From Chamaelirium japonicum (Eukaryota; Streptophyta; Magnoliopsida; Liliales; Melanthiaceae): 64,000 bases of DNA. A program made the translations under genes and the position numbers. Where the stretch lies: positions 496,001 to 560,000 of the forward strand of contig CANTAL010000137.1 of assembly GCA_947650365.1 (NCBI GenBank). The letters are read 5' to 3'. Shown in pieces: positions 1-64,000 of this stretch. Under the pieces are notes generated by a model, which made no database searches, was not told the DNA's origin, and saw only the letters and a list, made by a program, of their open reading frames with translations. The stretch's first letter is position 1. The number at the start of each line of letters is the position of its first letter.

Positions 1-281
1 AGAATGGATATATTCGTGCAAATGAATTAGAATGGATCGTATGAATGTATTAGAATGGATCATATGAGTGAATTAGAATCGATCATACGAATGAAATAGA
101 ATGGATCGTATGAATGAATTAGAATGGTTACATTCGTGAAAATGAATTAGAATAGATCGTACGAATGAATTAGAATGGATCGTACGAATAAATTAGAATG
201 GATCGTGTGAATGAATTAGAATGGATCGTACGAATGAATTAGAATAGATCCACCGAATGGGTTAGAATGGATCATACGAAT
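1..281 (+). repeat. Forward satellite block, cut by window edge
   Basis: Opens inside a 28-type unit of the GATATATTCGTGC subtype, with another at about 127 (GGTTACATTCGTG). Ends without a palindrome: GATCATACGAATG runs straight into reverse-strand GATCC. A CCACCGAATG monomer near 250 is shared only with about 27210. Confidence 0.9.
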
Positions 282-723
282 GATCCATTCTAATTCATTC
301 ATACGATCCATTCTAATTCATTTGCAAGAATATATCCATTCTAATTCATTCGTACGATCCCTTCTAATTCCTTCGTACGATCCATTCTAATTCCTTTGTA
401 CGATCCATTCTAATTCCTTCGTACGATCCATTCTATTTCATTCGTATGATCCATTCTAATTCCTTCGTACGATCCATTCTAATTCCTTCGTATCCATTCT
501 AATTCACTCATACGATCCATTCTAATTCATTCATACGATCTATTCTAATTCATTCATACAATCCATTCTAATTCTTTCACACGATCCATTCTAATTCATT
601 CGTACGATCCATTCTAATTCATTCGCACAATCCATTCTATTTCATTCGTACGATCCATTCTTACTCATTGGTACGATCCATTCTAATTCATTCGCACGAA
701 TGTATCCATTCTAATTCATTCGT
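282..723 (-). repeat. Reverse satellite block
   Basis: Carries a run of CCTTCG monomers (350-490), including a 20-base unit near 486 that lacks CGT from the linker. Ends at the perfect palindrome CATTCGTACGAATG centred on 723/724. Confidence 0.92.
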
Positions 724-1993
724 ACGAATGAATTAGAATGGATCGTACGAATGAATTAGAATGGATCGTGCGAATGAATTAGATTGGATCGTACGAATGA
801 AGTAGAATGGATCGTACGAATGAACTAGAATGGATACATTCGTGCAAATGAATTAGAATGGATCGTACGAATGAATTAGAATGGATCATACGAATGAATT
901 AGAATGGATCTTACGAATGAATTAGAATAGATCATACGAATAAATTAGAATGGATCGTATGAATGGTTTAGAATGGATACATTCGTGCGAATGAATTAGA
1001 ATGGATCGAACGAATTAATTAGAATGGATCGTACGAATGAATTAGAATGGATCAATTGAATGAATTAGAATGGTTACATTCATGCAAATGAATTAAAATG
1101 GATCGTACGAATCGATTAGAATTGATCGTACGAATGGATTAGACTGGATACATTTGTGCGAATGAATTAGAATGGATCATACGAATGAGTAAGAATGGAT
1201 CGTACGAATGAAATAGAATAGATTGTACGAATGAATTAGAATGAATCGTGCGAATGAATTTGAATGGATCGTACGAATGAATTAAAATGGATCGTGCTAA
1301 TGAATTAGAATTGATCGTACGAATGAAATAGAATGGATTGTACGAATGATTTAGAATGGATCGTACGAATGAATTTGAATGGATCTTACGAATGATTTAG
1401 TATGGATACATTCGTGCGAATGAATTAGAATGGATCATACGAATGAGTAAGAATGGATCGTACGAATGAAATAGAATGGATTGTACGAATGAATTAGAAT
1501 GGATTCGTACGAATGAATTAGAATTGATACATTCGTGCGAATGAATTAGAATGGATCGTACCAATGAGTAAGAATGGATCGTACGAATGAAATAGAATGG
1601 ATTGTGCGAATGAATTAGAATGGATCGTACGAATGAATTAGAATGGATCGTGTAAAAGAATTAGAATGGATTGTATGAATGAATTAGAATAGATCTTATG
1701 AATGAATTAGAATGGATCGTACGAATTAATTAGAATGGATCGTACGAATGAATTAGAATGGATTGTACGAATGAATTAGAATGTATACATTCGTGCAAAT
1801 GAATTAGAATGAATACATTCATGCAAAAGAATTAGAATAGATCGTATGAATGAATTAGAATGGATCCTATGAATGAATTAGAATAGATCGTGCGAATGAA
1901 TTACAATGGATCGTACGAATGAATTAGAATGGATCGTGCTAATGTATTAGAATTGATCGAACGAATGAATTTGCATGAATGAATTAGAATGAA
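724..1993 (+). repeat. Forward satellite block
   Basis: Mixed 23- and 28-type units; from about 1140 the GAATGAGTAAG, GAATGAAATAG and GATTGTACG monomers recur in the same order several times. Ends in a GAATTC-type junction (GAATTCCTACGATCC) that is a diverged reverse-oriented copy of the 58929 junction. Confidence 0.92.
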
Positions 1994-4355
1994 TTCCTAC
2001 GATCCATTCAAATTCATTCGCACGATCCATTCTAATTCATTCATACGATACATTCTAATTCATTCATACAATCCATTCTAATTCTTTCACACGATCCATT
2101 CTAATTCATTCGTAGGATCCATTCTAATTCATTCGTACAATCTATTCTATTTCATTAGTACGATCCATTCTTACTCATTCGTATGATCCATTCTAATTCA
2201 TTCGGACGAATGTATGCATTCTAATTCATTCGTACGATCCATTCTAATTCATTCGTCCGATCCATTCTAATTCATTCGCACGAATGTATCCATTCTAATT
2301 CATTCGTACGATCCATTCTAATTCATTCGTACGATCCATTCCAATTCATTCGTAAGATCCATTCTAATTCATTCGTACGATCCATTCTAATTCATTCGTA
2401 CGATCCATTCTAATTCATTCGCACGAATGTATCCATTCTAGTTCATTCGTACGATCCATTCTAATTCATTCGTATGATCCATTCTAATTCATTCGCACGA
2501 TCCATTCTAATTCATTCGTACGATCCATTCTAATTCATTCGTACGATCCATTCTAATTCATTCGCACAAATATATCCATTCTAATTCATTCGTACGATCC
2601 ATTCTAATTCATTCGCACGATCCATTCTAATTCATTCGTACGATCCATTCTAATTCATTCGCATGATCTGTTCTTATTCATTCGCACAATCCATTCTAAT
2701 TCATTCGCACGAATGTATCCATTCTAATTCATTCGTACGATCCATTCTAATTCATTCGTACGATCCATTCTAATTCATTCGTATTATCCATTCTAATTTA
2801 TTCGTATGATCCATTCCAATTCATTCGTACGATCCATTCTAATTCATTCATACAATCCATTCTAATTCATTCGCATGAATGTATCCATTCTAATTAATTC
2901 GTACGATCCATTCTAATTCATTCGTATGATCTATTCTTATTCATTCGCACGATCCAGTCTAATTGATTCACACGATCCATTCTAACTCATTCGCACGAAT
3001 GTATCCATTCTAGTTCATTCGTACGATCCATTCTAATTCATTAATATGATCCATTCTAATTCATTTGTACGATCCATTCTAATTCATATGCACAAAGGTA
3101 TCCATTCTAATCCATTCGTAGGATCCATTCTAATCCATTCGTACGATCAATTCTAATTCATTCGTACGATCCATTCTAATTCATTTGCTCGAATGTATCC
3201 ATTCTAATCCATTCGTACGATCCATTCTAATTCATTCGAATGAATGTAACCATTCTAACTCATTCATTTGATCCATTCTAATTCATTCGTACGATCCATT
3301 CTAATTCATTCGTCCGATCCATTCTAATTCATTCGCACGAATGTATCCATTCTAATTCATTCGTACGATCCATTCTAATTCATTCGTACGATCCATTCTA
3401 ATTCATTCGTAAGATCCATTCTAATTCATTCGTACGCTCCATTCTAATTCATTCGTACGATCCATTCTAATTCATTCACACGAATGTATCCATTCTAGTT
3501 CATTCGTACGATCCATTCTAATTTATTCGTACGATCCATTCTAATTCATTCGCACGATCCATTCTAATTCATTCATAGGATCCATTCTAATTCATTCATA
3601 CATTCCATTCTAATTCATTCGCACGAATGTATCCATTCTAATTCATTCGTACGATTAGTTCTAATTCATTCACCAAATCTATTCTAATTCATTCATACGA
3701 TCCATTCTAATTAATTCACACGAATGTATCCATTCTAATTCATTCATACGATCCATTCTAATTCATTCGTACGATCCAATCTAATTCACTCATACGATCC
3801 ATTCTAATACATTCATACGATCCATTCTAATTCATTTGCACGAATATATCCATTCTAATTCATTCGTACGATCCATTCTATTTCCTTCGTACGATCCATT
3901 CTACTTCATTCGTACGATCTATTCTTTTTCATTCGTATGATCCATTCTTACTCATTCGTACGATCCATTCTAATTCCTTCGTCCGATCCATTCTAATTCA
4001 TTCGCACGAATGTATCAATTCTAATTCATTCGTAGGATCCATTCTAATTCATTCATATGATCTATTCTAATTCTTTCGCACGAATGTATCCATTCTAATT
4101 CATTCGCACGAATGTATCCATTCTAATTCATTCGTACGATCCATTCTAATTCATTCGTACGATCCATTCTAATTCATTCATACGATCTATTCTAATTCAT
4201 TCATACAATCCATTCTAATTCTTTCACACGATCCATTCTAATTCATTTGTACGATCCATTCTAATTCATTCGCACAATCCATTCTATTTCATTCGTACGA
4301 TCCATTCTTACTCATTCGTATGATCCAATCTAATTCATTCGCACGAATGTATCCA
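1994..4355 (-). repeat. Reverse satellite block, 2.4 kb
   Basis: Long block with many CGCACGAATGTATCC (28-type) units. At 3085-3270 it holds the marker cassette ATATGCACAAAGG ... GTAACC ... CATTTGATCC, the reverse complement of the cassette at 22810-23100. Ends at GTATCCATAATGG. Confidence 0.93.
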
Positions 4356-4787
4356 TAATGGATCATACGAATGAGTAAGAATGGATCGTACGAATGAAAT
4401 AGAATGGATTATGCGAATGAATTAGAATGGATCGTACGAATGAATTAGAATGGCTCGTACGAATGAATTAGAATGGATCATACGAATGAATTAGAATGGA
4501 TACATTCGTGCGAATGAATTAGAATGGATACATTCGAGTGAAAGAATTAGAATAGATCGTATGAATGAATTAGAATGGATCCTATGAATGAATTAGAATG
4601 GATCGTGCGAATGAATTAGAATGGATCGTACGAATGAATTAGAATGGATCGTGCTAATGAATTAGAATTGATCGAACGAATGAATTAGCATGGATCGTGC
4701 TAATGAAGTAGAATGGAACGTACGAATGAATTAGAATGGATCGTGTGAAAGAATTAGAATGGATTGTATGAATGAATTATAATAAAT
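4356..4787 (+). repeat. Forward satellite block
   Basis: Contains the ordered markers GTGCTAATG, GATCGAACG, TTAGCATGG, GTGCTAATG, GGAACGTACG, GTGTGAAAG, GATTGTATG, the exact reverse complement of the order seen just after 58930 and 62932. Ends in the GAATTC-type junction in reverse orientation. Confidence 0.92.
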
Positions 4788-5460
4788 TCGTACGATCCAT
4801 TCGAATTCATTCGCACGATCCATTCTAATTCATTCATACGATCCATTCTAATTCATTCATACAATCCATTCTAATTCTTTAACACGATCCATTCTAATTC
4901 ATTCGTAGGATCCATTCTAATTCATTCGTACAATCTATTCTATTTCATTCGTATGATCCATTCTTACTCATTCGAATGATCCATTCTAATTCATTCGGAC
5001 GAATGTATCCATTCTAATTCATTCGTACGATCCATTCTAATTCATTCGTACGATCCTTTCTTACTCATTCGTATGATCCATTCTAATTCATTCGTACGAT
5101 CCATTCTAATTCATTCGTACGATCGGTTCTAATTCATTCGCACTATCCATTCTAATTCATTCATACGATCCATTCTAATTCATTCGTATGATCCATTCTA
5201 ATTTATTCGTTCAAATATATCCATTCTAATTCATTCGTACGATCCATTTTAATTCATTCGCATGATCCATTCTAATTCATTCGCACGAATGTATCCATTC
5301 TAATTCATTTGCACGATCCATTCTAATTCATTCCTATGATCTATTCTAATTTATTCGTACGATCCATTCTAATTCATTCTAATTCATTCGTACGATTCAT
5401 TCTACGATCCATTCTAATTCATTCGTATATTCCATTCTAATTCATTAGAACGATCCATGC
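4788..5460 (-). repeat. Reverse satellite block with scrambled end
   Basis: The last 90 bases hold shortened units: a core repeated without its linker (CTAATTCATTCTAATTC) and a 13-base step (CATTCTACGATCC). The same shortened units flank the palindromes at 25302 and 38400. Confidence 0.9.
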
Positions 5461-5476
5461 TAATGAATTAGAATGG
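5432..5476. repeat. Palindrome, 19-base arms, 7-base spacer (copy 1)
   Basis: Left arm CCATTCTAATTCATTAGAA, spacer, then TGCTAATGAATTAGAATGG; the TTAGAA end has one mismatch against the right arm. It creates a forward segment of about 23 bases that flips back to reverse through GGATCGTACGATCC near 5483. Confidence 0.85.
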
Positions 5477-5483
5477 ATCGTAC

Positions 5484-6293
5484 GATCCAATCTAATTCAT
5501 TAATACGATCCATTCTTACTCATTCGTATGATCCATTCTAATTCAATCGTACGATCCATTCTAATTCATTCGTACGATCCATTCTAATTCCTTCGTACGA
5601 TCCATTCTAATTCCTTCGTACGATCCATTCTATTTCATTCGTATGATCCATTCTAATTCCTTCGTACGATCCATTCTAATTCTTTTGTATCTATTCTAAT
5701 TCACTCATACGATCCATTCTAATTCATTCGTACGATCCATTCTAATTCATTCATACAATCCATTCTAATTCATTCGCACGAATCTATCCATTCTAATTCA
5801 TTCGTACGATCAGTTCTAATTCATTCACAAAATCTATTCTAATTCATTCATACGATCCATTCTAATTCATTCACATGAATGTATCCATTCTAATTCATTC
5901 ATACGATCCATTCTAATTCATTCGTACGATCCATTCTAATTCACTCATACGATCCATTCTAATACATTCATACGATCCATTCTAATTCATTTGCACGAAT
6001 ATATCCATTCTAATTCATTCGTACGATCCATTCTAATTCATTCGTAAGATCCATTCTAATTCATTCGTACGATCCATTTTAATTCATTCGTACGATCCAT
6101 TCTAATTCCTTCGTACGATCCATTCTAATTCATTCGTACGATCCATTCTAATTCTTTCACACGATCCATTCTAATTTATTCGTACGATCCATTCTAATTC
6201 ATTTGTGCAATCCATTCTATTTCATTCGTACGATCCATTTTTACTCATTCGTACGATCCATTCTAATTCATTCACACGAATGTATCCATTCGT
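5484..6293 (-). repeat. Reverse satellite block
   Basis: Includes the CCTTCG cluster (5588-5690) with a 20-base short unit near 5690, then CACTCATACG and ATACATTCATACG markers. Ends with CACACGAATGTATCC followed by the palindrome CATTCGTACGAATG. Confidence 0.92.
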
Positions 6294-6925
6294 ACGAATG
6301 AATTAGAATAGATTGTACGAATGAATTAGAATGGATCATACGAATGAATTAGAATGGATCGTACGAAGGAATTAGAATGGATCGTACGAATGAATTAGAA
6401 TGGATCGTATGAATGAATTAGAATAGATCGTACGAATGAATTAGAATGGATCGTACGAAGGAATTAGAATGGATCGTACGAATGAATTAGAATGGATATA
6501 TTCGTGCAAATGAATTAGAATGGATCGTATGAATGTATTAGAATGGATCGTATGAGTGAATTAGAATGGATCGTACGAATGAATTAGAATAGATTGTATG
6601 AATGAATTAGAATGGATCGTACGAATGAATTAGAATGGATCATACGAATTAATTAGAATGGATCGTACGAATGAATTAGAATGGATCATACGAATGAATT
6701 AGAATGGATACATTCGTGCGATTGAATTAGAATGGATTGTGCGAATGAATAAGAACAGATCGTGCGAATGAATTAGAATGGATCGTACGAATGAATTAGA
6801 ATGGATCGTGCAAATGAATTAGAATGGATCGTACGAATGAATTAAAATGGATCGTATGATTGAATTAGAATGGATCATGCAAATGAGTAATAATGGATCA
6901 TATGAATGAATTAGATTGGATCGTA
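6294..6925 (+). repeat. Forward satellite block
   Basis: Starts with GAATAGATTGTACG, the constant follower of this junction type, and carries the GATATATTCGTGC, GAATGTATTAG, GTATGAGTG series near 6490-6560. Confidence 0.92.
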
Positions 6926-6929
6926 CGAT

Positions 6930-6974
6930 CCATTCTAATTCATTAGCATGGATCGTGCTAATGTATTAGAATGG
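6930..6974. repeat. Palindrome, 19-base arms, 7-base spacer (copy 2)
   Basis: Left arm CCATTCTAATTCATTAGCA (6930-6948), spacer TGGATCG, right arm 6956-6974 with one mismatch (GTATT for GAATT). It forms a reverse mini-block inside forward DNA, entered through TTGGATCGTACGATCC. It is the opposite orientation of copies 1, 3 and 4. Confidence 0.87.
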
Positions 6975-7630
6975 AATATACGAATGAATTAGAATGGATC
7001 GTAGAATGGATCGTACGAATGAATTAGAATGGATCGTACGAATGAATTAGAATAGATCATAGGAATGAATTAGAATGGATCGTGCAAATGAATTAGAATG
7101 GATACATTCGTGCGAATGAATTAGAATGGATCGTGCGAATGAATTAGAATGGATCGTACGAATGAATTAGAATGGATATATTTGAACGAGTAAATTAGAA
7201 TGGATCATACGAATGAATTAGAATGGATCGTATGAATGAATTAGAATGGATAGTGCGAATGAATTAGAATCGATCGTACGAATGAATTAGAATGGATCGT
7301 ACGAATGAATTAGAATGGATCATACGAATGAGTAAGAATTGATCGTACGAATGAATTAGAATGGATCGTACGAATGAATTAGAATGGATCATACGAATAA
7401 ATTAGAATGGATACATTCGTTCGAATGAATTAGAATGGATCATACGAATGAGTAAGAATGGATCGTACGAATGAAATAGAATAGATTGTACGAATGAATT
7501 AGAATGGATCCTACGAATGAATTAGAATCGATCGTGTGAAAGAATTAGAATGGATTGTATGAATGAATTAGAATGGATCGTATGAATGAATTAGAATGGA
7601 TCGTGCGAATGAATTCGAATGGATCGTATG
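6945..7630 (+). repeat. Forward satellite block
   Basis: Contains a shortened step GATCGTAGAATGG near 7000, and GATATATTTGAACG near 7170, both repeated at 58330-58530. Ends at the GAATTC-type junction. Confidence 0.92.
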
Positions 7631-9405
7631 AATTCATTCAAATTCATTCATACAATCCATTCTAATTCTTTCACACGATCCATTCTAATTCATTCGTACG
7701 TTCCATTCTAATTCATTAGCACGATCCATGCTAATACAGTCGTTCGATCAATTCTAATTCATTAGCACGATCCATTCTAATTCATTCGTACGATCCATTC
7801 TAATTCTTCGCACGATCCATTCTAATTCATTCATAGGATCCATTCTAATTAATTCATACGATCTATTCTAATTCTTTCGCACGAATGTATCCATTCTAAT
7901 TCATTCGCACGAATGTATCCATTCTAATTCATTCGTACGATCCATTCTAATTCATTCGTACGATCCATTCTAATTCATTCATATGATCTATTCTAATTCA
8001 TTCATACAATCCATTCTAATTCTTTCACACGATCCATTCTAATTCATTCGTACGATCCATTCTAATTCATTCGCACAATCCATTCTATTTCATTCGTACG
8101 ATCCATTCTTACTCATTGGTACGATCCAATCTAATTCATTCGCACGAATGTATCCATTCTAATTCATTCGTACGAATCCATTCTAATTCATTCGTACAAT
8201 CCATTCTATTTCATTCGTACGATCCTTTCTTACTCATTCGTATGATCCATTCTAATTCATTCGCACGAATGTATCCATTCTAAATCATTCGTACGATCCA
8301 TTCTAATTCATTCGTACGATCCATTCTAAATCATTCGTACAATCCATTCTATTTCATTCGTACGATCAATTCTAATTCATTAGCACGATCCATTCTAATT
8401 CATTCGTACGATCCATTCAAATTCATTCGCACGATCCATTCTAATTCATTCGCACGAATGTATCCATTCTAATCCATTCGTACGATCCATTCTAATTCAT
8501 TCGCATGAATGTAACCATTCTAATTCATTCATTTGATCCATTCTAATTCATTCGTACGATCCATTCTAATTCATTCGTCCGATTCATTCTAAATCATTCG
8601 CACGAATGTATCCATTCTAAACCATTCATACGATCCATTCTAATTTATTCGTACGATCCATTCTAATTCATTCGTAAGATCCATTCTAATTCATTCGTAC
8701 GATCCATTCTAATTCATTCGTACGATCCATTCTAATTCATTCGTAAGATCCATTCTAATTCATTCGTACGATCCATTCTAATTCATTCGTACGATACATT
8801 CTAATTCATTCGCACGAATGTATCCATTCTAGTTCATTCGTACAATCCATTCTAATTCATTCGTACGATCCATTCTAATTCATTCGCACGATCCATTCTA
8901 ATTCATTCGTACGATCCATTCTAATTCATTCATACGATCCATTCTAATTCATTCGTACGATCCATTCTAATTCATTCGCACAAATATATCCATTCTAATT
9001 CATTCGTACGATCCATTCTAATTCATTCGCACGATCCATTCTAATTCATTCGTACGATCCATTCTAATTCTTTCACACGATCCATTCTAATTCATTCGTA
9101 CGATCCATTCTAATTCATTCGCACGATCCATTCTAATTCATTCGTACGATCCATTCTAATTCATTCATACGATCCATTCTAATTCATTCGCACAAATGTA
9201 TCCATTCTAATTCATTCGTACGATCCATTCTAATTCATTCGCACGATCCATTCTAATTCATTCGTACGATCCATTCTAATTCATTCGCACGATCTGTTCT
9301 TATTCATTCGTACGATCCATTCTAATTCATTCGTACGATCCACTCTAATTCATTCGTATGATCCATTCTAATTAATTCGTATGATCCATTCATTCGTCCG
9401 ATCCA
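7631..9405 (-). repeat. Reverse satellite block, 1.8 kb
   Basis: Opens with ATACAATCC, CTTTCACACG, GTACGTTCC, TTAGCACG, CCATGCTAAT, GTTCGATCAA, the marker order following most copies of this junction. A cassette with GTAACC and CATTTGATCC lies at 8460-8560. Ends at CCATTATGGATAC. Confidence 0.92.
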
Positions 9406-9447
9406 TTATGGATACATCCGTGCTAATGAATTAGAATGGATCGTACG
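9406..9447 (+). repeat. Forward mini-block between two junctions
   Basis: About 42 bases: GGATACATCCGTGCTAATG and one core, then back to reverse through GGATCGTACGATCC. It looks like a fusion of the CCATTATGGATAC junction with the right arm of the 19-base-arm palindrome. Confidence 0.85.
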
Positions 9448-10731
9448 ATCCAATCTAAGTCATTCATACGATCCATTCTTACTCATTCGTATGATCCATT
9501 CTAATTCAATCGTACGATCCATTCTAATTCATTCGTATGATCCATTCTAATTCCTTCGTACGATCCATTCTAATTCATTCGTATGATCCATTCTAATTCA
9601 TTCGCGCAATCTATTCTAATTCGTTCGTACGATCTATTCTAATTCATTCGTACGATCCATTCTAATTCATTCATAAAATCCATTCTAATTTATTCGCACG
9701 AATGTATCCGTTCTAATTCATTCGTACGATCCATTCTAATTCATTCGCACAATCTATTCTAATTCATTCATACGATCTATTTTAATTCATTCGCACGAAT
9801 GTATCCATTCTAATTCATTCATACGATCCATTCTACTTTATTCGTACTATCCGTTCTTATTCACTCATACGATCCATTCTAATTCATTCATACGATCCAT
9901 TCTAATTCATTTGCACGAATATATCCATTCTAATTCATTCGTACGATCCATTCTAATTCCTTCGTACGATCCATTCTAATTCCTTCGTACGATCCATTCT
10001 AATTCCTTCGTACGATCCATTTTATTTCATTCGTATGATCCATTCTAATTCCTTCGTACGATCCATTCTAATTCCTTCGTATCCATTATAATTCACTCAT
10101 AGGATCCATTCTAATTCATTCGTACGATCCATTCTAATTCATTCATACAATCCATTCTAATTCATTCGCACGAATGTATCCATTCTAATTCATTCGTACG
10201 ATCAGTTCCAATTCATTCACAAAATCTATTCTAATTCATTCATACGATCCATTCTAATTCATTCACATGAATGTATCCATTCTAATTCATTCATACGATC
10301 CATTCTAATTCATTCGTACGATCCATTCCAATTCACTCATACGATCCATTCTAATACATTCATACGATCCATTCTAATTCATTTGTACGAATATATCCAT
10401 TCTAATTCATTCGTACGATCCATTCTAATTCCTTCGTACGATCCATTCTAATTCATTCGTACGATCTACTCTAATTCATTCGTACGATCCATTCTAATTC
10501 ATTCGTACGATCCATTCTAATTCCTTCGTACGATCCATTCTAATTCATTCGTATGATCCATTCTAATTCATTCATACAATCCATTCTAATTCTTTCACAC
10601 GATCCATTCTAATTCATTCGTACGATCCATTCTAATTCATTCATGCAATCCATTCTATTTCATTCGTACGATGCATTCTTACTCATTCGTACGATCCATT
10701 CTAATTCATTCACACGAATGTATCCATTCGT
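9448..10731 (-). repeat. Reverse satellite block
   Basis: Second extended CCTTCG cluster (9950-10090) with a 20-base unit near 10077. The order of markers parallels 59930-60260. Ends at CATTCGTACGAATG after CACACGAATG. Confidence 0.92.
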
Positions 10732-12743
10732 ACGAATGAATTAGAATAGATTGTACGAATGAATTAGAATGGATCGTACAAATGAATTAGAATGGATCGT
10801 ACGAAGGAATTAGAATGGATCGTACGAATGAATTAGAATGGATCGTACGAATGAATTAGAATAGATCGTACGAATGATTTAGAATGGATCATACGAAGGA
10901 ATTAGAATGGATCATACGAATGAATTAGAATGGATATATTCGTGCAAATGAATTAGAATGGATCGTATGAATGTATTAGAATGGATCGTATGGGTGAATT
11001 AGAATAGATCGTACGAATGAATTAGAATGGATTGTATGAATGAATTAGAATGGATCGTACGAATGAATTAGAATGGATCATACGAATTAATTAGAATGGA
11101 TCATACGAAAGAATTAGAATGGATCGTACGAATGAATTAGAATGGATCGTATGAATGAATTAGAATGGATACATTCGTGCGAATGAATTAGAATGGATTG
11201 TGCGAATGAATAAGAACAGATCGTGTGAATGAATTAGAATGGATCGTACGAATGAATAAGAATGGATCGTGCGAATGAATTAGAATGGATCGTACGAATG
11301 AATTAGAATGGATACATTTGTGCGAATGAATTAGAATGGATCGTACGAATGAATTAGAATGGATCGTATGAATGAATTAGAATGGATCGTACGAATGAAT
11401 TAGAATGGATCGTGCGAATGAATTAGAATAGATCGTACGAATGAATTAGAATGGATCGTGTGAAAGAATTAGAATGGATCGTACGAATGAATTAGAATGG
11501 ATCGTGCGAATGAATTAGAATGGATTGTACGAATGAATTAGAATGGATACATTTGTGCGAATGAATTAGAATAGATCGTACGAATGAATTAGAATGGATC
11601 GTATGAATAAATTAGAATGGATCGTACGAATGAATTAGAATGGAATGTGCGAATGAATTTGAATGGATCGTACGAATGAATTAGAATGGATCGTACGAAT
11701 GAACTAGAATGGATACATTCGTGCAAATGAATTAGAATGGATCGTACGAATGAATTAGAATGGATCGTACGAATGAATTAGAATGGATCGTACGAATGAA
11801 TTAGAATGGATCGTACGAATGAATTAGAATGGATACATTTGTGCGAATGAATTAGAATGGATCGGACGAATGAATTAGAATGGATCGTACGAATGAATTA
11901 GAATAGATCGTACGAATGAATTAGAATGGATCGTACGAATAAATTAGAATGGATACATTCGTCCGAATGAATTAGAATGGATCATACGAATGAGTAAGAA
12001 TGGATCGTACGAATGAAATAGAATAGATTGTACGAATAAATTAGAATGGATCCTACGAATGAATTAGAATGGATCGTGTGAAAGAATTAGAATGGATTGT
12101 ATGAATGAATTAGAATAGATCGTATGAATGAATTAGAATGGATCATACGAATGAATTAGAATGGATTGTACGAATGAATTAGAATGGATCGTACGAATGA
12201 ATTAGAATGGATACATTCATGCGAATGAATTAGAATGGATACATTCGTGCGAAAGAATTAGAATAGATCGTATGAATGAATTAGAATGGATCCTATGAAT
12301 GAATTAGAATGGATTGTGCGAATGAATTAGAATGGATCGTACGATTGAATTAGAATGGATCGTGTGAAAGAATTAGAATGGATCGTACGAATGAATTAGA
12401 ATGGATCGTGCGAATGAATTAGAATGGATCGTACGAATGAATTAGAATGGATACATTTGTGCGAATGAATTAGAATGGATCGTACGAATGAATTAGAATG
12501 GATTGTGCTAATGAATTAGAATTGATCGAACGAATGAATTAGAATGGATCGTGCTAATGAATTAGAATGGATCGTACGAATGAATTAGAATGGATCGTGC
12601 GAATGAATTAGAATGGATCGTATGAATGAATTAGAATGGATACATTTGTGAGAATGAATTAGAATGGATCGTACGAATGAATTAGAATGGATCGTATGAA
12701 TGAATTAGAATGGATCGTGCGAATGAATTCGAATGGATCATAC
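10732..12743 (+). repeat. Forward satellite block, 2.0 kb
   Basis: 28-type units at 11712, 11832, 11952, 12210 and 12238 are spaced 120, 120, 258 and 28 bases, all fitting 28+23n. Ends at the GAATTC-type junction preceded by the GTGTGAAAG and GATTGTATG monomers. Confidence 0.93.
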
Positions 12744-13084
12744 GAATTCATTCTAATTCATTCATACAATCCATTCTAATTCTTTCACACGATCCATTCT
12801 AATTCATTCGTACGTTCCATTCTAATTCATTAGCACGATCCATGCTAATTCATTCGTTCGAACAAATCTAATTCATTAGCACGATCCATTCTAATTCATT
12901 TGTACGATCCATTCTAATTCATTCGCACGATCCATTCTAATTCATTCATTGGATCCATTCTAATTCATTTATACGATCTATTCTAATTCTTTCGCACGAA
13001 TGTATCCATTCTAATTCATTCGCAGGAATGTATCTATTCTAATTCATTCGTACGATCCATTCTAATTCATTCATACGATACATT
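12744..13084 (-). repeat. Reverse satellite block cut by foreign insert
   Basis: Begins with the standard post-junction marker order (CTTTCACACG, GTACGTTCC, CCATGCTAAT) and stops in mid-monomer at GATACATT, directly before the GC-rich insert. Confidence 0.92.
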
Positions 13085-13164
13085 TGAATCTTGTGGTGAA
13101 CAATGGGAAGTGGGGCAGGTGGCTGACCTGGGCCGGCATCCGGGCGAGGAGGTGGTGGAGGTGC
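13085..13164. other. 80-bp GC-rich non-satellite insert
   Basis: The only sequence here unrelated to the satellite: 51 of 80 bases are G or C (about 64%). It separates a reverse block from a forward one, so it sits on a strand switch. One forward frame is open across it (includes EQWEVGQVADLGRHPG) but runs into satellite and stops at the next core; at least two reverse frames are also open, so openness at this length means little. No start codon context, target-site duplication or terminal repeat is visible. I do not recognise the source; a scrap of a coding region or transposon used as filler at a repaired break is possible. Confidence 0.85.
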
Positions 13165-14229
13165 GGATACATTCGTGCGAATGAATTAGAATGGATTGTA
13201 TGAATGAATTAGAATAGAATTAGAATTAGAATGGATCGTACGAAGGAATTAGAATGGATCGTACGAATGAATTAGAATAGATCGTACGAATGAATTAGAA
13301 TGGATCGTACGAAGGAATTAGAATGGATCGTACGAATGAATTAGAATGGATTGTGCGAATGAATTAGAATGGATCGTACGAATGAATTAGAATGGATCGT
13401 GTGAAAGAATTAGAATGGATTGTATGAATGAATTAGAATAGATCGTATGAATGAATTAGAATGGATCGTACGAATGAATTAGAATGGATCGTACGAATGA
13501 ACTAGAATGGATACATTCGTGCGAATGAATTAGGATGGATCGTACGAATGAATTAGAATGGATCGTACGAATGAATTAGAATGGATCTTACGAATGAATT
13601 AGAATGGATCGTACGAATGAATTAGAATGGATCGTACGAATGAATTAGAATGGATACATTCGTGCGAATGAATTAGAATAGATCGGACGAATGAATTAGA
13701 ATGGATCGTACGAATGAATTAGAATGGATCGTATGAGTGAATTAGAATGGATCGTACGAATGAATTAGAATGGATCGTATGAATGAATTAGAATGGATCG
13801 TGCGAAAGAATTAGAATGCATTGTATGAATGAATTAGAATGTATCGTATGAATGAATTAGAATGGATCATGCGAATGAATTCGAATGGATCGCATGATCC
13901 ATTCGAATAGAATGGATCGTATGAATGAATTAGAATGGATTGGGCGAATGAATTAGAATGGATTGTAGGAATGAATGAGAATGGATCGTATGAATGAATT
14001 AGAATGGATCGTATGAATGAATTAGAATGGATCGTGCGAATGAATTAGAATGGATCATTTGAATGAATTAGAATGGATCATACGAATGAATTAGAATGGA
14101 TCATACGAATGAGTAAGAATGGATCGTACGAATGAAATAGAATGGATTGTACGAATGAATTAGAATGGATACATTCATGCGAATGAATTAGAATGGATCG
14201 GACGATTGAATTAGAATGGATCGTACGAT
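13165..14229 (+). repeat. Forward satellite block with internal hairpin
   Basis: Starts inside a 28-type unit (GGATACATTCGTGCG) right after the insert. Interrupted by the hairpin at 13879-13908, then GTGCG/GGGCG monomers. Ends at GTACGATTCATTC. Confidence 0.92.
13879..13908. repeat. Hairpin, 13-base arms, GCAT loop (copy 1)
   Basis: ATTCGAATGGATC, GCAT, GATCCATTCGAAT: perfect arms 13879-13891 and 13896-13908. It lies inside forward satellite, after CGTGCGAATGAATTC or a near variant, and is followed by AGAATGG. Confidence 0.93.
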
Positions 14230-15132
14230 TCATTCTAATTCATTCGTACGATCCATTCTAATATATTCGTACGATTCATGCTAATTCATTCGCACGATCC
14301 ATTCTAATTCATTCGTACGATCTATTCGTATTCATTCATACGATCCATTCTAATTCATTCGCACAATCCATTCTAATTCATTCGTACAATCCATTCTGAT
14401 TCATTCGTATGATCCATTCTAACTCATTCGGTGGATCCATTCTAATTCATTCGTACGATCCATTCTAATTCATTCCCACGATCCATTCTAATTTATTCGT
14501 ACGATCCATTCTAATTAATTCGTACGATCTATTCTAATTCATTCGCACGAATGTAACCATTCTAATTCATTCATATGATTCATTCTAATTCATTCGTACA
14601 ATCCATTCTAATTCATTCGTACGATCCATTGTAATTCATTCATATAATCCATTTAGATTCATTCGCACAAATCTATCCATTCAAATTCATTCGTACGATC
14701 CATTCTAATTCATTCGTACGATCCATTCTAATTCATTCATACGATCTATTCTAATTCATTCATACAATCCATTCTAATTCTTTCACACGATCCATTCTAA
14801 TTCATTCGTACGATCCATTCTAATTCATTCATACGATCCATTCTAATTCACTCATACGATCCATTCTAATACATTCATACGATCCATTCTAATTCATTTG
14901 CACGAATATATCCATTCTAATTCATTCGTACGATCCATTCTAATTTATTCATACGATCCATTCTAATTCATTTGAACGAATATATCCATTCTAATCCATT
15001 CGTACGATCCATTCTAATTCCTTCGTACGATCCATTCTAATTCGTTCGTACGATCCATTCTAATTCATTCGTACGATCCATTCTAATTCATTAATATGAT
15101 CCATTCTAATTCATTCGTACGATCCATTCTAA
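14230..15132 (-). repeat. Reverse satellite block
   Basis: Opens with GTACGATTCATTC at 14223 and has the rare GGTGGATCC monomer exactly 207 bases (9 units) later at 14430, the same spacing as in the blocks at 28198 and 56421. Ends at CATTCTAATGAATTAG, a flip within the core. Confidence 0.91.
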
Positions 15133-16206
15133 TGAATTAGAATTGATCGTACGAATGAAATAGAATGGATTGCACGAATGATTTAGAATGGATCGTACGA
15201 ATGAATTAGAATGGATCGTGTGAAAGAATTAGAATGGATTGTATGAATGAATTAGAATGGATCGTACGAATGAATTAGAATGGATCTTACAAATGAATTA
15301 GAATGGATTGAAATGGATTAGAATGGATTGTGCGAATGAATTAGAATGGATCGTATGAATGAGTAAGAATGGATCGTACGAATGAATTAGAATGGATCGT
15401 GCGAATGAATTAGCATGAATCGTACGAATGTATTAGAATGGATCATACGAATGAGTAAGAATGGATCGTACGAATGAAATAGAATGGATTGTACGAATGA
15501 ATTAGAATGGATACATTCGTGCGAATGAATTAGAATGGATCGTATGAGTTAATTATAATGGATCATACGAATGAATTAGAATGGATCGTAAGAATGAATT
15601 AGAATTGATCGTACGAATGAATTAGAATGGATCGTACGAATGAATTAGAATGGATACATTTGTGCGAATGAATTAGAATGGATCGTACGAATGAATTAGA
15701 ATGGATCGTATGAATGAATTTGAATGGATCGTACGAATGAATTAGAACGGATCGTGCGAATGAATTAGAATGGATCGTACGAATGAATTAGAATGGATCG
15801 TGTGAAAGAATTAGAATGGATCGTACGAAAGAATTAGAATGGATCATGCGAATGAATTAGAATGGATCGTACGAATGAATTAGAATGGATACATTTGTGC
15901 GAATGAATTAGAATGGATCATACGAATGAATTAGAATGGATCGTATGAACGAATTAGAATGGATCGTACGAATGAATTAGAATGGATCGTGCGAATGAAT
16001 TAGAATGGATCGTACGAATGAATTAGAATGGATCGTACGAATGAACTAGAATGGATACATTCGTGCGAATGAATTAGAATGGATCGTACGAATGAATTAG
16101 AATGGATCGTACGAATGAATTAGAATGGATCTTACGAATGAATTAGAATGGATCGTACGAATGAATTAGAATGGATCGTACGAATGAATTAGAATGGATC
16201 GTACGC
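15133..16206 (+). repeat. Forward satellite block
   Basis: Ordinary mixed monomers; 15650-16200 repeats the series 28-type, GTACG, GTATG, GTGCG, GTGTGAAAG with small variations. Ends abruptly as GTACG joins CTCGAATGTATCC. Confidence 0.9.
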
Positions 16207-16979
16207 TCGAATGTATCCAATCTAATCCATAGGTACGATCCATTCTAATCCATTCGTACGATCCATTCTAATTCATTCGCATGAATGTAACCATTCTAAT
16301 TCATTCATTTGATCCATTCTAATTCATTCGTACGATCCATTCTAATTCATTCATACGATCCATTCTAATTCATTCGTACGATCCATTCTAATTCATTCGC
16401 ATGAATGTAACCATTCTAATTCATTCATTTGATCCATTCTAATTCATTCGTAGGATCCATTCTAATTCATTCATCTGATCCATTCTAATTCATTCGCACG
16501 AATGTATCCATTCTAATTCATTCGTACGATCCATTCTAATTCATTCGTACGATCCATTCTAATTCATTCGCACGATCCATTCTAATTCATTTGCACGAAT
16601 ATATCCATTCTAATTCATTCGTACGATCCATTCTAATTCCTTCGTACGATCCATTCTAATTCATTCGTACGATCTATTCTAATTCATTCGTACGATCCAT
16701 TCTAATTCATTCGCACGATCCATTCTAATTCATTCATAGGATCCATTCTAATTCATTCATACGATCTATTCTAATTCTTTCGCACGAATGTATCCATTCT
16801 AATTCATTCGCACGAATGTATCTATTCTAATTCATTCGTACGAATCCATTCTAATTCATTCGTATAATCTATTCTATTTCATTCGTACGATCCATTCTAG
16901 TTCATTCGTACGATCCATTCTAATTCATTCGTACGTATTTTATTCGTACGATCCATTCTTACTTATTCGTATGATCCAT
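16207..16979 (-). repeat. Reverse satellite block
   Basis: Two close copies of GCATGAATGTAACC ... CATTTGATCC at 16278-16320 and 16398-16440. A damaged monomer GTACGTATTTTATTCG lies at 16932. Ends at CCATTATGGATAC. Confidence 0.9.
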
Positions 16980-17151
16980 TATGGATACATTCGTGCGAAT
17001 GAATTAGAATGGATCATACGAATGAGTAAGAATGGATCGTACAAATGAAATAGAATAGATTGTTCGAATGAATTAGAATGGATCATAGAATCGATCAGAA
17101 TAGATCGTGTGAAAGAATTAGAATGGATTGTATGAATGAATTAGAATGAAT
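16980..17151 (+). repeat. Short forward satellite block
   Basis: Seven or so units between the CCATTATGGATAC flip and a reverse-oriented GAATTC-type junction; includes an irregular GATCATAGAATCGATCAG stretch near 17085. Confidence 0.9.
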
Positions 17152-17351
17152 TCGTACGATCCATTCGAATTCATTCACACGATCCATTCTAATTCATTCA
17201 TACGATCCATTCTAATTCTTTCACACGATCTATTCTGATCCATTCTACGATCCATTCTAATTCATTCGCACAATCCATTCTATTTCATTCGTACGATCCA
17301 TTCTTACTCATTCGTATGATCCATTCTAATTCATTCGCATGAATGTATCCA
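17152..17351 (-). repeat. Short reverse satellite block
   Basis: About 200 bases bounded by GAATTCGTACGATCC and GTATCCATAATGG; near 17230 it has a partial monomer (CTGATCCATTCTACG). Confidence 0.9.
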
Positions 17352-19251
17352 TAATGGATCATACGAATGAGTAAGAATGGATCGTACGAATGAAATAGAA
17401 TGGATTGTACGAATGAATTAGAATGGATCGTGCGAATTAATTAGAATGGATCGTACGAATGAATTAGAATGGATCGTACGAATGAACTAGAATGGATACA
17501 TTCGTGCGAATGAATTAGAATGGATCGTACGAATGAATTAGAATGGATCTTACGAATAAATTAGAATGGATCGTACGAATGAATTAGAATGGATCGTACA
17601 AATGAATTAGAATGGATCGTACGAATGAATTAGAATGGATCCTACGAATGAATTAGAATGGATTGTGTGAAAGAATTAGAATGGATTGTATGAATGAATT
17701 AGAATGGATCGTACGAATGAATTAGAATGGATCGTACGAATGAACTAGAATGGATACATTCGTGCGAATGAATTAGAATGGATCGTACGAATGAATTAGA
17801 ATGGATCGTACGATTAAATTAGAATGGATCGTACGAATGAATTAGAATGGATCGTATGAATGAATTAGAATGGTTACATTCATGCGAATGAATTAGAATG
17901 GATCGTACGAATGGATTAGAATGGATCGTACGAATGGATTAGAACGGATACATTCGAGCGAATGAATTAGAATGGATTGTATGAATGAATTAGAATGGAT
18001 CCTATGAATGAATTAGAATGGATCGTACGAATGAATTAGAATGGATACATTCGTGCGAATGAATTAGAATTGATCGTACGAATGAATTAGAATGGATCGT
18101 ACGAATGAATTAAAATGGATACATTCGTGCGAAAGAATTAGAATAGATCGTATGAATGAATTAGAATGGATCCTATGAACGAATAAGAATGGATCGTATG
18201 AGTGAATTAGAATGGATCGTACGGAATGAATTAGAATGGATTGTATGAATGAATTAGAATGGATCGTACGAATGAGTAAGAATGGATCGTACGAATGAAT
18301 TAGAATGGATTGTGCGAATGAATTAGAATGGATCGTATGAATGAATAAAAATGGATCGTGTGAAAGAATTAGAATGGATTGTATGAATGAATTAGAATAG
18401 ATCGTGCGAATGAACTAGAATGGATACATTCGTGCGAATGAATTAGAATGGATCGTACGAAAGAATTAGAATGGATTGTATGAATGAATTAGAATGGATC
18501 TTACGAAGGAATTAGAATGGATCGTACGAATGAATTAGAATGGATCGTACGAATGAATTAGAATAGATCGTACGAATGAATTAGAATGGATCGTATGAAT
18601 GAATTAGAATGGATCGTGTGAAAGAATTAGAATGGATCCTATGAATGAATAAGAATGGATCGTACGAATGAATTAGAATGGATCGTGCGAATGAATTAGC
18701 ATGAATCGTACAAATGTATTAGAATGGATCGTACGAATGAATAAATTAGAATAGATCGTATGAATAAATAAGATTGGATCGTACGAATGAATTAGAATGG
18801 ATCGTACGAATGAATTAGAATGGATCATACGAATGAATTAGAATGGATCTTATGAATGAATTAGAATGGATCGTACGAATGAATAAGAATGGATCGTACG
18901 AATAAATTAGAATGGATACATTCGTCCGAATGAATTAGAATGGATCATACGAATGAGTAAGATCGAATAAGAATGGATCGTACGAATGAATTAGAATGGA
19001 TCGTACGAATGAACTAGAATAGAATGGATCGTACGAATGAATTAGAATGGATCGTACAAATGAATTAGAATGGAATAGAATAGATTGTACGAATGAATTA
19101 GAATGGATTCGTACGAATGAATTAGAATGGATACATTCGTGCGAATGAATTAGAATGGATCGTACCAATGAGTAAGAATGGATCGTACGAATGAATTAGA
19201 ATGGATCGTGTGAAAGAATTAGAATGGATTGTATGAATGAATTAGAATGAA
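17352..19251 (+). repeat. Forward satellite block, 1.9 kb
   Basis: 28-type units recur through the block, including a GTTACATTCATGCG form (17873) and GATACATTCGAGCG (17947). A one-base insertion CGTACGGAATG occurs near 18220. The local gap in reverse-strand stops at 18935-19168 is satellite, not a gene. Confidence 0.92.
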
Positions 19252-19383
19252 TTCGTTCGATCAATTCTAATTCATTAGCACGATCCATTCTAATTCATTC
19301 GTATGATCCATTCTAATTCCTTCGTACGATCCATTGTAATTCATTCATACAATCCATTTAGATTCATTCGCACAAATGTATCC
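19252..19383 (-). repeat. Short reverse satellite block
   Basis: Entered by GAATTCGTTCGATCAATTC, a shortened form of the GAATTC-type junction that skips the CTTTCACACG markers; the same short form is at 50175. Confidence 0.88.
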
Positions 19384-19417
19384 ATTAGAATGGATCGTAC
19401 GTACGATCCATTCTAAT
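19384..19417. repeat. Perfect 34-bp palindrome
   Basis: Seventeen-base arms meet at 19400/19401 around GGATCGTACGTACGATCC. The 17-base forward segment inside reverse DNA is therefore one arm of a fold-back joined through the GTAC of the linker. Confidence 0.92.
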
Positions 19418-20143
19418 TCATTCGTACGATCCATTCTAATTCATTCGCACGAATGTATCCATTCTAGTTCATTCGTACGATCCATTCTAATTCATTCGTA
19501 CGATCCATTCTAATTCATTCGCAAAATCCATTCTAATTCATTCGTACGATCCATTCTAATTCATTCGCACGAATGTATCCATTCTAATTCATTCGTACAT
19601 ACGATCCATTCTAATTCAGTCGCACGAATGTATCCATTCTAATTCATTTGTATAATCCATTCTATTTCATTCGTACGATCCATTCTTACTCATTCGTATG
19701 ATCCATTCAAATTCATTGATACGATCCATTCTAATTCATTCATACAATCCATTCTAATTCTTTCACACGATCCATTCTAATTCATTCGTAGGATCCATTC
19801 TAATTCATTCGTACAATCTATTTTATTTCATTCGTACGATCCATTCTAATTCATTCGTACGATCCATTCTAATTCATTCGTCCGATCCATTCTAATTCAT
19901 TCGCACGAATGTATCCATTCTAATTCATTCGTACGGTCCATTCTAAATCATTCGCACAATCCATTCTATTTTATTCGTACGATCCATTCTTACTCATTCG
20001 TATGATCCATTCTAATTCATTCCGACGAATGTATCCATTCTAATTTATTCGTACGATCCATTCTAATTCATTCGTACGATCCATTCTAATTCATTCATAC
20101 AATCCATTCTAATTCTTTCATATAATCCATTCTAATTCTTTCG
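19401..20143 (-). repeat. Reverse satellite block
   Basis: Contains a CATACGATCC step after GTACATACG at 19597, seen again at 40050. Ends by running through CTTTCGTGCGAATG, with the 28-type dyad acting as the flip point. Confidence 0.91.
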
Positions 20144-23100
20144 TGCGAATGAATTAGAATGGATACCTTTGTGCATATGAATTAGAATGGATCGTACGAA
20201 TGAATTAAGATGGATCATATTAATGAATTAGAATGGATCGTACGAATGAATTAGAATGGATACATTCGTGCGAATGAATTAGAATGGATCGTGCGAATCT
20301 ATTAGACTGGATCGTGAGAATAAATAAGAATAGATCATACGAATGAATTAGAATGGATCGTACGAATTAATTAGAATAGATACATTCGTGCGAATGAATT
20401 AGAATGGATTGTATGAATGAATTAGAATGGATCATACGAATGAATTAGAATGGATCATACGAATTAATTAGAATGGATCACATGAATGAATTAGAATGGA
20501 TCGTACGAATGAATTAGAATGGATCGTACGAATGAATTAGAATGGATCGTGCGAATGAATTAGAATGGATCGTACGAATAAATTAGAATGGATACATTTG
20601 TGCGAATGAATTAGAATGGATCGTACGAATGAATTAGAATGGATCGTATGAATGAATTAGAATAAATTTTGTACGAATGAATTAGAATGGATCGTGCGAA
20701 TGAATTAGAATGGATCGTACGAATGAATTAGAATGGATCGTGTGAAAGAAATAGAATGGATCGTACGAATGAATTAGAATGGATCGTGCAAATGAATTAG
20801 AATGGATTGTATGAATGAATTAGAATAGATTTTATGAATGAATTAGAACTGATCGTACGAATGAATTAGAATGGATCGTACGAATGAATTAGAATGGATA
20901 CATTTGTGCCAATGAATTAGAATGGATCGTACGAATGAATTAGAATGGATCGTATGAATGAATTAGAATGGATACATTCGTGCAAATGAATTAGAATGGA
21001 TCGTGGGAATCCATTAGACTGGATCGTGCGAATGAATAAGAATGGATCATACGAATGAATTAGAATGGATCGTACGAATTAATTAGAATGGATACATTCG
21101 TGCGAATGAATTAGAATGGATTGTATGAATGAATTAGAATTAATCGTACGAAAGAATTTGAATGGATCATACGAATTAATTAGAATGGATCATACGAATG
21201 AATTAGAATAGATCGTACGAATGAATTAGAATGGATCGTATGAATGAACTAGAATTGATCGTACGAATCAAATAGAATAGATTGTACGAATGAATTAGAA
21301 TGGATTCATACGAATGAATTAGAATAGATACATTCGTGCGAATGAATTAGAATAGATACATTCGTGCGAAAGAATTAGAATAGATCGTATGAATGAATTA
21401 GAATGGATCCTATGAATGAATTAGAATGGATCGTGCGAATGAAGTAGAATGGATCGTACGAATGAATTAGAATGGATCGTGCTAATGAATTAGAATTGAT
21501 CAAACGAATGAATTAGCATGGATCGTGCTAATGAATTAGAATGGATCGTACGAATGAATAAGAATGGATCAAATGAATGAATTAGAATGGTTACATTCAT
21601 TCGAATGAATTAGAATGGATCGTACGAATGGATTAGAATGGATCGTACAAATGGATTAGAATGGATACATTCGAGCGAATGAATTAGAATGGATCGTACG
21701 GAATGAATTAGAATGGATTGTATGAATGAATTAGAACGGATCGTGCGAATTAATTAGAATGGATCGTACGAATGAATTAGAATGGATCTTACGAATGAAT
21801 TAGAATGGATCGTACGAATGAGTAAGAATGGATCGTACGAATGAAATAGAATGGATTGTACGAATGAATTAGAATGGATTTGTACGAATGAATTAGAATG
21901 GATACATTCGTGCGAATGAATTAGAATGGATCATACGAATGAGTAAGAATGGATCGTACGAATCAGATAGAATAGACTGTACGAATGAATTAGAATGGAT
22001 CCTACGAATGAATTAGAATGGATCGTGTGAAAGAATTAGAATGGATTGTATGAATGAATTAGAATGGATCATACAAATGAATTAGAATGGATCGTACGAA
22101 TGAATTAGAATGGATACATTCGTGCGAATGAATTAGAATTGATCGTACGAATGAATTAGAATGGATCTTACGAATGAATTAGAATGGATCGTACGAATGA
22201 ATTAGAATGGATACATTCGTGCGAATGAATTAGAATGGATCGGATGAATGAATTAGAATGGATCATACGAATAAATTAGAATGGATCGTACGAATGAATT
22301 AGAATGGATCGTACGAATAAATTAGAATGGATACATTCGTCCGAATGAATTAGAATGGATCATACGAATGAGTAAGAATGGATCGTACGAATGAAATAGA
22401 ATGGATCATACGAATGAACTAGAATAGATACATTCGTGCAAATGAATTAGAATGGATCGGACGAATGAATTAGAATGGATCGTACGAATGAATTAGAATG
22501 GATCGTACGAATGAATTAGAATGGATCGTATGAATGAATTAGAATGGATACATTCGTGCGAATGAATTAGAATTGATCGTACGAATGAATTAGAATGGAT
22601 CGTGCGAATGAATTAGAATGGATCGTACGAATGAATTAGAATGGATCGTACGAATGAACTAGAATGGATACATTCGTGCGAATGAATTAGAATGGATCGT
22701 ACGAATAAATTAGAATGGATCGTACGAATGAATTAGAATGGATCTTACGAATGTATTATAATGGATCGTACGAATGAATTAGAATGGATTATACGAATGA
22801 ATTAGAATGGATACATTCGTGCGAATGAATTAGAATGGATCGGACGAATGAATTAGAATGGATCGTATGAATGAATTAGAATGGATCAAATGAATGAATT
22901 AGAATGGTTACATTCATGCGAATGAATTAGAATGGATCGTACAAATGTATTAGAATGGATCGTACGAATGGATTAGAATGGATACATTCGAGCGAATGAA
23001 TTAGAATGGATCGTACGAATGAATTAGAATGGATCGTACAAATGGATTAGAATGGATCCTACGAATGGATTAGAATGGATACCTTTGTGCATATGAATTA

Positions 23101-23186
23101 GAATGGATCGTACGAATAAATTAGAATGGATCATATTAATGAATTAGAATGGATCGTACGAATGAATTAGAATGGATACATTCGTG
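20144..23186 (+). repeat. Forward satellite block, 3.0 kb
   Basis: One of the longest forward blocks. 28-type linkers start at 20259, 20379, 20591, 20897, 20971, 21091, 21327, 21355, 21590, 21664, 21901, 22113, 22210, 22330, 22427, 22547, 22667, 22810, 22907, 22981, 23078 and 23175. Spacings are 28+23n, apart from small offsets where a monomer has an extra base or two. Its first 650 bases match 45801-46448 and its last 640 match 35341-35980. Confidence 0.94.
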
Positions 23187-23394
23187 CACGATCCATTCTA
23201 ATTCATTCGCACGAATGTATCCATTCTAATTCATTCGTACGATCCATTCTAATTCATTAATATGATCCATTCTAATTCATTCGTACGATCCATTCTAATT
23301 CATTCGTACAATCTATTCTATTTCATTCGTACGATCCATTCTTACTCATTCGTACGATCAATTCTAATTCATTCACACGAATGTATCCATTCGT
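23187..23394 (-). repeat. Short reverse satellite block after fold-back
   Basis: Starts at CGTGCACG; after one monomer the sequence mirrors the preceding forward DNA (28-type, GTACG, TTAATATGATCC). Ends with CACACGAATGTATCC and CATTCGTACGAATG. Confidence 0.92.
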
Positions 23395-24203
23395 ACGAAT
23401 GAATTAGAATGGATTGTACGAATGAATTAGAATGGATCGTACGAATGAATTAGAATGGATCGTACGAAGGAATTAGAATGGATCGTACGAATGAATTAGA
23501 ATGGATCGTACGAATGAATTAGAATAGATCGTACGAATGAATTAGAATGGATCGTACGAAGGAATTAGAATGGATCGTACGAATGAATTAGAATGGATAT
23601 ATTCGTGCAAATGAATTAGAATGGATCGTATGAATGTATTAGAATGGATCGTATGAGTGAATTAGAATGGATCGTACGAATGAATTAGAATGGATTGTAT
23701 GAATGAATTAGAATGGATTGTACGAATGAATTAGAATGGATCGTGTGAAAGAATTAGAATGGATTGTACGAATGAATTAGAATGGATCCTATGAATGAAT
23801 TAGAATGGATCGTGCGAATGAATTAGAATGGATCGTACGAATGAATTAGAATGGATCAAATGAATGAATTAGAATGGCTACATTCATGCAAATGAATTAG
23901 AATGGATCGTACGAATGGATTAGAATGGATACATTCGAGCGAATGAATTAGAATGGATCGTACGAATGAATTAGAATGGATCGTACGAATGGATTAGAAT
24001 GGATCCTACGAATGGATTAGAATGGATACCTTTGTGCATATGAATTAGAATGGATCGTATGAATGAATTAGAATGGATCATATTAATGAATTAGAATGGA
24101 TCGTACGAATGAATTAGAATGGAACGTGTGAAAGAATTAGAATGTATTGTATGAATGAATTAGAATGGATCGTATGAATAATTTGAATGGATCGTGCAAA
24201 TGA

Positions 24204-24233
24204 ATTCGAATGGATCGCATGATCCATTCAAAT
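24204..24233. repeat. Hairpin, 13-base arms, GCAT loop (copy 2)
   Basis: Same element as at 13879, with one mismatch in the right arm (CATTCAAAT instead of CATTCGAAT, at 24230). Confidence 0.92.
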
Positions 24234-24300
24234 AGAATGGATCGTATGAATGAATTAGAATGGATCGGGCGAATGAATTAGAATGGATTGTAGGAATGAA

Positions 24301-25010
24301 TTAGAATGGATCGTATGAATGAATTAGAATGGATCGTATGAATGAATTAGAATGGATCGTGCGAATGAATTAGATTGGATCATACGAATGATTTAGAAAG
24401 GATCATACGAATGATTAAGAATGGATCGTACGAATGAAATAGAATGGATTGTACGAATGAATTAGAATGGATACATTCGTGTGAATGAATTAGATTGGAT
24501 CGTACGAATGAATTAGAATGGATCGTACGAATGAATTAGAATGGATCGTACGAATGAATTAGAATGCATCGTACAAATGAATTAGAATGGATCAAATGAA
24601 TGAATTAGAATGGTTACATTCATGCGAATGAATTAAAATGGATCGTACGAATGAATTAGAATGGATCGTATGAATGAATTAGAATGGATCGTATGAATGA
24701 ATTAGAATGGATCGTGCGAATGAATTAGAATGGATCATACGAATGATTTAGAATGGATCATACGAATGATTAAGAATGGATCGTACGAATGAAATAGAAT
24801 GGATTGTACGAATGAATTAGAATGGATACATTCGTGTGAATGAATTAGATTGGATCGTACGAATGAATTAGAATGGATCGTACGAATGAATTAGAATGGA
24901 TCGTACGAATGAATTAGAATGGATCGTACAAAAGAATTAGAATGGATCAAATGAATGAATTAGAATGGTTATATTCATGCGAATGAATTAAAATGGATCG
25001 AATGAATGTA
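24301..25010 (+). repeat. 355-bp tandem duplication
   Basis: Two successive copies (24301-24655, 24656-25010) of a composite of 13 units of 23 bp and 2 of 28 bp. Anchors GATTAAGAATGG (24413/24768) and TAGATTGG (24491/24846) are both 355 bases apart. I count about five substitutions before the copies diverge near the right end. Confidence 0.9.
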
Positions 25011-25073
25011 TTAGAATGGATCGTATGAGTGAATTAGAATGGATACGAAGGAATTAGAATGGATCGTACAAAG

Positions 25074-25107
25074 GAATTAGAATGGATCGTACGATCCATT
25101 CTAATTC
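25074..25107. repeat. Perfect 34-bp palindrome at flip
   Basis: Seventeen-base arms around GGATCGTACGATCC, centre 25090/25091. Forward DNA turns reverse through the TCGTACGA boundary palindrome. The apparent open frame 25059-25310 crosses this point. Confidence 0.92.
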
Positions 25108-25331
25108 ATTCGCACGAATGTATCCATTCTATTCGTACGATCCATTCTAATTCATTCATACAATCCATTCTAATTCTTTCACACGATCCATTCTATTTTA
25201 TTAGTACGATCCATTCTAATTCATTCGTACGATCCATTCTAATTCATTCTAATTCATTCGTACGATCCATTCTACGATCCATTCTAATTCATTCGTATAT
25301 TCCATTCTAATTCATTAGCACGATCCATGCT
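25091..25331 (-). repeat. Short reverse satellite block
   Basis: Includes irregular short units (25225-25300: CTAATTCATTCTAATTC, CATTCTACGATCC, CGTATATTCC), the same scrambled set as near 5380 and 38360. Confidence 0.9.
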
Positions 25332-25346
25332 AATGAATTAGAATGG
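25302..25346. repeat. Palindrome, 19-base arms, 7-base spacer (copy 3)
   Basis: Perfect arms CCATTCTAATTCATTAGCA (25302-25320) and its complement (25328-25346), spacer CGATCCA. Unlike copies 1 and 4, the DNA afterwards stays forward. Confidence 0.92.
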
Positions 25347-27420
25347 ATCGTACGAATGAATTTGAATGGATCGTGTGAAAGAATTAGAATAGATTGTATG
25401 AATGAATTAGAATGGATCGTATGAATGGATCGTACGAGTGGAATGGATACATTCGTGCGAATGAATTAGAATGGATCGTACGAATGAATTAGAATGGATC
25501 ATACGAATGAGTAAGAATGGATCGTACGAATGAATTAGAATGGATTGTATGAATGAATTAGAATGGATCGTACGAATGAGTAAGAATAGATCGTACGAAT
25601 GAGTAAGAATGGATCGTACGAAAGAATTAGAATGGATCATACGAATTAATTAGAATGGATCGTACGAATTAATTAGAATGGATCGTACGAAGGAATTAGA
25701 ATGAATCGTACGAAGGAATTAGAATGGATCGTATGAAGGAATTAGAATGGATCGTACGAATGAATTAGAATGGATTAGAATGGATTGTACGAATGAATTA
25801 GAATAGATCTTACGAATGAATTAGAATGGATCGTACGAATAAATAGGAATGGATCGTATGAATGGTTTAGAATGGAAACATTCGTGCGAATGAATTAGAA
25901 TGGATCGGACGAATGAATTAGAATGGATCGTACGAATGAATTAGAATGGATCAAATGAATGAATTAGAATGGTTACATTCATGCGAATGAATTAGAATGG
26001 ATCGTACGAATAGATTAGAATGGATCGTACGAATGGATTAGAATGGATACATTCGTGCGAATGAATTAGAATGGATCATACAAATGAGTAAGAATGGATC
26101 GTACGAATGAAATAGAATGGATTGTACGAATGAATTAGAATGGATCGTGCGAATGAATTTGAATGGATCGTATGAATGAATTAGAATGGATCGTACGAAT
26201 GAATTAGAATGGATCGTACGAATGAATTAGAATGGATCGTACGAATGAATTAGAATGGATACATTCGTGCGAATGAATTAGAATGGATACATTCGTGCGA
26301 AAGAATTAGAATAGATCGTATGAATGAATTAGAATGGATCCTATAAATGAATTAGAATGGATCGTGCGAATGAATTAGAATGGATCGTACGAATGAATTA
26401 GAATGGATCGTACGAATGAATTAGAATGGATCATACGAATGAATTAGAATGGATCATACGAATGAGTAAGAATGGATCGTACGAATGAAATAGAATGGAT
26501 TATACGAATGAATTAGAATGGGTCGTATGAATGAATTAGAATGGATCGTGTGAAAGAATTAGAATGGATTGTATGAATGAATTAGAATGGATCATATGAA
26601 TGAATTAGAATGGATCGTGCGAATGAATTAGAATGGATCGTACGAATGAATTAGAATGGATCATACGAATGAATTAGAATGGATCATACGAATGAGTAAG
26701 AATGGATCGTACGAATAAAATAGAATGGATTGTACGAATGAATTAGAATGGATACATTCGTGCGAATGAATTAGAATGGATCGTACGAATGAATTAGAAT
26801 GGATCGTACGAATGAATTAGAATGGATCGTACGAATGAATTAGAATGCATCGTACGAAAGAATTAGAATGGATATATTCGTGCGAATGAATTAGAATGGA
26901 TCATACGAATGAATTAGACTGGATCGTACGAATGAATTTGAATGGATACATTTGTGCGAATGAATCTAAATGGATTGTATGAATGAATTACAATGGATCG
27001 TACGAATGAATTAGAATGGATCGTATGAATGAATTAGAATAGCTCATACGAATGAATTAGAATGAATCGTATGAATGAATTAGAATGGTTACATTCGTGC
27101 GAATGAATTAGAATAGATCGTACGAATGAATTAGAATGGATCGTACGAATAAATTAGAATGGATCGTGGGAATGAATTAGAATGGATCATACGAATGAAT
27201 TAGAATGGATCCACCGAATGAGTTAGAATGGATCATACGAATGAATTAGAATGAATTGTACGAATGAATTAGAATGGATTATGCGAATGAATTAGAATGG
27301 ATCGTATGAATGAATAAGAATGGATCGTACGAATGAATTAGAATGGATCGTGCGAATAAATTAGCATGAAACGTACGAATGTATTAGAATGGATCGTACG
27401 AATGAATTAGAATGAATCGT
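25332..27420 (+). repeat. Forward satellite block, 2.1 kb
   Basis: Has a GAAGGAATT cluster (25680-25750), a partial marker cassette (GGAAACATTCG, GATCAAATG, GGTTACATTC; 25870-26050) and a second CCACCGAATG monomer near 27210. Ends at AATCGTACGATCC. Confidence 0.92.
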
Positions 27421-27917
27421 ACGATCCATTCTAATTCATTCGTACGATCCTTTCTAATTCATTCGCCCGAATATATACATTCTAATTCATTCATACTATC
27501 TATTCTAATTCATTCATACAATCCATTCTAATTCTTTCACACGATCAATTCTAATTCATTCGTACGATCCATTCTAATTCATTCGTACGGTCCTTTGTAA
27601 TTCATTCGTATGATCCATTCTAATTCATTCCTACGACCTATTCTAATTCATTCGCTCAAATATATCCATTCTAATTCATTCGCACGATCCATTCTAATTC
27701 ATTCGCACGATCCATTCTAATTCATTCGTACGATCCATTCTAATTCATTCGTATGATCCATTCTAATTCACTCGTACGATCCATTCTAATTCATTCGCAC
27801 GAATGTATCCATTCAAGTTCATTCGTACGATGCATTCTAATTCATTCGTACGATCCATTCTAATTCATTCGTACGATCCATTCTAATTCATTCATACGAT
27901 CCATTCTAATTCATTCT
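27421..27917 (-). repeat. Reverse satellite block
   Basis: Bounded on the left by a near-perfect palindrome through TCGTACGA and on the right by CATTCTAGAATG, a flip through a CTAG not seen at other flips. A CCGTTC-like drift is absent; monomers are close to consensus. Confidence 0.91.
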
Positions 27918-28197
27918 AGAATGGATACATTCGTGCGAATGAATTAGAATGGATTGTACGAATGAATTAGAATGGATCGTACGAATAAATTAGAATGGAT
28001 CGTACGAATGAATTAGAATGGATCAAATGAATGAATTAGAATGGATCGTACGAATGAATTAGAATGGATCGTACGAATGAATTAGAATGGATCATACGAA
28101 TGAATTAGAATGGATCGTACGAATGAACTAGAATGGATACATTCGTGCGAATGAATTAGAACGGATCGTACGAAGGAATTAGAATGGGTCGTACGAT
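27918..28197 (+). repeat. Short forward satellite block
   Basis: About 12 units, two of them 28-type, ending at GGGTCGTACGATTCATTC, the second copy of the junction at 14223. Confidence 0.91.
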
Positions 28198-29045
28198 TCA
28201 TTCTAATTCATTCGTACGATCCATTCTAATACATTCGTACGATTCATGCTAATTCATTCGCACGATCCATTCTAATTCATTCGTACGATCCATTCTTATT
28301 TATTCATACGATCCATTCTAATTCATTCGCACAATCCATTCTATTTCATTCGTACAATCCATTCTAATTCATTCGTATGATCCATTCTAACTCATTCGGT
28401 GGATCCATTCTAATTCATTCGTACGATCCATTCTAATTCATTTCCACGATCCATTCTAATTTATTCGTACGATCCATTCTAATTCATTCGTACGATCTAT
28501 TCTAATTCATTCGCACGAATGTAACCATTCTAATTCATTCATACGATTCATTCTAATTCATTCGTATGACCTATTCTAATTCATTCGTACGATCCATTCT
28601 AATTCATTCGTACGATCCATTGTAATTCATTCATACAATCCATTTAGATTCATTCGCACAAATGTATCCATTCAAATTCATTCGTACGATCTAGTCTAAT
28701 TCATTCGTACGATCCATTCTAATTCATTCGCACGAATATATCCATTCTAATTCTTTCGTACGATGCATTCTAATTCATTCGTACGATCCATTCTAATTCA
28801 TTCATTTGATCCATTCTAATTCATTCGTACGATCCATTCTAATTCATTCGTCCGATCCATTCTAATTCATTCGTATGATCCATTCTAATTCATTCGTACG
28901 ATCCATTCTAATTCATTCGTACGATCCATTCTAATTCATTCGCACGAATGTATCCATTCTAGTTCATTCATACGATCCATTCTAATTCATTCGTACGATC
29001 CATTCTAATTCATTCCGTACGATACATTCTAATTCATTCGTACGA
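28198..29045 (-). repeat. Reverse satellite block
   Basis: GGTGGATCC at 28398 lies 207 bases after the GTACGATTC anchor at 28191. Ends with a CATTCCGTACGATAC monomer and the GTACGATCGTAC palindrome (arms 29025-29045 and 29046-29066, 21 bases each). Confidence 0.92.
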
Positions 29046-30208
29046 TCGTACGAATGAATTAGAATGAATTAGAATGGATCGTACGAATGAATTAGAATGG
29101 ATCTTACGAATGAATTAGAATGGATCGTACGAATGAATTAGAATGGATACATTCGTGCAAATGAATTAGAATGGATCGGACGAACGAATTAGAATGGATC
29201 GTACGAATGAATTAGAATGGATTATATGAATTCATTAGAATGGTTACATTCATGCGAATGAATTAGAATGGATCGTACGAATGGATTAGAATGGATCGTA
29301 CGAATGGACTAGAATGGATACATTCGAGCGAATGAATTAGAATGGATTGTACGAATGAATAAGAATGGATCGTACGAATGGATTAGAATGGATCCTACGA
29401 ATGGATTAGAATGGATACCTTTGTGCATATGAATTAGAATGGATCGTATGAATGAATTAGAATGGATCGTAGAATGGATCGTACGAATGAATTTGAATGG
29501 ATCGTACGAATGAATTAGAATAGATCATAGGAATGAATTAGAATAGATCGTGCAAATGAATTAGAATGGATACATTCGTACGAATGAATTAGAATGGATC
29601 GTACGAATAAATTAGAATGGATCGTACGAATGAATTAGAATGGATCCTATGAATGAATTAGAATGGATCATACGAATGAATTAGAATGGATCATACGAAT
29701 GAGTAAGAATGGATCGTACGAATGAAATAGAATGGATTGTGCGAATGAATTAGAATGGATCGTACGAATGAATTAGAATGGATCATGTGAAAGAATTAGA
29801 ATGGATTGTATGAATGAATTAGAATGGATCATATGAATGAATTAGAATGGATCGTGCGAATGAATTCGAATGGATCGTACGGATGAATTAGAATGGATCG
29901 TACGAATGAATTAGAATGGATACATTCGTGCGAATGAATTAGAATGGATACATTCGTGCGAAAGAATTAGAATAGATCGTATGAATGAATTAAAATGGAT
30001 CCTATGAATGAATTAGAATGGATCGTGCGAATGAATTAGAATGGATCGTACGAATGAATTAGAATGGATCGTGCTAATGAATTAGAATTGATCGAACTAA
30101 TGAATTAGCATGGATCATGCTAATGAATTAGAATGGAACGTATGAATGAATTAGAATGGATCGTGTGAAAGAATTAGAATGGATTGTATTAATGAATTAG
30201 AATGAATT
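29046..30208 (+). repeat. Forward satellite block
   Basis: Opens with a core repeated without linker (GAATTAGAATGAATTAG), then the marker cassette with GTTACATTCATGCG and GATACCTTTGTGCATATG (29240-29430). Ends in GTGCTAATG, GATCGAACT, TTAGCATGG, GTGTGAAAG and a reverse-oriented GAATTC-type junction. Confidence 0.92.
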
Positions 30209-30611
30209 TGTACGATCCATTCGAATTCATTCGCACGATCCATTCTAATTCATTCATACGATCCATTCTAATTCATTCATACAATCCATTCTAATTCTTT
30301 CACACGATCCATTCTAATTCATTCGTAGAATCCATTCTAATTCATTCGCACAATCTATTCTATTTCATTCGTACGATCCTTTCTTACTCATTCGTATGAT
30401 CCATTCTAATTCATTCGGACGAATGTATCCATTCTAATTTATTCATACGATCCATTCTAATTCATTCGTACGATCCATTCTAATTCATTCGTACGATCCA
30501 TTCTTACTCATTCGTATGATCCATTCTAATTCATTCGTACGATCCATTCTAATTCATTCGCACAATCTATTCTAATTCATTCGTACGATCCATTCTAATT
30601 CATTCGTACGA
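30209..30611 (-). repeat. Short reverse satellite block
   Basis: Marker order (TTCGAATTC, ATACAATCC, CTTTCACACG, CGTAGAATCC) parallels 55163-55583 and 4788-5080. Confidence 0.91.
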
Positions 30612-30641
30612 TCGTACGAATGAATTAGAATGGATCGTACG
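30582..30641. repeat. Perfect 60-bp palindrome (reverse-oriented copy)
   Basis: Thirty-base perfect arms meet at 30611/30612 in GTACGATCGTAC. Symmetry stops at an extra G on the right (CGTACGGAATG). In the other copies with 30-base arms the extra base is on the left, so this copy is inverted relative to them. Confidence 0.95.
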
Positions 30642-32288
30642 GAATGAATTAGAATGGATTGTATGAATGAATTAGAATGGATACATTCGTGCGAATGAAT
30701 TAGAATGGATCATACGAATGAGTAAGAATGGATCGTACGAATGAAATAGAATGGATCGTATGAATTAGAATTGATCGTATGAATGAATTAGAATGGATCG
30801 TGCGAATGAATTCGAATGGATCGCATGATCCATTCGAATAGAATGGATCGTATGAATGAATTAGAATGGATCGGGCGAATAAATTAGAATGGATTGTAGG
30901 AATGAATTAGAATGGATCGTATGAATGAATTAGAATGGATCGTATGAATGAATTAGAATGGATTGTGCGAATGAATTAGAATGGATCGTACGAATGAATT
31001 AGAATGGATCGTACGAATGAATTAGAATGGATCATACGAATGAATTAGAATGGATCATACGAATGAGTAAGAATGGATCGTACGAAAGAAATAGAATGGA
31101 TTGTACGAATGAATTAGAATGGATACATTCGTGCGAGTGAATTAGAATGGATCGTACGAATGAATTAGAATGGATCGTACGAATTAATTAGAATGGATCG
31201 TACGAATGAATTAGAATGGATCTTACGAATGAATTAGAATGGATCGTACGAATAAATTAGAATGGATACATTCGTCCGAATGAATTAGAATGGATCATAC
31301 GAATGAGTAAGAATGGATCGTATGAATAAAATAGAATAGATTATAGGAATGAATTAGAATGGATTCGTACGAATGAATTAGAATCAATACATTCGTGCGA
31401 ATGAATTAGAATGGATTGTACCAATGAGTAAGAATGGATCATACGAATGAAATAGAATGGATTGTGCGAATGAATTAGAATGGATCGTACGAATGAATTA
31501 GAATGGATCGTACGAATGAATTAGAATGGATCCTATGAATGAATTAGAATGGATCGTGCGAATGAATTAGAATGGATCGTACGAATGAATTAGAATGGAT
31601 CGTGCTAATGAATTAGAATTGATCGAACGAATGAATTAGAATGGATACATTCGTGCGAATGAATTAGAATGGATCGGACGAATGAATTAGAATGGATCGT
31701 ACGAATGAGTAAGAATGGATCGTACGAATGAAATAGAATAGATCGTACGAATGAATTAGAATGGATCGTACGAAGGAATTATAATGGATCGTACGAATGA
31801 ATTAGAATGGATATATTCTTGCAAATGAAGTAGAATGGATCGTATGAATGTATTATAATGGATCGTTTGAGTGAATTAGAATGGATTATACGAATGAATT
31901 AGAATGGATCGTATGAATGAATTAGAATGGATACATTCGTGTGAATGAATTAGAATGGATCGTAAGAATGAATTAGAATATATTTTGTGAATGAATTAGA
32001 ACAGATCGTACGAATGAATTAGAATGGATACATTCGTGCGGATGAATTAGAATGGATTGTATGAATGAATTAGAATGGATCCTATGAATGAATTAGAATG
32101 GATCGTGCGAATGAATTAGAATGGATCGTACGAATGAATTAGAATGGATCGTGCTAATGAATTAGAATTGATCGAACGAATGAATTAGCATGGATCATGC
32201 TAATGAATTAGAATGGAACGTACGAATGAATTAGAATGGATCGTGTGAAAGAATTAGAATAGATTGTATGAATGAATTAGAATGAATT
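30612..32288 (+). repeat. Forward satellite block with internal hairpin
   Basis: Hairpin at 30810-30839; GAATGAGTAAG/GAATGAAATAG series and a GATATATTCTTGC 28-type near 31810. Ends at a diverged GAATTC-type junction (GAATTCGTATAATC). Confidence 0.92.
30810..30839. repeat. Hairpin, 13-base arms, GCAT loop (copy 3)
   Basis: Perfect arms 30810-30822 and 30827-30839, identical to the 13879 copy, with the same flanks (CGTGCGAATGA before, AGAATGG after). Confidence 0.94.
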
Positions 32289-33374
32289 CGTATAATCTAT
32301 TCTAATTCATTCGCACGATCCATTCTAATTCATTCATACAATCCATTCTAATTCATTCATACAATCCATTCTAATTCATTCGTAGGATCCATTCTAATTC
32401 ATTCGTACAATCTATTCTATTTCATTCGTACGATCCATTCTTACTCATTCGTATGATCCATTCTAATTCATTCGGACGAATGTATCCATTCTAATTTATC
32501 CGTACGATCCATTCTAATTCATTCGTACGATCCATTCTAGTTCATTCGTACGATCAATTCTAATTCATTCGTCCGATCCATTCTAATTCATTCGCACGAA
32601 TGTATCCATTCTAATTCATTCGTACGATCCATTCTAATTCATTCGTACGATCCATTCTAATTCATTCGTAAGATCCATTCTAATTCATTCGTACGATCCA
32701 TTCTAATTCATTCGTACGATCCATTCTAATTCATTCGCACGAATGTATCCATTCTAGTTCATTCGTACGATGCATTCTAATTCATTCATATAATCCATTC
32801 TAATTCATTCGCACGAATGTATCCATTCTAATTCATTCGTACGATCAGTTCTAATTCATTCACAAAATCTATTCTAATTCATTCATACGATCCATTTTAA
32901 TTCATTCACACGAATGTATCCATTCTAATTCATTTATACGATCCATTCTAATCTTTTCGGACGATCCATTCTAATTTACTCATACGATCCATTCTAATAC
33001 ATTCATACGATCTATTCTAAATCATTTGCACGAATATATCCATTCTAATTCATTCGTACGATCCATTCTAATTCCTTCGTACGATCCATTCTAATTCATT
33101 CGTACGATCTATTCTAATTCATTCGTACGATCCAGTCTAATTCATTCGTACGATCCATTCTAATTCCTTCGAACGATCCATTCTAATTCATTCGTATGAT
33201 CCATTCTAATTCATTCATACAATCCATTCTAATTCTTTCACACGATCCATTCTAATTCATTCGTACGATCCATTCTAATTCATTCGTGCAATCCATTCTA
33301 TTTCATTCGTACGATCCATTCTTACTCATTCGTACGATCCATTCTAATTCATTCACACGAATGTATCCATTCGT
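32289..33374 (-). repeat. Reverse satellite block
   Basis: Includes a CAGTTCTAATTC / CACAAAATC series (32840-32880) shared with 5810 and 10200. Ends at CACACGAATGTATCC plus CATTCGTACGAATG. Confidence 0.92.
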
Positions 33375-35980
33375 ACGAATGAATTAGAATAGATTGTACA
33401 AATGAATTAGAATGGATCGTACGAATGAATTAGAATGGATCGTACGAAGGAATTAGAATGGATCGTACAAATGAATTAGAATGGATCGTACAAATGAATT
33501 AGAATGGATACATTCGTGCGAATGAATTAGAATGAATTAGAATGGATCATACGAATGAATTAGAATGGATACATTTGTGCGAATGAATTAGAATGGATCG
33601 TACGAATGAATTAGAATGGATCGTATGAATGAATTAGAATGGATCGTGCGAATGAATTAGAATGGATCGTACGAATGAATTGGAATGGATCGTGTGAAAG
33701 AATTAGAATGGATCGTACGAATGAATTAGAATGGATCGTGCGAATGAATTAGAATGGATCGTACGAATGAATTAGAATGGATACATTCGTGCGAATGAAT
33801 TAGAATGGATCGTGCGAATGAATTAGAATGGATCGTATGAATGAATTAGAATGGATCGTGCGAATGAATTCGAATGGTTCGTACGAATGAATTAGAATGG
33901 ATCGTACCAATGAGTAAGAATGGATTGTACGAATGAATTAGAATGGATCGTATGAATGAATTAGAATGGATCATACGAATGAATTAGAATGGATCGTGCG
34001 AATGAATTAGAATGGATCGTACGAATGAATTAGAATGGATCGTACGAATGAACTAGAATGGATACATTCGTTCGAATGAATTAGAATGGATCGTACGAAT
34101 GAATTAGAATGGATACATTCGTCCGAATGAATTAGAATGGATTGTGCGAATGAATAAGAATAGATCGTGCGAATGAATTAGAATGGATCGTACGAATGAA
34201 TTAGAATGGATCGTACGAATAAATTAGAATGGATCGTACGAATGAATTAGAATGGATACATTCGTGCGAATGAATTAGAATGGATCGGACGAATGAATTA
34301 GAATGGATCGGACGAATGAATTAGAATGGATCAAATGAATGAATTAGAATGGTTTCATTCATGCGAATGAATTAGAATGGATCGTACGAATGGATTAGAA
34401 TGGATCGTACGAATGGATTAGAATGGATACATTCGAGCGAATGAATTAGAATGGATCGTACGAATGAATTAGAATGGATCATACGAATGGATTAGAATGG
34501 ATCCTACGAATGGATTAGAATGGATACCTTTGTGATCGGACGAATAAATTAGAATGGATCGTAGGAATGAATTAGAATGGATCGTACGAATGAATTAGAA
34601 TGGATTATATGAATGAATTAGAATGGATCGTACGAAGGAATTAGAATGGATCGTACGAATGAATTAGAATGGATCGTACGAATGAACTAGAATGGATCGT
34701 ACGAATGAATTAGAATGGATCGTACGAATAAATTAGACTGGATAAATTCGTCCGAATGAATTAGAATGGATCATACAAATGAGTAATAATGGATCATACG
34801 AATGAAATAGAATAGATTGTACGAATGAATTAGAATAGATCCTATGAATGAATTAGAATGGATCGGGCGATTGAATTAGAATGAATACATTCGTCTGTAT
34901 GAATTAGAATGGATCATACGAATGAGTAAGAATGGATCGTGCGAATGAATTAGAATGGATCGTACGAATGAATTAGAATGGATATATTCGTGCAAATGAA
35001 TTAGAATGGATCGTATGAATGTATTAGAATAGATCGTATGAGTGAATTAGAATGGATCGTACGAATGAATTAGAATTGATCGTATGAATGAATTAGAATG
35101 GATCGTGCGAATGAATTAGAATGGATTGTACAAATGAATTAGAATAGATCGTACGAATGAACTAGAATGGATACATTCGTGCGAATGAATTAGAATAGAT
35201 CATACGAGTGAATTAGAACGGATCGTATGAATGAATGTGAATGGATACATTCATGCGAATGAATTAGAATGGATCGGACGAATGAATTAGAATGGATCGT
35301 ACGAATAAATTAGAATGGATCGTACGAATGAATTAGAATGGATACATTCGTGCGAATGAATTAGAATTGATCGTACGAATGAATTAGAATGGATCGTGCG
35401 AATGAATTAGAATGGATCGTACGAATGAATTAGAATGTATCGTACAAATGAACTAGAATGGATACATTCGTGCGAATGAATTAGAATGGATCGTACGAAT
35501 GAATTAGAATGGATCGTACGAATGAATTAGAATGTATCTTACGAATGAATTAGAATGGATCGTACGAATGAATTAGAATGGATCGTACGAATGAATTAGA
35601 ATGGATACATTCGTGCGAATGAATTAGAATGGATCGGACGAATTAATTAGAATGGATCGTACGAATGAATTAGAATGGTTCAAATGAATGAATTAGAATG
35701 GTTACATTTATGCAAATGAAATAGAATGGATTTTACGAATGGATTAGAATGGATCGTACGAATGGATTAGAATGGATACATTCGAGCGAATGAATTAGAA
35801 TGGATCGTACGAATGAATTAGAATGGATCGTACGAATGGATTAGAATGGATCCTACGAATGGATTAGAATGGATACCTTTGTGCATATGAATTAGAATGT
35901 ATCGTACGAATGAATTAGAATGGATCATATTAATGAATTAGAATGGATCGTACGAATGAATTAGAATGGATACATTCGTG
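33375..35980 (+). repeat. Forward satellite block, 2.6 kb
   Basis: Holds two marker cassettes (34267-34530, truncated after GATACCTTTGTG and joined to GATCGGACG, and 35604-35980, complete). The second matches 22810-23186 with identical length (377 bases). Ends at CGTGCACG. Confidence 0.93.
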
Positions 35981-36096
35981 CACGATCCATTCTAATTCAT
36001 TTGCACGAATGTATCTATTCTAATTCATTCGTACGATCCATTCTAATTCATTAATATGATCCATTCTAATTCATTCGTACGATCCATTCTAATTCA
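35341..36096 (+). repeat. Duplicated module, second copy (offset 12,794 from 22547)
   Basis: Matches 22547-23302 without length change: 28-type linkers at 22547/35341 and 22810/35604 and the CGTGCACG flip at 23186/35980 all differ by 12,794. The copies part after TTAATATGATCC and two more monomers. The strand given is that of the first 640 bases. Confidence 0.88.
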
Positions 36097-36109
36097 TATG
36101 CACAAAGGT
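35875..36109. repeat. Fold-back: inverted arms of about 105 bases, one-monomer spacer
   Basis: Left arm (about 35875-35980) has GGTATC-complement marker CCTTTGTGCATATG, GTACG, ATATTAATG, GTACG and the 28-type linker. After a 23-base spacer (35981-36003) the right arm repeats these inverted and in mirror order, ending CATATGCACAAAGG. Confidence 0.9.
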
Positions 36110-36147
36110 ATCCATTCTAATTCATTCATACGATCCATTCTAATTCA
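35981..36147 (-). repeat. Short reverse satellite block
   Basis: The right arm of the fold-back plus about two monomers, ending at AATTCAGGATCGTACG, a flip shared only with 60369. Confidence 0.91.
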
Positions 36148-36690
36148 GGATCGTACGAATGAATTAGAATGGATACATTCGTGCGAATGAATTAGAATTG
36201 ATCGTACGAATGAATATATTTGAATGAATAAATTAAAATGGATCATACGAATGAATTAGAATGGATCGTACGAATGAATTAGAATGGATAGTGCGAATGA
36301 ATTAGAATCGATCGTACGAATGAATTAGAATGGATCGTACGATTGAATAAGAATGGATCATACGAATGAGTAAGAATGGATCATACGAATGAATTAGAAT
36401 GGATCGTACGAATGAATTAGAATGGATCGTACGAATGAATTAGAATGGATTGTACGAATAAATTAGAATGGATACATTCGTCCGAATGAATTAGAATGGA
36501 TCATACGAATGAGTAAGAATGGATCGTACGAATGAAATAGAATAGATTGTACGAATGAATTAGAATGGATCCTACGAATGAATTAGAATGGATCGTGTGA
36601 AAGAATTTGAATGGATTGTATGAATGAATTAGAATGGATCGTATGAATGAATTAGAAAGGATCGTGCGAATGAATTAGAATGGATCGTAC
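36148..36690 (+). repeat. Forward satellite block
   Basis: Carries GAATATATTTGAATG and GGATAGTGCG markers like 58520-58610. The junction at its right end has GAATTAGAATGG where most copies have GAATTCGAATGG. Confidence 0.91.
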
Positions 36691-37241
36691 GAATTCATTC
36701 TAATTCATTCATACAATCCATTCTAATTCTTTCACACGATCCATTCTAATTCATTCGTACGTTCCATTCTAATTCATTAGCACGATCCATGCTAATTCAT
36801 TCGTTCGATCAATTCTAATTCATTAGCACGATCCATTCTGATTCATTCGTACGATCCATTCTAATTCATTCGCACGATCCATTCTAATTCATTCATAGGA
36901 TCCATTCTAATTCATTCATACGATCTGTTCTAATTCTTTCGCACGAATGTATCCATTCTAATTCATTCGCACGAATGTATCCATTCTAATTCATTCGTAC
37001 GATCCATTCTAATTCATTCGTACGATCCATTCTAATTCATTCGTACGATCCATTCTAATTCATTCATACGATCTATTCTAATTCATTCATACAATCCATT
37101 CTAATTCTTTCACACGATCCATTCTAATTCATTTGTTCGATCCATTCTAATTCATTCGCTCAATCCATTCTATTTCATTCGTACGATCCATTCTTACTCA
37201 TTCGTATGATCCATTCTGATTCATTCGCACGAATGTATCCA
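36691..37241 (-). repeat. Reverse satellite block, module copy A
   Basis: First half of a 720-base module (36691-37411). Standard markers CTTTCACACG, GTACGTTCC, CCATGCTAAT, GTTCGATCAA, then two adjacent 28-type units. Ends at GTATCCATAATGG. Confidence 0.92.
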
Positions 37242-37411
37242 TAATGGATCATACGAATGAGTAAGAATGGATCGTAGGAATGAAATAGAATGGATTGTGC
37301 GAATGAATTAGAATGGACCGTACAAATGAATTAGACGTACGAATGAATTAGAATGGATACATTCGTGCGAATAAATTAGAATGGATCATACGAATGAGTA
37401 AGAATGGATCG
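37242..37411 (+). repeat. Short forward satellite block, module copy A end
   Basis: Holds GGACCGTAC and the shortened TTAGACGTACG unit, then GGATCGTCATTC where forward turns reverse. These rare marks occur in only three places in the window. Confidence 0.93.
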
Positions 37412-38430
37412 TCATTCTAATTCATTCGTATGATCCATTCTAATTCATTTGTATCCATTCTATTTCATTCGCACGATCCATTCTAATTCCTTCGCGCAAT
37501 CTATTCTAATTCATTCATACGATCCATTCTAATTCATTCGTTTGATCCATTCTAATTCATTCATACAATCCATTCTAATTTATTCGCACGAATGTATCCA
37601 TTCTAATTCATTCGTACGATCCATTCTAATTCATTCGCATAATCTATTCTAATTCATTCATACGATCCATTCTAATTCATTCGCACGAATGTATCCATTC
37701 TAATTCATTCATACGATCCATTCTACTTCATTCGTACTATCCATTCTAATTCACTCATACGATCCATTCTAATTCATTCATACGATCCATTCTAATTCAT
37801 TCGCACGAATATATCCATTCTAATTCTTTCGTACGATGCATTCTAATTCATTCGTACGATCCATTCTAATTCATTCATTTGATCCATTCTAATTCATTCA
37901 TACGATCCATTCTAATTCATTCGTCCGATCCATTCTAATTCATTCGCACGAATGTATCCATTCTAATTCATTCATACGATCCATTCTAATTCATTCGCAC
38001 GATCCATTCTAATTCATTCGTACGATCCATTCTAATTCATTCATACGATCTATTCTAATTCATTCATACAATCCATTCTAATTCTTTCACACGATCCATT
38101 CTAATTCATTCGTACGATCCATTCTAATTCATTCGCATAATCCATTCTATTTCATTCGTACGATCCATTCTTACTCATTGGTACGATCCATTCTAATTCA
38201 TTCGCACGAATGTATCCATTCTAATTCATTTGTACGAATCCATTCTAATTCATTCGTACAATCTATTCTATATCATTCGTACGATCCATTCTAATCCATT
38301 CTAATTCATTCGTACGATCCATTCTTACTCATTCGAATGATCCATTCTAAATCATTCGTACGATCCATTCTACGATCCATTCAAATTCATTCATATATTC
38401 CATTCTAATTCATTAGCACGATCCATGCTA
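37412..38430 (-). repeat. Reverse satellite block
   Basis: Starts with the short unit TTTGTATCCATTC and CGCGCAATC seen also at 59690-59740 and 63670-63720. Ends in scrambled short units before the 38400 palindrome. Confidence 0.91.
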
Positions 38431-38444
38431 ATGAATTAGAATGG
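38400..38444. repeat. Palindrome, 19-base arms, 7-base spacer (copy 4)
   Basis: Perfect arms 38400-38418 and 38426-38444, spacer CGATCCA. The forward segment ends at GGATCGTACGATCC near 38450 and reverse DNA resumes. Confidence 0.92.
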
Positions 38445-38449
38445 ATCGT

Positions 38450-41267
38450 ACGATCCAATGTAATTCATTCATACGATCCATTCTTACTCATTCGTATGAT
38501 CCATTCTAATTCAATCGTACGATCCATTTTAATTCATTCGTACGATCCATTCTAATTCCTTCGTACGATCCATTCTAATTCATTCATACGATCCATTCTA
38601 ATTCATTCATACGATCCATTCTAATTCCTTCGTACGATCCATTCTAATTCATTCTTACAATCCATTCTAATTCATTCGCACAATCTATTCTAATTCATTC
38701 GTACGATCCATTCTAATTCATTTGTACGATCCATTCTAATTCATTCATACAATCCATTCTAATTTATTCGCACGAATGTATCCATTCTAATTCATTCGTA
38801 CGATCCATTCTAATTCATTAATATGATCCATTCTAATTCATTCGTACGATCCATTCTAATTCATTCATAGGATCCATTCTAATTCATTCGTACAATCTAT
38901 TCTATTTCATTCGAACGATCCATTCTTACTCATTCGTATGATCCATTCTAATTCATTCGGACGAATGTATCCATTCTAATTTATTCGTACGATCCATTCT
39001 AATTCATTCGTACGATCCATTCTAATTCATTCGTATGATTCATTCTTACTCATTCGTATGATCTATTCTAATTCATTCATACAATCCATTCTAATTCTTT
39101 CACACGATCCATTCTAATTCATTTGTATGATCGATTCTAATTCATTCGCACAATCCATTCTATTTCATTTGTACGATCCATTCTTACTCATTGGTATGAT
39201 CCATTCTAATTCATTCGCACGAATGTATCGATTCTAATTCATTCGTACGAATCCATTCTAATTCATTCGTACAATCTATTCTATTTCATTCGTACGATCC
39301 ATTCTTACTCATTCGTATGATCCATTCTAATTCATTCGCACGAATGTATCCATTCTAATTTATTCGTACGATCCATTCTAATTCATTCGTACGATCCATT
39401 CTAATTCATTCATCTAATCCATTCTAATTCATTCGTACAATCCATTCTATTTCATTCGTACGATTTCATTAGCACGATCCATTCTAATTCATTCGTACGA
39501 TCCATTCAAATTCTTTCGCAAGATCCATTCTAATTCATTCGTACAATCCATTCTATTTCATTCGTACGATCCATTCTTACTCATTCGTATGATCCATTCT
39601 AATTCATTCGCACGAATGTATCCATTCTAATCCATTCGTACGATCCAATCTAATCCATTCGTACGATCCATTCTAATTCATTCGCATGAATGTAACCATT
39701 CTAATTATTCATTTGATCCATTCTAATTCATTCGTACGATCCATTCTAATTCATTCTTCCGATCCATTCTAATTCATTCGCCCGAATGTATCCATTCTAA
39801 ACCATTCATACGATCCATTCTAATTTATACGTACGATCTATTCTAATTCATTCGTAAGATCCATTCTAATTCATTCGTACGATCCATTCTAATTCATTCG
39901 TACGATCCATTCTAATTTATTCGCACGAATGTATCCATTCTAGTTCATTCGTACGATGCATTTTAATTCATTCGTACGATCCATTCTAATTCATTCGCAC
40001 GATCCATTCTAATTCATTCGCACGAATGTATCCATTCTAATTCATTCGTACATACGATCCATTCTAATTTATTCGCACGAATGTATCCATTCTAATTCAT
40101 TTGTATAATCCATTCTATTTCATTCGTACGATCCATTCTTACTCATTCGTATGATGCATTCTAATTCATTCGCATGAATGTATCCATTCTAATTCATTCG
40201 TATGATCCATTCTAATTCATTCGCACTATCCATTCTAATTCATTCGTACGATCCATTATATTTCATTCGTATGATCCATTCTAATTTATTCGTTCAAATA
40301 TATCCATTCTAATTCATTCGTACGATCCATTCTAATTCATTCGCACGATCCATTCTAATTCATTCGCACGAATATATCCATTCTAATTCATTTGCACGAT
40401 CCATTCTAATTCATTCCTATGATCTATTCTAATTCATTCGTACAATCCATTCTAATTCATTCGCTCGAATAGATCCATTCTAATTCATTCGTACGATCCA
40501 TTCTAATTCGTTCATATGATCTATTCTAATTCGTTCGTACGATCCATTCTAATTCGTTCGTACGATCCATTCTAATTCATTTGTATGATCCATTCTAATT
40601 CATTCCTACGATCTATTCTAATTCATTCGCTCGAATATATCCATTCTAATTCATTCGTTCGATCCATTCTAATTCATTCGCACGATCCATTCTAATTCAT
40701 TCGTATGATCTATTCCAATCCATTCGTACGATCCATTCTAATTCATTCGTACGATCCATTCTAATTCATTCGTACAATCCATTCTAATTCATTCGCACGA
40801 ATGTATCCATTCTAGTTCATTCGTACGATCCATTCTAATTCATTCGTACGATCCATTCTAATTCATTCGCACGATCCATTCTAATTCATTCGTACGATCA
40901 ATTCTAATTCATTCATACGATCCATTCTAATTTATTCGTACGATCCATTCTAATTCATTCTTACAATCCATTCTAATTCATTCGTACGATCCATTCTAAT
41001 TCACTCATACGATCCATTCTAATACATTCATACGATCCATTCTAATTCATTTGCACGAATATATCCATTCTAATTCATTCGTACGATCCATTCTAATTCC
41101 TTCGTACGATCCATTCTAATTCATTCGTACGATCTATTCTAATTCATTCGTACGATCCATTCTAATTCATTCGTACGATCCATTCTAATTCCTTCGTACG
41201 ATCCATTCTAATTCATTTGTACGATCCATTCTAATTCATTTGTACAATCTATTCTAATTCATTCGTA
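38450..41267 (-). repeat. Reverse satellite block, 2.8 kb
   Basis: Second longest reverse block. Contains GCATGAATGTAACC / CATTTGATCC near 39680, GTACATACG at 40047, and a run of GTTCAAATATATCC and CTCGAATAGATCC 28-type variants at 40290-40640. Ends at GTACAATC ... CATTCGTATGAATGG. Confidence 0.93.
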
Positions 41268-42325
41268 TGAATGGATACATTCGTGTGAATGAATTAGAAT
41301 GGATCGTACGAATGAGTAAGAATGGATCGTACGAATAAAATAGAATGGATTGCACGAATGAATTAGAATGGATCGTGTGAAAGAATTAGAATGGATTGTA
41401 TGAATGAATTAGAATGGATCGTACGAAGGAATTAGAATGGATACATTTGTGCGAACGAATTAGAATGGATCGTACGAATGAATTAGAATGGATCGTATGA
41501 ATGAATTAGAATGGATCGTACGAATGAATTAGAATGGATTGTGCGAATGAATTAGAATGGATCGTACGAATAAACTAGAATGGATACATTCGTGCGAATG
41601 AATTAGAATGGATTGTATGAATGAATTAGAATGGATCGTACGAATGAATTAGAATGGATCATATGAGTGAATTAGAATGGATACGAAGGAATTAGAATGG
41701 ATCGTACGAAGGAATTAGAATGGATCATACGAATGAAATAGAATGGATCGTACGAAGGAATTAGAATGGATCGTACGAAGGAATTAGAATGGATCGTACG
41801 AAGGAATTAGAATGGATCGTAGGAATGAATTAGAATAGATATATTCGTGCAAATGAATTAGAATGGATCGAATGAATGAATTAGAATGGATCGTATGAGT
41901 GAATTAGAATGGATACATTCATGCGAATGAATTAGAATGGATCGTATGAATGAATTAGAATAGATTGTGTGAATGAATTAGAATGGATCGTACGAATGAA
42001 TTAGAATGGATACATTCGTGTGAATAAATTAGAATGGATCGGACGAATGAATTAGAATGGATCGTACGAATGAATTAGAATGGATCGTACAAATGAATTA
42101 GAATGGATACATTCGTCCGAATGAATTAGAATAGATCATACGAATGAGTAAAAATGGATCATACGAATGAAATAGAATAGATTGTACGAATAAATTAGAA
42201 TGGATCCTACGAATGAATTAGAATGGATCGTGTGAAAGAATTAGAATGGATTGTATGAATGAATTAGAATGGATCGTATGAATGAATTAGAATGGATCGT
42301 GCGAATGAATTCGAATGGATCGTAC
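41268..42325 (+). repeat. Forward satellite block
   Basis: Contains a homogenised cluster of GAAGGAATT monomers at 41685-41815, starting with a 20-base unit (GGATACGAAGG) at 41687. Ends at the GAATTC-type junction, crossed by the spurious open frame 42269-42472. Confidence 0.92.
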
Positions 42326-45300
42326 GAATTCATTCTAATTCATAAGATCCATTCTGATTCATTCGTCCGATCCATTCTAATTCATTCGCACGATCGATTC
42401 TTACTCATTGGTATGATCCATTCTAATCCATTCGTACGATCCATTCTAATTCATTTGTATGATCCATTCTAATTAATTCGTATGATCCATTCTAATTCAT
42501 TCGTACGATCCATTCTAATTTATTCATACAATCCATTCTAATTCATTACGTACGATCCATTCTAATTCATTCGTACGATCCATTCTATTTCATTCGTACG
42601 ATCCATTCTTACTCATTGGTACGATCGATTCTAATTCATTCGCACGAATGTATCCATTCTAATTCCTTCATAGGAATCCATTCTAATTCATTCGCACAAT
42701 CTATTCTATTTCATTCGTACGATCTATTCTTACTCATTCGTATGATCCATGCTAATTCATTCGAGCGAATGTATCCATTCTAATTTATTCGTATGATCCA
42801 TTCTAATTCATTCGTACGATCCATTCTAATTCATTCGTACGATCCATTCTAATTAATTCGTATGATCCATTCTAATTCATTCGTACGATCTATTCTAATT
42901 CATTCATACAATCCATTCTAATTCATTCGCATGAATGCATCCATTCTAATTCATTCGTACGATCCATTCTAATTCATTCATACAATCCATTCTAATTCAT
43001 TCGCACGAATGTATCCATTCTAATTAATTCGTACGATCCATTCTAATTCATTCACACAATCCATTCTAATTCATTCCGTACGATCCATTCTAATTCATTC
43101 GCTCGAATGTATCCATTCTAATCCATTCATACGATCCATTCTAATCCATTCGTACGATCCATTCTAATTCATACGATTCATTCTTACGATCCATTCTATT
43201 TCATTCGTACGATCCATTCTTACTCATTGGTACGATCCATTCTAATTCATTCGCATGAATGTATCCATTCTAATTCATTCGTACGAATCCATTCTATTTC
43301 ATTCGTACGATCCATTCTAATTCATTCGCAGGATCCATTCCAATTCATTCGTACGATCCATTCTAACTCATTCGCACGAATGTATCCATTCTAATTCATT
43401 CGTACGATCCATTCTAATTCATTCGTACGATCCATTCTAATTCATTCGTACGATCCATTCTAATTCATTCGCACGAATGTATCCAATCTAGTTCATTCGT
43501 ACGATCTATTCTAATTCATTCGTACGATCCATTCTAATTCATTCGCACGATCCATTCTAATTCATTAGCACGATCCATGCTAATTCATTCGTTCGATCAA
43601 TTCTAATTCATTAGCACGATCCATTCTAATTGATTCGTACGATCCACTCTATTTCATTCGCACGATCCATTCTAATTCATTCATAGGATCCATTCTAATT
43701 CATTCATACGATCTATTCTAATTCTTTTGCACGAATGTATCCATTCTAATTCATTCACACGAATGTATCCATTCTAATTCATTCGTACGATCCATTCTAA
43801 TTCATTCGTACGATCCATTCTAATTCATTCGCTCGAATGTATCAATTCTAATCCATTCGTATGATCCATTCTAATCCATTCATACGATCCATTCTAATTC
43901 ATTCGCATGAATGTAACCATTCTAATTCATTCGTACGATCCATTCTAATTCTTTCGTACGATCCATTCTAATTCATTGGTACGATCCATTCTAATTCATT
44001 CGCACGAATGTATCCATTCTAATTCATTCATATGATCCATTCTAATTCATTCATACAATCCATTCTAATTCTTTCACACGATCCATTCTAATTCATTCGT
44101 ACGATCCATTCTAATTCATTCGTACAATCCATTCTAATTCATTCGCACGAATGTATCCATTATAATTCATTCATACAATCCATTCTAATTCATTCATACG
44201 ATCCATTCTAATTCCTTTGTACGATCCATTCTAATTCATTCGTACGATCTATTCTAATTCATTCGTACAATCCATTCTAATTCATTCGTACGATCCATTC
44301 TAATTCATTCGTAAGATCCATTCTAATTCATTCGTACGATCCATTCTAATTCATTCGTACGATCCATTCTAATTCATTCGCACGAATGTATCCATTCTAG
44401 TTCATTCGTACGATCCATTCTAATTCATTCGTACGATCCATTCTAATCCATTTGTACGATCCATTCTAATCCATTCGTACGATCCATTCTAATTCATTCA
44501 TACAATCCATTCTAATTCTTTCACACGATCCATTCTAATTCATTCGTAGGATCCATTCTAATTCATTCGTATAATCTATTCTGTTTCATTCGTACGATCT
44601 ATTCTTACTCATTCGTATGATCCATTCTAATTCATTCGGACGAATGTATCCATTCTAATTTATTCGTACGATCCATTCTAATTCATTCGTACGATCCATT
44701 CTAATTCATTCGTACGATCCATTCTTATTCATTCGTACGATCCATTCTAATTCATTCGTACGATCGATTCTAATTCATTCGCACTATCCATTCTAATTCA
44801 TTTGTACGATCCATTCTAATTCATTCGTATCATCCATTCTAATTTATTCGTTCAAATATATCCATTCTAATTCATTCCGTACGATCCATTCTAATTCATT
44901 CGTACGATCCATTCTAATTGATTCGTACGAATGTATCCATTCTAATTCATTCGTACGATCCATTCTAATTCATTCGTACGATCCATTCTAATTCATTCGG
45001 ACGAATCTATCTATTCTAATTTATTCGTACGATCCATTCTAATTCATTCATTTGATCCATTCTAATTCATTCGTATGATCCATTCTAATTCATTCGTCCG
45101 ATCCATTCTAATTCATTCGCACGAATGTATCCATTCTAATTCATTCGTACGATCCATTCTAATTCATTCGTACGATCCATTCTAATTCATTCGTAAGATC
45201 CATTCTAATTCATTCATTCGATCCATTCTAATTCATTCGCACGAATGTATCCATTCTAGTTCATTCTAATTCATTCGCACGATCCATTCTAATTCATTCG

Positions 45301-45805
45301 TACGATCCATTCTAATTCATTCATACGATCCATTCTAATTCATTCGCACGAAAGTATCCATTCTAATTCATTCATATGATCCATTCTACTTCATTCGTAC
45401 TATCCGTTCTAATTCACTCATACGATCCATTCGTACGATCCATTCTAATTCATTCGCACGATCCATTCTAATTCATTTGCACGAATATATCCATTCTAAT
45501 TCATTCGTACGATCCATTCTAATTCCTTCGTACGATCCATTCTAATTCCTTCTTACGATCCATTCTAATTCCTTCATACGATCCATTCTATTTCATTATT
45601 ATGATCCATTCTAATTAATTCGTACGATCCATTCTAATTCATTCGTATGATCCATTCTAATTCATTCGTACGATCCATTCTTACTCATTCGTACGGTCCA
45701 TTCTAATTCATTTATACAATACATTCTAATTTATTCCGTACGATCCATTCTAATTCATTCATACGATCTATTCTTTCATACAATCCATTCTAATTCATTC
45801 GTGCG
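42326..45805 (-). repeat. Reverse satellite block, 3.5 kb (longest)
   Basis: The post-junction sequence is atypical: CATAAGATCC follows the first core instead of ATACAATCC. The usual marker order (TTAGCACG, CCATGCTAAT, GTTCGATCAA, TTAGCACG) appears later, at 43560-43620. Ends at CATTCGTGCGATTTAATTAG. Confidence 0.93.
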
Positions 45806-46448
45806 ATTTAATTAGAATGGATACCTTTGTGCATATGAATTAGAATGGATCGTACGAATGAATTAGAATGGATCATATTAATGAATTAGAATGGATCGTA
45901 CGAATGAATTAGAATGGATACATTCATGCGAATGAATTAGAATGGATCGTGCGAATCAATTAGACTGGATCGTGCGAATGAATAAGAATAGATCATACGA
46001 ATAAATTAGAATGGATCGTACGAATTAATTAGAATGGATACATTCGTGCGAATGAATTAGAATGGATTGTATGAATGAATTAGAATGGATCGTACGAATG
46101 AATTAGAATGGATCATACGAATTAATTAGAATGGATCATACGAATGAATTAGAATGGATCGTACGAATGAATTAGAATGGATCGTACGAATGAATTAGAA
46201 TGGATCGTGCGAATGAATTAGAATGGATCATACGAATGAATTAGAATGGATACATTTGTGCGAATGAATTAGAATGGATCGTACAAATGAATTAGAATGG
46301 CTCGTATGAATGAATTAGAATGGATCGTACGAATGAATTAGAATGGATCGTGCGAATGAATTAGAATGGATCGTACGAATGAATTAGAATGGATCGTGTG
46401 AAAGAATTAGAATGGATCGTACGAATGAATTAGAATGGATCGTGCGAA
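45801..46448 (+). repeat. Duplicated module, second copy (offset 25,658 from 20143)
   Basis: Anchors GATACCTTTGTGC (20162/45820) and 28-type linkers (20259/45917, 20379/46037, 20591/46249) keep a constant offset of 25,658. They share the rare GACTGGATCGTG marker. The copies lose register after about 650 bases. Confidence 0.88.
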
Positions 46449-47584
46449 TGAATTAGAATGGATCGTACAAATGAATTAGAATGGATACATTTGTGCGAAT
46501 GAATTAGAATGGATCGTACGAATGAATTAGAATGGATCAGATGAATAAATTAGAATGGATCGTATGAATGAATTAGAATGGATCGTGCGAATGAATTAGA
46601 ATGGATCGTACGAATGAATTAGAATGGATCGTACGAATGAACTAGAATGGATACATTCGTGCGAATGAATTAGAATGGATCGTACGAATGAATTAGAATG
46701 GATCGTACGAATGAATTAGAATGGATCTTACGAATGAATTAGAATGGATCGTACGAATGAATTAGAACGGATCGTACGAATGAATTAGAATGGATCGTAC
46801 GAATGAATAAGAATGGATCGTACGAATGAATTAGAATAGATACATTCGTGCGAATGAATTAGAATGGATACATTCGTGCGAAAGAATTAGAATAGATTGT
46901 ATGAATGAATTAGAATGGATCCTATGAATGAATTAGAATGGATCGTGCGAATGAATTAGAATGGATTGTACGAATCAATTAGAATAGATCGTACGAATGA
47001 ATTAGAATGGATCGTACGAATGAATGAGAATGGATATATTCGTGCAAATGAATTAGAATGGATCGTATGAATGTATTAGAATGGATCGTGCGAATGAATT
47101 AGAATGGATCGTACGAATGAATTAGAATGGATCGTACGAATGAATTAGAATGGATCGTACGAATGAATTAGAATGGATCTTACGAATGAATTAGAATGGA
47201 TCGCACGAATGAATTAGAATGGATCCTACGAATGAATTAGAATGGATACATTCGTGCGAATGAAATAGAATGGATCGGACGAATGAATTAGATTGGATCG
47301 TACGAATGAATTAGAATGGATCGTACGAATGAATTAGAATGGATCGTACGAATAAATTAGAATACTTACATTCGTCCGAATGAATTAGAATGGATCATAC
47401 GAATGAGTAAGAATGGATAGTACGAATGAAATAGAATAGATTATACGAATGAATTAGAATGGATCCTACGAATGAATTAGAATGGATCGTGTGAAAGAAT
47501 TAGAATGGATTGTATGAATGAATTAGAATGGATCGTATGAATGAATTAGAATGGATCGTGCGAATGAATTCGAATGGATCGTAC
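45806..47584 (+). repeat. Forward satellite block, 1.8 kb
   Basis: First part is the duplicated module above; later the GAATACTTACATTCG 28-type variant at 47365 and the first part of the 702-bp duplication. Confidence 0.92.
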
Positions 47585-48163
47585 GAATTTATTCTAATTC
47601 ATTCATACAATCCATTCTAATTCTTTCACACGATCTATTCTAATTCATTCGTAGGATCCATTCTAGTTCATTCGTACAATCTATTCTATTTCATTCGTAC
47701 GATCCATTCTTACTCATTCGTATGATCCATTCTAATTCATTCGGACGAATGTATCCATTCTAATTTATTCGTACGATCCACTCTAATTCATTCGTACGAT
47801 CCATTCTAATTCATTCGTACGATCCATTCTAATTCATTCGTCCGATCCATTCAGATTCATTCGCACGAATGTATCCATTCTAATTCATTTGTACGGTCCA
47901 TTCTTATTCATTCGCACAATCCATTCTATTTCATTCGTACGATCCATTCTTACTCATTCGTATGATGCATTATGGATACATTCGTGTGAATGAATTAGAA
48001 TGGATCATACGAATGAGTAAGAATGGATCGTACGAATGAAATAGAATAGATTGTGCGAATGAATTAGAATGGATCGTACGAATGAATTAGAATGGATCGT
48101 GTGAAAGAATTAGAATGGATTGTATGAATGAATTAGCCTAGATCGTATGAATGAATTAGAATG
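47462..48163. repeat. 702-bp tandem duplication, copy 1
   Basis: Composite unit with both strands: forward, GAATTC-type flip (47584), reverse, CCATTATGG-type flip (GATGCATTATGG, 47968), forward. Unique marks TTAGCCTAG (48133) and CACTCTAATTC support the copy boundaries. Confidence 0.93.
47585..47968 (-). repeat. Reverse satellite block in 702-bp copy 1
   Basis: Starts CGTACGAATTTATTC, a variant of the GAATTC junction in which EcoRI-like GAATTC became GAATTT. Ends GATGCATTATGGATAC. Confidence 0.92.
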
Positions 48164-48286
48164 GATCCTACGAATGAATTAGAATGGATCGTGTGAAAGA
48201 ATTAGAATGGATTGTATGAATGAATTAGAATGGATCGTATGAATGAATTAGAATGGATCGTGCGAATGAATTCGAATGGATCGTAC
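47969..48286 (+). repeat. Forward satellite block spanning the two 702-bp copies
   Basis: Crosses the copy boundary at 48163/48164, where GATCCTACG restarts. Confidence 0.92.
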
Positions 48287-48865
48287 GAATTTATTCTAAC
48301 TCATTCATACAATCCATTCTAATTCTTTCACACGATCTATTCTAATTCATTCGTAGGATCCATTCTAGTTCATTCATACAATCTATTCTATTTCATTCGT
48401 ACGATCCATTCTTACTCATTCGTATGATCCATTCTAATTCATTCAGACGAATGTATCCATTCTAATTTATTCGTACGATCCACTCTAATTCATTCGTACG
48501 ATCCATTCTAATTCATTCGTACGATCCATTCTAATTCATTCGTCCGATCCATTCAGATTCATTCGCACGAATGTATCCATTCTAATTCATTTGTACGGTC
48601 CATTCTTATTCATTCGCACAATCCATTCTATTTCATTCGTACGATCCATTCTTACTCATTCGTATGATGCATTATGGATACATTCGTGTGAATGAATTAG
48701 AATGGATCATACGAATGAGTAAGAATGGATCGTACGAATGAAATAGAATGGATTGTGCGAATGAATTAGAATGGATCGTACGAATGAATTAGAATGGATC
48801 GTGTGAAAGAATTAGAATGGATTGTATGAATGAATTAGCCTAGATCGTATGAATGAATTAGAATG
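48164..48865. repeat. 702-bp tandem duplication, copy 2
   Basis: Every anchor is exactly 702 bases after copy 1: GATCCTACG 47462/48164, GTACGAATTT 47581/48283, GATGCATTATGG 47964/48666. I count four substitutions and no indels, about 99.4% identity, so this duplication is recent. Confidence 0.93.
48287..48670 (-). repeat. Reverse satellite block in 702-bp copy 2
   Basis: Repeats the 47585 block with three changes (CTAACTC, CATTCATACAATC, CATTCAGACG). Confidence 0.92.
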
Positions 48866-48969
48866 GATCGTACGAATGAATTAGAATGGATCGTACGAAT
48901 GAACTAGAATGGATACATTCGTGAGATTTAGAATGGATCGTATGAGTGAATTAGAATGGATCGTACGAA
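48671..48969 (+). repeat. Short forward satellite block
   Basis: Ends irregularly: a 28-type unit is cut to GATACATTCGTGAGATTTAG (48915), and GTACGAATG joins GCACGATCC. Confidence 0.9.
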
Positions 48970-49404
48970 TGCACGATCCATGCTAATTCATTCGTTCGAT
49001 CAATTCTAATTCATTAGCACGATCCATTCTAATTCATTCGTACGATCCATTCTAATTCAATCGCACGATCCATTCTAATTCATTCGTACGATCCATTCTA
49101 ATTCTTTGACACGATCCATTCTAAGTCATTCGTACGATCCATTCTAATTCATTCGTACGATCTATTCTAATTCATCCGTACGATCCATTCTAATTCATTC
49201 ATACGATCCATTCTAATTCCTTCGTACGATCCATTCTAATTCATTCATACAATCCATTCTAATTCTTTCACACGATCCATTCTAATTCATTCGTACGATC
49301 CATTCTAATTAATTCGTGCAATCCATTCTATTTCATTCGTACGATCCATTCTTACTCATTCGTACGATCCATTCTAATTCATTCACACGAATGTATCCAT
49401 TCGT
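48970..49404 (-). repeat. Reverse satellite block
   Basis: Begins in the middle of the standard marker order (CCATGCTAAT, GTTCGATCAA), as if the CTTTCACACG part were deleted. Ends CACACGAATGTATCC plus CATTCGTACGAATG. Confidence 0.92.
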
Positions 49405-50175
49405 ACGAATGAATTAGAATAGATTGTACGAATGAATTAGAATGAATCGTATGAATGAATTAGAATGGATTGTATAAATGAATTAGAATGGATCGTACGA
49501 ATGAATTAGAATGGATCGTGCGAATGAATTAGAATGGATCGTACGAATGAATTAGAATAGATCGTACGAATGAACTAGAATGGATACATTCGTGCGAATG
49601 AATTAGAATGGATCGTACGAATGAATTAGAATGGATCGTACGAATGAATTATAATGGATCATACGAATGAATTAGAATGCATCATACGAATGAGTAAGAA
49701 TGGATCGTACGAATGAAATAGAATGGATTGTACGAATGAATTAGAATGGATCGTACGAATGAATTAGAATGGATCGTGTAAAAGAATTAGAATGGATTGT
49801 ATGAATGAATTAGAATGGATCATATGAATGAATTCGAATGGATCGTACGAATGATTTAGAATGGATCGTACGAATGAATTAGAATGGATACATTCGTGCG
49901 AATGAATTAGAATGGATACATTCGTGCGAAAGAATTAGAATAGATCGTATGAATGAATTAGAATGGATCCTATGAATGAATTAGAATGGATCCTATGAAT
50001 GAATTAGAATGGATCGTGCGAATGAATTAGAATGGATCATGCTAATGAATTAGAATTGATCGAACGAATGAGTTAGCATGGATCGTGCTAATGAATTAGA
50101 ATGGAACGTACGAATGAATTAGAATAGATCGTGTGAAAGAATTAGAATGGATTGTATGAATGAATTAGAATGAAT
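49405..50175 (+). repeat. Forward satellite block
   Basis: Two adjacent 28-type units near 49886-49914, then CCTATG monomers and the GTGCTAATG, GATCGAACG, TTAGCATGG, GGAACG order. Ends GAATTCGTTCGATCAATTC. Confidence 0.92.
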
Positions 50176-51210
50176 TCGTTCGATCAATTCTAATTCATTA
50201 GCACGATCCCTTCTAATTCATTCGTACGATCCATTCTAATTCATTCGCACGATCCATTCTAATTCAATCGTACTATCCATTCTAATTCTTTCACACGATC
50301 CATTCTAATTCATTCGTACGATCCATTCTAATTCATTCGTACGATCTATTCTAATTCATTCGTACGATCCATTCTAATTCATTCGTACGATCCATTCTAA
50401 TACCTTCGTACGATCCATTCTAATTCATTCGTACAATCCATTCTAATTCTTTCACACGATCCATTCTAATTCATTCGTACGTTCCATTCTAATTCATTAG
50501 TACGATCCATGCTAATTCATTCGTTCGATCAATTCTAATTCATTAGCACGATCCATTCTAATTCATTCGCACGATCCATTCTAATTCATTCGTAGGATCC
50601 ATTCTAATTCATTCATACGATCTATTCTAATTCTTTCACACGAATGTATCCATTCTAATTCATTCGTACGATCCATTCTAATTCATTCATACGATCCATT
50701 CTAATTCATTCATACGATCCATTCTAATTCATTCCTACAATCCATTCTAATTCATTCGCCCGATCCATTCTAATTCATTCATACGATCCATTCTATTCGA
50801 ATGGATCATGCGATCCATTCGAATTTATTCGCACGATCCATTCTAATTCATTCATACGATCCATTCTAATTTATTCATACAATGCATTCTAATTCTTTCA
50901 CACGATCCATTCTAATTCATTCGTACGATCCATTCTAATTCATTTGTACAATCCATTCTATTTCATTTGTACCATCCATTCTTACTCATTCGTATGATCC
51001 ATTCTAATTCATTCGTACGATCCATTCTAATTCATTTGTATGATCCATTCTAATTCATTCATACAATGCATTCTATTTCATTCGTACGATCCATTCTTAC
51101 TCATTCGTATGATCCATTCTAATTCATTCGCATGAATGTATCCATTCTAATTCATTCATACAATCCATTCTAATTCATTCCGTACGATCCATTCTAATTC
51201 ATTCGTACGA
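50176..51210 (-). repeat. Reverse satellite block with inverted hairpin
   Basis: Standard markers occur at 50440-50550 without a flip. The hairpin at 50795-50824 lies inside. Ends at the 60-bp palindrome. Confidence 0.92.
50795..50824. repeat. Hairpin, 13-base arms, ATGC loop (inverted copy 4)
   Basis: Same element as at 13879 but in reverse context, so the loop reads ATGC, the complement of GCAT. Arms 50795-50807 and 50812-50824 are perfect. Confidence 0.94.
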
Positions 51211-51240
51211 TCGTACGAATGAATTAGAATGGATCGTACG
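51181..51240. repeat. Perfect 60-bp palindrome
   Basis: Thirty-base arms meet at 51210/51211 in GTACGATCGTAC; an extra C (CATTCCGTACG) ends symmetry on the left. Confidence 0.95.
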
Positions 51241-51316
51241 AATGAATTAGAATAGATTGTGCCAATGAATTAGAATGGATCGTACGAATGAATTAGAATG
51301 GATTGTACGAATGAAT
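51211..51316 (+). repeat. Short forward satellite block
   Basis: Under five units. Ends where GTACGAATGAAT joins CCATTCTAATTC, a flip point seen nowhere else and probably the boundary of a 226-base duplication. Confidence 0.9.
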
Positions 51317-51436
51317 CCATTCTAATTCATTCGTATGATCCATTCTAATTCATTCGCACGAATGTATCCATTCTAATTCATTCATACAATCCATTCTAAT
51401 TCATTCCGTACGATCCATTCTAATTCATTCGTACGA
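51317..51436 (-). repeat. Short reverse satellite block
   Basis: A near copy of 51091-51210, 226 bases later, including ATACAATCC and CATTCCGTACG. Confidence 0.91.
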
Positions 51437-51466
51437 TCGTACGAATGAATTAGAATGGATCGTACG
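51407..51466. repeat. Perfect 60-bp palindrome, tandem copy
   Basis: Centre 51436/51437, 226 bases after the previous palindrome, with the same left-side extra C. Confidence 0.95.
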
Positions 51467-51861
51467 AATGAATTAGAATAGATTGTGCTAATGAATTAGA
51501 ATGGATCGTACGAATGAATTAGAATGGATCGTACGAATGAATTAGAATGGATCATACGAATGAGTAAGAATGGATCGAACGAATGAAATAGAATGGATCG
51601 TACGAATGAATTAGAATGGATCGTACGAATAAATTAGAAATGATACATTCGTCCGAATGAATTAGAATGGATCATACGAATGAGTAAGAATGGATCGTAC
51701 GAATGAAATAGAATAGATTGTACGAATGAATTAGAATGGATCCTACGAATGAATTAGAATGGATCGTATGAAAGAATTAGAATAGATTGTATGAATGAAT
51801 TAGAATGGATCGTATGAATGAATTAGTATGGATCGTGCGAATGAATTCGAATGGATCGTAC
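51437..51861 (+). repeat. Forward satellite block
   Basis: GAATGAGTAAG, GAATGAAATAG, GATCCTACG, GTATGAAAG, GATTGTATG series leading to the GAATTC-type junction. Confidence 0.91.
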
Positions 51862-52656
51862 GAATTCATTCTAATTCATTCATACAATCCATTCTAATTC
51901 TTTCACACGATCCATTCTAATTCATTCGTATGTTCCATTCTTATTCATTAGCACGATCCATGCTAATTTATTCGTTCGATCAATTCTAATTCATTAGCAC
52001 GATCCATTCTAATTCATTCGTACGATCTATTCTAATTCATTCGCACGATCCATTCTAATTCATTTATAGGATCCATTCTAATTCATTCATACGATCTATT
52101 CTAATTCTTTCGCACGAATGTATCCATTCTAATTCATTCGCACAAATGTATCCATTCTAATTCATTCGTACGATCCATTCAAATTCATTCGTACGATCCA
52201 TTCGAATTCATTCGCACGATCCATTCTAATTCATTCATGTGATCTATTCTAATTCATTCATACAATCCATTCTAATTCTTTCACACGATCCATTCTAATT
52301 CATTCGTACGATCCATTCTAATTCATTCACACGATCCATTCTAATTCATTCGTACGATCCATTGTAATTCATTCACACGATCCATTCTAATTCAATCGTA
52401 TGATCCATTCTAATTCTTTCGTACGATCCATTCTAATTCATTCGTACGATCCATTCTAATTCTTCGCACGAATGTATCCATTCTAGTTCATTCGTACGAT
52501 CCATTCTAATTCATTCGTACGATCCATTCTAATTCATTCGCACGATCCATTCTAATTCATTCGTACGATCCATTCTAATTCATTCATACAATCCATTCTA
52601 ATTCATTCGTACGATCCATTCTAATTCATTCGTACAATCTATTCTAATTCATTCGT
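51862..52656 (-). repeat. Reverse satellite block
   Basis: Standard marker order with GTATGTTCC and CTTATTC variants. Ends with GTACAATC ... CATTCGTACGAATGGATAC, the inverted form of the CACACGAATG junction. Confidence 0.92.
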
Positions 52657-53012
52657 ACGAATGGATACATTCGTGTGAATGAATTAGAATGGATCGTACG
52701 AATGAGTAAGAATGGATCGTACGAATGAAGTAGAATGGATTGCACGAATGAATTAGAATGGATCGTACGAATGAATTAGAATGGATCATGTGAATGAATT
52801 AGAATGGATTTTATGAATAAACTAGAATGAATCGTACAAAGGAATTAGCATGGATCGTACGAATGAATTAGAATAGATCGTACGAATGAATTAGAATGGA
52901 TCGTACGAATGAATTAGAATGGATCGTGTGAAAGAATTAGAATGGATCGTACGAATGAATTAGAATGGATCGTGCGAATGAATTAGAATGGATCGTACGA
53001 ATGAATTAGAAT
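52657..53012 (+). repeat. Forward satellite block
   Basis: Opens with GGATACATTCGTGTG as at 41272. Ends in a triple flip at 53009-53040 (AGAATTCATTTGCACG, then TTAGAATTCATTC). Confidence 0.88.
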
Positions 53013-53035
53013 TCATTTGCACGAATGAATTAGAA

Positions 53036-53973
53036 TTCATTCTATTTCATTTGCATGAATATATCCATTCTAATTAATTCGTACGATCCATTCTAATTCA
53101 ATCGTATGATCCATTCTAATTTATTCTTACTCATTCGTGCATGATCCATTCTAATTCATTCGCACGAATGTATCCATTCTAATTCATTCGTACGATCCAT
53201 TCTAATTCATTAATATGATCTATTCTAATTCATTCGTATGATCCATTCTTATTCATTCGGACGCCATTCTAATTCATTCGTACGATCCATTCTAATTCAT
53301 TCGTACGATCCATTCTTACTCATTGGTACGATCCATTCTAATTCATTCGCACGAATGTATCCATTCTAATTCATTCGTACGAATCCATTCTAATTCATTC
53401 GTATGATCCATTCGAATATATTCATACGATCCATTCTAATTCATTTGCATGAATATATCCATTCTAATTCATTCGTACGATCCATTCTAATCCTTCGTAC
53501 GATCCATTCTAATTCATTCGTACGATCTATTCTAATTCATTCGTACGATCCATTCTAATTCATTCGTACGATCCATTCTAATTCCTTCGTACGATCCATT
53601 CTAATTCATTCGCACGAATGTATCCATTCTAGTTCATTCGTACGATCCATTCTAATTCATTCGTACGATCCATTCTAATTCATTCATACGATCTATTCTA
53701 ATTCATTCATACAATCCATTCTAATTCTTTCACACGATCCATTCTAATTCATTCGTATGATCCATTCTAATTCATTTATACGATCCATTCTAATTCATTT
53801 GTACGATCCATTCTAATTCATTCGTACAATCCATTCTATTTCATTCGTACGATCCATTCTTACTCATTCTTATGATCCATTCTAATTCATTCGCACGAAT
53901 GTATCCATTCTAATTCATTCATACAATCCATTCTAATTCATTCCGTACGATCCATTCTAATTCATTCGTACGA
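53036..53973 (-). repeat. Reverse satellite block
   Basis: Includes a damaged monomer GGACGCCATTC at 53260, a GTGCATGATCC step at 53137, and a monomer one base short (CTAATCCTTCG, 53490). Confidence 0.91.
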
Positions 53974-54003
53974 TCGTACGAATGAATTAGAATGGATCGT
54001 ACG
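53944..54003. repeat. Perfect 60-bp palindrome
   Basis: Thirty-base arms, centre 53973/53974, with the same CATTCCGTACG asymmetry and upstream ATACAATCC as the 51.2-51.4 kb copies. Confidence 0.95.
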
Positions 54004-55162
54004 AATGAATTAGAATAGATTGTACGAATGAATCAGAATGGATCCTACAAATGAATTAAAATGGATCGTGTGAAAGAATTAGAATGGATCGTACAGATGA
54101 ATTAGAATGGATCGTACGAATGAATTAGAATGGATCATACGAATGAGTAAGAATGGATCGTACAAATGAAATAGAATGGATTGTACGAATGAATTAGAAT
54201 GGATCGTACGAATGAATTAGAATGGATCGTGTGAAAGAATTAGAATGCATTGTATGAATGAATTAGAATGGATCGTACGAAGGAATTAGAATGGATCGTA
54301 CGAATGAATTAGAATGGATATATTCGTGCAAATGAATTAGAATGGATCGTATGAATGTATTAGAATGGATCGTATGAGTGAATTAGAATGGATCTTACGA
54401 ATGAATTAGAATGGATCGTACGAATGAATTAGAATGGATCGTACGAATGAATTAGAATGGATACATTCGTGCGAATGAATTAGAATGGATCGGACAAATG
54501 AATTAGAATGGATCGTACGAATGAATTAGAATGGATCGTACGAATGAATTAGAATGAATTAGATTGGATTGTACGAATGAATTAGAATGGATTCGTACGA
54601 ATGAATTAGAATGGATACATTCGTGCGAATGAATTAGAATGGATCGTACCAATGAGTAAGAATGGATCGTACGAATGAAATAGAATGGATTGTGCGAATG
54701 AATTAGAATGGATCGTACGAATGAATTAGAATGGATCGTGTGAAAGAATTAGAATGGATTGTATGAATGAATTAGAATAGATCGTATGAATGAATTAGAA
54801 TAGATCGTATGAATGAATTAGAATGGATCGTACGAATGAATTAGAATGGATACATTCGTGCGAATGAATTAGAATGGATACATTCGTGCGAAAGAATTAA
54901 AATAGATCGTATGAATGAATTAGAATGGATCCCATTAATGAATTAGAATGGATCGTGCGTATGAATTAGAATGGATCGTACGAATGAATTAGAATGGATC
55001 GTACGAATGAATTAGAATGGATCGTGCTAATGAATTAGAATTGATCGAACGAATGAATTAGCATGGATCGTGCTAATGAATTAGAATGGAACGTACGAAT
55101 GAATTAGAATGGATCGTGTGAAAGAATTAGAATGGATTGTATGAATGAATTAGAATGAATTC
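53974..55162 (+). repeat. Forward satellite block
   Basis: GATATATTCGTGC, GAATGTATTAG, GTATGAGTG series at 54318-54390. Ends in GTGCTAATG, GATCGAACG, TTAGCATGG, GGAACG, GTGTGAAAG, GATTGTATG and a reverse-oriented GAATTC-type junction. Confidence 0.92.
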
Positions 55163-55583
55163 GTACGATCCATTCGAATTCATTCGCACGATCCCTTCTA
55201 ATTCATTCATACGATCCATTCTAATTCATTCATACAATCCATTCTAATTCTTTCACACGATCCATTCTAATTCATTCGTAGGATCCATTCTAATTCATTC
55301 GTACAATCTATTCTATTTTGTTCGTATGATCCATTCTTACTCATTCGTATGATCCATTCTAATTCATTCGGACGAATGTATCCATTCTAATTTATTCGTA
55401 CGATCCATTCTAATTCATTCGTACGATCCATTCTAATTCATTCGTACGATCCATTCTTACTCATTCGTATGATCCATTCCAATTCATTCGTACGATCCAT
55501 TCTAATTCATTCATATGATCCATTCTAATTCATTCGCACAATCTATTCTAATTCATTCGTACGATCCAATCTAATTCATTCGT
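55163..55583 (-). repeat. Short reverse satellite block
   Basis: Parallels 4788-5160 monomer by monomer (CTTTCACACG, CGTAGG, TACAATC, CTTACTC, CGGACG, TTTATTCG). Ends through CATTCGTGCGAATG. Confidence 0.91.
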
Positions 55584-56420
55584 GCGAATGAATTAGAATG
55601 GATCGTACGAATGAGTAAGAATGGATCGTACGAATGAAATAGAATGGATTATACGAATGAATTAGAATGGATCGTACAAATGAAATAGAATGGATTAGAA
55701 TGGATCATACGAATGAGTAAGAATGGATCATACGAATGAGTAAGAATGGATTAGAATGGATCATACGAATGAGTAAGAATGGATCGTACGAATGAAATAG
55801 AATGGATTGTACGAATGAATTAGGATGGATCGTACAAATGAATTAGAATGGATCGTACGAATGAATTAGAATGGATCATACGAATGAGTAAGAATGGATC
55901 GTACAAATGAAATAGAATGGATTGTACGAATGAATTAGAATGGATCGTACGAATGAATTAGAATGGATTGTGTGAAAAAATTAGAATGCATTGTATGAAT
56001 GAATTAGAATGGATCGTATGAATGAATTAGAATGGATCGTGCGAATGAATTCGAATAGATCGCATGATCTATTCGAATAGAATGGATCATATGAATGAAT
56101 TAGAATGGATCGGGCGAATGAATTAGAATGGATTGTAGGAATGAATTAGAATGGATCGTATGAATGAATTAGAATGGATCGTATGAATGAATTAGAATGG
56201 ATCGTGCGAATGAATTAGAATGGATCGTACGAATGAATTAGAATGGATCGTTCGAATGAATTAGAATGGATCATACGAATGAATTAGAATGGATCATTCG
56301 AATGAGTAAGAATGGATCGTACGAATGAAATAGAATGGATTGTACGAATGAATTAGAATGGATACATTCATGCGAATGAATTAGAATGGATCGGACGATT
56401 GAATTAGAATGGATCGTACG
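55584..56420 (+). repeat. Forward satellite block with covarying hairpin
   Basis: GAATGAGTAAG monomers in tandem with two shortened GGATTAGAATGG units (55690-55760). Hairpin at 56049-56078. Ends GGATCGTACGATTCATTC. Confidence 0.92.
56049..56078. repeat. Hairpin, 13-base arms, with compensatory change (copy 5)
   Basis: Reads ATTCGAATAGATC, GCAT, GATCTATTCGAAT. Relative to the other copies, G became A in the left arm (56057) and the paired C became T in the right arm (56070), so symmetry is preserved. Confidence 0.95.
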
Positions 56421-58032
56421 ATTCATTCTAATTCATTCGTACGATCCATTCTAATACATTCGTACGATTCATGCTAATTCATTCGCACGATCCATTCTAA
56501 TTCATTCGTACGATCCATTCTTATTCATTCATACGATCCATTCTAATTCATTCGCACAATCCATTCTAATTCATTCGTACAATCCATTCTAATTCATTCG
56601 TATGATCCATTCTAACTCATTTGGTGGATCCATTCTAATTCATTCGTACGATCCATTCTAATTCATTCCCACGATCCGTTCTAATTTATTCGTACGATCC
56701 ATTCTAATTCATTCGTACGATCTATTCTAATTCATTCGCACGAATGTAACCATTCTAATTCATTCATATGATTCATTCTAATTCATTTGTATGAGCTATT
56801 CTAATTCATTCGTACGATCCATTCTAATTCATTCACATGAATGTATCCATTCTAATTCATTCATACGATCCATTCTAATTCATTCGTACGATCTATTCTA
56901 ATTCACTCATACGATCCATTCTAATACATTCATACGATCCATTCTAATTCAGTTGCACGAATATATCCATTCTAATTCGTTCGTACGATCCATTCTAATT
57001 CCTTCGTACGATCCATTCTAATTCATTCGTCCGATCTATTCTATTTCATTCGTACGATCCATTCTTACTCATTCGTACAATCCATTCTAATTCATTCGTC
57101 CGATCCATTCTAATTCATTCGCACGAATGTATCCATTCTAATTCATTCGTTCGATCAATTCTAATTCATTAGCACGATCCATTCTAATTCATTCATACGA
57201 TCCATTCTATTTCATTCGCACGATCCATTCTAATTCATTCATAGGAACAATTCTAATTCATTCATACGATCTATTCTAATTCTTTCGCACGAATGTATGT
57301 ATTCTAATTCATTCGCACGAATGTATCTATTCTAATTCATTCATACGATCCATTCTAATTCATTCGTACGATCCATTCTAATTCATTAATATGATCCATT
57401 CTAATTCATTCGTACGATCCATTCTAATTCATATGCACAAAGGTATCCATTCTAATCCATTCGTAGGATCCATTCTAATCCATTCGTACGATCTATTCTA
57501 ATTCATTCGTACGATCCATTCTAATTCATTCGCTCGAATGTATCCATTCTAATCCATTCGTACGATCCATTCTAATCCATTCGTATGATCCATTCTAATT
57601 CATTCGCATGAATATAACCATTCTAATTTATTCATTTGATCCATTCTAATTCATTCGTCCGATCCATTCTAATTCATTCGCACGAATGTATCTATTCTAA
57701 CTAATTCGTACGATCCATTCTAATTCATTCGTACGATCCATTCTAATTCATTCGTAAGATCCATTCTAATTCATTCGTACGATCCATTCTAATTCATTCG
57801 TATGATCCATTCTAATTCATTCGCACGAATGTATCCATTCTAGTTCATTCGTACGATCCATTCTAATTCATTCGTACGATCCTTTCTAATTCATTCGCAC
57901 GATCCATTCTAATTCATTCGTACGATCAATTCTAATTCATTCGTGCAATCCATTCTATTTCATTCGTATGATCCATTCTTTCTTATTCGTACGATCCATT
58001 CTAATTCATTCACACGAATGTATCCATTCGTA
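56421..58032 (-). repeat. Reverse satellite block, 1.6 kb
   Basis: GGTGGATCC at 56623 is 207 bases after GTACGATTC at 56416. Marker cassette (ATATGCACAAAGG, GAATATAACC, CATTTGATCC) at 57430-57650. Ends CACACGAATGTATCC plus CATTCGTATGAATG. Confidence 0.92.
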
Positions 58033-58268
58033 TGAATGAATTTGAATAGATTGTACGAATGAATTAGAATGCATCGTACGAAGGAATTAGAATGGATCGT
58101 ACGAATGAATTAGAATGGATCGTACGAATGAATTAGAATGGATCGTACGAAGGAATTAGAATGGATCGTACGAATGAATAAGAATGGATCGTACGATTGA
58201 ATTAGAATGGATCATACGAATGAGTAAGAATGGATCGTATGAATGAATTAGATTGGATCGTACGATCC
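58033..58268 (+). repeat. Short forward satellite block
   Basis: About ten units with GAAGGAATT variants, ending at TTGGATCGTACGATCC. Confidence 0.91.
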
Positions 58269-58311
58269 ATTCTAATTCATTAGCATGGATCGTGCTAATG
58301 AATTAGAATGG
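58267..58311. repeat. Palindrome, 19-base arms, 7-base spacer (copy 5)
   Basis: Perfect arms 58267-58285 and 58293-58311, spacer TGGATCG; same orientation as 6930. Confidence 0.93.
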
Positions 58312-58929
58312 AATATACGAATGAATTAGAATGGATCGTAGAATGGATCGTACGAATGAATGAAAAAGAATTAGAATGGATCGTACGAATGAATTAGAAT
58401 AGATCATAGGAATGAATTAGAATGGATCGTGCAAATGAATTAGAATGGATACATTCGTGCGAATGAATTAGAATGGATCGTGCGAATGAATTAGAATGGA
58501 TCGTACGAATGAATTAGAATGGATATATTTGAACGAATAAATTAGAATGGATCATACGAATGAATTAGAATGGATCGTACGAATGAATTAGAATGGATAG
58601 TGCGAATGAATTAAAATCGATCGTACGAATTAATTAGAATGGATCGTACGAATGAATTAGAATGGATCGTACGAATGAATTAGAATGGATCGTACGAATA
58701 AATTAGAATGGATACATTCGTCCGAAAAATTAGAATGGATCATACGAATGAGTAAGAATGGATCGTACGAATGAAATATAATAGATTGTACGAATAAATT
58801 AGAATGCATCCTACGAATGAATTAGAATGGATCGTGTGAAAGAATTAGAATGGATTGTATGAATGAATTAGAATGGATCGTATGAATGAATTAGAATGGA
58901 TCGTGCGAAGGAATTCGAATGGATCGTAC
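58284..58929 (+). repeat. Forward satellite block
   Basis: Repeats the 6945-7630 block in marker order (GGAATATACG, GATCGTAGAATGG, ATAGATCATAGG, GATATATTTGAACG, GGATAGTGCG). It differs by an irregular GAATGAATGAAAAAG stretch at 58350 and a net loss of 37 bases before the junction. Confidence 0.92.
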
Positions 58930-59481
58930 GAATTCATTCTAATTCATTCATACAATACATTCTAATTCTTTCACACGATCCTTTCTAATTCATTCATACA
59001 TTCCATTCTAATTCATTAGTATGATCCATGCTAATTCATTCGTTCGATCAATTCTAATTCATTAGCACGATCCATTCTAATTCATTCGTACGATCCATTC
59101 TAATTCAATCGCACGATCCTTTCTAATTAATTCATAGGATCCATTCTAATTCATTCATACGATCTATTCTAATTCTTTCGCACGAATGTATCCATTCTAA
59201 TTCATTCGCACGAATGTATCCATTCTAATTCATTCGTACGATCCATTCTAATTCATTCGTACGATCCATTCTAATTCATTCGTACGATCCATTCTAATTC
59301 ATTCATACAATCTATTCTAATTCATTCATACAATCTATTCTAATTCTTTCACACGATCCATTCTAATTCATTCGTACGATCCATTCTAATTCATTTGCAC
59401 AATCCATTCTATTTCATTCGTACGATCCATTCTTACTCATTCGTATGATCCATTCTAATTCATTCGCACGAATGTATCCAT
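58930..59481 (-). repeat. Reverse satellite block, module copy B
   Basis: Start of the second 720-base module; from GAATTCATTC (58930) to GTCATTC (59650) the length is identical to copy A. Confidence 0.93.
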
Positions 59482-59651
59482 AATGGATCATACGAATGAG
59501 TAAGAATGGATCGTACGAATGAAATAGAATGGATTGTGCGAATGAATTAGAATGGACCGTACGAATGAATTAGACGTACGAATGAATTAGAATGGATACA
59601 TTCGTGCGAATAAATTAGAATGGATCATACGAATGAGTAAGAATGGATCGT
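59482..59651 (+). repeat. Short forward satellite block, module copy B end
   Basis: GGACCGTAC and TTAGACGTACG marks, then GGATCGTCATTC. Confidence 0.93.
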
Positions 59652-60369
59652 CATTCTAATTCATTCGTATGATCCATTCTAATTCATTTGTATCCATTCT
59701 ATTTCATTCGCACGATCCATTCTAATTCATTCGCGCAATCTATTCTAATTCATTCGTACGATCCATTCTAATTCATTCGTACGATCCATTCTAATTCATT
59801 CACACAATCCATTCTAATTTATTCGCACGAATGTATCCATTCTAATTCGTTCGTACGATCCATTCTAATTTATTCGCACAATCTATTCTAATTCATTCAT
59901 ACGATCCATTCTAATTCATTCGCACGAATGTATCCATTCTAATTCATTCATACGATCCATTCTACTTCATTCGTACTATCCGTTCTAATTCACTCATACG
60001 ATCCATTCTAATTCATTCATACGATCCATTCTAATTCATTTGCACGAATATATCAATTCTAATTCATTCGTACGATCCATTCTAATTCCATCGTACGATC
60101 CATTCTAATTCCTTCGTGCGATCCATTCTAATTCCTTCGTACCATCCATTCTATTTCATTCGTATGATCCATTCTAATTCCTTCGTACGATCCATTCTAA
60201 TTCCTTCGTATCCATTCTAATTCACTCATACGATCCATTCTAATTCATTCGTACGATCAATTCTAATTCATTCATACAATCCATTCTAATTCATTAGCAC
60301 GATCCATTCTAATTGATATGCACGAAGGTATCCATTCTAATTCATTCGTACGATCCATTCTAATTCAGG
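59652..60369 (-). repeat. Reverse satellite block
   Basis: TTTGTATCC short unit, CGCGCAATC, then CCTTCG cluster with a 20-base unit near 60205. Ends AATTCAGGATCCTACG. Confidence 0.92.
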
Positions 60370-62931
60370 ATCCTACGAATGAATTAGAATGGATACATTC
60401 GTGCGAATGAATTAGAATTGATCGTACGAATGAATTAGAATGGATCGTGCGAAAGAATTAGAATGGATCGTATGAATGAATTAGAATGGATCGTACGAAT
60501 GAACTAGAATGGATACATTCGTGCGAATGAATTAGAATGGATCGTACGAATGAATTAGAATGGATCGTACGAATGAATTAGAATGGATCTTACGACTGAA
60601 TTAGAATGGATCGTACGAATGAATTAGAATGGATCGTACGAATGAATTAGAATGGATCGTACGAATGAATTAAAATGGATCGTGCGAATGAATTAGAATG
60701 GATCGTACGAATGGATTAGAATGGATCGTGTGAAAGAATTATAATGGATCGTACGAATGAATTAGAATGGATCGTGCGAATGAATTAGAATGGATCGTAC
60801 GAATGAATTAGAATGGATATATTTGTGCGAATGAATTAGATTGGATCGTACGAATTAATTAGAATGGATCGTATGAATGAATTAGAATGGATCGTACGAA
60901 TGAATTAGAATGGATCGTGCGAATGAATTAGAATGGATCGTACGAATGAATTAGAATGGATCGTACGAATGAACTAGAATGGATACATTCGTGCGAATGA
61001 ATTAGAATGGATCGTACGAATGAATTAGAATGGATCGTACGAATGAATTAGAATGGATCATACGAATGAATTAGAATGGATACATTCGTGCGAATGAATT
61101 AGAATGGATCGGACGAATGAATTAGAATGGATCGTACGAATGAATAAGAATGGATCGTATGAATGAATTAGAATGGATCGTACGAATAAATTAGAATGGA
61201 TACATTCGCCCGAATGAATTAGAATGGATCATACGAATGAGTAAGAATGGATCGTACGAATGAAATAGAATAGATTGTACGAATGAATTAGAATGGATTC
61301 GTACGAATGAATTAGAATGGATACATTCGTGCGAATGAATTAGAATGGATCGTACCAATGAGTAAGAATGGATCGTACGAATGAAATAGAATGGATTGTG
61401 CGAATGAATTAGAATGGATCGTGTGAAAGAATTAGAATGGATTGTATGAATGAATTAGAAAAGATCGTATGAATGAATTAGAATGGATCGTACGAATGAA
61501 TTAGAATGGATCGTACGAATGAATTAGAATGGATACATTCGTGCGAAAGAATTAGAATAGATCGTATGAATGAATTAGAATGGATCCTATGAATGAATTA
61601 GAATGGATCGTGCGAATGAATTAGAATGGATCGTACGAATGAATTAGAATAGATCGTACGAATGATATAGAATGGATCGTACAAAGGAATTAGAATGGAT
61701 CGTACGAATGAATTAGAATGCATATATTCGTGCAAATGAATTAGAATGGATCGTATGAATGTATTAGAATGGATCGTATGAGTGAATTAGAATGGATCGT
61801 ACGAATGAATTAGAATGGATTGTATGATTGAATTAGAATGGATCATACGAATGAATCAGAATGGATCATACGAATTAATTAGAATGGATCATACGAATGA
61901 ATTAGAATGGATCGTACGAATGAATTAGAATGGATTGTACGAATGAATTAGAATGGATACATTCGTGCGAATGAATTAGAATGGATTATGCGAATAAATA
62001 AGAACAGATCGTGCGAATGAATTAGAATGGATCGTACGAATGAATTAGAATGGATCGTGCGAATGAATTATAATGGATCGTACGAATAAATTAGAATGGA
62101 TACATTTGTGCGAATGAATTAGAATGGATCGTACGAATGAATTAGAATGGATCGTAGGAATGAATTAGAATGGATCGTACGAATGAATTAGAATAGATCG
62201 TGCGAATGAATTAGAATGGATCGTACGAATGAATTAGAATGGATTGTATGAAAGAATTAGAATGGATCATACGAATGAATTAGAATGGATCGTGCGAATG
62301 AATTAGAATGGATCGTACGAATGAATTAGAATGGATACATTTGTGCGAATGAATTAGAATGGATCGTACGAATGAATTAGAATGGATCGTATGAATAAAT
62401 TAGAATGGATCGTACGAATGAAATAGAATGGATCGTACGAATGGATTAGAATGGATCGTACGAATGAATTAAAATGGATCGTACGAATGAATTAGAATGG
62501 ATCTTACGAATGAATTAGAATGGATCGTACGAATGAATTAGAATGGATCGTACGAATGAATTAGAATGGATCGTACGAATGAATTAGAATGGATACATTC
62601 GTGCGAATGAATTAGAATGGATCGGACGAATGAATTAGAATGGATTGTACGAATCAATTAAAATGGATAGTTCGAATGAATTAGAATGGATCGTACGAAT
62701 AAATTAGAATGGATACATACGTCCGAATGAATTAGAATGGATCATACGAATGAGTAAGAATGGATCGTACGAATGAAATAGAATAGATTGTACGAATGAA
62801 TTAGAATGGATCCTATGAATGAATTAGAATGGATCGTGTGAAAGAATTAGAATGGGTTGTATGAATGAATTAGAATGGATCGTATGAATGAATTAGAATG
62901 GATCGTGCGAATGAATTCGAATGGATCGTAC
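60370..62931 (+). repeat. Forward satellite block, 2.6 kb
   Basis: Long run of near-consensus monomers with 28-type units throughout; the GATATATTCGTGC subtype (here GCATATATTCGTGC) followed by GAATGTATTAG and GTATGAGTG lies at 61720-61790. Ends at the GAATTC-type junction. Confidence 0.93.
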
Positions 62932-63460
62932 GAATTCATTCTAATTTATTCATACAATCCATTCTAATTCTTTCACACGATCCATTCTAATTCATTCGTA
63001 CGTTCCATTCTAATTCATTAGCACGATCCATGCTAATTCATTCGTTCGATCAATTCTAATTCATTAGCACGATCCATTCTAATTCATTCGTACGATCCAT
63101 TCTAATTCATTCGCACGATCCATTCTAATTCATTCATAGGATCCATTCTAATTCATTCATACGATCTATTCTAATTCTTTCGCACGAATGTATCCATTCT
63201 AATTCATTCGCACAAATGTATCCATTCTAATTCATTCGTACGATCCATTCTAATTCATTCGTACGATCCATTCTAATTCATTCATACGATCTATTCTAAT
63301 TCATTCATACAATCCATTCTAATTCTTTCACACGATCCATTCTAATTCATTCGTACGATCCATTCTAATTCATTCGCACAATTCATTCTATTTTATTCGT
63401 ACGATCCATTCTTACTCATTCGTATGATCCAATCTAATTCATTCGCACGAATGTATCCAT
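62932..63460 (-). repeat. Reverse satellite block, module copy C
   Basis: Third copy of the module. From GAATTCATTC (62932) to GTCATTC (63629) it is 697 bases, exactly one 23-bp unit shorter than copies A and B. Confidence 0.93.
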
Positions 63461-63630
63461 AATGGATCATACAAATGAGTAAGAATGGATCGTACGAATG
63501 AAATAGAATGGATTGTGCGAATGAATTAGAATGGACCGTACGAATGAATTTGACGTACGAATGAATTAGAATGGATACATTCGTGCGAATAAATTAGAAT
63601 GGATCATACGAATGAGTAAGAATGGATCGT
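63461..63630 (+). repeat. Short forward satellite block, module copy C end
   Basis: GGACCGTAC, TTTGACGTACG (one base changed from copies A and B) and GGATCGTCATTC. Confidence 0.93.
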
Positions 63631-64000
63631 CATTCTAATTCATTCGTATGATCCATTCTAATTCATTTGTATCCAATCTATTTCATTCGCACGATCCGTT
63701 CTAATTCATTCGCGCACTCTATTCTAATTCATTCGTACGATCCATTCTAATTCATTCGTACGATCCATTCTAATTCATTCATACAATCCATTCTAATTTA
63801 TTCGCACGAATGTATCGATTCTAATTCATTCGTACGATGCATTCTAATTCATTCGCACAATCTATTCTAATTCATTCATACGATCCATTCTAATTCATTT
63901 GCACGAATGTATCCATTCTAATTCATTCATACGATCTATTCTACTTCATTCGTACTATCCGTTCTAATTTACTCATACGATCCATTCTAATTCATTCATA
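63631..64000 (-). repeat. Reverse satellite block, cut by window edge
   Basis: Follows copies A and B in register (TTTGTATCC, CGCGCACTC, CTACTTC, GTACTATCCG) up to the end of the window. Confidence 0.92.

Follow-up and report, generated by a model that had tools for sequence, protein, structure and literature searches.

A satellite array whose direction turns over every few hundred letters raises the question of how the same inversion junctions came to lie in it repeatedly and in both orientations, i.e., whether each junction arose once and was carried along in copied segments, or was formed again and again. The window, by which we mean the whole stretch of 64,000 nucleotides analysed here, consists throughout of a long tandem array of a 23-bp unit. 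A two-strand model places 34,045 b on the G strand and 29,867 b on the C strand, with 75 orientation switches, and leaves only one 88-b non-satellite insert unexplained. Blocks have a median length of about 500 to 600 b; in a count of 345 blocks it was 517 b. The satellite is highly abundant, with many arrays and at least 221 matches across many contigs; it lies near contig ends as well as within large contigs. TTTAGGG-like letters were seen at the end of contig C3. In the open-licence literature searched, the repeat strings of this satellite had no match, and no published 23-bp plant satellite was found.

The sequence-only reading of this locus listed two recurrent junctions, here called A (C to G) and B (G to C), and held that each had probably been copied both ways. 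Its list takes in 24 of the 75 window switches (Table 1). With the two-strand model, a C-to-G switch lies within 13 b of all nine listed A places and a G-to-C switch within 9 b of all 15 B places, so that these are real switches, and both types are indeed found forward and reverse in the window. The exact A core, GTATCCATAATGG, has seven matches in the window versus a mean of 0.01 in shuffles, and one letter of it is changed at 47968 and 48670; likewise, 11 of the 15 B centres carry an exact GAATTC, and a one-letter variant is present at 47584, 48286, 4787 and 30208. Across the genome, 7,898 exact copies of the 31-b A junction were counted, 3907 forward and 3991 reverse, while its reversed-letter control gave 0 in either direction. 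Among the first 100 A places listed, which lie in 1.38 Mb of contig C1, 49 are on the plus and 51 on the minus strand, with 46 orientation changes among 99 neighbours.

Table 1. Satellite, junctions and recurring switches in the window (positions are those of the window).
Feature	Position	Strand	Remark
23-bp satellite, unit GATCGTACGAATGAATTAGAATG	1..64000		76 blocks, strand alternating
Run of 15 switches	283..12748		recurs at C8 (82-102 kb) and C3 (98.73-98.75 Mb)
A junction	4345..4366	+	exact core, anchored flank extension
A junction	17341..17362	+	exact core, anchored flank extension
A junction	37231..37252	+	exact core, 300-b flank identity
A junction	59470..59491	+	exact core, 300-b flank identity
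A junction	63449..63470	+	exact core, 300-b flank identity
A junction, reverse	16971..16992	-	exact core, anchored flank extension
A junction, reverse, one-letter variant	47962..47983	-	core, flank identity and extension
A junction, reverse, one-letter variant	48664..48685	-	core, flank identity and extension
A look-alike, 13 letters same as A	9403..9415	-	flanks out of register
B junction	7625..7645	+	300-b flank identity and anchored extension
B junction	12739..12759	+	flank identity and anchored extension
B junction	36686..36706	+	300-b flank identity
B junction, left flank alone in common	42321..42341	+	flank identity and extension
B junction, one-letter variant	47580..47600	+	core, flank identity and extension
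B junction, one-letter variant	48282..48302	+	core, flank identity and extension
B junction	51857..51877	+	300-b flank identity
B junction	58925..58945	+	300-b flank identity
B junction	62927..62947	+	300-b flank identity
B junction, reverse	1981..2001	-	flank identity and anchored extension
B junction, reverse, one-letter variant	4775..4795	-	300-b flank identity
B junction, reverse, short common flanks	17138..17158	-	anchored extension
B junction, reverse, one-letter variant	30195..30215	-	300-b flank identity
B junction, reverse	32275..32295	-	flank identity and anchored extension
B junction, reverse	55148..55168	-	300-b flank identity
Recurring switch CATTCACACGAATGTATCC	6277, 10715, 23378, 33358, 49388, 58015		absent from earlier list
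Recurring switch GGATCGTCATTC	37412, 59651, 63630		absent from earlier list

Random in-phase 300-b pieces of the satellite have an identity of 0.840 (sd 0.027). Common flanks were measured by an anchored extension, aligned at about 90% or better, that replaced an earlier test with cheap gaps because the null median of the latter was 294 b; in 1500 random in-phase pairs the smaller common side measured 46 b at the 95th percentile and 95 b at the 99th. Eight of the nine A places have at least 104 b in common on both sides with another A, and 14 of the 15 B places at least 70 b with some other B. Among the B pairs, 26 of 105 had both 300-b flanks above 0.91, whereas none of 690 comparisons of B with other switches of its polarity did; for A the counts were 4 of 36 and none of 486, as had been anticipated for flanks within a junction type. 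Neither flank exceeded this value in 32 of the B pairs and 21 of the A pairs. The flanks of many copies are shortened by neighbouring switches; therefore, the common flanks expected from a single origin of each type are shown for most members and not for all pairs.

Two of the listed places, 42330 (listed as 42325) and 9405, and more weakly 17148 (listed as 17151), fit single-origin copying poorly. The left flank of 42330 is in common with B over up to 407 b and the right one over at most 13 b. The 17148 place has 70 and 46 b in common with most B members, and its adjoining switches are 158 and 191 b away. At 9405, the left flank has 10 or 35 b in common with other A places and the right flank 4 or 8 b with seven of the eight; against 17352 the right side aligns over ~500 b, but with a 17-b shift at the junction. 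Given this shift and the short flanks in common with other A places, 9405 looks like a chance look-alike of 13 A letters beside related satellite, and not like an in-register copy of A.

Rare variants on both flanks had also been predicted from a single origin, and for B they were found in 16 columns, seven on the left and nine on the right. Each rare letter (one found in less than 5% of monomers) recurs at 8 to 13 of the 15 B places, and those of all 16 columns occur in both orientations, in a count made for B only and without a chance control. These letters in B, and common flanks that in most members of both types reach well past the core on both sides, argue against the proposal that the same junction was formed repeatedly by independent inversion at a hot spot, e.g., the unit palindrome TCGTACGA. 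An axis at TCGTACGA is enriched among independent clusters at two of three thresholds (15/66 and 19/70 versus about 1 in 20 simulated joins); however, the enrichment depends on the threshold, falling to 5/51 at the loosest one (p 0.07), and A and B are off this axis by model phases. For two seamless families at unit palindromes (28 and 23 members), pairs with both flanks above 0.91 amount to just 8 to 9%, and these two types may have arisen more than once. For A and B, a hot spot is already largely contradicted and we consider it unlikely; the comparisons of sequence support the view that each would trace back to one ancestral switch, copied within larger segments.

Copies of such segments are present in the window. 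Self-duplicates of at least 400 b at 92% amount to 90 direct and 76 inverted, with 1 in a monomer-shuffled control; a threshold of 250 b at 92% was abandoned because the same control gave 185 versus 672. At 400 b and 95% there are 13 direct and 10 inverted, and the longer duplicates lean direct (32 versus 23 at 600 b or more). Of the switches within self-duplicates of at least 400 b, 47/49 are matched by a switch in the partner duplicate, which supports the earlier suggestion of one origin followed by copying and inversion within larger segments. In a run of 15 consecutive switches, all 15 keep their order and type at three places (the window, C8 and C3), a claim that rests on the ordered switch list and not on automatic mapping; from this recurrence, new switches seem to be rare. 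Among 331 duplicate ends, 76 are in phase, 135 are on the same strand out of phase and 120 on different strands, the strand changing at 62/152 ends of inverted and 58/179 ends of direct duplicates. A higher-order repeat pattern, i.e., one fixed-length multimer arranged head to tail, was not found, the copies being variable in length and in both orientations.

The orientation of these junctions has changed repeatedly. At least four changes are forced among the 15 B copies by the window-only tree. In a tree over many contigs, with full flanks in 37/39 A rows and 63/67 B rows, the orientations are mixed (26 changes for B, shuffled mean 21.2; 12 for A, shuffled mean 12.7); contig orientation is arbitrary in this tree, and certain loci are related as inverted copies, with four matching pairs between L024 and L027, so that we rely on the window-only tree and the single-contig counts. 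Inversion has thus occurred many times, though of junctions already present. The changes in the window would also be produced by in-place inversion, in which recombination between opposed blocks flips the intervening piece with no copying of junctions; similar opposite blocks are abundant and such flips require no new junction. Nevertheless, this process alone cannot lift the A junctions to 7,898, for which copying is needed too, and no flipped piece was detected in the ~12.5 kb compared at the window, C8 and C3. Taken as the explanation by itself, in-place inversion is possible but doubtful; it may well operate alongside copying.

Copy number was compared with 200-b probes set on 300 random points or on 76 switch points, two of which are the edges of the 88-b insert. 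At 96% or better, random points have a mean of 1.34 direct and 1.42 inverted further copies (183/300 have one) and switches 0.97 and 0.92 (41/76 have one). At 94% the means are 4.63 and 4.41 for random points versus 1.61 and 1.57 for switches, and at 90%, 47.7 and 45.6 versus 2.8 and 3.1; the excess of random-point matches below 96% is read as background satellite likeness, and the equality is limited to the youngest copies. That direct and inverted copies are nearly 1:1 at 96% speaks against unequal crossing-over, acting by itself, as the principal source of kb-scale amplification in this satellite.

Many other junction types coexist with A and B. Types, relatives, axes and cluster identity were counted in 30 sources, the window and 29 more, leaving out L001, L003, L004 and L005, which are inside or overlap others, and L029, L031, L033, L034 and L036, which are N or satellite-free. 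As 24 of the 29 were chosen because they, or an adjoining stretch, resemble window positions 4000-5000, these counts give the A and B families too large a share. At one threshold 55 groups were obtained. At least two GAATTC-type switches (19252 and 50175) are absent from the earlier list, and 50175 has one 300-b flank in common with 30207 at 0.96. At a strict threshold 22/74 window switches have no relative, and at five loci picked by place 5/10 have none in the sample, which indicates that private switches are common.

Full 100-b flanks were available for 354 of 365 switches. In the two largest of eight clusters (68 B-like and 37 A-like members), identity is 0.96 to 0.98 at 0-10 b from the junction and 0.975 to 0.985 at 20-60 b, without a peak at the junction; in two smaller ones (21 and 23 members) it rises mildly, from 0.92-0.97 at 80-100 b to ~0.99 at the junction. 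These values bear on the idea, put forward for Tribolium inversion sites in the available text of PMC13081366, that selection maintains the junctions for their structure (hairpin or cruciform). Near-identical copies are numerous and found at many places, and the smaller clusters would agree with selection; however, the two largest clusters are no more identical at the junction than beside it, at 96% switches are not copied more often than random points, and many types coexist, which makes selection very unlikely. The results support the switch being a passenger, whose copy number and direct-to-inverted ratio are like those of random points at 96% or better and whose conservation, in the two largest families, does not exceed that of its flanks.

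The spread over many contigs in both orientations could also suggest that the junction travels in a mobile cassette, for instance a transposon of the Foldback type, an element with inverted ends built of repeats. Nevertheless, no fixed ends were found: among the 105 window pairs, the common B flank fades gradually (the fraction of pairs is 0.70, 0.30 and 0.07 at 100, 300 and 500 b on the left, and 0.47, 0.33 and 0.12 on the right), the spacing between B and its neighbouring switch varies from copy to copy, and only 88 b escape the two-strand model. A fixed cassette was rejected on its lack of constant ends, and cassettes in general appear highly improbable. Even harder to credit is an assembly or chimeric-read artefact; satellite arrays are hard to assemble and several sampled contig ends are satellite or N, but many contigs contain the same junction region at up to 95-96% identity and not as exact copies, and the mirror identity at window switches, which does not exceed 0.90 over 100 b or 0.86 over 300 b, rules out fresh fold-back palindromes.

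We therefore regard it as probable that A and B each derive from one ancestral switch and are passengers of copied segments, that copying is blind to orientation and that new switches are rare. Each would have begun as a single strand switch in the 23-bp satellite. Most members keep the same flanks and so were passed on in copied segments, which range from a few hundred bases to over 12 kb and were placed in the same array or in other contigs, with the two orientations about equally frequent. Rare first switches would have rendered the arrays strand-balanced, and a broken end seeking a homologous partner in a balanced array would meet equal partners facing either way; ectopic copying or recombination would then ignore orientation and existing switches would spread both ways, new ones being rare. 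With a confidence slightly short of even, it is proposed that the normal recombination of a satellite array becomes orientation-blind once the array is strand-balanced, that a few founder switches can thereby reach thousands of copies both ways without selection or a mobile element, and that highly conserved inversion sites may then be plain passengers.

Strand switches also occur inside the arrays of human satellites (HSat arrays); no sequence relation to the 23-bp satellite is claimed. In the available text of PMC13081366, TmSat1 and TmSat2 of Tribolium madens show macro-dyad symmetries, with oppositely oriented subarrays of several kb each; most arrays have two of them, and two interwoven satellites plus cassettes are involved. 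A few types of inversion site are found there in thousands of nearly identical copies (2044 INV_1a at 98.9% and 3486 INV_1b at 98.2%), and the pattern is stated there to be documented exclusively in Tribolium. Judged by that text, the window has in common with it opposed subarrays (76 blocks) and inversion sites conserved in many copies; in contrast, it has one 23-bp repeat, many junction types, no cassette seen, blocks of about 500 to 600 b instead of two multi-kb subarrays, and no junction-centred peak of conservation in its two largest families. On this description, the macro-dyad satellites are the closest published case, and the window arrays a finer-grained variant, in a plant. CUS-TR24 from the heterochromatin of Cuscuta europaea, as described in the available part of PMC8091179, is likewise a plant satellite with adjacent arrays in both orientations (neighbours within 1-10 kb are in the same orientation in 40-45% and opposite in 10-15%); however, it has a 389-b monomer and arrays broken by SSRs and LINEs, unlike the 23-bp unit described here.

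The movement of satellite segments is a long-standing open question, and these results suggest that strand switches can be used as markers of such movement within arrays and between chromosomes. They also offer a neutral explanation, with controls, for conserved satellite inversion sites, which have recently been read as possibly functional in Tribolium. If this explanation is true, conserved inversion sites, elsewhere taken as a sign of function, can be mere passengers.

Apart from one short G+C-rich piece (Table), the window (496001-560000 of contig C149) consists of a single 23-bp satellite, unit GATCGTACGAATGAATTAGAATG, which a two-strand model of this unit resolves into 76 blocks with 75 strand changes (switches) between them. 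The sequence-only reading had listed 24 inversion junctions, nine of a C-to-G type (A) and 15 of a G-to-C, GAATTC type (B), and all 24 lie within 13 b of a modelled switch. Seven of the A places carry the exact core and the other two differ from it by a single letter, and the B centres read exactly GAATTC in 11 of the 15. The assignment of 9405 to A held only for its letters: its flanks are out of register with the other A members, with which its left side agrees over 10 or 35 b and, for seven of the eight, its right side over 4 or 8 b; about 500 b match 17352, only after a 17-b shift.

It had also been proposed that each type arose once, which predicts common rare monomer variants on both flanks. 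Among 2000 pairs of random places of equal phase, 300-b identity was 0.840, with an sd of 0.027 and a 99th percentile of 0.910. Of the 105 B pairs, 26 exceeded 0.91 on both 300-b flanks, 47 on a single flank and 32 on none; of the 36 A pairs, 4 did so on both, 11 on one and 21 on none. Both flanks exceeded it in 0/690 (B) and 0/486 (A) control pairs with the remaining same-polarity switches, 23 for B and 27 for A, in both orientations. Under a stricter, anchored extension, every B place but 42330 (14 of the 15) matches another B over at least 70 b on each side, and every A place but 9405 (eight of the nine) matches another A over at least 104 b. The B place 17148 is a weak case, with 70 and 46 b in common with most members; its next switches are 158 and 191 b away, and a nearby switch goes with short matching flanks. 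The predicted variants were indeed found for B: letters rare in the satellite (<5% of monomers) and common to 8-13 of the 15 copies occupy seven left and nine right columns, counted with no chance control, each column being represented in both orientations. Most A and B members descend from one junction per type.

Within the window, 166 self-duplicates of at least 400 b at 92% identity (90 direct, 76 inverted) span 81% of the sequence, versus one in a monomer-shuffled control under the same criteria, and 47 of the 49 switches inside them are matched by a counterpart in the other copy. The order and type of a 15-switch run at 283-12748 are unchanged in two other contigs of the assembly, C8 and C3. 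Identity to C8 is 96 to 99% over stretches of 2 to 6 kb; identity to C3 is 93 to 95% at either end of the run, with nothing above the 500-b, 93% cut-off in the middle, and the middle part of the C3 copy has a 945-b insert. No switch was gained or lost among these three copies, therefore switches seem to form slowly relative to copying. Most members of A and B were transferred inside larger segments, in both orientations and also between contigs. Local tandem duplicates (Table) indicate that head-to-tail growth also happens.

The genome (1,518,659,071 bases, 3253 contigs) holds 3907 forward and 3991 reversed exact copies of the 31-b A junction (control 0). The first 100 A places listed, 49 plus and 51 minus, cover 1.38 Mb of a single contig, with orientation flips between 46 of 99 neighbours; a 379-b gap between adjacent junctions occurs six times among them. 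Their density, one per about 14 kb, would if general give, as a rough estimate, some 100 Mb of satellite. The window B tree needs five orientation changes, at least four forced by well-supported branches, and the A tree (eight copies) two. With 200-b probes at ≥96%, the mean number of further copies is 1.34 direct and 1.42 inverted for random points (183/300 have one) and 0.97 and 0.92 for switches (41/76). Below 96% random points far outnumber switches in matches (at 92%, 14.7 direct and 13.9 inverted versus 2.1 and 2.1), a surplus that we read as background likeness. The direct to inverted ratio is close to 1:1 at every identity level, and longer self-duplicates are somewhat more direct (32 versus 23 at ≥600 b). 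In such strand-balanced arrays ectopic copying would be blind to orientation, and in-place inversion may act alongside it.

Features in the window, in sampled loci (L) and in other contigs (C)
Feature	Position	Remarks
Tiny flipped stretches, 13, 24, 39 b	5462-5485, 6929-6941, 9410-9448, 38430-38453, 58266-58278	recurrent, other loci too
Non-satellite G+C-rich piece, 88 b	13085-13172; L018 8950-9037; L020 9000-9087	near-identical at three places
Tandem duplicate	47447-48894	702 b apart, 99.3%
Tandem duplicate	51089-51542	226 b x 2, 97%
Tandem duplicate	14224-15138	309 b x 3
Inverted arms	26598-27654 / 27959-29015	1 kb each, 93.8% identity, 300-b centre
Repeated A-junction spacing	C1 2490519-2508403; 2660319-2678369	about 170 kb away
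Putative LTR retroelement pieces	L009, L010, L017, L027	break up satellite arrays; ends like TGTTGGGGG or GTGGGGGAAAATC
TTTAGGG-like letters, suggestive of a plant	C3 end (L031)	
Start of the window's contig	C149 1-1500 (L034)	very A+T-rich, non-satellite

The 88-b piece is a single old insertion that duplication spread to its three places. Thirty sources, sampled loci or the window (283,093 satellite bases), contained 365 switches, and the median block was 517 b. Clustering of the switches yielded between 43 and 101 groups, the number varying with the threshold and rule applied. The largest shared-flank groups are B-like (68) and A-like (37), in a sample enriched for both types because most loci were picked for their resemblance to window 4000-5000; among the five loci picked by place, 5 of 10 switches are without a relative in the sample. 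The unit contains a palindrome, TCGTACGA, and independent groups lie on its axis in 15/66 and 19/70 cases, but in 5/51 at a third threshold, against about 5% of simulated joins; given this enrichment at two of three thresholds, new switches may start there.

In the two largest clusters no conservation peak was seen at the junction (identity 0.96 to 0.98 at 0-10 b, 0.975 to 0.985 at 20-60 b); in two smaller clusters, of 21 and 23 members, identity declines from about 0.99 at the junction to 0.92-0.97 at 80-100 b. Together with the copy numbers at 96%, this profile speaks, without proof, for switches as passengers rather than selected sites. In Tribolium madens, the 98 to 99% conservation of inversion sites was interpreted as suggesting a function (PMC13081366); the present test could be applied to those sites too.
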